Shown one piece after another: positions 1 to 56,398 of a stretch of 56,398 nt of DNA. Source of the DNA: an uncultured Pelagibacteraceae bacterium (GTDB lineage: Bacteria; Pseudomonadota; Alphaproteobacteria; Pelagibacterales; Pelagibacteraceae); the NCBI GenBank assembly GCA_902572005.1, contig CACGEC010000004.1, forward strand, positions 1 to 56,398, read 5' to 3'. Below the pieces are notes generated by a model. That model was given only the letters and a program-made list of their open reading frames with translations. It did no database searches and had not been told where the DNA came from. A program made the position numbers and the translations under genes. How positions within the stretch are numbered: position 1 is the first letter of the stretch; the number at the start of each line of letters is the position of its first letter.

Positions 1-2
1 TT

Positions 3-1067
3 ACAGGAAGGGTTTTAGCCTTAAGTGGAGGATTTAGTTTCAAAAACAGTGAATTTAACAGAGCAACTCAAGCATTAAGACAACCTGGGTCAGCCTTCAA
101 ACCATTTGTATACGCTCTTGCTTTAGAAAATAATTATACTCCTTCTTCATTAGTTTTAGATGCACCTTTGGTTTTAGATCAAGGATCAGATTTAAAAATG
201 TGGAAACCAGAAAATTATGGAAAAAAATTTTATGGTCCATCCACTTTAAGAGTTGGTTTAGAGAAATCGCGTAATTTGATGACAGTAAGAATTGCACAAA
301 ATCTAGGCATTGATAAGGTTGTTAACTTTTCAAAAAAGTTAGGTATTTATGAAAATCCCCAAGAACTTTTATCAATTTCCTTAGGCTCTGCTGAAACAAC
401 TTTAATTAAATTAACATCTGCATATTCAGCTTTCATTAATGGGGGAAAATTAGTTGAGCCAGTTTTAATTGACAGAGTTCAAGATAGTGAAGGTAACACT
501 ATTCTAAATAATGATAAGAGAACTTGTTCAAATTGTGATCAAATTTCCTTCATCAGCGATATGTATCCAAAAATAAATGATAACTACGAGCAAGTTTTTT
601 CATCACAAACAGCTTATCAAATAACTTCTTTACTTGAGGGAGTAATTAAAAGAGGCACTGGAAAAAAATTAAATAAATTAAAATTGAACTTAGCAGGCAA
701 AACTGGAACTACAAATGAAAATACAGATGCATGGTTTATCGGGTATACATCAAATTTAGTAATTGGAGTTTATGTTGGAATGGATAACCCAAAATCATTG
801 GGAAAATTTGAGACAGGCTCAAAAACTGCACTTCCTATTTTTGAGAATTTTATTAAAAAAGCTGTTAAAAAATCCGATGCAAGACCCTTTAAAGTTTCTG
901 ATGGTATAGTAATGATGGTTATTGACTCTCAATCAGGTCAAAAAGCAGGATTTTCCTCTAAAGACACAATTATCGAAGCTTATAAAGATAAGAACGTTGT
1001 TGAGGGAAATATTTTATATTCAAACAAAAATAAGTTAGATATAAACAATGTACTAAAATTTTACTAA
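3..1067 (+). CDS. mrcA: Penicillin-binding protein 1A, C-terminal part (5' end outside window)
   Basis: Frame open from base 3 (TGRVLALSGGFSFKNSEFNRATQALRQPGSAFKPFVYALALE), with KTGTT transpeptidase motif (AGKTGTTNENTDAWFIGY). Confidence 0.9.
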   Translation, partial: TGRVLALSGGFSFKNSEFNRATQALRQPGSAFKPFVYALALENNYTPSSLVLDAPLVLDQGSDLKMWKPENYGKKFYGPSTLRVGLEKSRNLMTVRIAQNLGIDKVVNFSKKLGIYENPQELLSISLGSAETTLIKLTSAYSAFINGGKLVEPVLIDRVQDSEGNTILNNDKRTCSNCDQISFISDMYPKINDNYEQVFSSQTAYQITSLLEGVIKRGTGKKLNKLKLNLAGKTGTTNENTDAWFIGYTSNLVIGVYVGMDNPKSLGKFETGSKTALPIFENFIKKAVKKSDARPFKVSDGIVMMVIDSQSGQKAGFSSKDTIIEAYKDKNVVEGNILYSNKNKLDINNVLKFY

Positions 1068-2162
1068 TGGATGATAAATATTTAAATTTTAAAAAAGAAA
1101 TTGAAAAAATAAATCAAAGAGTCAAGGAGTACCTTTGAAAAAAATGATATTTATAATAAGTTAGATAGTTTCAACGAAAAAATGTTAGATGCCAATTTTT
1201 GGCAAGACAAAACAAAATCTAAAAACATTGTTAAAGAAAAAAAATTATATGAAGATTTGATAAATTCATTAAATGAGTCAAATCAAAAATTAAAAGATTT
1301 AAATGAATTAAATCATTTAGCGATTGAAGAAAATAATTTAGATATTCAAAATGAAACTCTAGAAAATATAAAAGAATTAAAGAATTTAGTAAAAAAAAAT
1401 GAGATTAAATGTTTCCTATCAAATGAAGCTGATTCTATGGATTGTTATATTGAAATTCATGCTGGAGCAGGTGGAACAGAAAGTCAAGACTGGGCTGACA
1501 TGTTACGGAGAATGTATTTAAGATGGTCAGACATTAAAAAATTTAAATCGAGCTTAATTAGTGAGCATAAAGGTGATGAAGCTGGCATAAAATCATCAAC
1601 CATAAAAATTCAAGGTGATTATGTTTTTGGATTACTTAAAAAAGAGTCAGGAATACACAGATTAGTGAGAATTTCACCTTTCGATTCTGGAGCAAGACGA
1701 CACACTAGCTTTGCTAGTATTTGGATTTATCCAGCTGTAGATGAAAATATTAACATAGAAATTTTGGATAAAGATTTAAGAATTGATACTTACCGATCAA
1801 GTGGAGCTGGGGGTCAGCATGTTAATACAACTGATAGTGCAGTAAGAATTACACACTTACCCTCGAAAATTGTTGTTCAATGTCAAAATGAAAGATCACA
1901 ACATAAAAACAAAGAGACCTGCATGAATATGTTAAGAGCAAGACTTTATGATTTTGAGATCAAAAAAAAAGAAAAAGAAAATGAAAATCAAGAAACTAAT
2001 AAATCAGAGATAGGATGGGGCCATCAGATTAGATCCTATGTTTTACAACCATATAGATTAGTTAAAGATAACAGAACAAATTATGAAAGTAGCAGTCCAG
2101 AAAATGTTTTGAATGGAGAAATTGACGATTTTCTTGAACAATCATTATATCAACTCAAATGA
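1067..2162 (+). CDS. prfB: Peptide chain release factor 2, with +1 programmed frameshift at 1133-1138
   Basis: ATG at 1067 encodes MDDKYLNFKKEIEKINQRVKEYL then in-frame TGA (1136-1138). AAGGAG-TAC-CTT-TGA slippage site leads into the 1182 ORF frame (EKNDIYNKLDSFNEKMLDANFW...). GGQHVNTTDSAVRI motif of class I RFs. Confidence 0.95.
1133..1138 (+). other. RF2 programmed +1 frameshift site (CTT TGA) preceded by internal SD-like AAGGAG (1124-1129)
   Basis: AAGGAG TAC CTT TGA has the same layout as the E. coli prfB site AGGGGG TAT CTT TGA. Confidence 0.93.
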
Positions 2163-4351
2163 AAAATTTAATTTTTAAAATCATTTCTTTAATATTTTTA
2201 TTTCTAATATCAATTTTAGTTTTTTTAAGTGTAAAAGGAGTTGAAACAAAAAGATTTAACAATCAAATATCTCAAAAAATTGAAAATATAAATAAAGATT
2301 TAAAAATAGAATTGAATAAAGTAAATATTATTTTGGATCCATTCGCGTTAAAGATAAAAGCCAAAACAATAGGGCCAGAAATTCAAAATAACAAAAAGGC
2401 AATTGGACTAGAAAGCATTGAAACAAGTCTTTCAATTAACTCTCTTATCAAGAATGAATTTTCTTTAACAGATTTAAAAATTTCTACAAAATCTTTAGAA
2501 ATGAAAAATTTAATTTCTTTTCTAAGATTATTTAAAAATAGCCCAGAATTATATGTTTTTGAAAAAATTGTTAAAAATGGATATCTTATTGCAAACATTT
2601 ACCTTGAATTTGATGAAAACGGAAAAGTTAAAGAGAATTATAATGTTAAAGGAATTATAAAAGATACAAAAATTAGTATTTTAAAAAAATATGATATTAA
2701 GAAACTAAATTTATCTTTTAATATTGAAGATAAAAATTATGAATTCTCAAATATTTTTTTAACTTTGAATGAAATACCATTTTCTTCAAATAAAATTTCA
2801 GTTAAAGACTTTGATAAAGATTTTTTGGTAAAGGGAGATTTTAAGAGTAAAAATATCACAATAAATAACAATAATTTCAAATCTTTTTTTGATAAAGATA
2901 GTCTAAAATTTAATTTTGATACTTTAAATTTTAAGTCTGAAAATAATTTTTCATTTAGATTAAATAAAAAATTTAAAATTAAAAATTTGAAAGTTTCATC
3001 AAATTTAATGTTGAAGAAATTGGTTCTTTTAAATGAAATAAATTTAAAATCTATATTTCCAAAGATTAAAGAAAAGATAAACTTTTCTGATCATTCAATT
3101 AAAGTTATTTATGAAGACTCAAAATTATTAATGAATGGAAAGGGACCAGTCCAAATTCAAAATAAATTAGATGAATTAGAATATTCAATAGAAACAAATG
3201 AAGATAATTTAAAATTAATAGCTAAACTTGAAATCGATGATAATCCATTATTTGTTGAAAGCTTAAATTATGAAAAAAATGATAAATCAAAAGCCACAAT
3301 CGATTTAAATGCAGATTTTATTTTTGATAAAGAACTTAGGTTAAATTCATTTTCTTTTAAGGAGAAAAAAAATTTTTTGAAAATTGAAAATTTGTTTTTG
3401 GATAAAAATTATAATTTCTTAAGTTTTAAAAAGGCGAATTTTAATTACACAGATAAAGATAAAAAAAGTAATAATTTTATTATTTCAAAAAAGAATAAAA
3501 ATTATCTATTAAAAGGCAAATCGTTTAATGGTGAATTCTTAATAGATAGTTTTATTAACGAAGATTCAGAGGAGAAATCAGAATTTTTTGATAAAAATAT
3601 TGAATTAGAGATAAAACTTGATGAAGTCTTTTTAGACAACGAAACAAAAACAAAGAATTTTTCAGGAAAAATTAATCTTAAAAATAACGAAATGATTTAT
3701 GCAAATTTGAGTGCTTTTTTTTCAAATAATGAAAAATTAATATTAACTATAAATTCAACTAATAACGAAAAAGTCACTACTTTTTTTTTAGATAGGGGAG
3801 AGTCCATTGTAAAAAGATATAAGTTTATAAAAGGTTTTGAAAATGGTGTGCTTGATTTTTATTCTCTAAAAAAAAATGACAAATCTATTTCAACATTAAA
3901 AATTTATGATTTTAAATTAAAAGAGGTACCAGTTTTAACTAAAATATTAACTTTAGCATCTCTTCAAGGGATAGCCGACATCTTGTCTGGTGAGGGTATT
4001 AGGTTTGATGAATTTGAGATGAATTTTACAAATGAAGATAATTTAATGACGATTAATGAAATATATGCAATTGGTCCAGCAATATCAATTTTAATGGATG
4101 GTTATGTTGAAAAGAACAAACTTATTAGTTTAAGAGGAACTTTAGTACCAGCCACTACAATAAATAAATTTATTGGTTCCTTGCCTGTCTTAGGTAAAAT
4201 ATTAGTTGGTAAAAAAACTGGAGAAGGAGTTTTCGGTGTTAGTTTCAAAATTAAAGGACCACCTAAAAATCTAGAAACTTCTGTAAATCCAATCAAAACT
4301 TTAACACCTAGGTTTATTACAAGAACATTAGAAAAGATTAAAAAAAATTAA
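2159..4351 (+). CDS. AsmA-like/DUF3971 envelope protein
   Basis: N-terminal TM segment, long beta-rich repeat region, AsmA-like C-terminal part (GEGIRFDEFEMNFTNEDNLMTINEIYAIGPAISILMDGYVE); ATGA overlap with prfB. Confidence 0.7.
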   Translation: MKNLIFKIISLIFLFLISILVFLSVKGVETKRFNNQISQKIENINKDLKIELNKVNIILDPFALKIKAKTIGPEIQNNKKAIGLESIETSLSINSLIKNEFSLTDLKISTKSLEMKNLISFLRLFKNSPELYVFEKIVKNGYLIANIYLEFDENGKVKENYNVKGIIKDTKISILKKYDIKKLNLSFNIEDKNYEFSNIFLTLNEIPFSSNKISVKDFDKDFLVKGDFKSKNITINNNNFKSFFDKDSLKFNFDTLNFKSENNFSFRLNKKFKIKNLKVSSNLMLKKLVLLNEINLKSIFPKIKEKINFSDHSIKVIYEDSKLLMNGKGPVQIQNKLDELEYSIETNEDNLKLIAKLEIDDNPLFVESLNYEKNDKSKATIDLNADFIFDKELRLNSFSFKEKKNFLKIENLFLDKNYNFLSFKKANFNYTDKDKKSNNFIISKKNKNYLLKGKSFNGEFLIDSFINEDSEEKSEFFDKNIELEIKLDEVFLDNETKTKNFSGKINLKNNEMIYANLSAFFSNNEKLILTINSTNNEKVTTFFLDRGESIVKRYKFIKGFENGVLDFYSLKKNDKSISTLKIYDFKLKEVPVLTKILTLASLQGIADILSGEGIRFDEFEMNFTNEDNLMTINEIYAIGPAISILMDGYVEKNKLISLRGTLVPATTINKFIGSLPVLGKILVGKKTGEGVFGVSFKIKGPPKNLETSVNPIKTLTPRFITRTLEKIKKN

Positions 4352-5595
4352 TTTAACTCAACTTTAAGATGCCTTTTTTTTCCAATTGAAAGCTTTAGAT
4401 AATTTTCATTAAATAATTCTTTTTTAATTATTAATTTTTCGTTTAAAATTATTTCATTGTTGAGTTTAACCGCATTACCTTTTATTAATCTTTTAATCTC
4501 ACTTTTGGAGTTTTCTAACTTTGATAAGATAACCAAATCAATAATGTTGATTTGTTTCTCAAGATCCGCCATCTTAATTTTTATTGATGGTATATTAGAC
4601 CCCAAAGATTTTCCAGAAAAAGCTTCCCTAGCGGCTTGTTCAGAATTTTGAGCAGCTTTTTCTCCATGCAACATGGAAGTTACTTTATTTGCTAAAAGTA
4701 TTTTAAGATTATTGATATTATCATTTTTAATTTCATCAATTTTATTAATTTCTAAATCAGTAAAAAATTTTAAAAACTTTACAACATCTCTATCATCTGT
4801 ATTTCTCCAGAATTGCCAATAATCATAAGGTGATAAAAATTTTTTATCTAACCAAATTGCCCCTTCCGCTGTTTTACCCATTTTTGCACCACTTGCTAAA
4901 GTTATAAGAGGAGTTGTTAAGCCATATACTTGTTTATTAGAGTATCTTTTTATAAGCTCAACGCCATTAACAATGTTTCCCCATTGATCAGACCCGCCAA
5001 TTTGAAGAGAACAATTTTCTGATTTATTAAGCTCTAAAAAGTCATAAGCTTGTAAAATCATGTAGTTAAATTCCATATAACTTAAAGATTGTTCTCTCTC
5101 TAACCTCGTTTTAACACTGTCAAAAGTTAACATTTTATTAATAGTAAAGTGTTTTCCAATCTCTCTCAAAAAAGAAATATACTTAAGATTTTTAAGCCAT
5201 TTATAGTTATTCACGAAAATTGGTTTTGTCTTTTTATTTTTTGAGATCAAAAATTTTTTAAGAATTTTTTCTATATTTTTTGAATTTTTTTCAATTTCTC
5301 TTTCAGTTAAAATTTTTCTTGTTTTATCTTTACCAGAGGGATCGCCAATTCTAGTTGTCCCACCACCTAATAATACAATAGGTCTATGTCCGTGTTTTTG
5401 GAGCAGTCTTAGACACATTATTTGTAGAAGACTGCCGACATGAAGACTTTCTGCTGTGCAATCAAAACCAATGTAACCATTGATCTTTTCTTTATCTAAT
5501 AGATTACACAAATCATCTTCACTAGTGCATTGATAGAAAAAGCCTCTATCTTTAAATTCTTTTAAAAATTTATTCATAAGTCTATAGTTCCACAA
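4348..5595 (-). CDS. tyrS: Tyrosyl-tRNA synthetase (start possibly 5577)
   Basis: GYIGFDCTAESLHVGSLLQIM; GGSDQWGNIVNG; KMGKT motif. Confidence 0.95.
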   Translation of the reverse strand: MWNYRLMNKFLKEFKDRGFFYQCTSEDDLCNLLDKEKINGYIGFDCTAESLHVGSLLQIMCLRLLQKHGHRPIVLLGGGTTRIGDPSGKDKTRKILTEREIEKNSKNIEKILKKFLISKNKKTKPIFVNNYKWLKNLKYISFLREIGKHFTINKMLTFDSVKTRLEREQSLSYMEFNYMILQAYDFLELNKSENCSLQIGGSDQWGNIVNGVELIKRYSNKQVYGLTTPLITLASGAKMGKTAEGAIWLDKKFLSPYDYWQFWRNTDDRDVVKFLKFFTDLEINKIDEIKNDNINNLKILLANKVTSMLHGEKAAQNSEQAAREAFSGKSLGSNIPSIKIKMADLEKQINIIDLVILSKLENSKSEIKRLIKGNAVKLNNEIILNEKLIIKKELFNENYLKLSIGKKRHLKVELN

Positions 5596-5625
5596 TATAC
5601 ATTAATTTAATAAAAAAAAATAAGA

Positions 5626-6774
5626 ATGGGCAAAATATATAAAGCAATGGGCCTTATGAGTGGTACCTCATTAGATGGAGTAGATGTATCTATAATTGAG
5701 TCTGATGGTAATAGAGAATTTTCTTCAATTTTAGATAGATATTTTGAATATGATAAAGAATTAATTCAAAAAATATTGGATATTAGAGAAAAAATCACAA
5801 ATACAGATAAATTAGATAAATATTCTAAAGAAATCAAAGATTTAGAGAGAAAGATTACTTTATTTCATGTTGAAGCTGTAAATGAAACCCTAAAATTATC
5901 AAAATTCTCGGTAGATTTAATTGGTTTTCATGGGCAAACAATATTACATGATTCAGAAAAAAAAATTACTAAACAACTTGGTGATGGAAACTTATTATCT
6001 CAATTAACAAAGAAAAAAGTTGTTTATGATTTTAGACAAAATGATTTATCAAATGGAGGCCAGGGCGCTCCATTAACGCCAATTTTTCATAACGTCCTTG
6101 CAAATAAAATAAATAAGAAATTCAATTTAGGTTTTCCTCTAAATATTCTAAATATTGGAGGAATTTCAAATATTACTTCCACAGTAGATTGGAAAAATTT
6201 ACGGAGTGAAATAAGTACAATTAATGCTTACGATATTGGACCGGGTAATTGTCTGATAGATGAATGGATTAGAAAAAATTCTAAAAAAAAATATGACAAG
6301 AGCGGTTCAATAGCAAGATCAGGCATTGTAGATAAATTAGTTCTAAATAAAGCTTTAGAAAATTTTTCTGAAAATTCTAATTATGAAAAATCTTTAGACA
6401 TAAAAGATTTTGATATTTTTTTTGCAAAAGGTCTTTCATTAGAAAATGGTGCTGCAACTATTACTAATTTTACTTCGACGCTTATAGCAAATGGAATGAG
6501 ATATACTTATGGAATGGGGCAGCCATCAATGTATAAATGGTTGGTGTGTGGTGGTGGACGAAAAAACAAATATCTTTTAGAGAGTATAAAAGATAATTTT
6601 GATGAGATAAGCATTGAACCAATCGATCAATATGAAATAAATGGAGATTTTGTAGAGTCACAAGCGTTTGCTTATTTAGCCATTAGATCTTTTTTAAAAT
6701 TACCTATTTCTTTTCCGACAACAACCAGATGTAAAAAACCAACAACTGGTGGAACAATTGTAAAAAATTTTTAA
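5626..6774 (+). CDS. anmK: Anhydro-N-acetylmuramic acid kinase
   Basis: MGLMSGTSLDGVDVSIIE; FHGQTILH; CGGGRKN. Confidence 0.93.
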   Translation: MGKIYKAMGLMSGTSLDGVDVSIIESDGNREFSSILDRYFEYDKELIQKILDIREKITNTDKLDKYSKEIKDLERKITLFHVEAVNETLKLSKFSVDLIGFHGQTILHDSEKKITKQLGDGNLLSQLTKKKVVYDFRQNDLSNGGQGAPLTPIFHNVLANKINKKFNLGFPLNILNIGGISNITSTVDWKNLRSEISTINAYDIGPGNCLIDEWIRKNSKKKYDKSGSIARSGIVDKLVLNKALENFSENSNYEKSLDIKDFDIFFAKGLSLENGAATITNFTSTLIANGMRYTYGMGQPSMYKWLVCGGGRKNKYLLESIKDNFDEISIEPIDQYEINGDFVESQAFAYLAIRSFLKLPISFPTTTRCKKPTTGGTIVKNF

Positions 6775-7427
6775 TAAAGAGCAGTTTCTTTTTTAATATA
6801 TTTATCCAGATTTTTTATCAGAGCATTTTCATTTTTAGAAAAAAAATGATTTGTTTCAGCAAGTCCTTGAAATTCAACCTTTATACCTTTTTGTGAACTT
6901 AATCTTTTGTCAAGCTCCTTGAGATATTCTTCAGGAACAAGCTCATCTTTTTTTCCATAAATAACTAAACCTGAAGTTGGACATGGGGATAAAAAAGAAA
7001 AATCGTAAACATTTGGTTGAGGGGAAATCGCAATAAATCTATTTATCTCTGGTCTACGCATTAATAATTGCATTGCAATTAAAGATCCAAAAGAAAAACC
7101 TGATACCCAACATTGAGAATTATCAAAATTTTCTCTTTCCAACCAATCTAACGCCGCCGCTGCATCAGCTAATTCTCCTTGCCCATTATCAAATTCTCCA
7201 TCACTTTTACCAACACCTCTAAAATTAACTCGACAAACAGAAAATTCATTTTCTAAAAATGTGTTAAAAGTTTCAACAACGACTTTATTATTCATCGTAC
7301 CACCGTATTGAGGATGTGGTTGGAGAACGAGAGCTATTGGCGATGTATTTTTTTTACTCTTATAATACTTTGCTTCGAGTCTTCCTGCTGGACCAGGTAT
7401 AAATATTTCTAAAATTTTATTATCCAT
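6771..7427 (-). CDS. Alpha/beta hydrolase
   Basis: QPHPQYGGTMNNKVV; NFRGVGKSDG; GFSFGS nucleophile elbow. Confidence 0.85.
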   Translation of the reverse strand: MDNKILEIFIPGPAGRLEAKYYKSKKNTSPIALVLQPHPQYGGTMNNKVVVETFNTFLENEFSVCRVNFRGVGKSDGEFDNGQGELADAAAALDWLERENFDNSQCWVSGFSFGSLIAMQLLMRRPEINRFIAISPQPNVYDFSFLSPCPTSGLVIYGKKDELVPEEYLKELDKRLSSQKGIKVEFQGLAETNHFFSKNENALIKNLDKYIKKETALY

Positions 7428-7509
7428 AATTGTTATTGATTATCATTCTCAAAAAAAAAATAGGTTTATCACAAGTGAGCGACAAAATGTTAGTCTTTTT
7501 TTATTCTAG

Positions 7510-7534
7510 ATACTTGACTATTTTAGTCAGGTTT
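7510..7534 (+). promoter_or_regulatory. Predicted type 1 IscR binding site overlapping a promoter (TTGACT 7514-7519, TATATA 7536-7541)
   Basis: ATACTTGACTATTTTAGTCAGGTTT closely matches the type 1 IscR consensus ATASYYGACTRWWWYAGTCRRSTAT; core TGACTA-TTT-TAGTCA is a perfect inverted repeat. Confidence 0.82.
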
Positions 7535-7561
7535 ATATATACCCTTTAAAAACACGGTTTT

Positions 7562-7984
7562 ATGAAACTAACATCTAAAGGCAGATATGCGGTAATGGCT
7601 TTAGTAGACCTGGCGAGATTTGATAACATCAACCCAGTTTCTCTAAGAGACATCTCTTTAAGACAAGGAATTTCCTTAGATTATCTAGAGCAATTATTTT
7701 CAAAATTAAGAAAAAAAGAAATAGTTCAAAGTGTGAGAGGGACACAAGGTGGGTATGTTTTAAATAAAAAAGCTAAAGAAATAAAACTAACAAATATTTT
7801 TGAAGCTGTAGATGAAAAAGTAAAAACAGTTCAATGTAAAAAAGAGTCAAAAAAAGGTTGTAATGGTAAAGCAACAAAGTGTCTTACACATAATCTTTGG
7901 GATGAACTTGAAAATCATATAAACAATTTTTTCAAAGAAAAAAGTTTAGAGGATCTAGTAAAAGACAATGAAGGAAGATTATAA
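7562..7984 (+). CDS. iscR: Rrf2-family Fe-S regulator IscR
   Basis: [18 protein letters not shown]; cysteines in [21 protein letters not shown]. Confidence 0.9.
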
Positions 7985-7986
7985 TT

Positions 7987-9429
7987 ATGGATACTCGAGA
8001 AAAAGATATAGAAAATTTAAAAGATTATAAGTATGGCTTTACAACTGATATCGAAAATATCAAAGCACCAAAGGGACTAAATGAAAATGTAATAAAGTTT
8101 ATTTCTAATATTAAAAAAGAACCTCAATGGATGTTAGATTTTAGATTAAAAGCTTTTGAGAGATTAAAGCTTCTTAAAGAGCCAAACTGGCAAAAACCAA
8201 AATACCCTAAAATTGATTATCAAGATTTATATTATTACTCAGCACCAAAAAGTTTAAAGGATAAACCAAAAAGTTTAGACGAGCTTGATCCTAAACTTTT
8301 AGAGACATATAAGAAACTTGGAATTCCATTACAAGAGCAAGCAAGACTAAATGGAATTGCTGTAGATGCTGTATTTGACTCTGTTTCAGTAGCAACTACC
8401 TTTAAAGGTGAGTTGACTAAATATGGAATAATTTTTTGTTCAATGTCAGAGGCAATTCAAAAACATCCTGATCTTGTAAAAAAATATTTAGGCACAGTAA
8501 TACCGGTTACTGATCATTTCTTTGCCACACTAAACTCTGCTGTTTTTACAGACGGATCATTCGTTTATATCCCTGAAGGTGTTAAGTGCCCTATGGAACT
8601 ATCAACCTATTTCAGAATTAATGCATCAGAGACAGGACAATTTGAGAGAACATTAATTATTGCTGATAAAGGAAGTTATGTAAGTTACCTCGAAGGATGC
8701 ACTGCTCCAATGAGAGATGAGAATCAATTACACGCGGCGAATGTTGAACTGATAGCTTTAGACGATGCAGAAATAAAATATTCAACTGTACAAAATTGGT
8801 ATCCAGGTGATGAAAATGGCAAAGGGGGAATTTATAATTTTGTAACCAAAAGAGGATTATGTAAGGGAAAAAATTCTAAAATTTCTTGGACGCAAGTTGA
8901 AACAGGATCAGCTATAACTTGGAAATATCCAAGCTGTATTTTAAAAGGTGATAATTCTATTGGTGAGTTTTATTCAATAGCAATTACAAATAACCATCAG
9001 AAAGCAGATACCGGCACTAAAATGATACATTTAGGAAAAAACACAAAAAGTAAAATCATTTCAAAAGGTATAAGTGCTGGATTTTCTGATATGACTTATA
9101 GAGGTTTAGTAGATATTAACTCAAAAGCTAAAAATTCTAGTAACTACACACAATGTGACTCTTTGTTAATGGGAAACAAATGTGGTGCACACACAGTACC
9201 TTATATTAAAAATAAAAATTTGGACTCTAATATTGCTCACGAAGCCACAACATCAAAGATCAGCGAAGAACAATTACATTACTGTCAGCAAAGAGGATTG
9301 AATCCTGAAGAGGCTGTTGGATTAATAGTAAACGGTTTTTGCAAAGAGGTACTACAACAGTTACCAATGGAGTTTGCAGTCGAAGCACAGAAGCTTGTAG
9401 GTATTAGCTTAGAAGGGAGTGTTGGTTAA
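7987..9429 (+). CDS. sufB: Fe-S cluster assembly protein SufB
   Basis: SufB family signatures ([38 protein letters not shown]). Confidence 0.96.
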
Positions 9430-10163
9430 TGCTTAAAATAAGTAATTTAAATGCGAATGTTGAAAATAAATCAATATTAAAGGGTTTTTCACTAAATATA
9501 AATCCTGGTGAAGTTCATGCAATTATGGGCCCAAACGGATCAGGAAAAAGCACTTTATCTAACATTCTATCTGGGAAAAAAGGTTATGAGGTATCAGGAG
9601 AAATTCTATTTGAAAATAAAAATTTATTTGATCTTGAGACTGAAGAAAGAGCACACAAAGGGATATTTTTGGCTTTCCAATATCCATTAGAAATTCCAGG
9701 TGTAAATACAAATATATTTTTAAAAACATCTTTAAATGCAATTAGAAAAGCACGTGGAGAAAAAGAATTAGATGCAATTGAATTTTTAAAGCTTGTTAAA
9801 CAAAAGGCTAAAGAATTAAAATTTGATGAAGAAAAACTAAACAGACAATTAAATGTTGGTTTTTCTGGAGGAGAAAAAAAGAAAAATGAAATTTTACAAA
9901 TGTCAATGTTAGCTCCAAAATTATCTATCTTAGATGAAACGGACTCAGGTTTAGATATAGATGCTTTGAAAATAGTAGCTGATGGAGTTAATACTTTAAG
10001 AGATAAAGATAATTCTTTTTTAATAATTACTCATTATCAAAGGTTATTAGACTACATAAAACCTGACTTTGTCCACGTTCTAATGAATGGAAAAATTATC
10101 AAGTCTGGAGGTCCAGAACTAGCAAAAGAGTTAGAAAAAAAAGGTTATGAAAATTTTAATTAA
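9429..10163 (+). CDS. sufC: Fe-S cluster assembly ATPase SufC
   Basis: Walker A GPNGSGKST, GFSGGEKKKNEILQMS, DETDSGLDIDAL. Confidence 0.97.
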   Translation: MLKISNLNANVENKSILKGFSLNINPGEVHAIMGPNGSGKSTLSNILSGKKGYEVSGEILFENKNLFDLETEERAHKGIFLAFQYPLEIPGVNTNIFLKTSLNAIRKARGEKELDAIEFLKLVKQKAKELKFDEEKLNRQLNVGFSGGEKKKNEILQMSMLAPKLSILDETDSGLDIDALKIVADGVNTLRDKDNSFLIITHYQRLLDYIKPDFVHVLMNGKIIKSGGPELAKELEKKGYENFN

Positions 10164-11411
10164 ATGAATGAACAATTACAATCAGATTTTGATAAAATAA
10201 TCAAAACTTTTAAAATTTCAGAAAAACAAATCCAATTTAAAAAAAGTTTTCTAAAGAAATTCATTGAAAACGGTTTTCCAAATAGAAAACAAGAAGATTG
10301 GAAATTTTTAGATATTAGTAAAATTATTCAAAAAAACATCGGTAATTTGAGTTTTTTTAATGATTATTCATTACCAAATAAAATTGATCCATCTATTTTT
10401 GTTGATGATCTAAAACATAATAAGATTATTTTTATAAATGGTAGAATTGAAAAAATTGATTTTAGTTATGAAGATCAAGATCAAATTGAAATAAGTGATG
10501 AAATCGGAACAAATATTACATTTAATTATAAGAATTCTTTAATTGATTTAAATAACGCATTCACAAATAAAGTTTTTAAAATTTTAATTAAAAAAAATTA
10601 TTCTTTAAAAAAACCTTTAATAATTTATCATTCAACAAATAATAAGATCAAGTCAAAAAATTTAAACTTAAGTTTAAATTTTGAATTAGAGGAAAATAGC
10701 TGCTTAAGACTTATTGATTATTTTATTGATAATACAGAAAAAAATTTTGAAAATATCTTATATAATTTCAATTTAAAAAAATACTCAATTCTTAAAAATT
10801 ATAAACTCGATAAGTTTAGAAATAATAATTTAAAGTATTTTTTTAACAATATTGAACAGGACGATAATAGTATTTCAGAAACGTTTATATTGTCTGCTGG
10901 TTCAGATTATTTTAAAAATGAAGTTAATTGTAACTTAAATGGCGAATATTCATCGGCCTTTATAAATGGGGTTTTTTCATTAAAGGAAAATCAACAGCAT
11001 GAGATTAGATCCACAATTAATCATTTAGTTGAGAACACCAAAAGTTATCAACTTATTAAAAGTGTGCTTGGAAAAAATTCAAAATCTGCTTATCAAGGAA
11101 GAATATTTGTTAATTCAAAAGCTCAAAAAACAGATGGTTATCAATTAAGTAAAGCAATATTGTTAGATGAAACATCTGAGTTTAATGCAAAACCAGAATT
11201 AGAAATTTATGCTGATGACGTAAAATGTTCTCACGGATCAGCATCTGGAAGTTTAAATGAAAACTCAATATTTTATTTAATGTCTCGAGGTTTAAGCTAT
11301 CAACAGTCTAAAGAGCTTTTAATAAATGGATTCTTACTTGATGTTGTTGAAAAGATAACAGATCCAGAAATTAAAAATTTAATTAAAAATATTATTGGAT
11401 TAAAAGAATGA
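10164..11411 (+). CDS. sufD: Fe-S cluster assembly protein SufD
   Basis: C-terminal AKPELEIYADDVKCSHGSASGSL typical of SufD; operon position. Confidence 0.93.
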   Translation: MNEQLQSDFDKIIKTFKISEKQIQFKKSFLKKFIENGFPNRKQEDWKFLDISKIIQKNIGNLSFFNDYSLPNKIDPSIFVDDLKHNKIIFINGRIEKIDFSYEDQDQIEISDEIGTNITFNYKNSLIDLNNAFTNKVFKILIKKNYSLKKPLIIYHSTNNKIKSKNLNLSLNFELEENSCLRLIDYFIDNTEKNFENILYNFNLKKYSILKNYKLDKFRNNNLKYFFNNIEQDDNSISETFILSAGSDYFKNEVNCNLNGEYSSAFINGVFSLKENQQHEIRSTINHLVENTKSYQLIKSVLGKNSKSAYQGRIFVNSKAQKTDGYQLSKAILLDETSEFNAKPELEIYADDVKCSHGSASGSLNENSIFYLMSRGLSYQQSKELLINGFLLDVVEKITDPEIKNLIKNIIGLKE

Positions 11412-12628
11412 ATATAAATAATATTAAAAAAGAATTTCCAATTTTTGACGAAAAAATTCAAAATAACGATTTGGTTTATTTGGATAGTGCTAATTCATCC
11501 CAAAAACCTAAGGTGGTTTTAGATAGAATTAATGATTTTTATTCCAAACAATTTTCAAATGTAGGAAGAAGCATTCATTATTTAGCTGTTGCAGCTACTA
11601 ATTTGTACGAAAATACAAGGTCTTCAGTTCAAAAATACATAAATGCTAAAGATAAAAATGAGATCGTATTTACCAAAGGTGCTACGGAGGCTCTAAATTT
11701 AGTTGCTAATACTCTTGGTCAAGCAATCTTGGAGCCAAACGATGAAATTTTGATCACAGAATTAGAGCATCATTCAAATTATGTTCCATGGCATTTTTTA
11801 AGAAAATCTAAGAATATCAAAATTAAGTTTGCAGAAGTAAATGAAGATGGAGATATACCGATTGAAAATATAGAGAAAGAAATTACAAATAAAACTAAAG
11901 TAATAGCTATTACACATCTATCAAATGTCACTGGTGCAGTTTTACCAATTAAAGAGATAACTGAATTAGCACATTCAAAGGGTATTGTGGTTGTTGTAGA
12001 TGGATGTCAAGGAGGACCACATTTAAAATTAGATATGCAGGACTTGGATTGTGATTTTTATGCAATTTCATGCCATAAAATGTATGGACCAACAGGACTT
12101 GGAGTTTTGTATGGAAAAAAGAAATGGTTAGAGCAGCTCCCACCATACCAAGGCGGTGGAGGAATGATTAATGAAGTAAAAAAAGATAGAATTTCTTATG
12201 GCGAACTTCCAAATAAGTATGAAGCTGGAACAATGGCTACAGCACAAGTAATTGCGTTTGATCAATCAATAAAATTTTTAGAAAATATTGGAATTGAAAA
12301 CATAATTAAGCACGAAAAAGAACTTATAGAATATGGCCAAGAAATTTTAAAAAAAAATAATTCTGTGAAACTAATAGGAAATCCGAAAGAAAGAGGAGGG
12401 GTATTATCTTTTACTGTCGAGGGAGTTCACCCACACGATATAGCAACAATTTTAGATGAGACTGGAGTAGCTATAAGAGCTGGTCATCATTGTTGTCAAA
12501 TTCTTCATGACAAATTGGGTATACCTGCAAGTGCAAGAGCATCTTTGGGTGTTTATAATACTAAAGATGATTTAGATAAATTAAATGAAGGAATTAATAA
12601 CTGTAAAAAAATTTTTGGCTCAAAATGA
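11408..12628 (+). CDS. sufS: Cysteine desulfurase SufS
   Basis: PLP-site SCHKMYGPTG, RAGHHCCQ active-site motif. Confidence 0.96.
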   Translation: MNINNIKKEFPIFDEKIQNNDLVYLDSANSSQKPKVVLDRINDFYSKQFSNVGRSIHYLAVAATNLYENTRSSVQKYINAKDKNEIVFTKGATEALNLVANTLGQAILEPNDEILITELEHHSNYVPWHFLRKSKNIKIKFAEVNEDGDIPIENIEKEITNKTKVIAITHLSNVTGAVLPIKEITELAHSKGIVVVVDGCQGGPHLKLDMQDLDCDFYAISCHKMYGPTGLGVLYGKKKWLEQLPPYQGGGGMINEVKKDRISYGELPNKYEAGTMATAQVIAFDQSIKFLENIGIENIIKHEKELIEYGQEILKKNNSVKLIGNPKERGGVLSFTVEGVHPHDIATILDETGVAIRAGHHCCQILHDKLGIPASARASLGVYNTKDDLDKLNEGINNCKKIFGSK

Positions 12629-13089
12629 ACTTAAAAGAACTTTATCAAGAAATAATCTTAGAGCATGGAAAAAATCCTAGAAACCTAGGAAAGACCAAAA
12701 ATTTTAATAAAGATGCAAAAGGAAATAATCCTTTATGTGGAGATAATGTTCATGTTTATTTAAAACTTAACGATCAAAGAAAAGTAGAGGATATATCATT
12801 TGAAGGTAGCGGATGTGCTATTTCAATGGCATCAGCTTCTATCATGACTGATTTGATAAAAGGCAAAAGTGACAATGAAGCTAAAGAAATTATAGAGGAC
12901 TTTTTAGGTATGATAAAGGAAAACCCAGAATTGAAAACAAATTTATTAAAAGAGGATGATAAAACAAAGCTAATGTGTTTATCAGGTGTTAAACAATATC
13001 CAATGAGAGTAAAATGTGCTACTTTATCTTGGCATACTTTAGTTTCAGCAATAGAGAATGATGGAAAAGAAATAAGTACAGAAAGTTGA
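12625..13089 (+). CDS. sufU: SufU/NifU-like Fe-S scaffold
   Basis: NPLCGDNVHVYLKL, GSGCAISMASASIMTDLIKGK. Confidence 0.92.
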   Translation: MNLKELYQEIILEHGKNPRNLGKTKNFNKDAKGNNPLCGDNVHVYLKLNDQRKVEDISFEGSGCAISMASASIMTDLIKGKSDNEAKEIIEDFLGMIKENPELKTNLLKEDDKTKLMCLSGVKQYPMRVKCATLSWHTLVSAIENDGKEISTES

Positions 13090-13095
13090 TATTTA

Positions 13096-13392
13096 ATGGA
13101 AGTAAAAAATAAAATTATCGAAGAAATTAGAAAAATTTACGATCCAGAATTACCAGTAAACATTTACGAACTTGGTTTAATTTATGATATTAAAGTAGAA
13201 GGTCGAAAAGCTGAAATTAAAATGACATTAACTACGCCTAATTGTCCTGTTGCAGAAAGTTTGCCAAAAGAAGTAAAAGAAGGTGCGATGCAAGTAGAGG
13301 GAATTGATGATGTTGACCTTCAATTAGTTTGGGATCCACCTTGGAATAAAGATATGATGTCAGATGCTGCAAAATTGGAGTTAAATTTATAA
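13096..13392 (+). CDS. sufT: SufT/MIP18 family (DUF59) protein
   Basis: IYDPELPVNIYELGLIYDI; TTPNCPVAESLP. Confidence 0.92.
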   Translation: MEVKNKIIEEIRKIYDPELPVNIYELGLIYDIKVEGRKAEIKMTLTTPNCPVAESLPKEVKEGAMQVEGIDDVDLQLVWDPPWNKDMMSDAAKLELNL

Positions 13393-13727
13393 TGAATCCT
13401 ATAATCAAACTTAGTGATAATGCTGCTTCAAGAATTAAAGAAATAATGTCTGGTGCTCAAAAAGACTCTATTGGGGTTAGAGTTTCAGTTAAATCAGGAG
13501 GATGTGCAGGCATGTCTTATGTAATGGAATATTCAAAAGAAGTTAATCCAAGTGATGAAGTTATAGAGGACAAAGGTGTAAAAGTTTTTATAGACTCTGC
13601 AGCAGTAATGTATTTATTAGGAACTGAAATGGACTATAAAAAGGAGGAGTTTTCCTCTTCTTTTGTTTTTAATAACCCTAATGAAACTGAGAGATGTGGC
13701 TGCGGAGAGTCATTTAAAATAGATTAA
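13392..13727 (+). CDS. sufA: A-type Fe-S carrier (SufA/ErpA-like)
   Basis: SGGCAGMSYVMEY and C-terminal CGCGESF. Confidence 0.92.
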   Translation: MNPIIKLSDNAASRIKEIMSGAQKDSIGVRVSVKSGGCAGMSYVMEYSKEVNPSDEVIEDKGVKVFIDSAAVMYLLGTEMDYKKEEFSSSFVFNNPNETERCGCGESFKID

Positions 13728-13758
13728 ACAATAGTATCCTAAAAGTTGCATAGCAGTA

Positions 13759-13775
13759 TTGCATTTTATGCATAA
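13759..13775. promoter_or_regulatory. Candidate operator TTGCATTTTATGCATAA (TGCA-N5-TGCA)
   Basis: Inverted repeat shared with sites next to glnA and amtB (see findings). Confidence 0.45.
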
Positions 13776-13778
13776 CTG

Positions 13779-13964
13779 GTGTATGATTCATTTATGAATA
13801 GATTTGAATTTAAAAATCTTGTTAAAAACCTAAAGAACTCTTTAAAAGAAAAAACTTTTTTTAAAGATTTACGTAAAGAAGTAAATACTGGTGCAAATGG
13901 CACTCAGGATTACGTAGTTAAAAAGGGTGTTAACAAAGATACAGTTGCTACAACTAGACAGTAA
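13779..13964 (+). CDS. Uncharacterised small protein (start possibly 13794, 56 aa), abutting glnA tail to tail
   Basis: ORF MNRFEFKNLVKNLKNSLKEKTFFKDLRKEVNTGANGTQDYVVKKGVNKDTVATTRQ in a >200 nt gap otherwise empty of genes, with its own putative promoter region. Confidence 0.6.
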   Translation: MYDSFMNRFEFKNLVKNLKNSLKEKTFFKDLRKEVNTGANGTQDYVVKKGVNKDTVATTRQ

Positions 13965-15371
13965 TTAACTACTGTAATACATCTCAAATTCAACAGGATG
14001 AGGTGCATGTTCAAATTTGTGAATTTCCTCAAATTTAAGTGCAATGTAAGCATCTATTTGATCATCTGTGAATACACCACCTTGTGTTAAGAACTCTCTA
14101 TCTTTATCCAAACTTTCCATTGCTTCTCTTAATGATCCACAAACGGTTGGAATTGCCTTAACTTCTTCAGGTGGTAATTCATATAAATCTTTATCAAAAG
14201 ACTCTCCCGGATGAATTTTGTTTTTAATCCCGTCAAGACCAGCCATTAACATAGCAGCAAACGTCAAATATGGGTTTCCAGATGCATCAGGAAATCTTAT
14301 TTCACATCTAGCACCTTTTTTACTCAAAGTGATTGGTATTCGACATGATGCAGACCTATTTCTCGCTGAGTAAGCCAAAAGAACAGGAGCTTCAAATCCT
14401 GGAACAAGTCTTTTATAGCTGTTAGTAGTTGAGTTCGCAAATGCATTAATTGCTTTTGCATGTTTTAAAATTCCACCAATATAGTGTAATGCAGTCTCTG
14501 ATAATCCAGCATAAGCGTCACCAGAAAATACTGGAGTGTTACCTTTCCAGATCGATTGGTGAATATGCATTCCAGATCCATTGTCACCAGCAACAGGTTT
14601 AGGCATAAATGTTGCAGTTTTTCCAAAAGAATGAGTTACCATTTGCACAACATATTTGTATAACTGAACATTATCTGCTTGATCAACCAATGTTCCAAAA
14701 TACATACCAAGCTCATGTTGACTTGGTGCTACTTCATGATGATGTTTTTCAACTTTAATTCCAACTTCCTTTAAATTTTTTAAATATTCTCCTCGCATAT
14801 CTTGTTCACTGTCAACCGGAGGGACCGGGAAGTAGCCACCTTTTACGGGAGGTCTATGACCCATATTACCATTTTCATATTCTTTACCAGAATTATATGG
14901 ACCTTCTTTACTATCAATTCTAAAACCACATTCATTCATATCATTTTTAATTCTTACATCATCAAAAACAAAAAATTCTGGCTCAGGACCGAAAAAAGCT
15001 TTATCACCAATGCCTGAAGCTTTTAAATATTCTTCTGCCTTTTTGGCTACACCTCTAGGATCTCTTTCATAAGGAGTTTTCTTTACAGCATCTAAAATAT
15101 CACAAAATATCACTGCAGTATTATGAGAAGTAAAAGGGTCTAAAAAAAATCTAGAAGTATCTGGTTTTAAAATCATATCAGACTCGTTGATTGCTTTCCA
15201 ACCAGCGATAGACGAACCATCAAAGAAGACACCATCATTTAACATATCCTCATCTACAACAGTTGAGTCCATTGTTAAATGTTGTAACTTCCCTCTTGGA
15301 TCAGTAAATCTTAAATCAACAAATTCTACTTCTTTATCTTTAATAAACTGCAGAACATCTTTTACACTCAT
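13965..15371 (-). CDS. glnA: Glutamine synthetase type I
   Basis: [34 protein letters not shown]; complete ORF. Confidence 0.97.
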
Positions 15372-15448
15372 TGTTACTCCTTTATAAATCTGAACGTTGT
15401 ATTATCAAAAAAAGACTGATAAATAATGCCCTTTTAATAAATATCACC

Positions 15449-15467
15449 TATGCATTTTTTACATAAG
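15449..15467. promoter_or_regulatory. Candidate operator TATGCATTTTTTACATAAG (TGCA-N5-TACA)
   Basis: In the divergent glnA / ybaK-like intergenic region; same layout as 13759-13775 and 52828-52844. Confidence 0.42.
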
Positions 15468-15512
15468 TGTATAATCAAATGTTTAAATTAACTAACAATT
15501 AAAAGTTGAATA

Positions 15513-15992
15513 ATGACTTTATTAGACAAAGAGCCGGTTAAAAGGGTTGAGAAGATTTTAAGAGAATTTGACTCTTCCCAAAAAGTTATTGTTTTAAACA
15601 CTTCTGCTAGAACAGCTCTGGAAGCAGCTTCATCTCTGAGTTGTGAGGTTGGGGCTATTGTAAAAAGTTTGCTCTTTAAAGCAGAAAATTCATATGTTTT
15701 ATGTTTAGTAGCAGGTGATAAAAAGGTTTCTCTAAACAAAATAAAAAAAACATTAAAAATTAAAGATGCATCAATGGCTTCTGCTGATGAAGTTAAAGAA
15801 ATTACCGGTTATACTATTGGCGGTGTTTCACCAGTCGGTCATTTAAAAAAAATAGATATTTTAATAGATAATTCTTTGGAAAGATTTACTTCACTTTATG
15901 CAGCGGCTGGACATCCTAATTGTATATTTAAATCAAATTTTTTAGATTTACAAAAAATTACTAATGGTACAAAAAAAGAAATAACAGAATGA
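15513..15992 (+). CDS. YbaK/EbsC-type aminoacyl-tRNA deacylase
   Basis: IVKSLLFKAENSYVLCLVAGDKKVSLNKIKK; GYTIGGVSPVGH. Confidence 0.88.
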   Translation: MTLLDKEPVKRVEKILREFDSSQKVIVLNTSARTALEAASSLSCEVGAIVKSLLFKAENSYVLCLVAGDKKVSLNKIKKTLKIKDASMASADEVKEITGYTIGGVSPVGHLKKIDILIDNSLERFTSLYAAAGHPNCIFKSNFLDLQKITNGTKKEITE

Positions 15993-16864
15993 AACAACCA
16001 AAGTTATTAGATTATCTATTATTAGTTTTATTAGCTTTAATTTGGGCATCTGCTTTTTTTAATATAAAAATTGCAACTTATTCTTTTGGACCTGTAACAA
16101 TTGCATTCCTTAGAGTTTTTTTTGGTGCAATACCAGTTTTATTACTTTGTTATTATAAAGAGATCAAAATTGAAGCCTTTTCTAAGGATTGGTATTGGTT
16201 TGCAATGATTGGATTTATTAATCTTGTTGCCCCATTTTTTTTAATTGCCTATGGAGTAAAATCTGTTCAAAGTAATTTGGCTGCTATTTTAATGTCAACA
16301 ACACCTTTGAGCTCAACTGTATTAGGTCACTTTTATACAAAAAATGAAAAATTTAATTTCATCAAAACTTTTGGTATTTTAATTGGATTTTCAGGAATAC
16401 TTTATTTATTTTCAGATAATCTGTTAATTGATGATAATAATTTTTTATCAGCATTATTAATTCTCCTTGGTTCTACTTGTTATGTTGTTGGAGGTGTTTT
16501 AACTTTAAAAATTAGTAAGAAAAAAAATGAAAATGTAACAGGGTCAATACTAATCTGGGCAGTTATCATTTTAATTCCTTTGGTGAGTTTTATTGAGCAA
16601 CCTTGGAACGTGACACCTAGATTAGATTCTACAATTTCTGTTATCTATTTAGGATTAGTTTCAACTGGAATTGCCTGGTTATTAAGATTTAGAATTTTAG
16701 TTAATAATGGTTTAATTTTTCAATCTCAAGTCTCATATCTAATTCCTATTTTTGGAACAATTTTAAGCTATATCTTTTTGAAAGAATTAATCACAACCAA
16801 AGTATTAATTTCATTAATAGCAGTTTGTGTTGGTATTTATTTTGTTAGAAAAGCCGATAATTAA
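15989..16864 (+). CDS. EamA/DMT family transporter
   Basis: 10-TM-like protein with LLLVLLALIWASAFFNIKIA and duplicated EamA halves. Confidence 0.9.
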   Translation: MKQPKLLDYLLLVLLALIWASAFFNIKIATYSFGPVTIAFLRVFFGAIPVLLLCYYKEIKIEAFSKDWYWFAMIGFINLVAPFFLIAYGVKSVQSNLAAILMSTTPLSSTVLGHFYTKNEKFNFIKTFGILIGFSGILYLFSDNLLIDDNNFLSALLILLGSTCYVVGGVLTLKISKKKNENVTGSILIWAVIILIPLVSFIEQPWNVTPRLDSTISVIYLGLVSTGIAWLLRFRILVNNGLIFQSQVSYLIPIFGTILSYIFLKELITTKVLISLIAVCVGIYFVRKADN

Positions 16865-16868
16865 AATG

Positions 16869-17777
16869 TTACTTAAGGGATGCAAAAGCTTTAATATGTG
16901 AAGGTCTTGTTTCACAACACCCACCTAAAATTGTTGCACCTGCATTTTTGAATTTCTTTGCAAATTCTAACATTTTTTCTGGCGTTAAATCTTCACGCAC
17001 TCCAAGAAATTCATTTGGATTGCCAGTTTTACTCTTTTTATAGGCACCCGTGTAATTTGGCTTTGGGTTTGTTTTAATAAACGCATTTAGCTTAAAACCA
17101 AAAGGCACACCTAAATTTTTAATTTCATTTAGATTTAATTCATAATTTTCAGGAGAAATACATGATAATAAAATTCCAAGTAATTTTTCATGCTTAATAC
17201 TATCGATTATTTCTACAATTTTTTCACCACTGGGTAAATTAGTTCCTTCTGAAATATGAGCACCAATTAAGTATGGTTTATTAAATTCTTTAATACTATC
17301 AATTCCAAACCTAAATTCTTTAATACTGCTTAAAACATCAAAGTAAAAAAAATCAACATAAGGATTTAACAATTTTGCTTGGCTATAAAAGTCATCTTTA
17401 ATTTCCTTATCTGATCTTGGATCAGCTTCATAAGTTAAGTATTGAGGAGGCAATCCTCCAGCAATTAAAACATTTGGGTAAAGCTTTTTTGCTTGTTGAG
17501 CAATTTCTCCAGCCTTTTTGTTAAGATATTCAAATTTATCCACTACTTTATTATCTCTTAATCTGGTCTTTCTTGTTGTGAATGTTGTTGTTACAATAAC
17601 CTCAGCACCTGATTTAATAAAATCTATATGAGTGTCTAACAAAAGCTTATGATATTTATCTTGTAACAGAGCATTTGCACTCCACAATGTTCCATTTGGC
17701 TCCATACCTCTTGCTAAAAGCTCTTGCCCCATTCCACCATCTAGTATTCTTGTCTGTTTAAAAAAATTTAAGTCCAT
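16869..17777 (-). CDS. mmuM: Homocysteine S-methyltransferase
   Basis: ILDGGMGQELLARG; C-terminal zinc motif GGCCETRPSHI. Confidence 0.9.
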   Translation of the reverse strand: MDLNFFKQTRILDGGMGQELLARGMEPNGTLWSANALLQDKYHKLLLDTHIDFIKSGAEVIVTTTFTTRKTRLRDNKVVDKFEYLNKKAGEIAQQAKKLYPNVLIAGGLPPQYLTYEADPRSDKEIKDDFYSQAKLLNPYVDFFYFDVLSSIKEFRFGIDSIKEFNKPYLIGAHISEGTNLPSGEKIVEIIDSIKHEKLLGILLSCISPENYELNLNEIKNLGVPFGFKLNAFIKTNPKPNYTGAYKKSKTGNPNEFLGVREDLTPEKMLEFAKKFKNAGATILGGCCETRPSHIKAFASLK

Positions 17778-17854
17778 TTTATCCTCACTTTTTTAGTACT
17801 TTAGCTTTATGCAAGGTGTACAATATAGTTCAACTACCTGCAGATTGATTGTTA

Positions 17855-17905
17855 TGGGGATTCCATTTTAGCAGTTAATGCCCGCAATAGGATCAAATCG
17901 GCAAT
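17855..17905 (-). ncRNA. SAM-II/SAM-V-like SAM riboswitch upstream of mmuM
   Basis: Minus-strand TTGCCGATTTGATCCTATTGCGGGCATTAACTGCTAAAATGGAATCCCC: P1 UGCC/GGGCA, conserved UUGC and GCUAAAA, potential pseudoknot GAUCC/GGAAUC; upstream of a methionine-synthesis gene. Confidence 0.75.
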
Positions 17906-17945
17906 TAAATATTATTCCAAATATCTTATTAAATCAATTAAATTT

Positions 17946-18692
17946 TCAAATAAATAATTTGAAAGCCATTCTAAAAGCTACAAAGATAACTAAGAATGAT
18001 GTCATTAACGCAAGAACCCTGTTAGAAAAAATTTTTAAATTTAGATAATTTCCAAAAAGACCACCAATTAAAACAGCTAAAAATAACGGCCAATATAAAA
18101 AAACTTCATTTAATACATTTTCTTTTGATAAATGACCTAAAATCCCGGAGATAGAGTTGATAAGTATAAATAATGAAGCTGTAGTAACTATAATTTTAGG
18201 CTTATCTGCTTTTAATAAAAAAAGAATTGGACTTAAAAAGATTCCACCACCTATGCCTATTATTCCAGAGATTAATCCAAGGATAGAACCTATAAAGATT
18301 GAGATAAATGAACTGGGTTCTTTTGTCACTAAATTTTTGTCTTCATAAGATTTATTATTTACTAATAGTAATATTCCTGCAATTGATAAAACAAAAAATA
18401 ATAATATTTCAAATATCTCTTTATTAATTATTAAGGTTCCACCAAAAAATGCTAAAGGAATTGATCCTATTAAAAACGGTAATAATAATTTAAAATTATG
18501 ATTTCCTGCTCTAACATAATTAATTGAATTGCCTGTAACAACAATAATATTACAAAATAATGCTATGACTGGAAAAATATAGTATGGAATGTCCCATATT
18601 AGCAGTAGAGCTAAATAAGTAGACCCTCCTCCAAACCCTACACTTGAGTATAAAATAGCTGTTATAAAAAATAAAATTGATAATATAATCAT
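17946..18692 (-). CDS. TauE/SafE family sulfite/anion exporter
   Basis: SSVGFGGGSTYLALLL and IIGIGGGIFLSPILF repeats. Confidence 0.87.
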   Translation of the reverse strand: MIILSILFFITAILYSSVGFGGGSTYLALLLIWDIPYYIFPVIALFCNIIVVTGNSINYVRAGNHNFKLLLPFLIGSIPLAFFGGTLIINKEIFEILLFFVLSIAGILLLVNNKSYEDKNLVTKEPSSFISIFIGSILGLISGIIGIGGGIFLSPILFLLKADKPKIIVTTASLFILINSISGILGHLSKENVLNEVFLYWPLFLAVLIGGLFGNYLNLKIFSNRVLALMTSFLVIFVAFRMAFKLFI

Positions 18693-18706
18693 ATTAAAAA
18701 ATTTTT

Positions 18707-19207
18707 ATGAAAGTTAACATAGCATTATTGACTGTAACAGATACTAGAACTTTTGATAATGATAAATCAGGGGCAATTTTAGTTGAAAAAATAAAGTCGG
18801 CAAATCATAATTTAATAGATCGAAAAATTTGTAAAGATAATAAAGATGATATTGTTATAATCTTAAAAGAGTGGATAAAAAAAGATGAAATTGATGTTGT
18901 TATAACAACTGGGGGAACAGGATTGACTGGCAGAGATATTACCCCAGAAGCAATTGATCAAATCGCAGATAAGCAAATACCAGGATTTGGAGAACTATTT
19001 AGAAATTTAAGTTTGAAAACAGTTGGGACTTCAGCAATTCAATCAAGAGCTTGTGCTGTTTTAGCAAATGGTAAATACGTGTTTGCATTACCTGGTTCTT
19101 CAGGAGGGGTAACTGATGCATGGGAAGGAATATTAAAGCATCAATTAGACGTAAATCACAAACCTTGCAACTTTGTAGAATTATTTCCTAGATTAAAAGA
19201 AAAATAA
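18707..19207 (+). CDS. moaB: Molybdopterin biosynthesis MoaB/Mog-type protein
   Basis: TTGGTGLTGRDITPEAI; LPGSSGGVTDAWEG. Confidence 0.92.
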   Translation: MKVNIALLTVTDTRTFDNDKSGAILVEKIKSANHNLIDRKICKDNKDDIVIILKEWIKKDEIDVVITTGGTGLTGRDITPEAIDQIADKQIPGFGELFRNLSLKTVGTSAIQSRACAVLANGKYVFALPGSSGGVTDAWEGILKHQLDVNHKPCNFVELFPRLKEK

Positions 19208-19486
19208 TTATTTTTGATATTTTTCTTTCCATTCAGTATAGGGCATTCCATAAATTCTTTCTCTAGCCTCAGGATCTGAAATTGAAACACCTTTTTTTTC
19301 TGCTTCCTCTCGGAACCATCTTGATAAACAATTTCTACAAAAATTAGCTAAGTTCATAAGATCAATATTTTGAACATCTTTTCTTTCATCAAGATGCTTC
19401 AATAATCTTTCAAATGTTGCAGATTGTATTTCTATCTTTTTATTTTTATCCATAACAAAAATATTAATGAGTTTTTTTGCAAGCAC
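19208..19486 (-). CDS. DUF1244 family protein
   Basis: ATFERLLKHLDERKDVQNIDLMNLANFCRNCLSRWF...YGMPYTEWKEKYQ. Confidence 0.85.
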   Translation of the reverse strand: MLAKKLINIFVMDKNKKIEIQSATFERLLKHLDERKDVQNIDLMNLANFCRNCLSRWFREEAEKKGVSISDPEARERIYGMPYTEWKEKYQK

Positions 19487-19570
19487 AAGATATAGTATTT
19501 ATACAATTCTAAGTAGAAAATTTAAATTATTACAAATAGACATATATTATTATTGTTAGTTTAATAAGTA

Positions 19571-21316
19571 ATGGCTACTACACGAAAAAGAAAAGCTAAG
19601 CCAAAGACCAAAAGAAAAAAAATAAAATTGGTCAAATCTTCTAGAAAAAAAATAAAAACGAAAAAAAAAGTTGTGACAAAAAAGTCTGCGACTAAGAAGC
19701 GTTCTAAAAAATCTAGAAAAAATAATAAGCTCAAATCAACAAAAAAAACAAGAGGGGTAAAAAAAATGAGTACAGAAACGATAAAAAGTGCCTCGTCTCC
19801 ATTGTTGGATACGTCTCACTTAAAAGTCCCATTTCCATATAAAGCTAAATATGGAAATTTTATAAACGGGAAATTTGTTGAACCAAAGTCTGGAAAATAT
19901 TTTGACAATGTTACACCGATAAATAATGAGGTAATTTGTAAAATAGCAAGATCAGATGCGAAAGATGTTGATGCAGCTTTAGATGCTGCACATGCTGCAT
20001 TTCCAGCTTGGGGCAAAACTTCAATAACTGAAAGATCTAATATTCTTTTGAAAATAGCTGATGTTATAGAAAAGAATCTTAATACATTAGCTACAGCAGA
20101 ATGTTTAGATAATGGAAAGCCAATCAGAGAATGTATGGCTGCAGACTTACCTTTAGTGGTTGATCACTGGAGATATTTTGCAGGTGTTATTAGAGCTGAG
20201 GAAGGTTCTGTTGCAGAAATAAGTAATAGTGAATATTCTTATCACATTCCAGAACCATTAGGTGTAGTTGGTCAAATTATACCTTGGAACTTTCCACTTT
20301 TAATGGCAACTTGGAAACTTGCTCCAGCATTAGCTGCAGGTAACTGTGTTGTTTTAAAACCAGCTGAACAAACTCCAGCTTCTATTATGTTATTAATGGA
20401 AATGATTGGTGATTTATTACCTCCAGGAGTTGTTAACGTTGTAAGTGGTTTTGGTTTAGAAGCCGGTAAACCATTGGCTTCATCTAAAAGAATCAAAAAG
20501 ATTGCTTTTACAGGTGAAACAACGACTGGTCGTTTGATTATGCAATATGCATCTCAAAACTTAATTCCAATAACTTTAGAGCTTGGTGGAAAATCTCCAA
20601 ATATTTTCTTCGAAGATGTTATGGCGCAAGATGATGACTTCTTTGACAAATGTTTAGAAGGTTTTGCAATGTTTACGCTTAACCAAGGTGAAGTTTGTAC
20701 TTGTCCAAGTAGAGTACTAGTTCAAGAGTCTATCTATGATAAATTTATGGAAAGAGCTATTGCTAGAACAAAAGCTGTTAAACAAGACAATCCTCTAAAA
20801 ATGGAGACTATGATTGGTGCTCAAGCATCAGTAGAACAAATGGAAAAAATCAAATCTTACTTAGATTTAGGTAAGAAAGAAGGTGCCAAAGTTCTATGTG
20901 GTGGAAATGTTGCTAAAGTTAATAGTGGTTTAGAAAAAGGAAATTATATTGAACCAACTATTTTCGAAGGTAATAATTCAATGAGAATCTTCCAAGAAGA
21001 AATTTTTGGACCAGTAGTATCAGTAACTAAATTTAAAGATGAAGCAGAAGCATTAAAAATTGCTAATGATACTCTTTATGGTTTAGGTGCTGGTGTTTGG
21101 ACTAGAAATGGAAATATTGCATACAGAATGGGTAGAGAAATACAAGCAGGTAGAGTTTGGACAAACTGTTACCATGCTTATCCAGCGCATGCGGCATTTG
21201 GCGGATACAAACAATCTGGTATCGGAAGAGAAACTCACAAAATGATGCTTAATCATTATAGACAGGTGAAAAACTTACACGTGTCTTACAGTGAGAAAAA
21301 ATTAGGCTTCTTTTAA
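19571..21316 (+). CDS. NAD-dependent aldehyde dehydrogenase with basic N-terminal extension (alternative start 19766)
   Basis: ALDH motifs [25 protein letters not shown]; 65-residue Lys/Arg-rich prefix. Confidence 0.93.
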
Positions 21317-21329
21317 TAGATATATTATA

Positions 21330-21355
21330 ATGGCCCGTATTAAATTACGGGCCAT
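21330..21355. repeat. Perfect 10-bp inverted repeat (ATGGCCCGTA-TTAAAT-TACGGGCCAT) in 45-nt spacer
   Basis: Read directly from sequence; no U-tract on the + side. Confidence 0.9.
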
Positions 21356-21361
21356 ATAAAT

Positions 21362-21709
21362 ATGAAAGTTACAGCAACACCTTCAGCATTAGATCTAATA
21401 GAAGAATTAAAAAAAAATCACGGTAAAGAATTATTATTTCATCAATCTGGTGGATGTTGTGATGGTAGTGCTCCCATGTGTTATCCAGCTAAAGAATATC
21501 AAGTAGGCCAAGATGATGTGATGATTGGTAAGATAGGTGGTATCCCTTTTTATATTAGTGAAACTCAACATTCAGCATGGAAAAATACAGACTTAGTAAT
21601 CGATTGTGTTGAGGGAATGGGTGGAATGTTTTCATTAGACAATGGAACTGGCAGAAGATTTTTAACAAGATCTGAGATTTGTATACCTGAAGATACTACG
21701 ATAAATTAA
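21362..21709 (+). CDS. DUF779 family protein (ALDH-associated)
   Basis: HQSGGCCDGSAPMCYP; EGMGGMFSLDNGTGRRFLTRSEIC. Confidence 0.9.
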   Translation: MKVTATPSALDLIEELKKNHGKELLFHQSGGCCDGSAPMCYPAKEYQVGQDDVMIGKIGGIPFYISETQHSAWKNTDLVIDCVEGMGGMFSLDNGTGRRFLTRSEICIPEDTTIN

Positions 21710-22274
21710 GTTTCCTAAAATTTATTCTAAATAAAAGAAGAATAATTAAGATAATCAAAAAAATTAGAGGTTTAAAGAATATTGTTTTTGATAGCCAAAT
21801 AAAATGCAAAACTCCAAAAATTGATATTATATAAATCAATCGATGTAGTTTTTTCCAATTTTTTTTTAAAATTCTGACCATTTTATCTGATGAAGTTATT
21901 GCTAAAGGAATAAGTAATAACCAGGCTGAAAAACCTATAAAAATAAATTTTTTCTTTAAAACATCATCAATTAAAGGTTCAAAATCAAATCTATAATCAA
22001 GACCAACATAACTAAGCATATGAATTGAGGCATAAAAAAATGCAAACAAACCAAGCATCCTTCTAAATTTAATCCACTCCAAGGAATTGGTAATTTTCCT
22101 AAGAGGCGTCATTGAAAGAGTTAAAAGTACAAATATTAAAGTCCATTCTCCAAAATGATTTATAATCCTATCAACGGGCTCAGGACCTAATTCATTATAT
22201 ATTAATTGATAAACGATTATATAAATAGGCCAAAGTGATAAGAAAAAAACAGCAGACTTGAAATAATTCTTCAA
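21696..22274 (-). CDS. msrQ: MsrQ/YedZ heme membrane subunit
   Basis: Ferric-reductase-like TM protein; LSMTPLRKITNSLEWIKFRRMLGLFAFFYASIHMLSY; adjacent to msrP. Confidence 0.92.
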   Translation of the reverse strand: MKNYFKSAVFFLSLWPIYIIVYQLIYNELGPEPVDRIINHFGEWTLIFVLLTLSMTPLRKITNSLEWIKFRRMLGLFAFFYASIHMLSYVGLDYRFDFEPLIDDVLKKKFIFIGFSAWLLLIPLAITSSDKMVRILKKNWKKLHRLIYIISIFGVLHFIWLSKTIFFKPLIFLIILIILLLFRINFRKLNLS

Positions 22275-22279
22275 TTTAT

Positions 22280-23179
22280 TTAATAATTTTTTTTAAGGTC
22301 CATACCACTATAAAGATGAGCAACCTCATCTCCATAACCATTAAACATTAAAGTTTTTATTCTTGGAGCTAATATACTTTCTCCAATTACTCTTTCAGTT
22401 GCTTGAGACCATCTTGGATGATCAACTTCTGGATTTACATTTGAGTAAAAACCATATTCTCTTGGAGAAGCATTTTTCCAAGCAGTGTTAGGCATATTTT
22501 TTGTTAATTTAATTTTAACAATTGATTTTGCACTCTTGAAACCATACTTCCACGGTATAAATATTCTTAAAGGTGCGCCATTTTGATTTGGTAAAGGCTT
22601 ACCATATAAGCCTGTTACGACAGTGGTAAGTGGATGCATCGCTTCATCAATTCTTAAACCTTCGATGTATGGCCAATTTAAAACAGGATATCTTTGGCCA
22701 ACCATTTCCTCAGGATTATAAACTGTTTCAAACTCAACAAACTTTGCAGAAGGTTTAATCTCAACTTTGTTTAATAATTCACTTAATGAAAAACCTAACC
22801 ATGGAATTATCATAGACCAACCTTCAACACATCTAAGTTTTAAAATTCTTTCTTCAGATTTAATTGCTAAAATTTCATCAATAGGAAGTTCCAATGATTT
22901 TTCAACTTCACCTTCAATTTTTACACTCCAAGGTCTTGTAGTAAAATTTTTTGCTCTTCTATGAGGATCACTTTTACCAGTACCAAACTCATAGTAGTTA
23001 TTATATGTGGTTATATCTTCATAACTAGTTGGCTCATTTGAATTACTAGCTTTTGCATTAATTAATGGAACCGAACTTAAAGTAAGAGCACCTAGACCGT
23101 AGCTCATAGATTTAATAAAAGTTCTTCTTTTATTAAAAATTTTTTCTGGAGTAATTTCTGAATGCTTAAACCTTTTCAT
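22280..23179 (-). CDS. msrP: MsrP/YedY molybdoenzyme, Tat signal
   Basis: KRRTFIKSMSYG; RCVEGWSMIIPWLGFSLSELL; GKPLPNQNGAPLRIFIPWKYGFKSAKSIVKI. Confidence 0.95.
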   Translation of the reverse strand: MKRFKHSEITPEKIFNKRRTFIKSMSYGLGALTLSSVPLINAKASNSNEPTSYEDITTYNNYYEFGTGKSDPHRRAKNFTTRPWSVKIEGEVEKSLELPIDEILAIKSEERILKLRCVEGWSMIIPWLGFSLSELLNKVEIKPSAKFVEFETVYNPEEMVGQRYPVLNWPYIEGLRIDEAMHPLTTVVTGLYGKPLPNQNGAPLRIFIPWKYGFKSAKSIVKIKLTKNMPNTAWKNASPREYGFYSNVNPEVDHPRWSQATERVIGESILAPRIKTLMFNGYGDEVAHLYSGMDLKKNY

Positions 23180-23618
23180 TAGCTATAGGGTTTCCTTTTA
23201 ACCATTCGCTTTCTTCATTTTCATAATGTTCTTTTTTCCAAATTGGAGACCTTTTTTTTATTTCCTCAATTATGTATCTTGAAAGTACATATGCTTGATC
23301 ACGATGTTTGCAAGCAACTGCGATAATTATGCTAATCTCACCTAATTTTAAATGTCCTTTAGCATGTTCAATAAATACAGCTTTATCTCTAATATTTAAT
23401 TTTTGATCTGTTTCATTATAAATTTCCTCAAAACTTTTAATCACCATTTCGTCATGACTATCATAAGTAATTCCTGTTACTGTTTTATTATCGTTGATAT
23501 TTCTCACAGTACCTAAAAAATAAATTGATGCTCCAAACTTAGAGTCTTTAATAAACTTTTCAGCGCTTGAAGTAAGTATCTTTTCTTTTTTAGTGTCTAC
23601 TATTTTTGTATGAAGCAT
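23166..23618 (-). CDS. moaE: Molybdopterin synthase large subunit
   Basis: GASIYFLGTVRNIN; HAKGHLKLGEISIIIAVACKHRDQAY; IKKRSPIWKKEHY. Confidence 0.94.
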   Translation of the reverse strand: MLHTKIVDTKKEKILTSSAEKFIKDSKFGASIYFLGTVRNINDNKTVTGITYDSHDEMVIKSFEEIYNETDQKLNIRDKAVFIEHAKGHLKLGEISIIIAVACKHRDQAYVLSRYIIEEIKKRSPIWKKEHYENEESEWLKGNPIANEKV

Positions 23619-23887
23619 TAACCTCCTCCGATAGGGGGTATAATACCAATCTTTTGATCTTTTGTGATTTTATAATTGTCGCTAATTATTTCATTATTTT
23701 CGGAACAAAAAGCTGAAGACTTCACAACTTTGATGAAGTTTTCATTTCCACCAAAATTTTTATCTATATATTTAATTATTTCATTTCGTAAATCATCTAT
23801 CGAAGCTTTATCTCTAACCTCAATCTCTAAATGATCGTTATCGCTGAAATCTCTACTAGCTCCAAATAGCTCTAATTTAATTTTCAC
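23618..23887 (-). CDS. moaD: Molybdopterin synthase sulfur carrier subunit
   Basis: Ubiquitin-like small protein ending IGIIPPIGGG. Confidence 0.92.
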   Translation of the reverse strand: MKIKLELFGASRDFSDNDHLEIEVRDKASIDDLRNEIIKYIDKNFGGNENFIKVVKSSAFCSENNEIISDNYKITKDQKIGIIPPIGGG

Positions 23888-23896
23888 TGAATTTAA

Positions 23897-25282
23897 TTAA
23901 ATATCGTCTTTGATTGGGTTGATTGAAAGTAATTTTTCGTCATACCTAAATTTAGATCCCTTTTTTGAACTATAATGAAGCGAATTAATTACAGTAATTG
24001 TAGATGTTTCAGGAGCAATTAATATAGAAACTCCTCCATAACCACTCATTCCAAATACAACTTTATCTTCTATACCTTTATATTCCATATGAAAGTAGCC
24101 TCCATATGCCTTTGATGGATTGTAAGGAGGGTCTCTAAATTCTGATGTAGTTTTTTTCTTTATTCTTCTTTCATGGAGATCCTTAAAGTATTTACCAACA
24201 CACGTATCATTCTGGTAATCATCCATGATACTTTTTGCAATTCTTAAATAATCGTATCTATCTGCATAAAACATAGAATTCGCTCTTCCTTCATCAGGCA
24301 TATCTCTGTGTTTAAAAAAGATAACACTATTTTTAATTTTTATATGCTTTTGAAAAACGTTCACTAAAAAATTCTCAAATTCAGCGCCTGTTTTATATTT
24401 AATATAATTAAAAACTACATTTGGTAATAACCCATGATAATTGTATTTAGGCTTAGATCCTTTTTTTTCTTTCATCATGACCATATAATAAGCTAGATTT
24501 TCATCATCATTACTTTCACCATTCCACATCGCAACATCAGTAACAATTTTGTGATCTCCTGTATTCATATTTAAAAGATCTATTAGTTTTTGATCGTGAT
24601 AAAGAGTGCTCTGTATCATAGGCCAATCGTTTAATTTTGTATCAATGCTGTCAATATAACCTCCACAGATTGCATGACCTGCAAGCAATCCGATCATACT
24701 TTTGCCGACTGAGTTAGAGCGAAATTTTGTAGAATTGTCTATGAATTCTCCCAATCTTTCTTTGGGTGACATCTCATCTATTACAATTTTATCTCCTTCA
24801 AAACGTAAGTAGCTAAGTATTGCCGATTCTTTTAATTCCGCTTTAACAGTATCATCTACTCTCAAATCTTTTTTAAATTCAAAAGGATTTTTTGAAGGCT
24901 CTATATCATATGTATGAAATTGACCTGTATAAGGATGATTAATAGTTTTCCATAAATAATAAATTAATGTATCCCTATTAGGATTTGCATTGGGACGAAC
25001 TTGCCATCTATCTTTATAAAATTTTATTTTTAAATTATTTGATCCTTCAAATTCGTTACATTTGTTTAAATACCAAACATTACTTCCTTTTGCTTCATCT
25101 TTGCAGATTTTTCTAGGTTCAAAGTTTAAGTATTGTTTATGACCATTATCTCTCAACCACAAATTAAATTCATCTTCCTTATTTTTGAAATTTGTATTGT
25201 CCTCAAATCCTGATGCAATATCAGCTTTAGCCACACTAGTATTAAAAACAAATAGTAATAAAATTATTATAATTTTTTTCAT
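23897..25282 (-). CDS. Serine hydrolase, beta-lactamase-like, with signal peptide
   Basis: N-terminal signal MKKIIIILLLFVFNTSVAKA; SVGKSMIGLLAGHAI (SxxK); YNYHGLLPNVVFNYI. Confidence 0.8.
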   Translation of the reverse strand: MKKIIIILLLFVFNTSVAKADIASGFEDNTNFKNKEDEFNLWLRDNGHKQYLNFEPRKICKDEAKGSNVWYLNKCNEFEGSNNLKIKFYKDRWQVRPNANPNRDTLIYYLWKTINHPYTGQFHTYDIEPSKNPFEFKKDLRVDDTVKAELKESAILSYLRFEGDKIVIDEMSPKERLGEFIDNSTKFRSNSVGKSMIGLLAGHAICGGYIDSIDTKLNDWPMIQSTLYHDQKLIDLLNMNTGDHKIVTDVAMWNGESNDDENLAYYMVMMKEKKGSKPKYNYHGLLPNVVFNYIKYKTGAEFENFLVNVFQKHIKIKNSVIFFKHRDMPDEGRANSMFYADRYDYLRIAKSIMDDYQNDTCVGKYFKDLHERRIKKKTTSEFRDPPYNPSKAYGGYFHMEYKGIEDKVVFGMSGYGGVSILIAPETSTITVINSLHYSSKKGSKFRYDEKLLSINPIKDDI

Positions 25283-25749
25283 TTTTTTAGTTTAGATGAA
25301 AACTTTAAATTTTCATCTTTAAATTGCGATTTATTCTTATTTATAAAGTTGTCCATTATCTTTACTTTTTCTTCTTCAAATTCTGCAACCTTTCTTTCAT
25401 TAAGGTCTACATATAAAGCTAGAATTTCAATTGTTGAGGCTAGGAATTTTTTTTCTTTGTGGATCATTTCCATCTTATATTGAAGTCTTTTTTTATCATG
25501 ATCGAAATAAACACAATTTATATCCACTTCATCGTTTAGTTGAAGTTCTTGATTGTAAGTTATGTGAGACTCTACAATCATTGTACTTTTTTTAGTTGTT
25601 TTTGCTGAGTGTTCACCCATCTTAAAAATATTATTTAATGTATCAGCACCATATTTATCAAACATTAATAGATAATATGAAACGTTCATGTGATCGTTAT
25701 AATCAATCCAATCTTTAATTACTTTTTGAGAACTTAAGTAAACTGACAT
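25279..25749 (-). CDS. Acyl-CoA thioesterase (hotdog fold)
   Basis: VIKDWIDYNDHMNVSYYLLMFD (DYNDHMN motif). Confidence 0.82.
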   Translation of the reverse strand: MSVYLSSQKVIKDWIDYNDHMNVSYYLLMFDKYGADTLNNIFKMGEHSAKTTKKSTMIVESHITYNQELQLNDEVDINCVYFDHDKKRLQYKMEMIHKEKKFLASTIEILALYVDLNERKVAEFEEEKVKIMDNFINKNKSQFKDENLKFSSKLKK

Positions 25750-25756
25750 GAAAAAA

Positions 25757-26302
25757 TTAAAAAATATTTTTTAAAAACTCTGGTAATCCATCTGGATTGG
25801 TCCATAAACCACTTTTACCACCTTCTTTAATCAATAATTTTACATTATCAATTTTAAGATGTGGATTTACTATTTTACTTAAATCATAAATTGTTATTAA
25901 TGCAGCGTTTACACCCATAATAGCTTCCATTTCAACACCAGTTTTTGCAACTGCTGACACAACACAAAAAACCTCAAGTGAATTATCTACTTCGTTCATA
26001 ATGATCTTAGTCGCAGTATGATCAATCGGAAGTGGATGACATAAAGGAATTAGTTCACTTGTTTTTTTAACTCCTAAAACTGCTGATACTTCTGCTAAAG
26101 TAATAGGATCGCCTTTTGGCATTTTTTTATTTTTGATTAAATCGAAGACTTCTTTACCAACATAAATTTTTCCTGAAGCCAATGCTCTTCTAAATGTTTC
26201 GTTTTTAGATGAAACATCAACCATATTAAAAGAATTTTTTTTGAATATTTCTTTAGCCCAGTCTTTTAAATCATTTTGATTAATTACTTTTAGATTTTTC
26301 AT
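25757..26302 (-). CDS. moaC: Cyclic pyranopterin monophosphate synthase
   Basis: KTSELIPLCHPLPIDH; TGVEMEAIMGVNAALITIYD. Confidence 0.95.
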   Translation of the reverse strand: MKNLKVINQNDLKDWAKEIFKKNSFNMVDVSSKNETFRRALASGKIYVGKEVFDLIKNKKMPKGDPITLAEVSAVLGVKKTSELIPLCHPLPIDHTATKIIMNEVDNSLEVFCVVSAVAKTGVEMEAIMGVNAALITIYDLSKIVNPHLKIDNVKLLIKEGGKSGLWTNPDGLPEFLKNIF

Positions 26303-27295
26303 TTAACCACCAGTTTTAGATAAATTCTTTGTTAGCCCTGTCTCTCCAAGCTCAAGATAATGTGATTCCTTTTTAAATTTCATTTGGCCTAATATAAGAT
26401 CTTTTAACTCTTCAGTCTGATTATCTTTTTGAAGCAGATGTCTTATACTTATTCCTGTATTTCCAAACAAACAAAGTCTTAAATCTCCCTTTGATGTAAT
26501 TCTTAAACGGTTACATGACTTACAAAAATCTTTAGAGTAGGGAGCAATAATTCCAAATTTTCCTTTGTAATCTGGATTTATATAATTTAGCGATGGGCCA
26601 GCATCTAAGCCTTGTGTTTGATATATCCAATTATTATCATTTAGATAACTTTTAAAAATTTTAGATGAAATATGGTACTTGTTAAAGTAATCAAGATTAT
26701 CACCTGTCTGCATTAATTCGATATATCTAAAATTGACTTTGTTTTTTTTTATGAAATCTGACCACGCATTAAAGTCTTTAGTAAACGCATTAACTCCATT
26801 TAGAAGAACAGCATTTATTTTTATATTATCAAAACCCAAATCTTGTAAAACTTGAATTCCTTTAAGAATTTCTGGCAATCTGTCATGTTTAGTAATATTT
26901 TTAAACGTTTCTCTATCTAAACTATCAATGCTGATGTTAATACCATCTAAGCCACTATCTACTAATAACTTTGCCTTTTGATCTAAATGATATCCGTTAG
27001 TAGTAATAACAACTTTTTTTATACTGGTTTCATTTTTTAAGATTTTTACAATTTCAAAAAAATCTTTTCTGACAGTTGGTTCTCCACCAGTTAATCTAAT
27101 TTTTTGAACTCCTAACTCTGAAAAGCCTTTAGCAAGTCTTCTTATTTCATCAATATGTAAAAATTTTCTATTATCACTCTTATCCGCCATGTAACCATTG
27201 GGTAAACAATAGCCACATTTAAAATTACAAACTTCGGTTATGGACATTCTTATGTATGGAAATTTTCTGCCAAAACCATCTTGTAAGTGTTGCAT
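26303..27295 (-). CDS. moaA: GTP 3',8-cyclase
   Basis: Radical SAM CNFKCGYC; RLTGGEPTVR; C-terminal CKSCNRLRITSKGDLRLCLF. Confidence 0.95.
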   Translation of the reverse strand: MQHLQDGFGRKFPYIRMSITEVCNFKCGYCLPNGYMADKSDNRKFLHIDEIRRLAKGFSELGVQKIRLTGGEPTVRKDFFEIVKILKNETSIKKVVITTNGYHLDQKAKLLVDSGLDGINISIDSLDRETFKNITKHDRLPEILKGIQVLQDLGFDNIKINAVLLNGVNAFTKDFNAWSDFIKKNKVNFRYIELMQTGDNLDYFNKYHISSKIFKSYLNDNNWIYQTQGLDAGPSLNYINPDYKGKFGIIAPYSKDFCKSCNRLRITSKGDLRLCLFGNTGISIRHLLQKDNQTEELKDLILGQMKFKKESHYLELGETGLTKNLSKTGG

Positions 27296-27438
27296 AGAAT
27301 AAACTTATACTAGAACTGTTGATTAATAAACTTGGAAAATAAATAAAAATTTAACCACAACTTCAAATTGTAAATTAATTTTGTTCTTTTTCATCAATTT
27401 TTTTTTTGATAAAATAATGTCCTAATGGAGGTACGATT

Positions 27439-28656
27439 ATGAGCAAAAATAAAACTAAACTTAACTTAAACAGAAGAAATTTTTTAACAGGAACAGCTAC
27501 ACTTGCAGGAATTGCTGCAACAGCTTCAGTTGTGCCTATATCAATAGCAAATGCTAATCACTCAGAGGGAAAAAAGGGTTTACCAAATTTTATAAATTGG
27601 AAAAATAGAGATGCTCTAATTGTACACTCAGATAAAGGGATTGAAACCCATAGAAGTGCAATTGGTGAAAGTTTAATTACTCCAAATAGCAACATTTATA
27701 TCAGAAACAACATGCCAACAATGACTGATAAGCAAATTGGAGATAGAAAAAAATGGAAAGTGTCTATTGAAGGTGTAAAAAATCCAAAGACATTTACATT
27801 GGCTGAACTTCAAAAATTAGGTCATGCAACCATGGCAACCATTTTACAGTGTTCAGGTAACGGAAGAGGATTTTTCAAACATAAACCTCGAGGTTCTCAG
27901 TGGAAAACAGGTGCAGCAGCATGTGTTTTTTGGACTGGTGTACCTATGAAAACTGTAGTTGATGCTTGTGGAGGTATCAGTGGAGATGCAGTTTTTATGA
28001 CATCTGCTGGTGTTGATCATGAACCGACTGGATTAGATCCAAAGAAAGCTATGATTGAAAGATCAGTGCCTAAAAAAGTTTACAAAGATGCTATGCTCGC
28101 ATGGGAAATGAATGGTGTTCCATTACCAAATGCTCATGGTGGACCATTAAGAATGGTAACCCCAGGATACTTTGGAATAAATAACGTCAAACATCTTGGA
28201 AAAGTAGCATTCACATCAAGCGAGTCATCTGTGAAGTATATGAAGAAAAGTTACAGAATTTCTCCAATTGGAAAAAAAGGATCGCAATATCCATCTTGTT
28301 GGGAAATGCCAGTTAAATCATGGATTACAAGACCAACTGATGAAACTGGAAAAGTGAAAGCAGGTAAAGTCCAAATAGTTGGAGTAGCTATGGGAGGCAC
28401 TAAAAAAGTAAGAAGTGTTAAAGTGTCCGTCGATGGTGGTAGTAGCTGGAAAAGAGCAAAATTTATAGGTCCAGACCTTGGAAAATATGCTTGGAGACAG
28501 TTTGTTTTAGAAACAACTTTAAGTGCTGGTACTTATAATATTGCTAGTTTAGCTTCTAATGGTTCTGACAGACAGCCAGAATTACGAATGGAAAACAGAA
28601 GAGGCTATGCTCACAACGGTTGGAAAGACCACAGCGTAAACATTACTGTAGTATAG
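27439..28656 (+). CDS. Sulfite oxidase/dehydrogenase-type molybdoenzyme (SorA/SoxC-like), Tat signal
   Basis: RRNFLTGTATLAG; LQCSGNGRGFF; Mo-co dimerisation domain at C-terminus. Confidence 0.9.
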   Translation: MSKNKTKLNLNRRNFLTGTATLAGIAATASVVPISIANANHSEGKKGLPNFINWKNRDALIVHSDKGIETHRSAIGESLITPNSNIYIRNNMPTMTDKQIGDRKKWKVSIEGVKNPKTFTLAELQKLGHATMATILQCSGNGRGFFKHKPRGSQWKTGAAACVFWTGVPMKTVVDACGGISGDAVFMTSAGVDHEPTGLDPKKAMIERSVPKKVYKDAMLAWEMNGVPLPNAHGGPLRMVTPGYFGINNVKHLGKVAFTSSESSVKYMKKSYRISPIGKKGSQYPSCWEMPVKSWITRPTDETGKVKAGKVQIVGVAMGGTKKVRSVKVSVDGGSSWKRAKFIGPDLGKYAWRQFVLETTLSAGTYNIASLASNGSDRQPELRMENRRGYAHNGWKDHSVNITVV

Positions 28657-28682
28657 TAGCTTAAAAAGCTTAAAATAAGTTA

Positions 28683-29012
28683 ATGAGGATTTTAAGATTT
28701 TTGTTAATTTCATTTCTTTGTATTATATTTAAAGCTCAAACATTGTTTGCCGACGAGGCCAAGATGTCTAAGGGCTTAGAAATTTTCAATGAAACTGCTG
28801 GATGTGCTGCATGTCATGTCTTAAAGGCGGCAGGCTCTGAGGGCAATATAGGTCCGAACCTGGATACTGTTGAGGGTTTAAATTATGATACTGTTATGGA
28901 TATTGTAACTCACGGTCTAGGAGTAATGCCTGCTTTTGGTGAAGATGAAATTTTAACTAAAGAAGAAATAGATATTGTATCTTTTTACGTTTCTAATTCG
29001 GTAAGTAAATAA
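28683..29012 (+). CDS. c-type cytochrome, SorB-like partner
   Basis: Signal peptide, CAACH heme motif, VMPAFGEDEILTKEEI. Confidence 0.88.
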   Translation: MRILRFLLISFLCIIFKAQTLFADEAKMSKGLEIFNETAGCAACHVLKAAGSEGNIGPNLDTVEGLNYDTVMDIVTHGLGVMPAFGEDEILTKEEIDIVSFYVSNSVSK

Positions 29013-29031
29013 TATTTAGGTGAAGTTTTTA

Positions 29032-29062
29032 TTAACTTCCAGCTGTCTCACCTGGAAGTTAA
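29032..29062. terminator. Stem-loop between convergent genes
   Basis: TTAACTTCCAG (29032-29042) / CTGGAAGTTAA (29052-29062), 11-bp stem. Confidence 0.65.
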
Positions 29063-29069
29063 AATTTAT

Positions 29070-29387
29070 TTATTGCCCTGGTGCTTTGTAACCAATTTTA
29101 CTAGCTTTAGTTGTTGCTTTAGTAAAATCTATAGCCTCTAATATAGTTAAGTTTTTTACCGCACCTGACGACTCCACAACTAATTTAATTGCTGCAAAAT
29201 CTTCAAAACTTGGCACATCAGTAACAACTATAAAGTCATAAGAACCTCTAACTATGTCCATGCTGTGCATCGTGCCACCCATAGCTTTAGTAAGTTGTTC
29301 TACAACTGCTTTTCTATCACTTGTAGGATCTTTCAAAAATCCTTGAAAAGCTTTTTCAGTATAATTTCCCATTATATAAGCTTTCAT
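29070..29387 (-). CDS. GYD domain protein
   Basis: MGNYTEKAFQGFLKDPTSDRKAVVEQLTKAMGG; GSYDFIVVTDVP. Confidence 0.85.
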   Translation of the reverse strand: MKAYIMGNYTEKAFQGFLKDPTSDRKAVVEQLTKAMGGTMHSMDIVRGSYDFIVVTDVPSFEDFAAIKLVVESSGAVKNLTILEAIDFTKATTKASKIGYKAPGQ

Positions 29388-29490
29388 GTTAATCTCCTTT
29401 CTATTAAGTTAATGCTACCATTGAACTAGAAAAATTTAGTGTGTAAAAATAACATAGTAGACACAACTTATGGGAATGCTAGATTAAGAA

Positions 29491-30933
29491 ATGTACGAAA
29501 AATTTGGTCAATTTATTGATGGAAAATGGTCACCATCATCAACTGGTGAAACATATGAAGTTATCAATCCTGCAACCGAAGAAGTTCTTGGTAAGGCTTC
29601 GAAAGCTTCCCCAGAAGATGTAGAAAGAGCATTAAAATCAGCTGAAAAAGGATTACAAGTTTGGAAAAAAACTGCACCTTGGCAAAGATCAAATATAATT
29701 CGAAAAGTTGCAGATAAGATTAGAGAAAAGTCAAATGTGCTTGCTAAATGGATGACACTTGAAGTAGGCAAACCTTTAGCTGAGGCAAAAGGTGAGATTT
29801 CAGGAGCTGCAGATATTTTTGAGTGGAACGCTGAGGAAACAAAAAGAATTTATGGTCAAACAGTTGAAAGTAGATTTGAAGATACTAGAGTTCATGTTTA
29901 TTATCAGCCAGTTGGTGTTGTTGCTGCATTATCTCCATGGAATTTTCCAGCAGTACTATCCGCAAGAAAAATTTCAACAGCGATGGCTGCTGGGTGTTCA
30001 GTTATAATTAAACCAGATGTTATTACACCAGGTGTTGTAATGGAAATGGTAGATATTTGTAGAGAATGTGGAGTTCCAGCAGGAGTAGTTAATCTTTTAT
30101 CTGGTGATCCACCTAGTATTGCTCAACAATTAATTGCTTCTGATATTGTTAAAAAAATTTCAATTACAGGATCAAGTCGAGTTGGAAAATTAATTTTAAA
30201 ACAAGCAGCAGATAAAGTTCAAAGAGTAACAATGGAACTTTCTGGTCATTCACCTTTCATTGTATTTGAAGATGCAGATGTAAAAAAAGCAGCTGATATG
30301 GCAATCTCAGCAAAGTTTAGAAATAATGGCCAAGTTTGTATTTCACCAAATAGATTTTATATTCATGACAGTAAAAAGGATGAGTTTGTAAATTTATTTG
30401 TTGAAAAAACTAAAAAATTAAAAATTGGCAATGGAATGGATGCTGATACCCAATTAGGTCCACTAACAACAGAAAAAAGATTAAATGAAATTGAAGAATT
30501 AGTTGAAAAAACAAAACAAGAGGGAGCAAAAGTTTTATTAGGAGGTAAAAGACCCGCAGGTTTCAATAAAGGTTTTTTTTATGAACCAACAATATTTGAT
30601 AACGTCAAAGATGATTTTACTATAATGAAACAAGAGCCTTTTGGACCTTTAGTGCCGATGCTCTCATTTAAATCTTTTGATGAAGTTATACAAAGAGCAA
30701 ATAATCATGAACTCGGTTTATGCAGTTATGTTTGTACAAATTCTATGGAAACAGCTCACTTAGCCTCAGAACAATTAGAAACAGGGTCAGTAGCGGTAAA
30801 TACAGGTGTCGTAGCAATCGCCGAAGCTCCTTTTGGTGGAATTAAACAAAGTGGATACGGTAGAGAAGGTGGTTCTATGGCTATAAAGGATTATTTGAAT
30901 GTGAAATATACTCACATGGGTATTAAAGGTTAA
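29491..30933 (+). CDS. NAD(P)-dependent aldehyde dehydrogenase (succinate-semialdehyde/lactaldehyde type)
   Basis: VTMELSGHSPFIVFEDADV; NNGQVCISPNRFY; EAPFGGIKQSGYGREGG. Confidence 0.92.
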   Translation: MYEKFGQFIDGKWSPSSTGETYEVINPATEEVLGKASKASPEDVERALKSAEKGLQVWKKTAPWQRSNIIRKVADKIREKSNVLAKWMTLEVGKPLAEAKGEISGAADIFEWNAEETKRIYGQTVESRFEDTRVHVYYQPVGVVAALSPWNFPAVLSARKISTAMAAGCSVIIKPDVITPGVVMEMVDICRECGVPAGVVNLLSGDPPSIAQQLIASDIVKKISITGSSRVGKLILKQAADKVQRVTMELSGHSPFIVFEDADVKKAADMAISAKFRNNGQVCISPNRFYIHDSKKDEFVNLFVEKTKKLKIGNGMDADTQLGPLTTEKRLNEIEELVEKTKQEGAKVLLGGKRPAGFNKGFFYEPTIFDNVKDDFTIMKQEPFGPLVPMLSFKSFDEVIQRANNHELGLCSYVCTNSMETAHLASEQLETGSVAVNTGVVAIAEAPFGGIKQSGYGREGGSMAIKDYLNVKYTHMGIKG

Positions 30934-30937
30934 TTAA

Positions 30938-32114
30938 CTATCCCACAATTTTAAAATCAGATTTATATTTCTCATTAATAGAAATCCCTAGTCCTGGAGT
31001 ATTATCATCTAAATTAATAAAACCATTTTTTGGCTCAGGTTCCCCTTTAAATAAATAATAAAACAACTCATTTCCTATCTCAACTTGGTGTACAGGAAAA
31101 AATTCTGAAAAGGGGCAATTGTTATGAGCCATTGTTAAATGATAGTTGTGCATTTGACCAGCATGAGGGATTACAGGTACACCATATTTTTCTGCTAGCG
31201 AATTTATTTTGTGACCAGGAGTAATACCTCCAACTCGATTTGCATCATATTGAATAAAACTAACTGCTTTAAGCTCTAATAGATGTTTAAATCCTAAATA
31301 ACTGAATTCGTGTTCGCCCCCCCGCAATAGGAATATCGCCCAAAGCATTTAATTCTGCATATCCTGGAATATCATCAGGTATCACCGGTTCCTCAAGCCA
31401 TTTGGGTTTAAATTTTATCAACTCAGGTATTATCTTTTTTGAATATTCTAGATCCCATCCCATGTAAGCTTCAAGCATAAGATCAGTTTCATATCCAACC
31501 ACTTCTCTAACAGCATTTACTAATTCAATATTTTTTTTTATTCCTGCAGCACCATCCTTGGGTCCCCAACCAAATCGCATTTTGAACATCTTAAAACCCT
31601 CATTCAAATATTTTTCAGCTTCTATTTGTAGATCTTTAATCGGTTGGCTATATAGTTTTGAAGCGTATACTGGAATTTTATCTTTTGTCCTTCCTCCAAG
31701 TAGTTCGAACACTGGTTTATTTTTTAATTTACCCATTAAATCCCAAATTCCTAGATCGATTGCTGAAATTCCAATCATGCCAATCCCTTTTCTTCCCCAG
31801 GCCATTGTGCTTCTATACATTTTGTCCCACAAATAATCGTAATCGAATGGATCTTCTCCAATTACTAAATTCTTTAAATAACAATCTATTGCTTTTTTTG
31901 TTACCTCTGGTGCTAGTGCAGCGTTACCTAAACCTATAGTTCCATCATCTGCTATAACCTCACAAACCATCCATTGATGAAATCTAAATGATTTCATTTT
32001 ATCTCCTGACTCTCTGAGAGCATCAGTTGGATTTGTGCAAAAGTTTTGAGCAGGGGGAACTATTTCTCCTGTCCATTTATAGATGGACGTTTTAATATCT
32101 TTAATTTTTGTCAT
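30938..32114 (-). pseudogene. Enolase-superfamily sugar-acid dehydratase (L-rhamnonate dehydratase-like), frameshifted
   Basis: Two overlapping ORFs (31287..32114 and 30938..31348) join at a G7 run (31317-31323, minus strand). Removing one G restores [21 protein letters not shown]-terminal [27 protein letters not shown]. Confidence 0.87.
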
Positions 32115-33109
32115 TGTTTAGATTTATTTTCTGCCATCGTTAGTGCTATCTTAAATGATTGCAAGGTAGGTTCTAAGTTTGCTTTATTTTTTCCAGCAAT
32201 ATCAAAAGCAGTTCCATGAGCTGGGGTAGTAATAGGAATTGGTAATCCACCTTGTACAGTGACCCCTCTATCAAATCCAAAAGCTTTAAGACCTGACTGT
32301 AAAGCATCATGATACATACCAACAATACAGTCGTGATTTTTATTTTTAAAAGAAGTTATAAATGATGTATCACAAGGTAAAGGACCGTCAGCATTAATTC
32401 CTTGTTTTTTTGCTTCTTCAATAGCTGGAATTATTTCATTTTCTTCCTCTGTACCAAATTCGGCGTGTGGATTTAATGCTTGAACAGCAACCCTTGGTTT
32501 TTCGATACCATTAAGTTTCATAGCTTCATTTATTAATTTAATTGGTTTAATAATATTATCTTTTTTAATATGTTTTGGGACTTCACTGATAGGTATATGA
32601 GAAGTAACTCTTGCAGTCCAAAAATTATCTACTACATTAAACTCACAAAAGAAATCTTTTACATTTAATCTTTCAGCCATTAAATGAAGTTCATCAGAAT
32701 GTTTATTTCCTCCCATTATCATACTTGTTTTATTAAAAGGACCAAAGTTGATAGCTTGTATTTTATTTTGTTTTGCAAGATCTAAAGCAAGATTAAGAGC
32801 CTCAAGTACACTTTGACCAGCTTCTTTAGAACACTTTGAAAGTATATAACTATGATTTTTTCCATTTGATATATCTAAAAAGAATTTATTTCCTTCACTG
32901 AAATTTATCTCATCAAAATTATTTACAATTTTTAAATTATTATTATTTCCAGTTATTTGATCACCTTTATCTAATATACTCTTTTCACCAATAACAACTA
33001 TATTTACCGCATCAGTAATTTTTTCAGTCAATAATTTTGATACAAGCTCAGGTCCAATCCCTGAAGGATCACCCAATAAGAGACCAATATTAATTTTATT
33101 TTCTGGCAT
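32111..33109 (-). CDS. PdxA-family dehydrogenase (PdxA/PdxA2-like)
   Basis: [78 protein letters not shown]. Confidence 0.9.
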
Positions 33110-33178
33110 TTTTTTCTTTACGGTTTGTATCAGATTATGATTAAATAAATAATTATAAATTAACCAAAGAGGGAAATA

Positions 33179-34150
33179 ATGAAAAAAAGTTTTAAACTTT
33201 TCTTAGCCGCTGCATTCCTAGTGACTGAATTTTTTGTTATAGCAATACCTTTAATGACTACATCTGCTAGAGCAGATGGTGCTATACAAGCTATTACTCA
33301 CGCAGGATTCGGTGGTGGTACTGACGTAACTACTAGAATGATGCTTTTAAGAGCCAGAAGAGTTCTTAAACAAGACATGCAATTAGTTAATAAAAAAGGT
33401 GGCGGTGGAGCTGTATCTATGGATTATATGATGAGTTTACCAGCTGATGGTCAACACACTTTAACATGGACAACAGGACACGCAGTTTCTATGGCTTTAG
33501 GAAAAACTAAAGTTAAACTTAGCGACATGCAGCCTTTGGCTAGAGGTACTGATGACCCACAATTATTTGTTGTTAACTGTAAAGCAGACATCAAAGATGC
33601 TAAAAAATTTATTAGCACACAAAAATCAAAATCACTTAAATATGGAACGACCCATGTAGGTGGAATTGATGATGTTAGTGCAATTGCTTTTACAAAAAAA
33701 GGTGGATTAAAAGATCCAACTATAGTTGCGTATAAAGGTGTAGCACCAATTAAAACGAACTTAATCAAAGGAGATATTGATGTAGGAGTTTTAAATTTAG
33801 GTGAAGCATTAACTGAAATTAATGATGGTACATTATGCGTTTCTATCGTGTTAGCAAACAATAGAATGGCTAAAATTAAAGACTCTCCAACAGCTAAAGA
33901 ATTAGGAATACCTGTTTCTTTATCTACTGTTAGAGGTTTTGTAACTAAAAAAGGAGCTCCAGCTGAGAGAGTTAAACAGTTAGAAGCTGGAATGATGAAA
34001 GCAATGAGCCACAACTACTATAAAAATTTCTTAACAGAAATTGGTCTTGATGAGACTAGCGTAGTTGGTGCTGATGAATGGGGTAAGCAAATGGAAGAAA
34101 TGCTTACTGAAATGACTGCACAGCTTAAAGCTTTAGGTTACATTAAGTAG
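33179..34150 (+). CDS. tctC: Tripartite tricarboxylate transporter substrate-binding protein
   Basis: Signal peptide; GFGGGTDVTTRMMLLRARR; C-terminal TctC fold; followed by TctB/TctA. Confidence 0.88.
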   Translation: MKKSFKLFLAAAFLVTEFFVIAIPLMTTSARADGAIQAITHAGFGGGTDVTTRMMLLRARRVLKQDMQLVNKKGGGGAVSMDYMMSLPADGQHTLTWTTGHAVSMALGKTKVKLSDMQPLARGTDDPQLFVVNCKADIKDAKKFISTQKSKSLKYGTTHVGGIDDVSAIAFTKKGGLKDPTIVAYKGVAPIKTNLIKGDIDVGVLNLGEALTEINDGTLCVSIVLANNRMAKIKDSPTAKELGIPVSLSTVRGFVTKKGAPAERVKQLEAGMMKAMSHNYYKNFLTEIGLDETSVVGADEWGKQMEEMLTEMTAQLKALGYIK

Positions 34151-34167
34151 TATAAATTAAAGTACAT

Positions 34168-34683
34168 TTGAATATGAACAATGTACAAAAACAAAAAAGG
34201 GCAAACAAAAGTTTGCCCTTTTTTTTTAAAGATGAGTTTAAAGTTTCTTTCATAATAATATTAATTTCAACAGTCTTATTAATTAGTACTTTTTCATTTG
34301 ATATTGTTCCTCCAATTTTAAATAGAGGTATTCAGCCAGCTACTTTTCCTAAAGGATTATTAGTTTTAATAATTGTTTTAACTTCAATTGTTTACTATTT
34401 ATCTTTTAAAAAGCCTTGGGAAATTAAAAAAAAATTACCACAACCTTTTTTCTTAACATTACTTAGTTTCGTTTTTTTTATTTTTATATCAAAAACATTA
34501 GACTTTTTTTTAGCTATATCGCTGTTATCTGTTTTTGTTTCATACTGCTGGGGTGAAAGAAGAGTTTTTTATTTAATATTAGTAAGCATAATCTTTCCAA
34601 TAATTGTATTTATTTTTTTTGAAACAATTTTAGGATTGAGATTTCCTCCTGGTATAATCACAAATATTTACTATCAAGTATAA
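34168..34683 (+). CDS. tctB: TTT small membrane subunit (start TTG 34168 or ATG 34174)
   Basis: 4-TM small protein between TctC and TctA. Confidence 0.8.
   Translation: MNMNNVQKQKRANKSLPFFFKDEFKVSFIIILISTVLLISTFSFDIVPPILNRGIQPATFPKGLLVLIIVLTSIVYYLSFKKPWEIKKKLPQPFFLTLLSFVFFIFISKTLDFFLAISLLSVFVSYCWGERRVFYLILVSIIFPIIVFIFFETILGLRFPPGIITNIYYQV
34199..34227 (+). terminator. Intrinsic-terminator-like hairpin within 5' end of tctB ORF
   Basis: GGGCAAAC-AAAA-GTTTGCCC followed by nine T. Confidence 0.85.
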
Positions 34684-34684
34684 T

Positions 34685-36157
34685 ATGGAAAACCTTTATT
34701 TAATGTTTGCTCCTTTGTTAAGTTCGAAATTGATGATTGTTTTAGTTTTTGGAACTTTGTTCGGTTTGATACTTGGAGTGTTACCAGGTCTTGGACCAAC
34801 CACAGGTGGAGCATTAATTTTACCATTTACTATGACTTTAGATCCTCTATCAGCAATTGTTTTATTAACAGCTATTTATTGTTCAGCCACATATGGTGGA
34901 GCAATAACTGCAGTATTAATAAATACTCCTGGCACGCCAGCTGCCGCAGCAACTTGTCTTGATGGTTATCCACTTGCTCAAAAAGGAGAAGCAGGTAGAG
35001 CCTTAGGTATGGCGACAGTATCAAGTACTATTGGAGGTATCTTTAGTGTGATTGTTTTAGTCTTTTTTGCTCCACTTCTTGCACAACTTGCTTATGAATT
35101 TGGACAACCAGAATATTTTGCTTTAGCAATTTTTGGTTTAACAATGTTGGCATCTATTGGTGAAGGAAGTCCGATTAAGAATCTAATAGCTGGAGCTTTT
35201 GGAATATTGATATCTACTATTGGTAAAGATTTTATGACATCTATAGAGAGATTTACTTATGGAATTAATGAATTATCAGAGGGAATAGGATTTATTCCTG
35301 TAGTTGTTGGATTATTTGCCATAAGTGAAATGTTAACACAGTCAACTTCGTTGGATCAAATTTTTAAGAGAGTAGCTTTAAAAGCAGTGAAACTTCCATC
35401 AATATTAGATTATAAAAAAACTTGGAAAACTATTTTAAGATCTTCAGGAATAGGATCTTTTATAGGAGTATTACCAGCTGAAGGAGGGACAGTGGCTTCT
35501 CTCATAGGATATTCTGAAGCAAAAAGATGGTCTAAAAATCCAGAGGAATTTGGAAAAGGTTCAGTAGAGGGAATTGCAGGAGCTGAAGCAGCTAACAATG
35601 CGGCTACTGGAGGAGCAATGGTTCCTACTTTAGCTCTAGGAATCCCAGGAAGTGCAACAACTGCAGTAATTTTAACAGGATTAATAATTCATGGGGTTAG
35701 ACCTGGCCCTGATTTATTTAGAGAGCAGCCTGAATTTTTGTACGGTATTTTTGGGTCAATGTTGATAGCAAATATCTTATTTTTCATATTTGGTTTTTTT
35801 GGCGCAAAAATATTTGCACGAATTACTTTAGTTCCAAACAAATTATTATGGCCAATGATTTTTGCTGTTTCTGTTTGTGGAACATACTCATTGAGTCAAT
35901 CAATGCTAGATGTGTGGATAATGTTATTTTTTGGAGTAATTGGTTTTTTTATGAGACGTTATGGTTTTTCAGTAGTTCCCGTCATAATTGGTTTAATATT
36001 AGGTGAATTAGTCGAGGGCACATTAAGACAATCTTTAGTAATCTTTGAGGGAAATTGGTTATTATTTTTAACGAGACCTATTGTAGTTACTTTTTTTATT
36101 TTATCTTTAATTGCATTAATTTTTCCATTATTAAGAAAGAAAAAAAAATATGAATGA
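34685..36157 (+). CDS. tctA: TTT large permease subunit
   Basis: GVLPGLGPTTGGALILPFT; YGGAITAVLINTPGTPAAAATCLDGYPLAQKGEAGRALG. Confidence 0.96.
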   Translation: MENLYLMFAPLLSSKLMIVLVFGTLFGLILGVLPGLGPTTGGALILPFTMTLDPLSAIVLLTAIYCSATYGGAITAVLINTPGTPAAAATCLDGYPLAQKGEAGRALGMATVSSTIGGIFSVIVLVFFAPLLAQLAYEFGQPEYFALAIFGLTMLASIGEGSPIKNLIAGAFGILISTIGKDFMTSIERFTYGINELSEGIGFIPVVVGLFAISEMLTQSTSLDQIFKRVALKAVKLPSILDYKKTWKTILRSSGIGSFIGVLPAEGGTVASLIGYSEAKRWSKNPEEFGKGSVEGIAGAEAANNAATGGAMVPTLALGIPGSATTAVILTGLIIHGVRPGPDLFREQPEFLYGIFGSMLIANILFFIFGFFGAKIFARITLVPNKLLWPMIFAVSVCGTYSLSQSMLDVWIMLFFGVIGFFMRRYGFSVVPVIIGLILGELVEGTLRQSLVIFEGNWLLFLTRPIVVTFFILSLIALIFPLLRKKKKYE

Positions 36158-36899
36158 ATATAATTTTAAAGGCAGAACTGCTGTAATTACAGGAGGTGCT
36201 CAAGGTTTTGGATTTGCAATATCAAAAAGAATAATAAATTCTGGAGGAAAAGTAATTATTTGGGATATAGACAAAAAAGCTGTTGAAATTGCTCAAAAAG
36301 AAATCAATTCTAAAAATTTTAGTTTTCAAATTGTTGATATAACTGATTTCAAAGATGTAGAAAAATCAGTGGAAGATTTAGAGAAACAGTTTGGTAAGGT
36401 AGATATCTTTGTAAATAACGCAGGAATGACCGGGATGAATGCTAAAGTTTGGGACTACCCATTAAATGAATGGAAAAAAGTAATAGAATTAAATTTAAAT
36501 GCCACTTTTTATTGTTGTAAAGCTATTGTTCCACATATGATTAAAAATAATTATGGAAGAATAGTTAATATTGCTTCAATTGCAGGAAAAGAGGGAAATC
36601 CAAATGCTAGTGCATATAGTACCTCTAAAGCAGGTGTAATAGGATTGACTAAGTCATTAGGTAAAGAACTTTCAGATAAAGATATTGCAGTGAATTGTGT
36701 TACGCCAGCAGCTGCAAAAACAAGAATTTTTGATCAAATGACAAAAGAGCATATTGATTATATGTTATCAAAAATACCAAGAAATCGTTTTGCAAAAGTA
36801 GATGAATTAGCTTCTTTAGTTTGTTGGTTAGCAAGTGAAGAAAATTCTTTTAGTACAGCAGCAGTATTTGATTTAAGTGGTGGAAGGGCAACTTATTAA
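36150..36899 (+). CDS. SDR family oxidoreductase
   Basis: AVITGGAQGFGFAISK; NNAG; YSTSKAGV. Confidence 0.93.
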   Translation: MNEYNFKGRTAVITGGAQGFGFAISKRIINSGGKVIIWDIDKKAVEIAQKEINSKNFSFQIVDITDFKDVEKSVEDLEKQFGKVDIFVNNAGMTGMNAKVWDYPLNEWKKVIELNLNATFYCCKAIVPHMIKNNYGRIVNIASIAGKEGNPNASAYSTSKAGVIGLTKSLGKELSDKDIAVNCVTPAAAKTRIFDQMTKEHIDYMLSKIPRNRFAKVDELASLVCWLASEENSFSTAAVFDLSGGRATY

Positions 36900-36911
36900 A
36901 AAGGAGAAAAT

Positions 36912-37760
36912 ATGAAATTATGTAGATTGGGAGAAATTGGAAAAGAAAAACCAGCTATAATTGATAAGGAGAATAATTATCGTGATTTATCATCTATTAT
37001 AAAAGATTTAAATCCTGAAACTTTAAATTTTGATACTATTAAAAAGATTTCAGATACAGATATTGCAAGTCTTCCAAAATTAGACTCAAGTTTAAGAATA
37101 GGTGCTTGTGTGTCCAAACCTTCAAAATTTATTGGTATTGGATTAAATTTTAAAGATCATGCTGAGGAACAGAATTTACCAATTCCAAAAGAACCAATAA
37201 TCTTCTCAAAATTCACTAGTTGTATTACAGGCCCCAATGATCCCATCGTAGTTCCAAAAGATTCAAATCACACAGATTGGGAAGTTGAACTGGGTTTTGT
37301 TATTGGAAAAAAAGCAATTAATGTAAGTGTAGATAATGCTATGGACCATGTACTTGGTTTTTTTCTAGTAAACGATGTCAGTGAAAGGAATTTTCAAAAA
37401 AATAAGGGACTTACTTGGGATAAGGGCAAGGGCTTTGATACTTTTGGACCAATAGGACCTTATATAGTTACTAAAGATGAGCTACCTGACTTTCAAAAAT
37501 TAAATATGTTTTTAGAAGTTGATGGCAAGAGAATGCAAACTGGAAATACAGAACAAATGATTTTTGATATTAAAACATTAGTATCTTACATGAGCTCATG
37601 TATGAGTTTGCATCCTGGCGACATTTGCTGTACCGGAACACCTCCTGGTGTAGGAGAAAATATGTCTCCTCCTCATTTTTTAAAAGGTGGTGAAGAAGTT
37701 GTGTTAGGAGTTGATAAACTTGGAGAACAAAAACATAAAGTAATTCCTTATAAAGAATAA
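36912..37760 (+). CDS. Fumarylacetoacetate hydrolase-family protein (2,4-diketo-3-deoxy-aldonate hydrolase-like)
   Basis: FIGIGLNFKDHAEE; DWEVELGFVIGKKA; NDVSERNFQ; CTGTPPGVGENMSPP. Confidence 0.92.
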   Translation: MKLCRLGEIGKEKPAIIDKENNYRDLSSIIKDLNPETLNFDTIKKISDTDIASLPKLDSSLRIGACVSKPSKFIGIGLNFKDHAEEQNLPIPKEPIIFSKFTSCITGPNDPIVVPKDSNHTDWEVELGFVIGKKAINVSVDNAMDHVLGFFLVNDVSERNFQKNKGLTWDKGKGFDTFGPIGPYIVTKDELPDFQKLNMFLEVDGKRMQTGNTEQMIFDIKTLVSYMSSCMSLHPGDICCTGTPPGVGENMSPPHFLKGGEEVVLGVDKLGEQKHKVIPYKE

Positions 37761-37766
37761 TTTTTA

Positions 37767-38474
37767 ATGTTTGAAATTTTTATTGCACTAGGTGCTGGAC
37801 TTGTAAGTTTTTTGTCTCCGTGTGTTTTACCTCTTATTCCCGGTTATATTTCATACATTTCTGGAAGCTCATTAAATGAATTGATTGAAAAAAAAAGCAT
37901 TAATCTTCTTCCAATTATTTTATTTACTGTTGGATTTTCAATTGTTTTTATAGTATTTGGTGCTGCCTCTACATTTTTAGGGCAAGTCTTACTTAAAAAT
38001 TCATACGAGTTAAGAATAGCTGCAGGTTTAATTATTGTCATTCTTTCTCTTCATATAATTGGAATAATTAATATCAAATTTCTAAACTATGAAAAAAGAA
38101 TGCAAACAAATTCTAATACTAATTTCTATAGCCCAATTTTAATTGGAATGGCATTTGCTTTTGGATGGACGCCCTGTATTGGTCCTATATTAGGTTCAAT
38201 TTTAGTCCTCGCAGCTACAGAGGAGAGTTTAAATAAGGGTGTCATATTGTTATTTTCTTATTCATTAGGTTTAGCAATACCATTCATTTTATCGGGCTAC
38301 CTGATACAAAGATTTCTGATATTTTCTAAAAACTTCAAAAAAAATATTGGTTTAGTATCAAAAATTGGAGGGATTATTCTTTTAATAACGGGAGTTTTGA
38401 TATTAACTAACCAATTACAAGCTTTGGGATATTATCTACTAAATATTTTTCCATTCTTACAAAATTTTGGATAA
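37767..38474 (+). CDS. ccdA: CcdA-like cytochrome c biogenesis/DsbD TM protein
   Basis: GLVSFLSPCVLPLIPGYISYISG; FGWTPCIGPILGSIL. Confidence 0.92.
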   Translation: MFEIFIALGAGLVSFLSPCVLPLIPGYISYISGSSLNELIEKKSINLLPIILFTVGFSIVFIVFGAASTFLGQVLLKNSYELRIAAGLIIVILSLHIIGIINIKFLNYEKRMQTNSNTNFYSPILIGMAFAFGWTPCIGPILGSILVLAATEESLNKGVILLFSYSLGLAIPFILSGYLIQRFLIFSKNFKKNIGLVSKIGGIILLITGVLILTNQLQALGYYLLNIFPFLQNFG

Positions 38475-38482
38475 AAATAATT

Positions 38483-39067
38483 ATGAAAATTTATCAAATA
38501 GACTCTAGCGCAAGAAAAGAAGGTTCTACATCAAGAGCCTTAGCTAAAAAGCTACTAGACAAAATTAAAAAACCAGAAGATGAAGTTATCTATAGAGATT
38601 TGGATGATGAAATGGTTTTTGTTTCAGGACTTACAGAGTCTGGAATGAAAATAGACAAAAAAGATCAAACAGAACATCATAAAAAAATGTTTGAACTGTC
38701 AGACATATTGGTTAAGGAATTAAAAGATAGTGATATTATAATTATATCTGCTCCGATTTATAATTATGGACCACCTGCAACTTTAAAAGCTTGGTCTGAT
38801 CTTGCAGCAAGAGTAGGAGAAACTTTTAGATTTAAACCTGACGGTAGAAGAGAAGGTTTATTAAAAAATAAAAAAGCATACTTAGTTATTACATCGGGGG
38901 GAACAAAACTTAATAGTAATGAGGATTTTCTTACTCCATGGTTAAAATTTATTTTAAATTTTTTTGGGATTGAAAAAATTGATACTATTTGTGCTGATCA
39001 AATGTCGATTGATCATGAAAAGTCAATTAAAGAGGCTGAGAAACAAATTAAAGATTTAATCATTTAA
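38483..39067 (+). CDS. AzoR-like FMN-dependent NAD(P)H oxidoreductase (flavodoxin-like fold)
   Basis: IYQIDSSARKEGSTSRALAKKLLD; APIYNYGPPATLKAWSD. Confidence 0.85.
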   Translation: MKIYQIDSSARKEGSTSRALAKKLLDKIKKPEDEVIYRDLDDEMVFVSGLTESGMKIDKKDQTEHHKKMFELSDILVKELKDSDIIIISAPIYNYGPPATLKAWSDLAARVGETFRFKPDGRREGLLKNKKAYLVITSGGTKLNSNEDFLTPWLKFILNFFGIEKIDTICADQMSIDHEKSIKEAEKQIKDLII

Positions 39068-39354
39068 TGAATAATAAAATTAAAACTGATGATGTAATAT
39101 TTAATTTTTTTAAACAAATTTGTGATGAAAAAGATGATCAAAAATGTATTGAACTAGGTAATAGCTGGATAGTTGCAATGGAAAAAAATCTTAAAAGTAT
39201 GGAAGAAAGTTTAGATAATAAAGATAAAATTAAATTCTTAGAGGATATCAAAAATAATCGAGATCACCTCAATAGTCTCAAAGGCAAAAGCTCAACACAA
39301 TGGCGTGAGTATGCAACTGAATGTATGGTTGAAATAATGGATAATAAAGTATAA
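39067..39354 (+). CDS. Uncharacterised 95-aa protein
   Basis: ORF overlapping the upstream gene (TTTAATGA) and directly preceding the TPP riboswitch. Confidence 0.65.
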   Translation: MNNKIKTDDVIFNFFKQICDEKDDQKCIELGNSWIVAMEKNLKSMEESLDNKDKIKFLEDIKNNRDHLNSLKGKSSTQWREYATECMVEIMDNKV

Positions 39355-39365
39355 GTATTTAGTTA

Positions 39366-39430
39366 AAAGGGGTGTCTTTACAGACTGAGATTAAACCCAA
39401 CGAACCTGTCCGGTAATTCAGAAAGGGATA
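39366..39430 (+). ncRNA. TPP (THI element) riboswitch
   Basis: GGGGTGTC...CTGAGATTAAACCC...GAACCTGTCCGG...AAAGGGATAAC matches conserved THI-box blocks (CUGAGA, ACCC, GAACCUG). Confidence 0.93.
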
Positions 39431-39433
39431 ACA

Positions 39434-40876
39434 ATGGATAAAACATATTTTTTAAGTCAATCTACCTCATTAATTTTAGTTATTGTTATAAGTTTAATAT
39501 TTGTTTTTTTAGGTCTGTATAATTCAAAAAAATATCAAGGACTAAATAATTATTTAACAGCCAATAGAAACATTGGTTTATTTTCTTTAACTACAAGTTT
39601 AACTGCGTCAGCTTTAGGAGCATGGATTTTATTTGGCCCAGCCTCAGCAGCGACCTGGGGAGGAATAGGTGCCATCATAGGATATTCACTAGGTACAGCT
39701 TTTCCGATGTTTTTTTTAATATATTTAGGAAAAAAAATTAGAAAAGAGTTTCCTAAAGGATCATCTTTAATTGAGTTTTTGAGAAAAAAGTTTGGAAAAA
39801 GCCTATTTAAACTTATTCTGTTAATGACAATTTTTTACATGTTTATTTTTTTATGTGCTGAAGTTACAGCGGTCGCAGTCTTAATAAATTATATATCTGG
39901 TACTGAACTTTGGATTACGGCTTTAATTGTACTACTATCTACTCTTGTATATACTTTGTACGGAGGTTTGAGAGCATCGATATTTACAGACAATATACAA
40001 ATGGTTGTAATTGGAATTCTTTTGTTAATTTCGTTTCTTTATATAAATTCTTTTACAGGATCTAAGTTTTCCTTTGAGTTTATAAAAGATAAAAATCCTC
40101 AACTTTTAAGTCCATCCTATATACCAAGCTATACAGCTGGTTTAACTTTTTTTATTGCAGTTGCTGCTACAAATTTATTTCATCAGGGTAATTGGCAAAG
40201 AGTTTATGCGGCAAAAAATTTTGAAACTTTAAGGAAAAGCTTAATTATATCTTTCTTTATAATAATACCAGTAGTCTTTTATATGGGGTTTACTGGAATG
40301 GTTGCTTTTTCAATAGATCCAACTATCAGACCTGATTTAGGATTTTTTACATTATTACTTCAAGAGCAAACAGAGTTGTTGTCTTTATTTATTATAGTGC
40401 TTGGTTTAGCTTTAACAATTTCTACGGTTGACACTTTGGTAAATGCAATATCAAGTTTAATTGTTGTAGATGGCAAAGCAACATTTAGCTTAAATAAAAA
40501 AACAAATTATTTAAATTTTTCTAAATATATAATTTTATTTTTATCTTTAATTTCGTTTATTATTGCATCTAAAGGATTTGATATTTTATATTTATTTTTA
40601 TTGGCTGATTTATTCTGTTGTGCTTTTGTATTGACTATTTTTTACAGCTTTTATAATAAGAATATTAATGAAAAAACTGCCTATGTCTCAATTATAATTG
40701 GGTTAATTGGTGGTTTTTTAATGTTTCCATCTCCAGATTTTTCAAAAAGCTTACTTGTTGGAGTCTTGATGCCTAAAGAACTGTTTGGACCTTTTGTAGC
40801 ACAGTCATTATTATTTTTGTCTTTTGTAATTGCAACTTTTTTACCTTTAGTAGTTTTTAAAGCTAAAAAGTTTTAA
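39434..40876 (+). CDS. thiV: Sodium:solute symporter, ThiV-like (putative HMP/thiamin-precursor transporter)
   Basis: SSS-family TM protein (TASALGAWILFGPASAATWGGIGAIIGYSLG; HQGNWQRVYAAKN) under a TPP riboswitch. Confidence 0.85.
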   Translation: MDKTYFLSQSTSLILVIVISLIFVFLGLYNSKKYQGLNNYLTANRNIGLFSLTTSLTASALGAWILFGPASAATWGGIGAIIGYSLGTAFPMFFLIYLGKKIRKEFPKGSSLIEFLRKKFGKSLFKLILLMTIFYMFIFLCAEVTAVAVLINYISGTELWITALIVLLSTLVYTLYGGLRASIFTDNIQMVVIGILLLISFLYINSFTGSKFSFEFIKDKNPQLLSPSYIPSYTAGLTFFIAVAATNLFHQGNWQRVYAAKNFETLRKSLIISFFIIIPVVFYMGFTGMVAFSIDPTIRPDLGFFTLLLQEQTELLSLFIIVLGLALTISTVDTLVNAISSLIVVDGKATFSLNKKTNYLNFSKYIILFLSLISFIIASKGFDILYLFLLADLFCCAFVLTIFYSFYNKNINEKTAYVSIIIGLIGGFLMFPSPDFSKSLLVGVLMPKELFGPFVAQSLLFLSFVIATFLPLVVFKAKKF

Positions 40877-40920
40877 TATTACTCGATTGTATTAGGTGAA
40901 TTTATCGCTATATATCTGTC

Positions 40921-41859
40921 TTGATGACAGACAATCAGATAATTATTAACGCCCTCTCCAAAGTTTATGATAATGGTTTTGATGCACTTAAAAAGATTAA
41001 TATTAATGTTAAAAAAGGTGAAATTCTTGCAATGCTTGGACCAAATGGTGCAGGTAAGACAACTTTAATTAGTATAATTTGTGGCATTGTCACTCCTTCA
41101 TCTGGGACTGTTACTGTAGATGGTTTTGATATAATAAAAAATTACCGTGAAACTAGATCTAGAATAGGGATGGTTCCACAAGAATTAAATTTAGAATCTT
41201 TTGAAACAGTTTTTGACACTGTATCATATTCAAGGGGTCTATATGGCAAATCTCCAAAACCAGAACATATAGAAAAAATTTTAAAAGACTTAAGTTTATG
41301 GGACAAAAAAGATCAAAGATTAAAACAATTGTCAGGCGGAATGAAAAGAAGAGTTTTAATTGCTAAAGCCTTATCTCATGAACCAAAAATATTATTTTTA
41401 GATGAACCAACAGCTGGAGTTGATGTTGAACTTAGAAGAGACATGTGGAAAGTTGTTGATAATCTTAGAAAAACAGGGGTCACTATTATTTTAACTACTC
41501 ATTATATTGAGGAAGCCGAAGCTATTGCTGACCGTGTTGCTGTTATTAATCAAGGTGAAATCATAGTAGTTGAAGATAAAAAAGAACTAATTAAGAAAAT
41601 GGGTCATAAAAAATTGAATATTGAATTACAGGAGAGAATTACTGAAATTCCTAAAGATTTAGCTAAATATAATCTTGAAATAGATGATGAACATATGTCT
41701 TTAATTTATACTTATAATGTCGGAACCGAAAAAACCGGTATTACTAATTTGTTGCAAGATTTAAAAGATACCGGATTAAAATTAAAAGATTTAAAAACAG
41801 AGCAAAGCAATCTAGAGAAAATATTTGTCAATTTAGTTAAGGAGAATAATGAAATTTAA
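40921..41859 (+). CDS. ABC transporter ATP-binding protein
   Basis: [35 protein letters not shown]. Confidence 0.95.
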
Positions 41860-42616
41860 TTATTACGGTTTTAAAGCCATATATTTTCACGAAATGAACA
41901 GATTCTACAGAACGGTAGGTCAGTCTCTTCTCTCACCAGTTATATCTACATCATTATATTTTGTTGTTTTTGGCTCAGTGATTGGTGGCTATATACAAAA
42001 AATTGATGGCGTAAGTTATGGCTCGTATATTGTTCCAGGTTTATTAATGTTAACATTGCTAACCCAGTCAATAAGTAACACCTCATTTGGAATATTTTTT
42101 CCGAAATTTAATGGAACTATCAATGAGATTTTAGCAGCACCTATTTCAACACTTGAAACAGTTTTAGCTTTTGTTGGGGCAGGAGCTACCAAAACTTTAA
42201 TTGTCGGTGCTGTTATATATGCTACTGCTTCATTTTTTGCTGAAGTGACTGTTCAATATCCAATTTTAATGATATTTTTGTTAGTTTTAGTCTCTTTTAC
42301 TTTTGCATTATTTGGTTTTCTAATTGGTGTTGTTAGTAAAAACTTCGAACAAATGTCTATCATTCCATCATTAGTTATTACACCAATGGTTTTTTTAGGA
42401 GGAAGCTTATATTCTTTAGATATGTTGCCACCATTCTGGCAAACTGTTTCTTATTTTAATCCAGTAGTTTACTTGATTGACGGCTTAAGATTTTCATTTT
42501 ATGGAATATCAGATTTTAATATTTGGATAAGTGTAGGTTCAATGGTGTCATTTTTAGTGATATGCGTGATCGCTGTCTCAATATTATTAAAAAAAGGTTA
42601 TAATATAAAATCTTAA
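41849..42616 (+). CDS. ABC-2 type transporter permease
   Basis: ABC-2 membrane protein features ([52 protein letters not shown]). Confidence 0.93.
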
Positions 42617-43767
42617 GAAGAGGCAATTTGTTTCTTAGGATCAAAAAAAGGTTTCTCCACTACAACACAATTTACTTCAATATCGTCAGTTTTAACTTTG
42701 AACTTATTACCTATATTTGATTGATTTATTTCAATCATGGCAAGAGCAATATTTTTTTTTAATCTAGGAGAATATACAGCTGAAGTAACTTTACCAACCT
42801 TTTTACCATCTTTAAAAATTGACCAAAAAGTTGTGTTAGGTCCTTTTAAAGGTTCACAATCTAATTCAAGACCAATTTGTTTTCTTTTAACTCCACTGTG
42901 TTTTATTTTTTTTAAAGCTTCTTTACCAATAAAATTAACGTCATTATCCAAATTTACTAAACGATCTAAACCTAATTCAAATGGATTTGTATTTATATCT
43001 GCGTCTGCATGATATGAAAGCATTCCACCTTCAATTCTTCTTATAGATGATGTATGACCTGGTTGAAGACCATGTTCTTTTCCTGCTTTCATTATTTTTT
43101 CATAAAGTTGATTTCCTTTAGATCCATCTCTTAAATAAATTTCATACCCAAGTTCACTTGACCAACCAGTTCTTGAAACAATCAGTGGAATTCCATCTAA
43201 ATTATACTCTCTTAACCAGTAATATTTTAAATCTTTGATGCTATCACCGAATAGTTTAATCATAATTTCCCCTGATGTCGGTCCCTGTAATTGTAATGGT
43301 GAAACATCAGGTTCAGTAATTTTAACATTTAACCCAGAGTTTACAGCTACTCCTTGAGCCCATAATAGAACATCACTATCTGCTAGAGATAGCCAAAAAT
43401 GATTTTCAGCTAATCTTAAAAGAACAGGATCATTTAAAATCCCTCCTTCGTTATTAGTGATTAATACGTATTTACATTGACCTATTGCTAATTTTGAAAG
43501 ATCTCTTGGTGTTAATAATTGAGTAAATTTATATGCATCTGGTCCAGTAATTTCTACTTGTCTTTCTACTGCAACATCACACAGAATTGCTTTTTCAATT
43601 AAATTCCAAAAATTTTGTTCAGGGTTTCCAAAATCTCTTGGAATATACATATGATTGTAAACAGAAAATCCAGTAGCACCCCATTTAACAGTTGAGTCAA
43701 AATACGGTGATTTTCTTATTTGAGTCCCAAAACCAAAATTTTTATTTACCATAATGGCTGATAACAC
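42613..43767 (-). CDS. dmdA: Dimethylsulfoniopropionate demethylase (start probably 43752)
   Basis: GcvT-like; KNFGFGTQIRKSPYFDSTVKWGATGFSVYNHMYIPRDFG; SRTGWSSELGYEIYLRDGSKG, resembling the SAR11 DmdA family. Confidence 0.88.
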   Translation of the reverse strand: MLSAIMVNKNFGFGTQIRKSPYFDSTVKWGATGFSVYNHMYIPRDFGNPEQNFWNLIEKAILCDVAVERQVEITGPDAYKFTQLLTPRDLSKLAIGQCKYVLITNNEGGILNDPVLLRLAENHFWLSLADSDVLLWAQGVAVNSGLNVKITEPDVSPLQLQGPTSGEIMIKLFGDSIKDLKYYWLREYNLDGIPLIVSRTGWSSELGYEIYLRDGSKGNQLYEKIMKAGKEHGLQPGHTSSIRRIEGGMLSYHADADINTNPFELGLDRLVNLDNDVNFIGKEALKKIKHSGVKRKQIGLELDCEPLKGPNTTFWSIFKDGKKVGKVTSAVYSPRLKKNIALAMIEINQSNIGNKFKVKTDDIEVNCVVVEKPFFDPKKQIASS

Positions 43768-43793
43768 ATAGATTAAAAATTAAAAAGAAATAA

Positions 43794-43823
43794 AATAACT
43801 GACCCAGTAGTGGGCCAGTTATT
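43794..43823 (-). terminator. Stem-loop downstream of aceA
   Basis: AATAACTGACCCA-GTAG-TGGGCCAGTTATT; long stem with a single mismatch. Confidence 0.75.
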
Positions 43824-43850
43824 TACTAATACACAAGAGGAATTGTTTTA

Positions 43851-45125
43851 TTAGAATTGTTCAGACTCTGTCGAGCCATCCATTGCTGTCGTCGAACTTT
43901 TTCCGCTACTAATAGTATTTGAAACAGCATCAAAATAAGAAGTACCAACTTCTCTTTGATGTTTAACACTAGTGTAACCATCTTTTTCTCTAGCAAATTC
44001 TTGTTGTTGTATTCTAGAATACGCTGACATACCTTCTTTTTTATATTTCTCAGCTAATTCAAAAATCGCAATATTTTGAGTGTGAAATCCAGCAAGAGTT
44101 ATAAATTGGAATTTGTAACCCATTTTACTAATTTCTTGTTGAAATGATGCAATCTCATCATCTGATAAATGTTTTTTCCAATTAAAAGATGGCGAACAAT
44201 TATAAGCTAAAATTTTGCCTGGAAATTTTTTATGTATAGCGTCAGCAAATTTTTTAGCTTCTTCTAAATTAGGAGTAGCTGTTTCACACCATATTAAATC
44301 CGAATAAGGTGCATATGCTAAACCTCTTGATATTGCTTGATCTATTCCTGCTTTTACATAATAGAAACCTTCTGGTGATCTTTCACCAGTCAAAAATGGT
44401 TTATCATTATCATCATGATCATTTGTAATTAGTTTTGCTGCATTTGCATCAGTTCTAGCCAATATAATTAACGGCACATTAGCTATGTCCGCAGCTAATC
44501 TAGCAGCTTTTAAATTTTTAATCATAGTTCCAGTTGGTACCAAAACTTTTCCACCCATATGACCACATTTTTTTTCACTCGCTAATTGATCTTCAAAGTG
44601 AACTCCAGCTGCTCCTGCTTTAATAAATTTTTTTGCAAGTTCAAACACGTTTAATGGACCACCAAATCCTGCTTCTCCATCCGCAATAATTGGTAACATA
44701 TAATCAACTTTTTTATCTTCAGACATATCACCATCTTTTATTTCCATATGTTGAATTTGATCAGCTCTAATTAGAGCATTATTCATCGACTCAACCAGTT
44801 TTGGAGCGCTATCATAAGGATATAAGGATTGATCAGGATACATCTCTCCAGCACTATTAGCGTCAGCCGCAACTTGCCATCCACTCAAATAAATAGCCTT
44901 TAATCCAGCTTTTGCATGCTGAACCGCATGGTTTCCTGAAAGAGAACCAAGCGTGTTAACATATGGTTCAGAATTTAACAAATTCCATAACTTTGTAGAC
45001 TGATGTTTACACATCGAGTATTCAATTTTAATTGAGCCTCTCAATCTCTCTACTTCTTCTGGAGTATAATCCCTTTTTATTCCTGCAAATCTTTTTAAGT
45101 CGTATGAGATATTTTCTGCGCTCAT
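43851..45125 (-). CDS. aceA: Isocitrate lyase
   Basis: [14 protein letters not shown] active-site motif; [14 protein letters not shown]. Confidence 0.95.
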
Positions 45126-45189
45126 TATTTTTATCCTGTGCTGTTATAATTTTGCTTGTGAGAAATGAATTAAGTTGAACGAATAAGAT

Positions 45190-45351
45190 TTAATTTGAGT
45201 CGTTTAGGGTCTCAACTAGATCTTTCATTCCACTTGAACCCCAATCACAATGATCATCTCTCATGTAGATTCCTCTGCTATTATGTCTAGCTAAATCCTC
45301 ATGTTTTATGATTTGAGCCTCATTTTCACTGTTTTTTAATTTATCGTTCAT
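45190..45351 (-). CDS. Candidate 53-aa small protein upstream of aceA
   Basis: Minus-strand ORF MNDKLKNSENEAQIIKHEDLARHNSRGIYMRDDHCDWGSSGMKDLVETLNDSN, missed by the 60-aa ORF cutoff; fills most of the gap. Confidence 0.6.
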   Translation of the reverse strand: MNDKLKNSENEAQIIKHEDLARHNSRGIYMRDDHCDWGSSGMKDLVETLNDSN

Positions 45352-45454
45352 GTAAATTTTATAATTTACAGGATTTACAAAATCTACAAAAAAGTAAAAA
45401 ATACTTGTAAATTAAAGAAAATTATTGTAAAAATAAATTTACAAAATTTACAAA
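45351..45454. promoter_or_regulatory. Cluster of TTTACAAA/TTGTAAA operator-like repeats between aceA side and ScfR-like regulator
   Basis: TGTAAATT-TTAT-AATTTACA (45351-45370), TTTACAAA (45374-45381), TCTACAAA, TTGTAA x2, TTTACAAAATTTACAAA (45438-45454). Confidence 0.7.
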
Positions 45455-45462
45455 TAGAAAAT

Positions 45463-46893
45463 ATGAGTCAATTAAATTTAAAAATTGGTCCAAAAATCAA
45501 GGCTTTTAGAAGACAATTGGGTCTCCAAGCTAATAAACTTGCTGAGGAATTAAACATTTCACCCAGTTATTTGAACCTCATTGAAGGGGGAAAAAGAAAG
45601 ATTGATGGAGATTTGTTATTAAAAATTTGTGAAAAACTTAATATTGAGCTTTCTCAATTAACATCCAAAACGGACATAAATTTAGAAAATACTTTATCAG
45701 AAATATTAGATGATAAGTTGTTTGAAGATTTAGATATTTTAGGCCCAGAAGTAAAAGATCTAGTAGGTACAAATCCCAAGATAGGTAAAGCGATCGTAAG
45801 GTTAGGAGATATTCTTAAAAAGAAAGATCACGAAATGATAAATAAAATTGAGACCATATCTGGCAAAATTGTTGATAATAGAAAAAATTCATTTCCAGGA
45901 GAAGTTATTTCAGACTTTTTACAAGAAAATAAAAATTACTTTCCTAAGCTAGAAGATTTTGCAAATAAAGTTTTTGAAAAAGTACAAAAAAATAACAGGA
46001 CTAGATACATTGCTTTATGTGATTATTTAAAATCAGAATATGGGATAACGGTTAAAGATGTAATACCAGAGGAGGACAAACCCTTTTCAAAACTTTATCG
46101 AAAAAATAAAAAAGAATTACTTTTGAGTGATTATAGTTCTTTAGAAACAAAAAAGCTTCATGCAGCAGCACAAATAGCCCAAGAAGGAGCAGATAAAGAA
46201 ATTGAAAATTATTTATCCAAATTTACATTTCCATCAGATGAGTCAAAAAAATTAACTAAAGTTGCTTTATTAAATTACTGTGGTGCTGCTATTTTAATGC
46301 CGTATAAATTTTTTCATACGGAATGTAAAAAACTTAAATATGATTTAGAATTATTACAAAATACTTTTGCCACTTCGTTTGAGCAAGTTGCACATAGAGT
46401 TACATGTTTACAGGATCCAAAACTCCCAGGTATTCCATTTCATTTCCTTAGAGTTGACATGGCTGGAAATATTTCTAAAAGATTTTCATTGTCCGGAATT
46501 GAAATACCAAGATACGGTGGTGCATGTCCAAGGTGGAATGTTTATTCAGCACTTACAAGACCAGGCGTTATTCAAGCTGCAGTAAGCAAAATGACGAATG
46601 GTGAAAAATATGTTTGTATTGCAAGAACTGTTGAAAAAGGTATAGGAAGATTTGGCCAATCAAAAAGTATCTTATCTATTGGACTTGGTTGTGAAGCAAA
46701 ATATGCAAAAGATTTTGTTTACACAGAAAACATAAATATTAATGATAAATCTTCTGAGATACCGATTGGAGTATCATGTAGAACTTGTGATAGATTAGAT
46801 TGCTCGCAGAGAGCTTTTCCTCCATTACATAAAAAGTTTGATGTTGATATCAATTCAAGGGGTGTTTCTGTTTATGTTGGTGATAAAAATTAA
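45463..46893 (+). CDS. XRE-family regulator with IrrE-like and DUF2083 domains (ScfR/RamB-like)
   Basis: N-terminal HTH LGLQANKLAEELNISPSYLNLIEGGKRKI; C-terminal PIGVSCRTCDRLDCSQRAFPPLHK. Confidence 0.9.
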   Translation: MSQLNLKIGPKIKAFRRQLGLQANKLAEELNISPSYLNLIEGGKRKIDGDLLLKICEKLNIELSQLTSKTDINLENTLSEILDDKLFEDLDILGPEVKDLVGTNPKIGKAIVRLGDILKKKDHEMINKIETISGKIVDNRKNSFPGEVISDFLQENKNYFPKLEDFANKVFEKVQKNNRTRYIALCDYLKSEYGITVKDVIPEEDKPFSKLYRKNKKELLLSDYSSLETKKLHAAAQIAQEGADKEIENYLSKFTFPSDESKKLTKVALLNYCGAAILMPYKFFHTECKKLKYDLELLQNTFATSFEQVAHRVTCLQDPKLPGIPFHFLRVDMAGNISKRFSLSGIEIPRYGGACPRWNVYSALTRPGVIQAAVSKMTNGEKYVCIARTVEKGIGRFGQSKSILSIGLGCEAKYAKDFVYTENININDKSSEIPIGVSCRTCDRLDCSQRAFPPLHKKFDVDINSRGVSVYVGDKN

Positions 46894-46905
46894 TGTTAAT
46901 ATATT

Positions 46906-47070
46906 ATGCTTAAATTTATAATTCCAGCAGTTGTTATTTTTCTTATTGTTCTATTTTGGGAAAAGATAAATGCTGTAATTTTTAAGAAATTTAACCTTAA
47001 AATTAATTACATTATAATATTTATGTTATTGATAATTTTGGGAATAATAATTGCTTTATTATATTTCTAA
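46906..47070 (+). CDS. Candidate 54-aa membrane protein
   Basis: MLKFIIPAVVIFLIVLFWEKINAVIFKKFNLKINYIIIFMLLIILGIIIALLYF; two hydrophobic segments, below the ORF-track cutoff. Confidence 0.5.
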   Translation: MLKFIIPAVVIFLIVLFWEKINAVIFKKFNLKINYIIIFMLLIILGIIIALLYF

Positions 47071-47159
47071 TTTTATGAAATTTAAACATAACTCAATTGA
47101 TTAATAATCATATGAGATCTACTTTTTAGAATGTAATTATTAACAAAAAAAAATATAAA

Positions 47160-47732
47160 ATGATCCAAGTTTTAAAAAAAAGATTAAAACCCAGAATTAA
47201 AGCTAGAATAAGAAAAAATAAACAAATTATTAACAAAAATATTGACAACTTTTTCGATTGGATAAAAGGAGCTGAACTAGTTGAGTTAAAAGAATGTAAT
47301 GTAAATGAAGATCCAGTAAGGCCTGAATTAGATAATATTTTTAGACGTAGTTATGGAAGAAAAATTTATGGAGTTCAATATGGAGGAGAAATTCATGCTG
47401 TAATGTGTTTTGCATACACAAATCAAATTCCAAAAAGCGTCGAGGAATTAGATAAATTTAGTCATGATGCTTTTTTACAAAGTGCACAAAGAGACCAAAA
47501 TGTAGGAAAGATTGCGATTGCTTATACTGTATGGTCCAAGAAAAAGGGTGGGGGTAAGTTAATAGTTAAGGAAGTCTTTAAAAAGATTAAAAAATCAAGT
47601 CATCTTAATAGATTGGTTACGCTATCTCCTTTAACTGAAATGGCCACAAAATTTCATAGTAAGAATGGTGCAAAACTTATCCAAGTGAATGAAACAACCC
47701 AGAATTTTGAATATCAAGTTATTAAAAAATAG
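47160..47732 (+). CDS. Uncharacterised protein, possibly GNAT-like
   Basis: ORF with basic N-terminus; IAIAYTVWSKKKGGGKLIVKEVF...MATKFHSKNGAKLIQVNE. Confidence 0.55.
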   Translation: MIQVLKKRLKPRIKARIRKNKQIINKNIDNFFDWIKGAELVELKECNVNEDPVRPELDNIFRRSYGRKIYGVQYGGEIHAVMCFAYTNQIPKSVEELDKFSHDAFLQSAQRDQNVGKIAIAYTVWSKKKGGGKLIVKEVFKKIKKSSHLNRLVTLSPLTEMATKFHSKNGAKLIQVNETTQNFEYQVIKK

Positions 47733-47746
47733 ATATTATCTTTTTA

Positions 47747-48913
47747 ATGATAAAATCTAATTGGAATTATCCTACAAATGTTTGGGTTGGAGAAAATCGT
47801 ATTAAAGATTTGTCCTCAGCTTGCAAAAATCTAAATATTAAAAAACCGTTGTTAGTAACGGATAACAACTTGGCTAAAAGTAAAATAATCTTGAATTCAT
47901 TAAAAATATTAAAAAATGATAATATTTTAGTTGAAGTTTTTTCCGATGTTGTTGGTAACCCCACTGGCACCAATGTAAATGATGGGGTTAAGTTTTTTAA
48001 TAAAAAAAATTGTGATGGAGTGATTGCTTTTGGTGGTGGTAGTGGATTAGATGTTGGTAAAGCAATTGCCTTTATGTCAGGACAAAATTTATCAATATGG
48101 GATTTTGAGGATATTGGAGATAATTGGAAAAAAGCAGACTCAAAAAAAATTGCTCCTATTATTGCTGTACCAACTACAGCTGGAACAGGATCTGAAACAG
48201 GTAGAGCGTCAGTAATTTTAAATGAAGAAACAGGAGTTAAAAAAATAATTTTTCATCCAAAATTTTTACCTTCAATTGTTATTTTAGATCCAACTTTAAC
48301 TATTGAGCTTCCACCAAAAATTACGGCATCAACTGGTATGGACGCGTTAGCTCATAATTTAGAAGCTTACTGTGCCCCAGGTTATCATCCGATGGCAGAT
48401 GGTATAGCTTTAGAGGGAATGAAATTAATCAATGAGTCATTATTAATAGCATTTAAAGATGGCTCTAATATTCAAGCAAGAATGAACATGTTGGCAGCAG
48501 CTAGCATGGGATCTACTGCATTTCAAAAAGGGTTAGGTGCAATTCATTCATTAAGTCATCCAGTAAATGCATTAAATAATATTCATCATGGTTTATCTAA
48601 CGCTATATTTATGCCCTATGTTTTGACCTTTAATAAAGACTCAATAGAAAATAAAATAATAAATATTTCTAAATACTTAGAATTAAAAGACCAATCTTTT
48701 GTAGGATTTATTAATTGGATATTGGATTTAAGAGAAAAATTAAATTTACCACATAAACTATCAGAGGTAATCAAGAAAGAGGATCTTGATATTGAGAAAT
48801 TATCAAAAATGGCTCTAGATGACCCTTCCACATCAACAAATCCAAAGAAAATGTCTATTGACCATATGAAGGATTTGTATGAACATAGTATGGCAGGAAA
48901 ACTATTTAAATGA
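47747..48913 (+). CDS. Iron-containing alcohol dehydrogenase
   Basis: AFGGGSGLDVGKAIA; PTTAGTGSETGRASVI; GLGAIHSLSHPVNAL. Confidence 0.95.
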   Translation: MIKSNWNYPTNVWVGENRIKDLSSACKNLNIKKPLLVTDNNLAKSKIILNSLKILKNDNILVEVFSDVVGNPTGTNVNDGVKFFNKKNCDGVIAFGGGSGLDVGKAIAFMSGQNLSIWDFEDIGDNWKKADSKKIAPIIAVPTTAGTGSETGRASVILNEETGVKKIIFHPKFLPSIVILDPTLTIELPPKITASTGMDALAHNLEAYCAPGYHPMADGIALEGMKLINESLLIAFKDGSNIQARMNMLAAASMGSTAFQKGLGAIHSLSHPVNALNNIHHGLSNAIFMPYVLTFNKDSIENKIINISKYLELKDQSFVGFINWILDLREKLNLPHKLSEVIKKEDLDIEKLSKMALDDPSTSTNPKKMSIDHMKDLYEHSMAGKLFK

Positions 48914-49707
48914 AAAACCTTAATTTATTGGTTGTCGAAGGAAACTTACAAGAAGAAAATGATATATTTAAATTAAACGGAATTCCTACTCACGCAGAGA
49001 GTTTAAAAGAAAGTCTTTCATATTATACGAATGATTTAAATATTGATGTTTTTAATCCATGTTCAGAAAAAAATTTTGATAAAATCTTACTGAATATTAA
49101 AAAATATGATGGTTTGATTTGGGGTGGAAGTAGCTTAAATATTTATAATGATTGTATAGAAATCAAAAGGCAAATTTCTTTTATGAATGAATGCTTCAAA
49201 AATATAAAAAAAATTCTAGCAATTTGCTGGGGTATGCAAGTTGCGGTTACTGCAGCAGGTGGAAAAGTGAAGAAGTCAGAAAATGGCGCTCATATTGGTA
49301 TCGCAAATAATATAGAAATTAATGAAAATGGAATTAATCATCCTTTATATAGATCAAAAGGTCAAAAGTTTAACTCGCCTGCCTTTAATTTTGATGAAGT
49401 AGTCACTTTACCAGAAGGAGCAATACATTTGGCATCAAATAAGATCAATAAAATACAAAGTATAAATTTTAAATCAGGTATAAGTGATGTTTGGGGCTTA
49501 CAATATCATCCAGAAATCACATATCACAAAATGATTTCATTAATCAAATTTAGGAAAGATAAATTAATTAATACAAGAAAATGCTTTAAAGATGAAAAAG
49601 AAATTCAAGAACATATTAATTTTATTGAAAAAGAGATTAAAGTTTCTGTCACAGAATCCAGAATGCAGGAATTAAAAAATTGGCTAGATTATTTAAAAGC
49701 TGCTTAA
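48910..49707 (+). CDS. Class I glutamine amidotransferase (GATase1)
   Basis: ILAICWGMQVAVTAAGG nucleophile Cys; WGLQYHPEITYH. Confidence 0.87.
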   Translation: MKNLNLLVVEGNLQEENDIFKLNGIPTHAESLKESLSYYTNDLNIDVFNPCSEKNFDKILLNIKKYDGLIWGGSSLNIYNDCIEIKRQISFMNECFKNIKKILAICWGMQVAVTAAGGKVKKSENGAHIGIANNIEINENGINHPLYRSKGQKFNSPAFNFDEVVTLPEGAIHLASNKINKIQSINFKSGISDVWGLQYHPEITYHKMISLIKFRKDKLINTRKCFKDEKEIQEHINFIEKEIKVSVTESRMQELKNWLDYLKAA

Positions 49708-51104
49708 TATTTCCTTTTTTTTTTAAACCTTTTAAATGAAAAATTTTTTGGCCTTTTTCTATTTTTAAATTTTTTCTTTGTTTTAAATTTAAATTTCTTT
49801 TTATTAGAATCTTCGGTAAAGTCACTTGAAGATTTCTTATCAAAAAATTTAGGATTATTTGTAAAACCAAATTTTTTCTTTTTATCTTTAAATCTTGATT
49901 TTCTTGAATCGGTTCTTTTAAAGAATTTTTTCTTTTCTTTAAATTTTCTTTCTTTATTAAATGAAGCATTAGGTCTTTTCTTACCTTTGAAATTTTTTTT
50001 ATCTTCACTTTGAAGAGATTTAAAATTTGGATCAATTAATCTTCTGATTGAGCTCCACATTGATCTATCATTTGGTGTAAGAAATGTTAAAGCAGAACCT
50101 TCTTTACCAGCCCTACCTGTTCTTCCAATTCTGTGAATATAATCTTCAGGAACTTGAGGCAGGTCATAATTTATTACATGTTGTATTAAAGGAATATCTA
50201 AACCTCTTGCTGCAACATCTGTTGCAATTAATATTCTGCTTTTACCATTTCTAAATCCTGCAATAACACGGTCTCTTTTACTTTGTCTCAAATTGCCATG
50301 AATAGCATCTGCTGAGTGACCATCATATTTTAAACGTTTAACTATTTTATCTGCTCCATGTTTGGTTTTCACAAAAACCAAAATAGAACCACTTCTTTCA
50401 ACTAATTGATTTATCAATTCATGATATTTTTTATCTTGAGTTACTTGAAATGTTTCTTGTTTAATCTTTTCAATAGGGGTTGATAATGATCCTACAGCTA
50501 TTCTTTCAGGATTGTTTAAATATTTTTCGGAAATTCTTAAAATATTATTTGGTAAAGTTGCAGAAAATAATAAAGTTTGATGATTTTTTGGAATAAATTT
50601 TAAAATTAACTCTATTTGTGGAGTAAAACCCATGTCTAACATTCTATCTGTCTCGTCTAAAACTAAATAAGAGACTTTAGATAGATCTAAACTTTGTCTT
50701 TTTAAATGGTCATTAATTCTTCCAGGTGTGCCAACTATAATTCTTGCTCTTTTTTTTAATTTTTTAAGTTGCTTTTGCATACTTTCACCACCAATTAATA
50801 ATGCATTGCCAATACCTATTTCTCTAACATTTAATTTTAAAACTGTTTGCATTACTTGGCTCGCAAGTTCTCTTGTAGGACAGATAATTAAAGCCATAGC
50901 ATTTTTATCCAAAATTAATTTATTTATCATTGGAATCGTGAATGCTAAGGTTTTACCTGTGCCAGTTTGTGCAGTGCCCAATATATCTTTACCTGTCAAA
51001 CTAACAGGAATTGATTTACTTTGAATAGGCGTAGGCGATTTAAAATCTGCATACTTAATTGAATTCTTAAGTTTATTTTCAATTGGTAAATCGTTGAAGT
51101 TCAT
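49704..51104 (-). CDS. rhlE: DEAD-box RNA helicase (RhlE-like) with basic Phe/Lys-rich tail
   Basis: GTAQTGTGKTLAF; LDETDRMLDMGF (variant DETD); HRIGRTGRAGKEG; C-terminal K/F/R-rich region. Confidence 0.92.
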   Translation of the reverse strand: MNFNDLPIENKLKNSIKYADFKSPTPIQSKSIPVSLTGKDILGTAQTGTGKTLAFTIPMINKLILDKNAMALIICPTRELASQVMQTVLKLNVREIGIGNALLIGGESMQKQLKKLKKRARIIVGTPGRINDHLKRQSLDLSKVSYLVLDETDRMLDMGFTPQIELILKFIPKNHQTLLFSATLPNNILRISEKYLNNPERIAVGSLSTPIEKIKQETFQVTQDKKYHELINQLVERSGSILVFVKTKHGADKIVKRLKYDGHSADAIHGNLRQSKRDRVIAGFRNGKSRILIATDVAARGLDIPLIQHVINYDLPQVPEDYIHRIGRTGRAGKEGSALTFLTPNDRSMWSSIRRLIDPNFKSLQSEDKKNFKGKKRPNASFNKERKFKEKKKFFKRTDSRKSRFKDKKKKFGFTNNPKFFDKKSSSDFTEDSNKKKFKFKTKKKFKNRKRPKNFSFKRFKKKRKY

Positions 51105-51228
51105 TATTTAGATAAATAGTTTGATTGGATGGATGCTTATATCTTTTTAAAACAAATACAATCAATGTTTTTTAATCATTTATTAGGTCAAAATAGGTAG
51201 TTGAGTACAACTTAAAATTCAATTAAAG

Positions 51229-52350
51229 TTGATAATTATGCTTAGTTACATTTTACCATTTATAGTGCTAATCCTAGTAGTAGTTTTTATCCATGAATAT
51301 GGTCACTATTACTTTGCAAAAAGATATGGGGTTGGAATTACAGATTTTTCTATTGGGTTTGGTAGAGAGATATTTGGTTGGAATGATAAATCTGGTACAC
51401 GATGGAAAATCTGCTGGATACCTTTAGGTGGATACGTCAAATTTTTTGGTGATAGAAATGTATTTTCACAAGCAGACCAAGAAAAAATTATCCAAAAATA
51501 TAATGAAAAAGATCGTGAAAAATTATTTGTTTTAAAACCACTTTATCAAAGAGTATTAATTGTTTTTGGGGGTCCATTAGCTAATTTTTTGTTAGCTTTA
51601 GTAATTTTTTTTTCTATATATACGTTTATAGGTAAGGATTTTACCCCTGCAGTTATTAATGAAGTTCAAAAAGATAGTCCTGCCATGATTGGTGGATTGA
51701 AGCAAAATGATATTATTTTAGAAATAGATGAAAATGAAGTCAAAAGTATAATGGATGTTTCTAAATATATTACAATGTCTACAGATGATTTTATTAATTT
51801 TAAAGTAAAGCGTTCTTATGAAGAATTAATATTGAAGATAAAGCCTAATATAGTTTTAAGTGAAGATAATCTCGGTAATGAAATAAATAAGAGAATGGTA
51901 GGGATTAAATTGGGTGCATATAACAATGAATTTAACCATGTAAAATTGGGACCTGCACAAGCAATTTATCATGCGGCACATGAAGTTTATTATGTGAGTA
52001 TCTCATCTTTAAAATATATAGGTGCAATGATATTTGGAAAAGCTGATACTTCTCAATTAGGTGGACCAATTAGGATTGCAAAAATATCAGGACAAGTTGC
52101 TGAATTTGGCATTTTAGCTTTTATTAGCATGATGGCTTACATTTCAATAAGCCTTGGTTTGGTTAATTTATTTCCAATACCCTTGTTAGATGGTGGACAC
52201 TTGATGTTTTATGCATTTGAAAAAATATTAGGCCGACCATTATCACAGAAGACACAAGAGGGTTTTTTTCGAATCGGTATGTTTGTATTGCTGTCATTAA
52301 TGTTTTTTACAACCTTTAATGACTTAAAAGATCTTGGATTATTTAAATAA
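51229..52350 (+). CDS. rseP: RIP site-2 metalloprotease RseP-like (start probably 51238)
   Basis: VFIHEYGHYYFAKRYGVG zinc motif; PDZ-like region; FPIPLLDGGHLMFYAFE. Confidence 0.93.
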   Translation: MIIMLSYILPFIVLILVVVFIHEYGHYYFAKRYGVGITDFSIGFGREIFGWNDKSGTRWKICWIPLGGYVKFFGDRNVFSQADQEKIIQKYNEKDREKLFVLKPLYQRVLIVFGGPLANFLLALVIFFSIYTFIGKDFTPAVINEVQKDSPAMIGGLKQNDIILEIDENEVKSIMDVSKYITMSTDDFINFKVKRSYEELILKIKPNIVLSEDNLGNEINKRMVGIKLGAYNNEFNHVKLGPAQAIYHAAHEVYYVSISSLKYIGAMIFGKADTSQLGGPIRIAKISGQVAEFGILAFISMMAYISISLGLVNLFPIPLLDGGHLMFYAFEKILGRPLSQKTQEGFFRIGMFVLLSLMFFTTFNDLKDLGLFK

Positions 52351-52507
52351 AAAAATTTCTTAAGAATCAACAAAAGCTAGTAAAATCAACACTTTTTTAA
52401 GTTTGTACAATATATTGTGTATAACTTTTGTTTATCTACTAAAAAAAGTCTTGATTTATCAACACTTTTGATAAAAATGGTAATTAACCTAATAAACCGG
52501 AGCTAAA

Positions 52508-52783
52508 ATGAACAAAAAACAATTAGTAGTCAAACTTTCAGGAGCTTTAAATCTAAGTAAAGCAGATGCTGAAAGAACTTTTGACACAATAACCAACACT
52601 ATTTTGGATGCTTTAAAAGGTGATGACTCAGTGAAAATTGCTGGTTTTGGAACTTATAAAGTAGCTAAAAGAAAAGCTAGAGTTGGAAGAAATCCCCGAA
52701 CTGGCGAGCAGATTCAAATTGCTGCTTCACAGAAGGTTAAATTCTTACCAGCAAAAGCTTTAAAAGAAGTATTTAATAGATAA
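52508..52783 (+). CDS. hup: HU-family DNA-binding protein
   Basis: MNKKQLVVKLSGALNLSKADAERTFDTI; FGTYKVAKRKARVGRNPRTGEQIQI. Confidence 0.95.
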   Translation: MNKKQLVVKLSGALNLSKADAERTFDTITNTILDALKGDDSVKIAGFGTYKVAKRKARVGRNPRTGEQIQIAASQKVKFLPAKALKEVFNR

Positions 52784-52790
52784 TTTTTTT

Positions 52791-52822
52791 ACAGCCTTAA
52801 TGTTAAAAAGCATTAAGGCTGT
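52791..52822. terminator. Hairpin after hup (12-bp perfect stem)
   Basis: ACAGCCTTAATG-TTAAAAAG-CATTAAGGCTGT. Confidence 0.85.
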
Positions 52823-52827
52823 TTCTA

Positions 52828-52844
52828 TATGCAAATTATGCATA
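52828..52844. promoter_or_regulatory. Candidate operator TATGCA-AATTA-TGCATA upstream of amtB
   Basis: Perfect palindrome, same TGCA-N5-TGCA layout as near glnA. Confidence 0.5.
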
Positions 52845-52915
52845 CCCAATTTTCCTAATCAACGTTAGTTTTTATTAATAGAAAAAATATAAGAGCTTCT
52901 TAACAGGGAGGTCTT

Positions 52916-54217
52916 ATGACAAAATTAATTAAAAAAATAAGTGCGCCACTTATAAGTTTAATTTTTTTATTAAACATGAGTAGTGCAGGTATGGCAGATA
53001 CGACAGTTTCTGCTGAAGTAGGGTTTATCTTTAATACCTTATTATTTCTAATTTGCGGTTTCTTAGTAATGTTTATGGCTGCAGGTTTTGCAATGCTGGA
53101 ATCTGGAATGGTTACATCAAAAAGTGTATCCGTAATTTGTGCAAAAAACATAGGTTTATTCTCAATTGCAGGAATTATGTTCTGGATGGTAGGTTATAAT
53201 TTAGCCTACGGGATTCCAGAGGGAGGATATATTGGAAAATTTATACCATGGTCTGATGCTAGTGCTGTAGATACGGGTTATTCTGATGGTTCAGATTGGT
53301 ATTTTCAAATGGTTTTCTGTGCAACAACAGTTTCTATTGTATCTGGAACAATGGCAGAAAGAATAAAATTATGGCCATTCTTCGTATTTGCTGCAATTCT
53401 TTCAGGAATTATTTATCCAATAGTAATGGGTTGGCAGTGGGGTGGAGGCTGGTTAGCAGAATTAGGTTTTTCTGATTTTGCTGGTTCAACTTTAGTACAC
53501 TCAACTGGTGGTGCAGCTGCTTTAGCTGGTGCTATGATTATTGGTCCTAGACTTGGAAGATTTACAAAGTCTGGTGTTCCAGCTCCACTTAAGCCATTTG
53601 CAGCATCATCAATTCCATTAGTTACAATTGGAGTATTTATTTTATGGTTAGGTTGGTTTGGTTTTAATGGTGGTTCACAATTAGCTATGGGAACTGCTGA
53701 TGATGCAATTGCTGTATCAACAATTTTTATTAATACATTTTTAGCAGGTGCTGGTGGTGTAATGGGTGCCGCTATTATAACAAGATTGCACTTTGGTAAA
53801 ACAGATGTAATTCAAATGTTAAATGGATGTATTGGTGGATTAGTTGCAGTAACCGCTGAACCATTAGCTCCATCACCTTTCGCAGCAATTTTGATTGGTG
53901 CAGTTGGTGGTTTAATTGTAGTTTATGGTACTAAACTATTATTCTCATTAAAAATTGATGATGTAGTAGGTGCAATACCAGCACACTTGTTTGCCGGAAT
54001 TTGGGGAACATTAATAGTTCCAGCCACAAATTCTGGTGCAAATTTTAGTTCTCAGTTGATCGGTGTATTATCTGTAAACATATTTGTATTTATAGTCGCT
54101 TACATTGTATTTAGCGCTATTAAATCAACTATTGGCCTAAGGTTAAGTAAAGAAGGTGAAACCAAAGGAACAGATGTTACTGAAACTGGTGTAATTGCTT
54201 ACGCAATTCGTGACTAA
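52916..54217 (+). CDS. amtB: Ammonium transporter
   Basis: Amt family (FMAAGFAMLESGMVTSKSVSVICAKNIG; DFAGSTLVHSTGGAAALAGAMIIGPRLGRF). Confidence 0.97.
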   Translation: MTKLIKKISAPLISLIFLLNMSSAGMADTTVSAEVGFIFNTLLFLICGFLVMFMAAGFAMLESGMVTSKSVSVICAKNIGLFSIAGIMFWMVGYNLAYGIPEGGYIGKFIPWSDASAVDTGYSDGSDWYFQMVFCATTVSIVSGTMAERIKLWPFFVFAAILSGIIYPIVMGWQWGGGWLAELGFSDFAGSTLVHSTGGAAALAGAMIIGPRLGRFTKSGVPAPLKPFAASSIPLVTIGVFILWLGWFGFNGGSQLAMGTADDAIAVSTIFINTFLAGAGGVMGAAIITRLHFGKTDVIQMLNGCIGGLVAVTAEPLAPSPFAAILIGAVGGLIVVYGTKLLFSLKIDDVVGAIPAHLFAGIWGTLIVPATNSGANFSSQLIGVLSVNIFVFIVAYIVFSAIKSTIGLRLSKEGETKGTDVTETGVIAYAIRD

Positions 54218-54229
54218 TTGTTAACAATA

Positions 54230-54282
54230 AAGGGATCCTTCGCCTCTGTGTATCCGCAACGTTACTCAACGGAGGGTCCCTT
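54230..54282 (+). ncRNA. GC-rich stem-loop in amtB 3' region, putative 3'-UTR element or sRNA
   Basis: 12-bp stem AAGGGAUCCUUC / GGAGGGUCCCUU (with G-U pairs) and 29-nt loop GCCUCUGUGUAUCCGCAACGUUACUCAAC. Confidence 0.5.
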
Positions 54283-54316
54283 AAAAAATTTACTTCCTCT
54301 AGTTAGTTAAATAAAA

Positions 54317-54344
54317 AAAAGCCCTCTCCCTCAAGGGGGCTTTT
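54317..54344. terminator. Bidirectional terminator between convergent amtB and glycosyltransferase-like gene
   Basis: AAAAGCCCTC-TCCCTCAA-GGGGGCTTTT with A/T tracts on both sides. Confidence 0.85.
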
Positions 54345-55311
54345 ATTTATTTTCATCCCACAGTTTTTTGTAATCAATAAATGGTGCTAAACCATAACTT
54401 GAATTCACATTTGTTAAATGCAAGGATAAACTTTTGAGTGGGGACACACATATTTCTTTAAGATATATTTCATTTAAATATTTTTCAAATGGATCATGTC
54501 GATCGGTGCACGTTTTTTTAAAGTTTTCCCAATATTGATCTAACAATGTTTTGCTGGTCATAAATGTGCAAAGGGTTTTATTTATTGTTCTCCAGTGTCT
54601 TTTATTACCTATTAAAATATTTGTTTTTTCATTATTCATATATAGATAAGGGTAGTCTGCTGGACACATGAATATATCTTTACCAATTTGAGAGGCAATT
54701 CTTTGATATGAGGCAACCATTTCTTCTAACATAGGTTCAAAATGAAGATAGTCATCTTCAACGAACAGTATTAGATCATTAGCTTGATTTTTTCCAATCT
54801 CAAAACTTTGTAGTAAACTGGCTAAATTCGAAAAAGTTGCCTTTGATTTTTGTTTTTTTATAAAATTTTCAAATTTTTCATGATTTAGAGGAACAATTTC
54901 AACATCATTATCATTAATGACACTTTTTACTCTTTTTAAATTTTCCTCTTTGGAATGATCATCAATGATAACAGTCTTAATACTTAAATCTGAATATTTT
55001 TTTTTGCAAAAATTAATAGATTTTATCAAAGATTTTAATGATCTAACTGAATATTCCACTTTTGATTGCTCAAACAATCTATTTTTACTTTGATCCCAAA
55101 TTTCTAATTCTGTATTCATTCTAAAAATAATTAAGATCGAATTAATTTTTCTAGTTATTTTTACTTCTCCCAATGGTAAAACAATAGACTTTTCATTTAT
55201 AAGAGAAAGATCCTCATTTAACTCCTTATTTAGAGTGGGAGATGTAAAGCTATTTTGGTCAATTATTTCAAAGCCTAATAGTCTACAAATTTTAATGAAA
55301 AGTTTTTTCAT
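54343..55311 (-). CDS. Glycosyltransferase-family-2-like protein
   Basis: ILIIFRMNTELEI...IKTVIIDDHSKEENLKRV...DLILFVEDDYLHFEPMLEEMV (nucleotide-sugar DxD-like EDDY). Confidence 0.65.
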   Translation of the reverse strand: MKKLFIKICRLLGFEIIDQNSFTSPTLNKELNEDLSLINEKSIVLPLGEVKITRKINSILIIFRMNTELEIWDQSKNRLFEQSKVEYSVRSLKSLIKSINFCKKKYSDLSIKTVIIDDHSKEENLKRVKSVINDNDVEIVPLNHEKFENFIKKQKSKATFSNLASLLQSFEIGKNQANDLILFVEDDYLHFEPMLEEMVASYQRIASQIGKDIFMCPADYPYLYMNNEKTNILIGNKRHWRTINKTLCTFMTSKTLLDQYWENFKKTCTDRHDPFEKYLNEIYLKEICVSPLKSLSLHLTNVNSSYGLAPFIDYKKLWDENK

Positions 55312-55348
55312 ATGTTTTTTAATTTATGATATAAATATTTACATCATT

Positions 55349-55732
55349 ATGACAATTAAATCATCTCAAACCCTGGTTTCTGAAGCTCTTAAAGAAATTA
55401 AAACAATTTCTAATGATGAAGCCTTCAAAATGGTAAATGATAAACAGTGTAATCTAATTGATATCAGAGATATAAGAGAACTTCAAAAAGAGGGACAAAT
55501 TGAAGGTGCAAATCATATTCCAAGAGGGATGCTCGAATTTTGGTTGGATCCAGAGAGCGCCTATTTTAAAGAGGGCAAACTCGATTTAAATAAAGAGATG
55601 GTTTTATTTTGTGCCGGTGGGCTTAGATCTGCTTTAGCAGCAAAATCATTAAAAGATATGGGTTTTAAAAAAGTATCACATATTGATGGTGGTTTTGGTG
55701 CTCTTAGGCAAAGTAAATTTAAGATCATTTAG
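55349..55732 (+). CDS. Rhodanese-like sulfurtransferase
   Basis: NLIDIRDIRELQKEGQIEGANHIPRGMLEFW; LFCAGGLRSALAAK; start at 55349 avoids overlap with the divergent gene. Confidence 0.9.
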   Translation: MTIKSSQTLVSEALKEIKTISNDEAFKMVNDKQCNLIDIRDIRELQKEGQIEGANHIPRGMLEFWLDPESAYFKEGKLDLNKEMVLFCAGGLRSALAAKSLKDMGFKKVSHIDGGFGALRQSKFKII

Positions 55733-56313
55733 GAATTATACTCTTCCAAAGCATAATCTAAACGATCCTGGCCCCAAAAAATTTTATCATTAACAACAAA
55801 TGTTGGAGCACCGAAAATATCTTTTTCAAATGCATGATTTGTTAATTCCTTTAATTTATTTTTTACTTCCTCATTTTCAATATCTTCGTAAAATTTTTTT
55901 GTATCTAGTTTGATAAAATTTAGAATTTTTTCAATTACTTCTTTATTTGAAATATCCAAGTTATTTTTCCAATATGAGTCAAAACAAATATCAAAATATT
56001 TATTTCTTAGATCATCACTTAGTACTAGATATCCACGCATTAAATATAAACTGTTAATTGGAAATTTTAAATTCCAAATAAATTCAATATTATTTTTTTT
56101 TGCAATTAACTCACAATCATTTTTCATATTTTTCATTTTACGCTCGTTAAAAGCTGGGGCTGTTATCCCTCCAAGCTTATGAAGTCCACCAAGCAATATT
56201 GGATTATAAGTAACCTTTATTTTGTTATCTTTGTTTATTGACCTTAATTTTTTATAGGCAAGATATGAGTAGGGGCTTATAAAATCAAAATAAAATTTTA
56301 AAGATTTAGTCAT
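55729..56313 (-). CDS. DsbA-family 2-hydroxychromene-2-carboxylate isomerase-like protein
   Basis: LKFYFDFISPYSYLAYKKL; IFGAPTFVVNDKIFWGQDRLDYAL. Confidence 0.9.
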   Translation of the reverse strand: MTKSLKFYFDFISPYSYLAYKKLRSINKDNKIKVTYNPILLGGLHKLGGITAPAFNERKMKNMKNDCELIAKKNNIEFIWNLKFPINSLYLMRGYLVLSDDLRNKYFDICFDSYWKNNLDISNKEVIEKILNFIKLDTKKFYEDIENEEVKNKLKELTNHAFEKDIFGAPTFVVNDKIFWGQDRLDYALEEYNS

Positions 56314-56398
56314 ATAGATTTATGCTCTTCGCATAAAAAATTCTAATTAACCAGTAAGTAAATAAACCTATTGGGCCTATCAAATAAGTGATTATCAA
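56306..56398 (-). CDS. C-terminal fragment of a membrane protein (possibly ABA4-like), runs off window
   Basis: Open frame LIITYLIGPIGLFTYWLIRIFYAKSINLYD*, stop overlapping the downstream ATG (TATGACTAA). Confidence 0.5.
   Translation of the reverse strand: MIITYLIGPIGLFTYWLIRIFYAKSINLYD

Follow-up and report, generated by a model that had tools for sequence, protein, structure and literature searches.

A candidate nitrogen operator built from a conserved half-site at amtB, glnA, gltDB and a small ORF in Pelagibacter-type SAR11

The glnA and amtB loci and their promoters

The window, the whole 56,398-nucleotide stretch of DNA that we analyzed, comes from an uncultured Pelagibacteraceae bacterium and carries glnA, a small ORF beside it and amtB. 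The original prediction had described three sites with a common palindromic layout, TGCAN5TRCA, near these genes, and all three sequences were found where it had located them. Site 2, which it placed in the glnA promoter region, lies between the divergent glnA and ybaK genes, and site 3 lies upstream of amtB, as stated, but site 1 does not lie upstream of glnA; because the small ORF (13794 to 13964, + strand) stands tail-to-tail with glnA, site 1 is in the small ORF's own promoter. The features are as follows.

13747..13763, + strand: half-site pair upstream of the small ORF, TGCATA-GCAGT-ATTGCA, in everted order, as at gltD
13758..13774, + strand: candidate small-ORF operator, ATTGCA-TTTTA-TGCATA (site 1), in which TTGCAT can act as a −35 element
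13782..13787, + strand: −10 element of the small ORF, TATGAT, predicted from the sequence
13794..13964, + strand: small ORF, encoding a 56-aa basic protein of family phrog_32989 (PHROG profile match)
13965..15371, − strand: glnA, glutamine synthetase (Pfam PF00120, E = 3e-134), convergent with the small ORF
15399..15404, − strand: predicted −10 element of glnA, TAATAC (extended, TGA-TAATAC), 44 nt from the operator
15438..15443, − strand: possible second glnA promoter, predicted extended −10 element TGA-TATTTA, 5 nt from the operator
15449..15465, no strand assigned: candidate glnA operator, TATGTA-AAAAA-TGCATA on the glnA strand (site 2), from conservation and cross-training
52828..52844, no strand assigned: candidate amtB operator, TATGCA-AATTA-TGCATA (site 3), from conservation, specificity and cross-training
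52888..52893, + strand: predicted −10 element of amtB, TATAAG, 43 nt past the operator
52916..54217, + strand: amtB, ammonium transporter (Pfam PF00909, E = 3e-99)

When we searched 46 amtB promoters for −10 elements, a two-position window peaked 43 to 44 nt after the operator, which would put the operator ~64 bp upstream of the predicted transcription start, a position that suits activation. The glnA operator possibly lies ~64 bp upstream of its predicted start as well: the −10 element at 44 nt is predicted on the basis of a TTTGNTA block conserved in 22 distinct glnA promoters, and GGTGNTATT is conserved at the possible second promoter. The three candidate −10 elements of glnA (at 5, 23 and 44 nt) gave an offset profile without a clear peak, and the one at 44 nt was not at the best-scoring offset. 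At the small ORF, the −10-like score peaked 6 to 7 nt past the site across orthologues. The predicted TATGAT lies 17 nt past TTGCAT and 6 nt ahead of the ATG, as in a promoter of the leaderless type, so that the operator would cover the core promoter, its center ~28 bp before the predicted start, an arrangement that suits repression. The sequence NCATATCAG..TTGCA is conserved in 17 distinct orthologous small-ORF promoters.

Specificity and conservation of the sites

Counting both strands, we found TGCAN5TRCA at 12 distinct places in the window, 8 of them coding and 4 intergenic. Dinucleotide shuffles of the window's intergenic stretches gave an expectation of 0.13 intergenic matches, and none of 2,000 shuffles reached 4. 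Three of the four are the sites described above; the fourth, at 17810, is accounted for by a SAM-V riboswitch (17785 to 17848), the sole known riboswitch found, within which it falls. As a motif, the bare 8-letter form showed little specificity genome-wide (62 + 55 = 117 strand matches in the window's own 760-kb metagenome-assembled genome [MAG], with frequent matches in coding DNA), and we discarded it as too loose; the extended 17-mer TATGCA-N5-TGCATA, by contrast, was specific. Among the matches listed, the exact 17-mer occurred once each in nine same-genus genomes, every time 70 to 90 bp upstream of amtB, and a reversed-pattern control gave 0 to 2 matches with one mismatch allowed. In genus g12 (L054), one exact copy stands ahead of the gene for an outer-membrane-like protein instead of a nitrogen gene.

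Each of the three sites was then used to find the others in the noncoding DNA of a complete relative. A matrix trained on amtB alone ranked the glnA site 2nd of 77,794 noncoding positions, and training on glnA alone ranked amtB 1st; training on the small ORF alone placed amtB 1st and glnA 4th, and with amtB and glnA as the training set, the left-out small ORF came 8th and so fell short of the leading places. Within the genus of the window (g1), the amtB, glnA and small-ORF sites are all kept, their footprints constant while the flanking DNA has diverged and varies freely. Of 79 further Pelagibacteraceae contigs, 78 have a small-ORF operator that scores at least 11, and the distance from its end to the ATG is constrained to 18 to 20 nt in 78 loci. 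The amtB operator persists in genera g4, g7, g2 and g10, at ~72% AmtB identity.

A half-site pair in everted order (NCATA-N5-TATGCA) also precedes gltDB, which the original prediction had proposed as a further target without sight of the site. With half-site weights derived without any gltD data, gltD ranked 3rd in a genome scan for the everted form, so that nitrogen genes rank at the top against other noncoding DNA, amtB and glnA holding places 1 and 2 in the inverted form. Most of the 26 gltD promoters compared keep the site, and its left half is degenerate in the scanned genome. We set aside the two matches that outranked it, both in genome G003: the one at 879150 lies upstream of a homocysteine methyltransferase gene in a GTGCGCC context suggesting a candidate SAM-V element, and the one at 856342 has a 123-aa protein of unknown function downstream.

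The original prediction had named two outcomes that would count against it, no excess of the motif at nitrogen genes over background and no conservation at orthologous promoters; neither was obtained, and conservation and genome-wide specificity support the candidate nitrogen operator that had been proposed. As far as sequence comparison can tell, the sites probably constitute a shared nitrogen operator for ammonium assimilation in Pelagibacter-type SAR11 (probability about 0.8), with amtB, glnA, gltDB and the small ORF as its predicted regulon.

The small ORF and its phage relatives

The small ORF is present in 213 of 297 Pelagibacteraceae genomes and is under purifying selection (median Ka/Ks, 0.17). 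Its product matches phrog_32989 over residues 8 to 50 (E = 2.5e-14), and no Pfam, NCBIfam or PDB family was found for it; a PDB or plasmid relative was unsupported. Structure prediction gave an N-terminal helix and a low-confidence remainder (pLDDT, 72; pTM, 0.35). At least 573 relatives occur on viral contigs, and the annotated ones are nearly all pelagiphages; carriers of phrog_32989 include podoviruses, one T4-like phage and one siphovirus of SAR11. The host protein encoded beside glnA belongs to this family by sequence. The phage copies, unlike the host small ORF, have an MRDTK-type N terminus and no upstream operator (none of the candidates was convincing; best score, 9.3).

In cells infected with HTVC022P and HTVC027P, expression of host glnA, gltB, gltD and amt reportedly increases (PMC12753301). 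These are the assimilation genes of the predicted regulon. Of the two phages, only HTVC027P is among the matches to the small protein.

The order sufA, small ORF, glnA recurs in five genera. It is possible, if somewhat doubtful, that the small ORF belongs functionally to the suf Fe-S operon and acquired the nitrogen operator late, in g1, with no link to glutamine synthetase; this reading concerns the small ORF alone and is compatible with a nitrogen operator. It would fit g2 and g4, where the small ORF starts about 8 to 15 nt past sufA and is apparently cotranscribed with suf, and the fact that the small-ORF operator was seen only in g1. Against it, in g1 the small ORF has its operator in common with amtB, glnA and gltDB, and its tail-to-tail place beside glnA is kept in all five genera.

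A possible regulator and alternative readings

We envisage that one transcription factor binds all the sites and so controls ammonium assimilation in Pelagibacter-type SAR11. Its recognition unit would be the half-site TGCATA (reverse complement, TATGCA), with half-sites 11 bp, or one helical turn, apart. The pairs are inverted at both amtB and glnA (TATGCA-N5-TGCATA) and everted at gltDB, and the small ORF has a row of three (TGCATA-N5-ATTGCA-N5-TGCATA). From its site ~64 bp ahead of the predicted start of amtB, and probably from that of glnA too, the factor may recruit sigma-70 RNA polymerase under nitrogen limitation, and bound over the −35 and −10 elements of the small ORF, it may repress that gene. 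Such a circuit would replace the PII/NtrBC control that these genomes lack. The report that SAR11 does without canonical PII agrees with our searches, in which PII (GlnB/GlnK) was absent from 10 of 10 near-complete g1 genomes and from both g4 genomes (0/2); PII is present in g5, g9 and g12, and the GlnE adenylyltransferase was found in 0 of 18 genomes.

NtrX of the ntrYX cluster is the most likely factor, a tentative assignment that we put slightly below even odds. NtrX of genome G003 has REC, AAA and HTH_8 domains, with a Fis-type HTH, and NtrY is encoded adjacent to it; near-complete g1 genomes carry a single strong copy, and ntrX is absent from the window's own MAG, which is 63% complete. 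No strong site that could serve autoregulation was found at ntrYX in G003; the best score between a point just before ntrY and the ntrX start was 7.3. The co-occurrence of NtrX with the sites does not discriminate, because NtrX is also found in genera without the amtB site; it is near-universal, and we dropped its presence or absence as a discriminator.

It is unlikely that, without NtrX, a repressor (for example, of the Lrp, GntR or Xre type) sensing glutamine or another nitrogen signal acts at all the sites, in which case amtB, glnA, gltDB and the small ORF would rise and fall together, as in GlnR-type regulons. The small-ORF operator and the conserved extended −10 element 5 nt from the glnA operator do put the operator over the core promoter, and the site geometry is a poor match for Fis- or NtrC-type sites, but the best −10 element of amtB, 43 to 44 nt off, leaves its operator at the usual position for activation, and no candidate repressor was identified. 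It is very improbable that the palindromic sites are RNA hairpins, or remnants of terminators, rather than protein sites. The amtB site does follow the HU gene's terminator hairpin within 10 nt; the pairing positions, however, lack covariation, single half-sites being conserved instead, and because the arms show no compensatory changes, we take them to be conserved sequence rather than an RNA stem. Moreover, the outer two positions of the small-ORF arms are unpaired, that site precedes the predicted transcript start, and at gltD the half-sites stand in everted order. The frequency of bare TGCAN5TRCA in coding DNA would fit an artefact produced by an AT-rich composition together with low divergence among close relatives, and yet such an artefact is scarcely credible given the intergenic excess over shuffles, the exact 17-mer at amtB in successive genomes, the freely varying flanks of the conserved blocks and the retention of the amtB site in other genera.

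The preferred reading, a shared nitrogen operator, can be extended in a more speculative direction, slightly less probable than a common repressor: the factor would activate amtB, glnA and gltDB and repress a 56-aa modulator of glutamine synthetase that fills the role of GlnE and PII, and unrelated pelagiphage lineages would have captured this modulator to take control of host nitrogen assimilation during infection. SAR11 are the most abundant bacteria of the ocean and among the most numerous cells on Earth. A defined operator, four predicted target transcription units and their predicted promoter spacing now make nitrogen regulation without PII, GlnE or NtrBC testable in this group, and the occurrence of an unnamed small-protein family across these three kinds of SAR11 phage (podovirus, T4-like and siphovirus) points to a common viral handle on host metabolism.

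Comparison with known nitrogen regulons

Published NtrX sites carry CA-Nx-TG dyads (PMC9223101, PMC7240162), which the CA-N5-TG dyad of the SAR11 sites fits loosely, and SAR11 NtrX retains the REC, AAA and Fis-type HTH domains of other alphaproteobacterial systems. The published consensuses, GCAn9TGC and CAAN2-5TTG, are mutually inconsistent (PMC7240162, PMC9223101); GCAn9TGC is not matched by the SAR11 sites, and neither equals TATGCA-N5-TGCATA. NtrX can activate, and repression has been proposed where it covers the start (PMC7240162, PMC9223101). Its targets in R. sphaeroides are envelope genes, unlike those of the SAR11 sites (PMC7240162, PMC9223101).

SAR11 is reported to have sigma-70 and sigma-32 only (PMC13198564) and therefore no sigma-54 promoters. 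The NtrC regulon of enterobacterial glnA resembles the SAR11 case in its targets (glnA and amtB), in palindromes with TGCA elements and in possibly having two glnA promoters; it differs in that the TGCAC-N7-GTGCA spacing is not conserved in SAR11, where PII and GlnE are absent.

The motif of cyanobacterial NtcA, GTA-N8-TAC, differs from TATGCA-N5-TGCATA, and its activator spacing is −40, compared with about −64 in SAR11. NtcA uses one palindrome for nitrogen genes, with activator sites upstream of the promoter, and represses the small basic protein genes gifA and gifB, which encode glutamine synthetase inactivating factors, from sites over the core promoter at −28.5 and −30.5 (PMC6316151). IF7 and IF17 rely on three conserved arginines (PMC6316151), and the SAR11 small protein differs from them in showing neither an invariant arginine nor detectable homology; we rejected it as an IF7 homologue on the lack of a match in the Pfam and NCBIfam profile searches and of an invariant arginine column. 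The likeness to the NtcA/gif system lies in the arrangement, in that the SAR11 small-ORF operator is likewise centered ~28 bp before the predicted start of a gene for a small basic protein.

Site sequences, specificity and conservation

The three sequences originally predicted to be a nitrogen operator were all present in the window: site 1 (13759-13775), site 2 (15449-15467) in the divergent glnA/ybaK region and site 3 (52828-52844) upstream of amtB. Because the gene next to site 1, for a 56-aa protein (the small ORF), and glnA lie tail to tail, site 1 is the promoter of the small ORF itself.

7562-13727, rrf2-sufB-sufC-sufD-sufS-sufU-sufT-sufA, an operon that immediately precedes the small ORF
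13794-13964, + strand, small ORF, abutting glnA tail to tail
13965-15371, - strand, glnA, abutting the small ORF tail to tail
17785-17848, - strand, SAM-V riboswitch (67 bits), containing a fourth intergenic TGCAN5TRCA match

The bare pattern was enriched over shuffled controls, the intergenic DNA of the window holding four distinct TGCAN5TRCA places (the fourth inside the riboswitch) versus 0.13 expected from dinucleotide shuffling. Across the whole MAG the bare form gave 117 strand hits and is by itself no useful motif, whereas the extended form, TATGCA-N5-TGCATA, is specific. When 20 genomes were searched, each of the nine genomes of the same genus for which an exact match was listed had one copy, 70 to 90 bp upstream of amtB; the reversed-pattern control gave 0 to 2 hits per same-genus genome, even with one mismatch allowed. 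One locus in genus g12 carried an exact copy; the gene downstream of it codes for an outer-membrane-like protein of 312 aa and is not a nitrogen gene.

We then scored all 77,794 noncoding positions in the complete 1.2-Mb genome of a relative (G003). A matrix from amtB orthologues alone placed amtB first and glnA second, one from glnA placed amtB first, and one from the small ORF placed amtB first and glnA fourth; the amtB-plus-glnA matrix placed the small ORF eighth. With all three classes, amtB, glnA and the small ORF took the top three places, a ranking that is partly circular because these sites trained the matrix.

Conservation at orthologous promoters was borne out as sharp footprints: CTATATGCA-N5-TGCATAcCc for amtB (from 35 distinct sequences), tATGT-N6-TGCATAgGtGNTAT for glnA (from 22) and CATAtCAG.aTTGCA-N5-tgCATA for the small ORF (from 17). 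In 79 loci from named Pelagibacteraceae contigs, the small ORF always lay within 60 nt of glnA, and in 78 its site scored at least 11, a score reached by 0.3% of shuffles, and ended 18 to 20 nt from the ATG (78/78). The glnA site was present in all 78 testable promoters, mostly 77 to 78 nt from the ATG. Among the amtB upstream regions scored, the site was retained in genera g4, g7, g2 and g10 (scores of 14.3 to 18.4); in g9, g12 and g3 it was missing or degenerate. The g9 and g12 amtB leaders have CCCCTGTTAGTTAAATT and TTTAGATATCTA in common where g1, the MAG's own genus, has the palindrome; at least some members of the g9 and g12 lineages have PII.

gltDB and the nature of the element

Extension to gltBD was likewise supported. 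Most of 26 orthologous promoters of gltD (gltD-gltB being identified by Pfam) carried a conserved half-site pair in everted order, NCATA-N5-TATGCA. Scanned in this order with half-site weights from the other three classes, the gltD site ranked third among all G003 noncoding positions. When both orders were scanned in upstream regions including neighboring coding DNA, gltD ranked 22nd of 1,257 genes; within a single genome the site thus scores only modestly, and it is conservation that carries the case. A second conserved inverted repeat, AGGTCA-N6-TGACCT, distinct from the nitrogen half-sites, stood about 60 to 80 nt upstream of gltD in nearly all leaders; it may be a further operator or a hairpin of the leader.

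Comparison of orthologous sites revealed no covariation between operator arm positions; the glnA site has retained a T-G change on one side only, and the outer positions of the small-ORF arms are unpaired. Judged from these alignments, what is conserved in the element is the sequence itself, as would be the case for a protein site. Its half-sites repeat with a period of 11 bp, or one turn of the helix, and the window's small ORF has both orders in series (TGCATA-GCAGT-ATTGCA-TTTTA-TGCATA).

Taken together, these sequence comparisons indicate, with a probability of roughly 0.8, a real, specific and conserved nitrogen-assimilation operator in Pelagibacter-type SAR11, with a regulon that, through gltDB, is larger than originally predicted. 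We found no earlier description of it in the literature searched. In a 2013 study of nitrogen-limited HTCC1062, AmtB, GlnA and GltBD were reportedly up and NtrX changed.

Candidate regulator and the small-ORF protein

The binding factor and the direction of regulation are matters that we infer. The supposed lack of PII in SAR11 held for g1 (absent from 10 of 10 near-complete genomes) and g4 but not for g5, g9 and g12, where PII is present. GlnE was not found in any of 18 genomes searched; the window's GlnA nevertheless retains a stretch, DLYELPPEE, that looks like the adenylylation-site region. SAR11 carries four two-component systems, NtrY/NtrX among them, and only sigma-70 and sigma-32 (PMC13198564). 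In G003, ntrX follows ntrY and encodes REC, AAA and Fis-type HTH domains. The two published NtrX sites, GCAn9TGC (PMC7240162) and CAAN2-5TTG (PMC9223101), differ, sharing only CA-Nx-TG, and the G003 upstream scan placed no strong operator site near ntrYX. Together these results make NtrX the leading but unproven candidate, at slightly less than even odds.

A median Ka/Ks of 0.17 marks the small ORF as a real gene; it is present in single copy in 213 of 297 Pelagibacteraceae genomes. Its basic 56-aa product has no family in Pfam, NCBIfam or PDB and clearly matches phrog_32989, of unknown function. Relatives occur in at least 573 IMG/VR contigs and in 28 of 50,697 annotated phage records (26 Pelagibacter phages and 2 without a named host), in unrelated pelagiphage types that include an Autographiviridae member, a T4-like phage and a siphovirus. 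In HTVC008M the match falls in a gap without an annotated gene.

Because GlnE and PII are missing, control of glutamine synthetase by this protein is attractive. A link to suf instead is an equal contender. The gene lies between sufA and glnA in g1, g2, g3, g4 and g6, and in g2 and g4 it starts close behind sufA, resembling a last gene of the suf operon. Among these genera, only g1 has the operator at the small ORF.

Predicted promoter geometry and comparison with NtcA

With two adjacent offsets allowed, the -10 score averaged over 46 amtB promoters reached its maximum 43 to 44 nt past the operator; single-offset means also picked out 21 and 38 nt.

52888-52893, + strand, predicted amtB -10 (TATAAG), at the 43- to 44-nt peak

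At glnA, a strongly conserved TTTGNTA gives a predicted extended -10 at 44 nt; candidates at 5 and 23 nt are likewise conserved, and the averaged profile picks out none. If 43 to 44 nt is right for both genes, the operator center would lie near -64, a usual activator position. A TATAAT (15466-15475, + strand), 4 nt past the glnA operator on the opposite strand, could be a promoter element of the divergent ybaK-like gene (15513-15992), and the operator might then overlap the ybaK promoter as well. For the small ORF, the -10 maximum fell 6 to 7 nt after the site, with the ATG another 6 to 7 nt on in most orthologues; the predicted transcript is thus leaderless, with the operator near -28, over the -35/-10 region.

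This predicted position resembles that from which cyanobacterial NtcA represses gifA, the gene for a glutamine synthetase-inactivating factor (-28.5/-30.5), whereas NtcA activates genes from about -40.5 (PMC6316151) rather than the -64 predicted for amtB and glnA. The gifA parallel suggests that the small ORF and glnA may be regulated in opposite directions.
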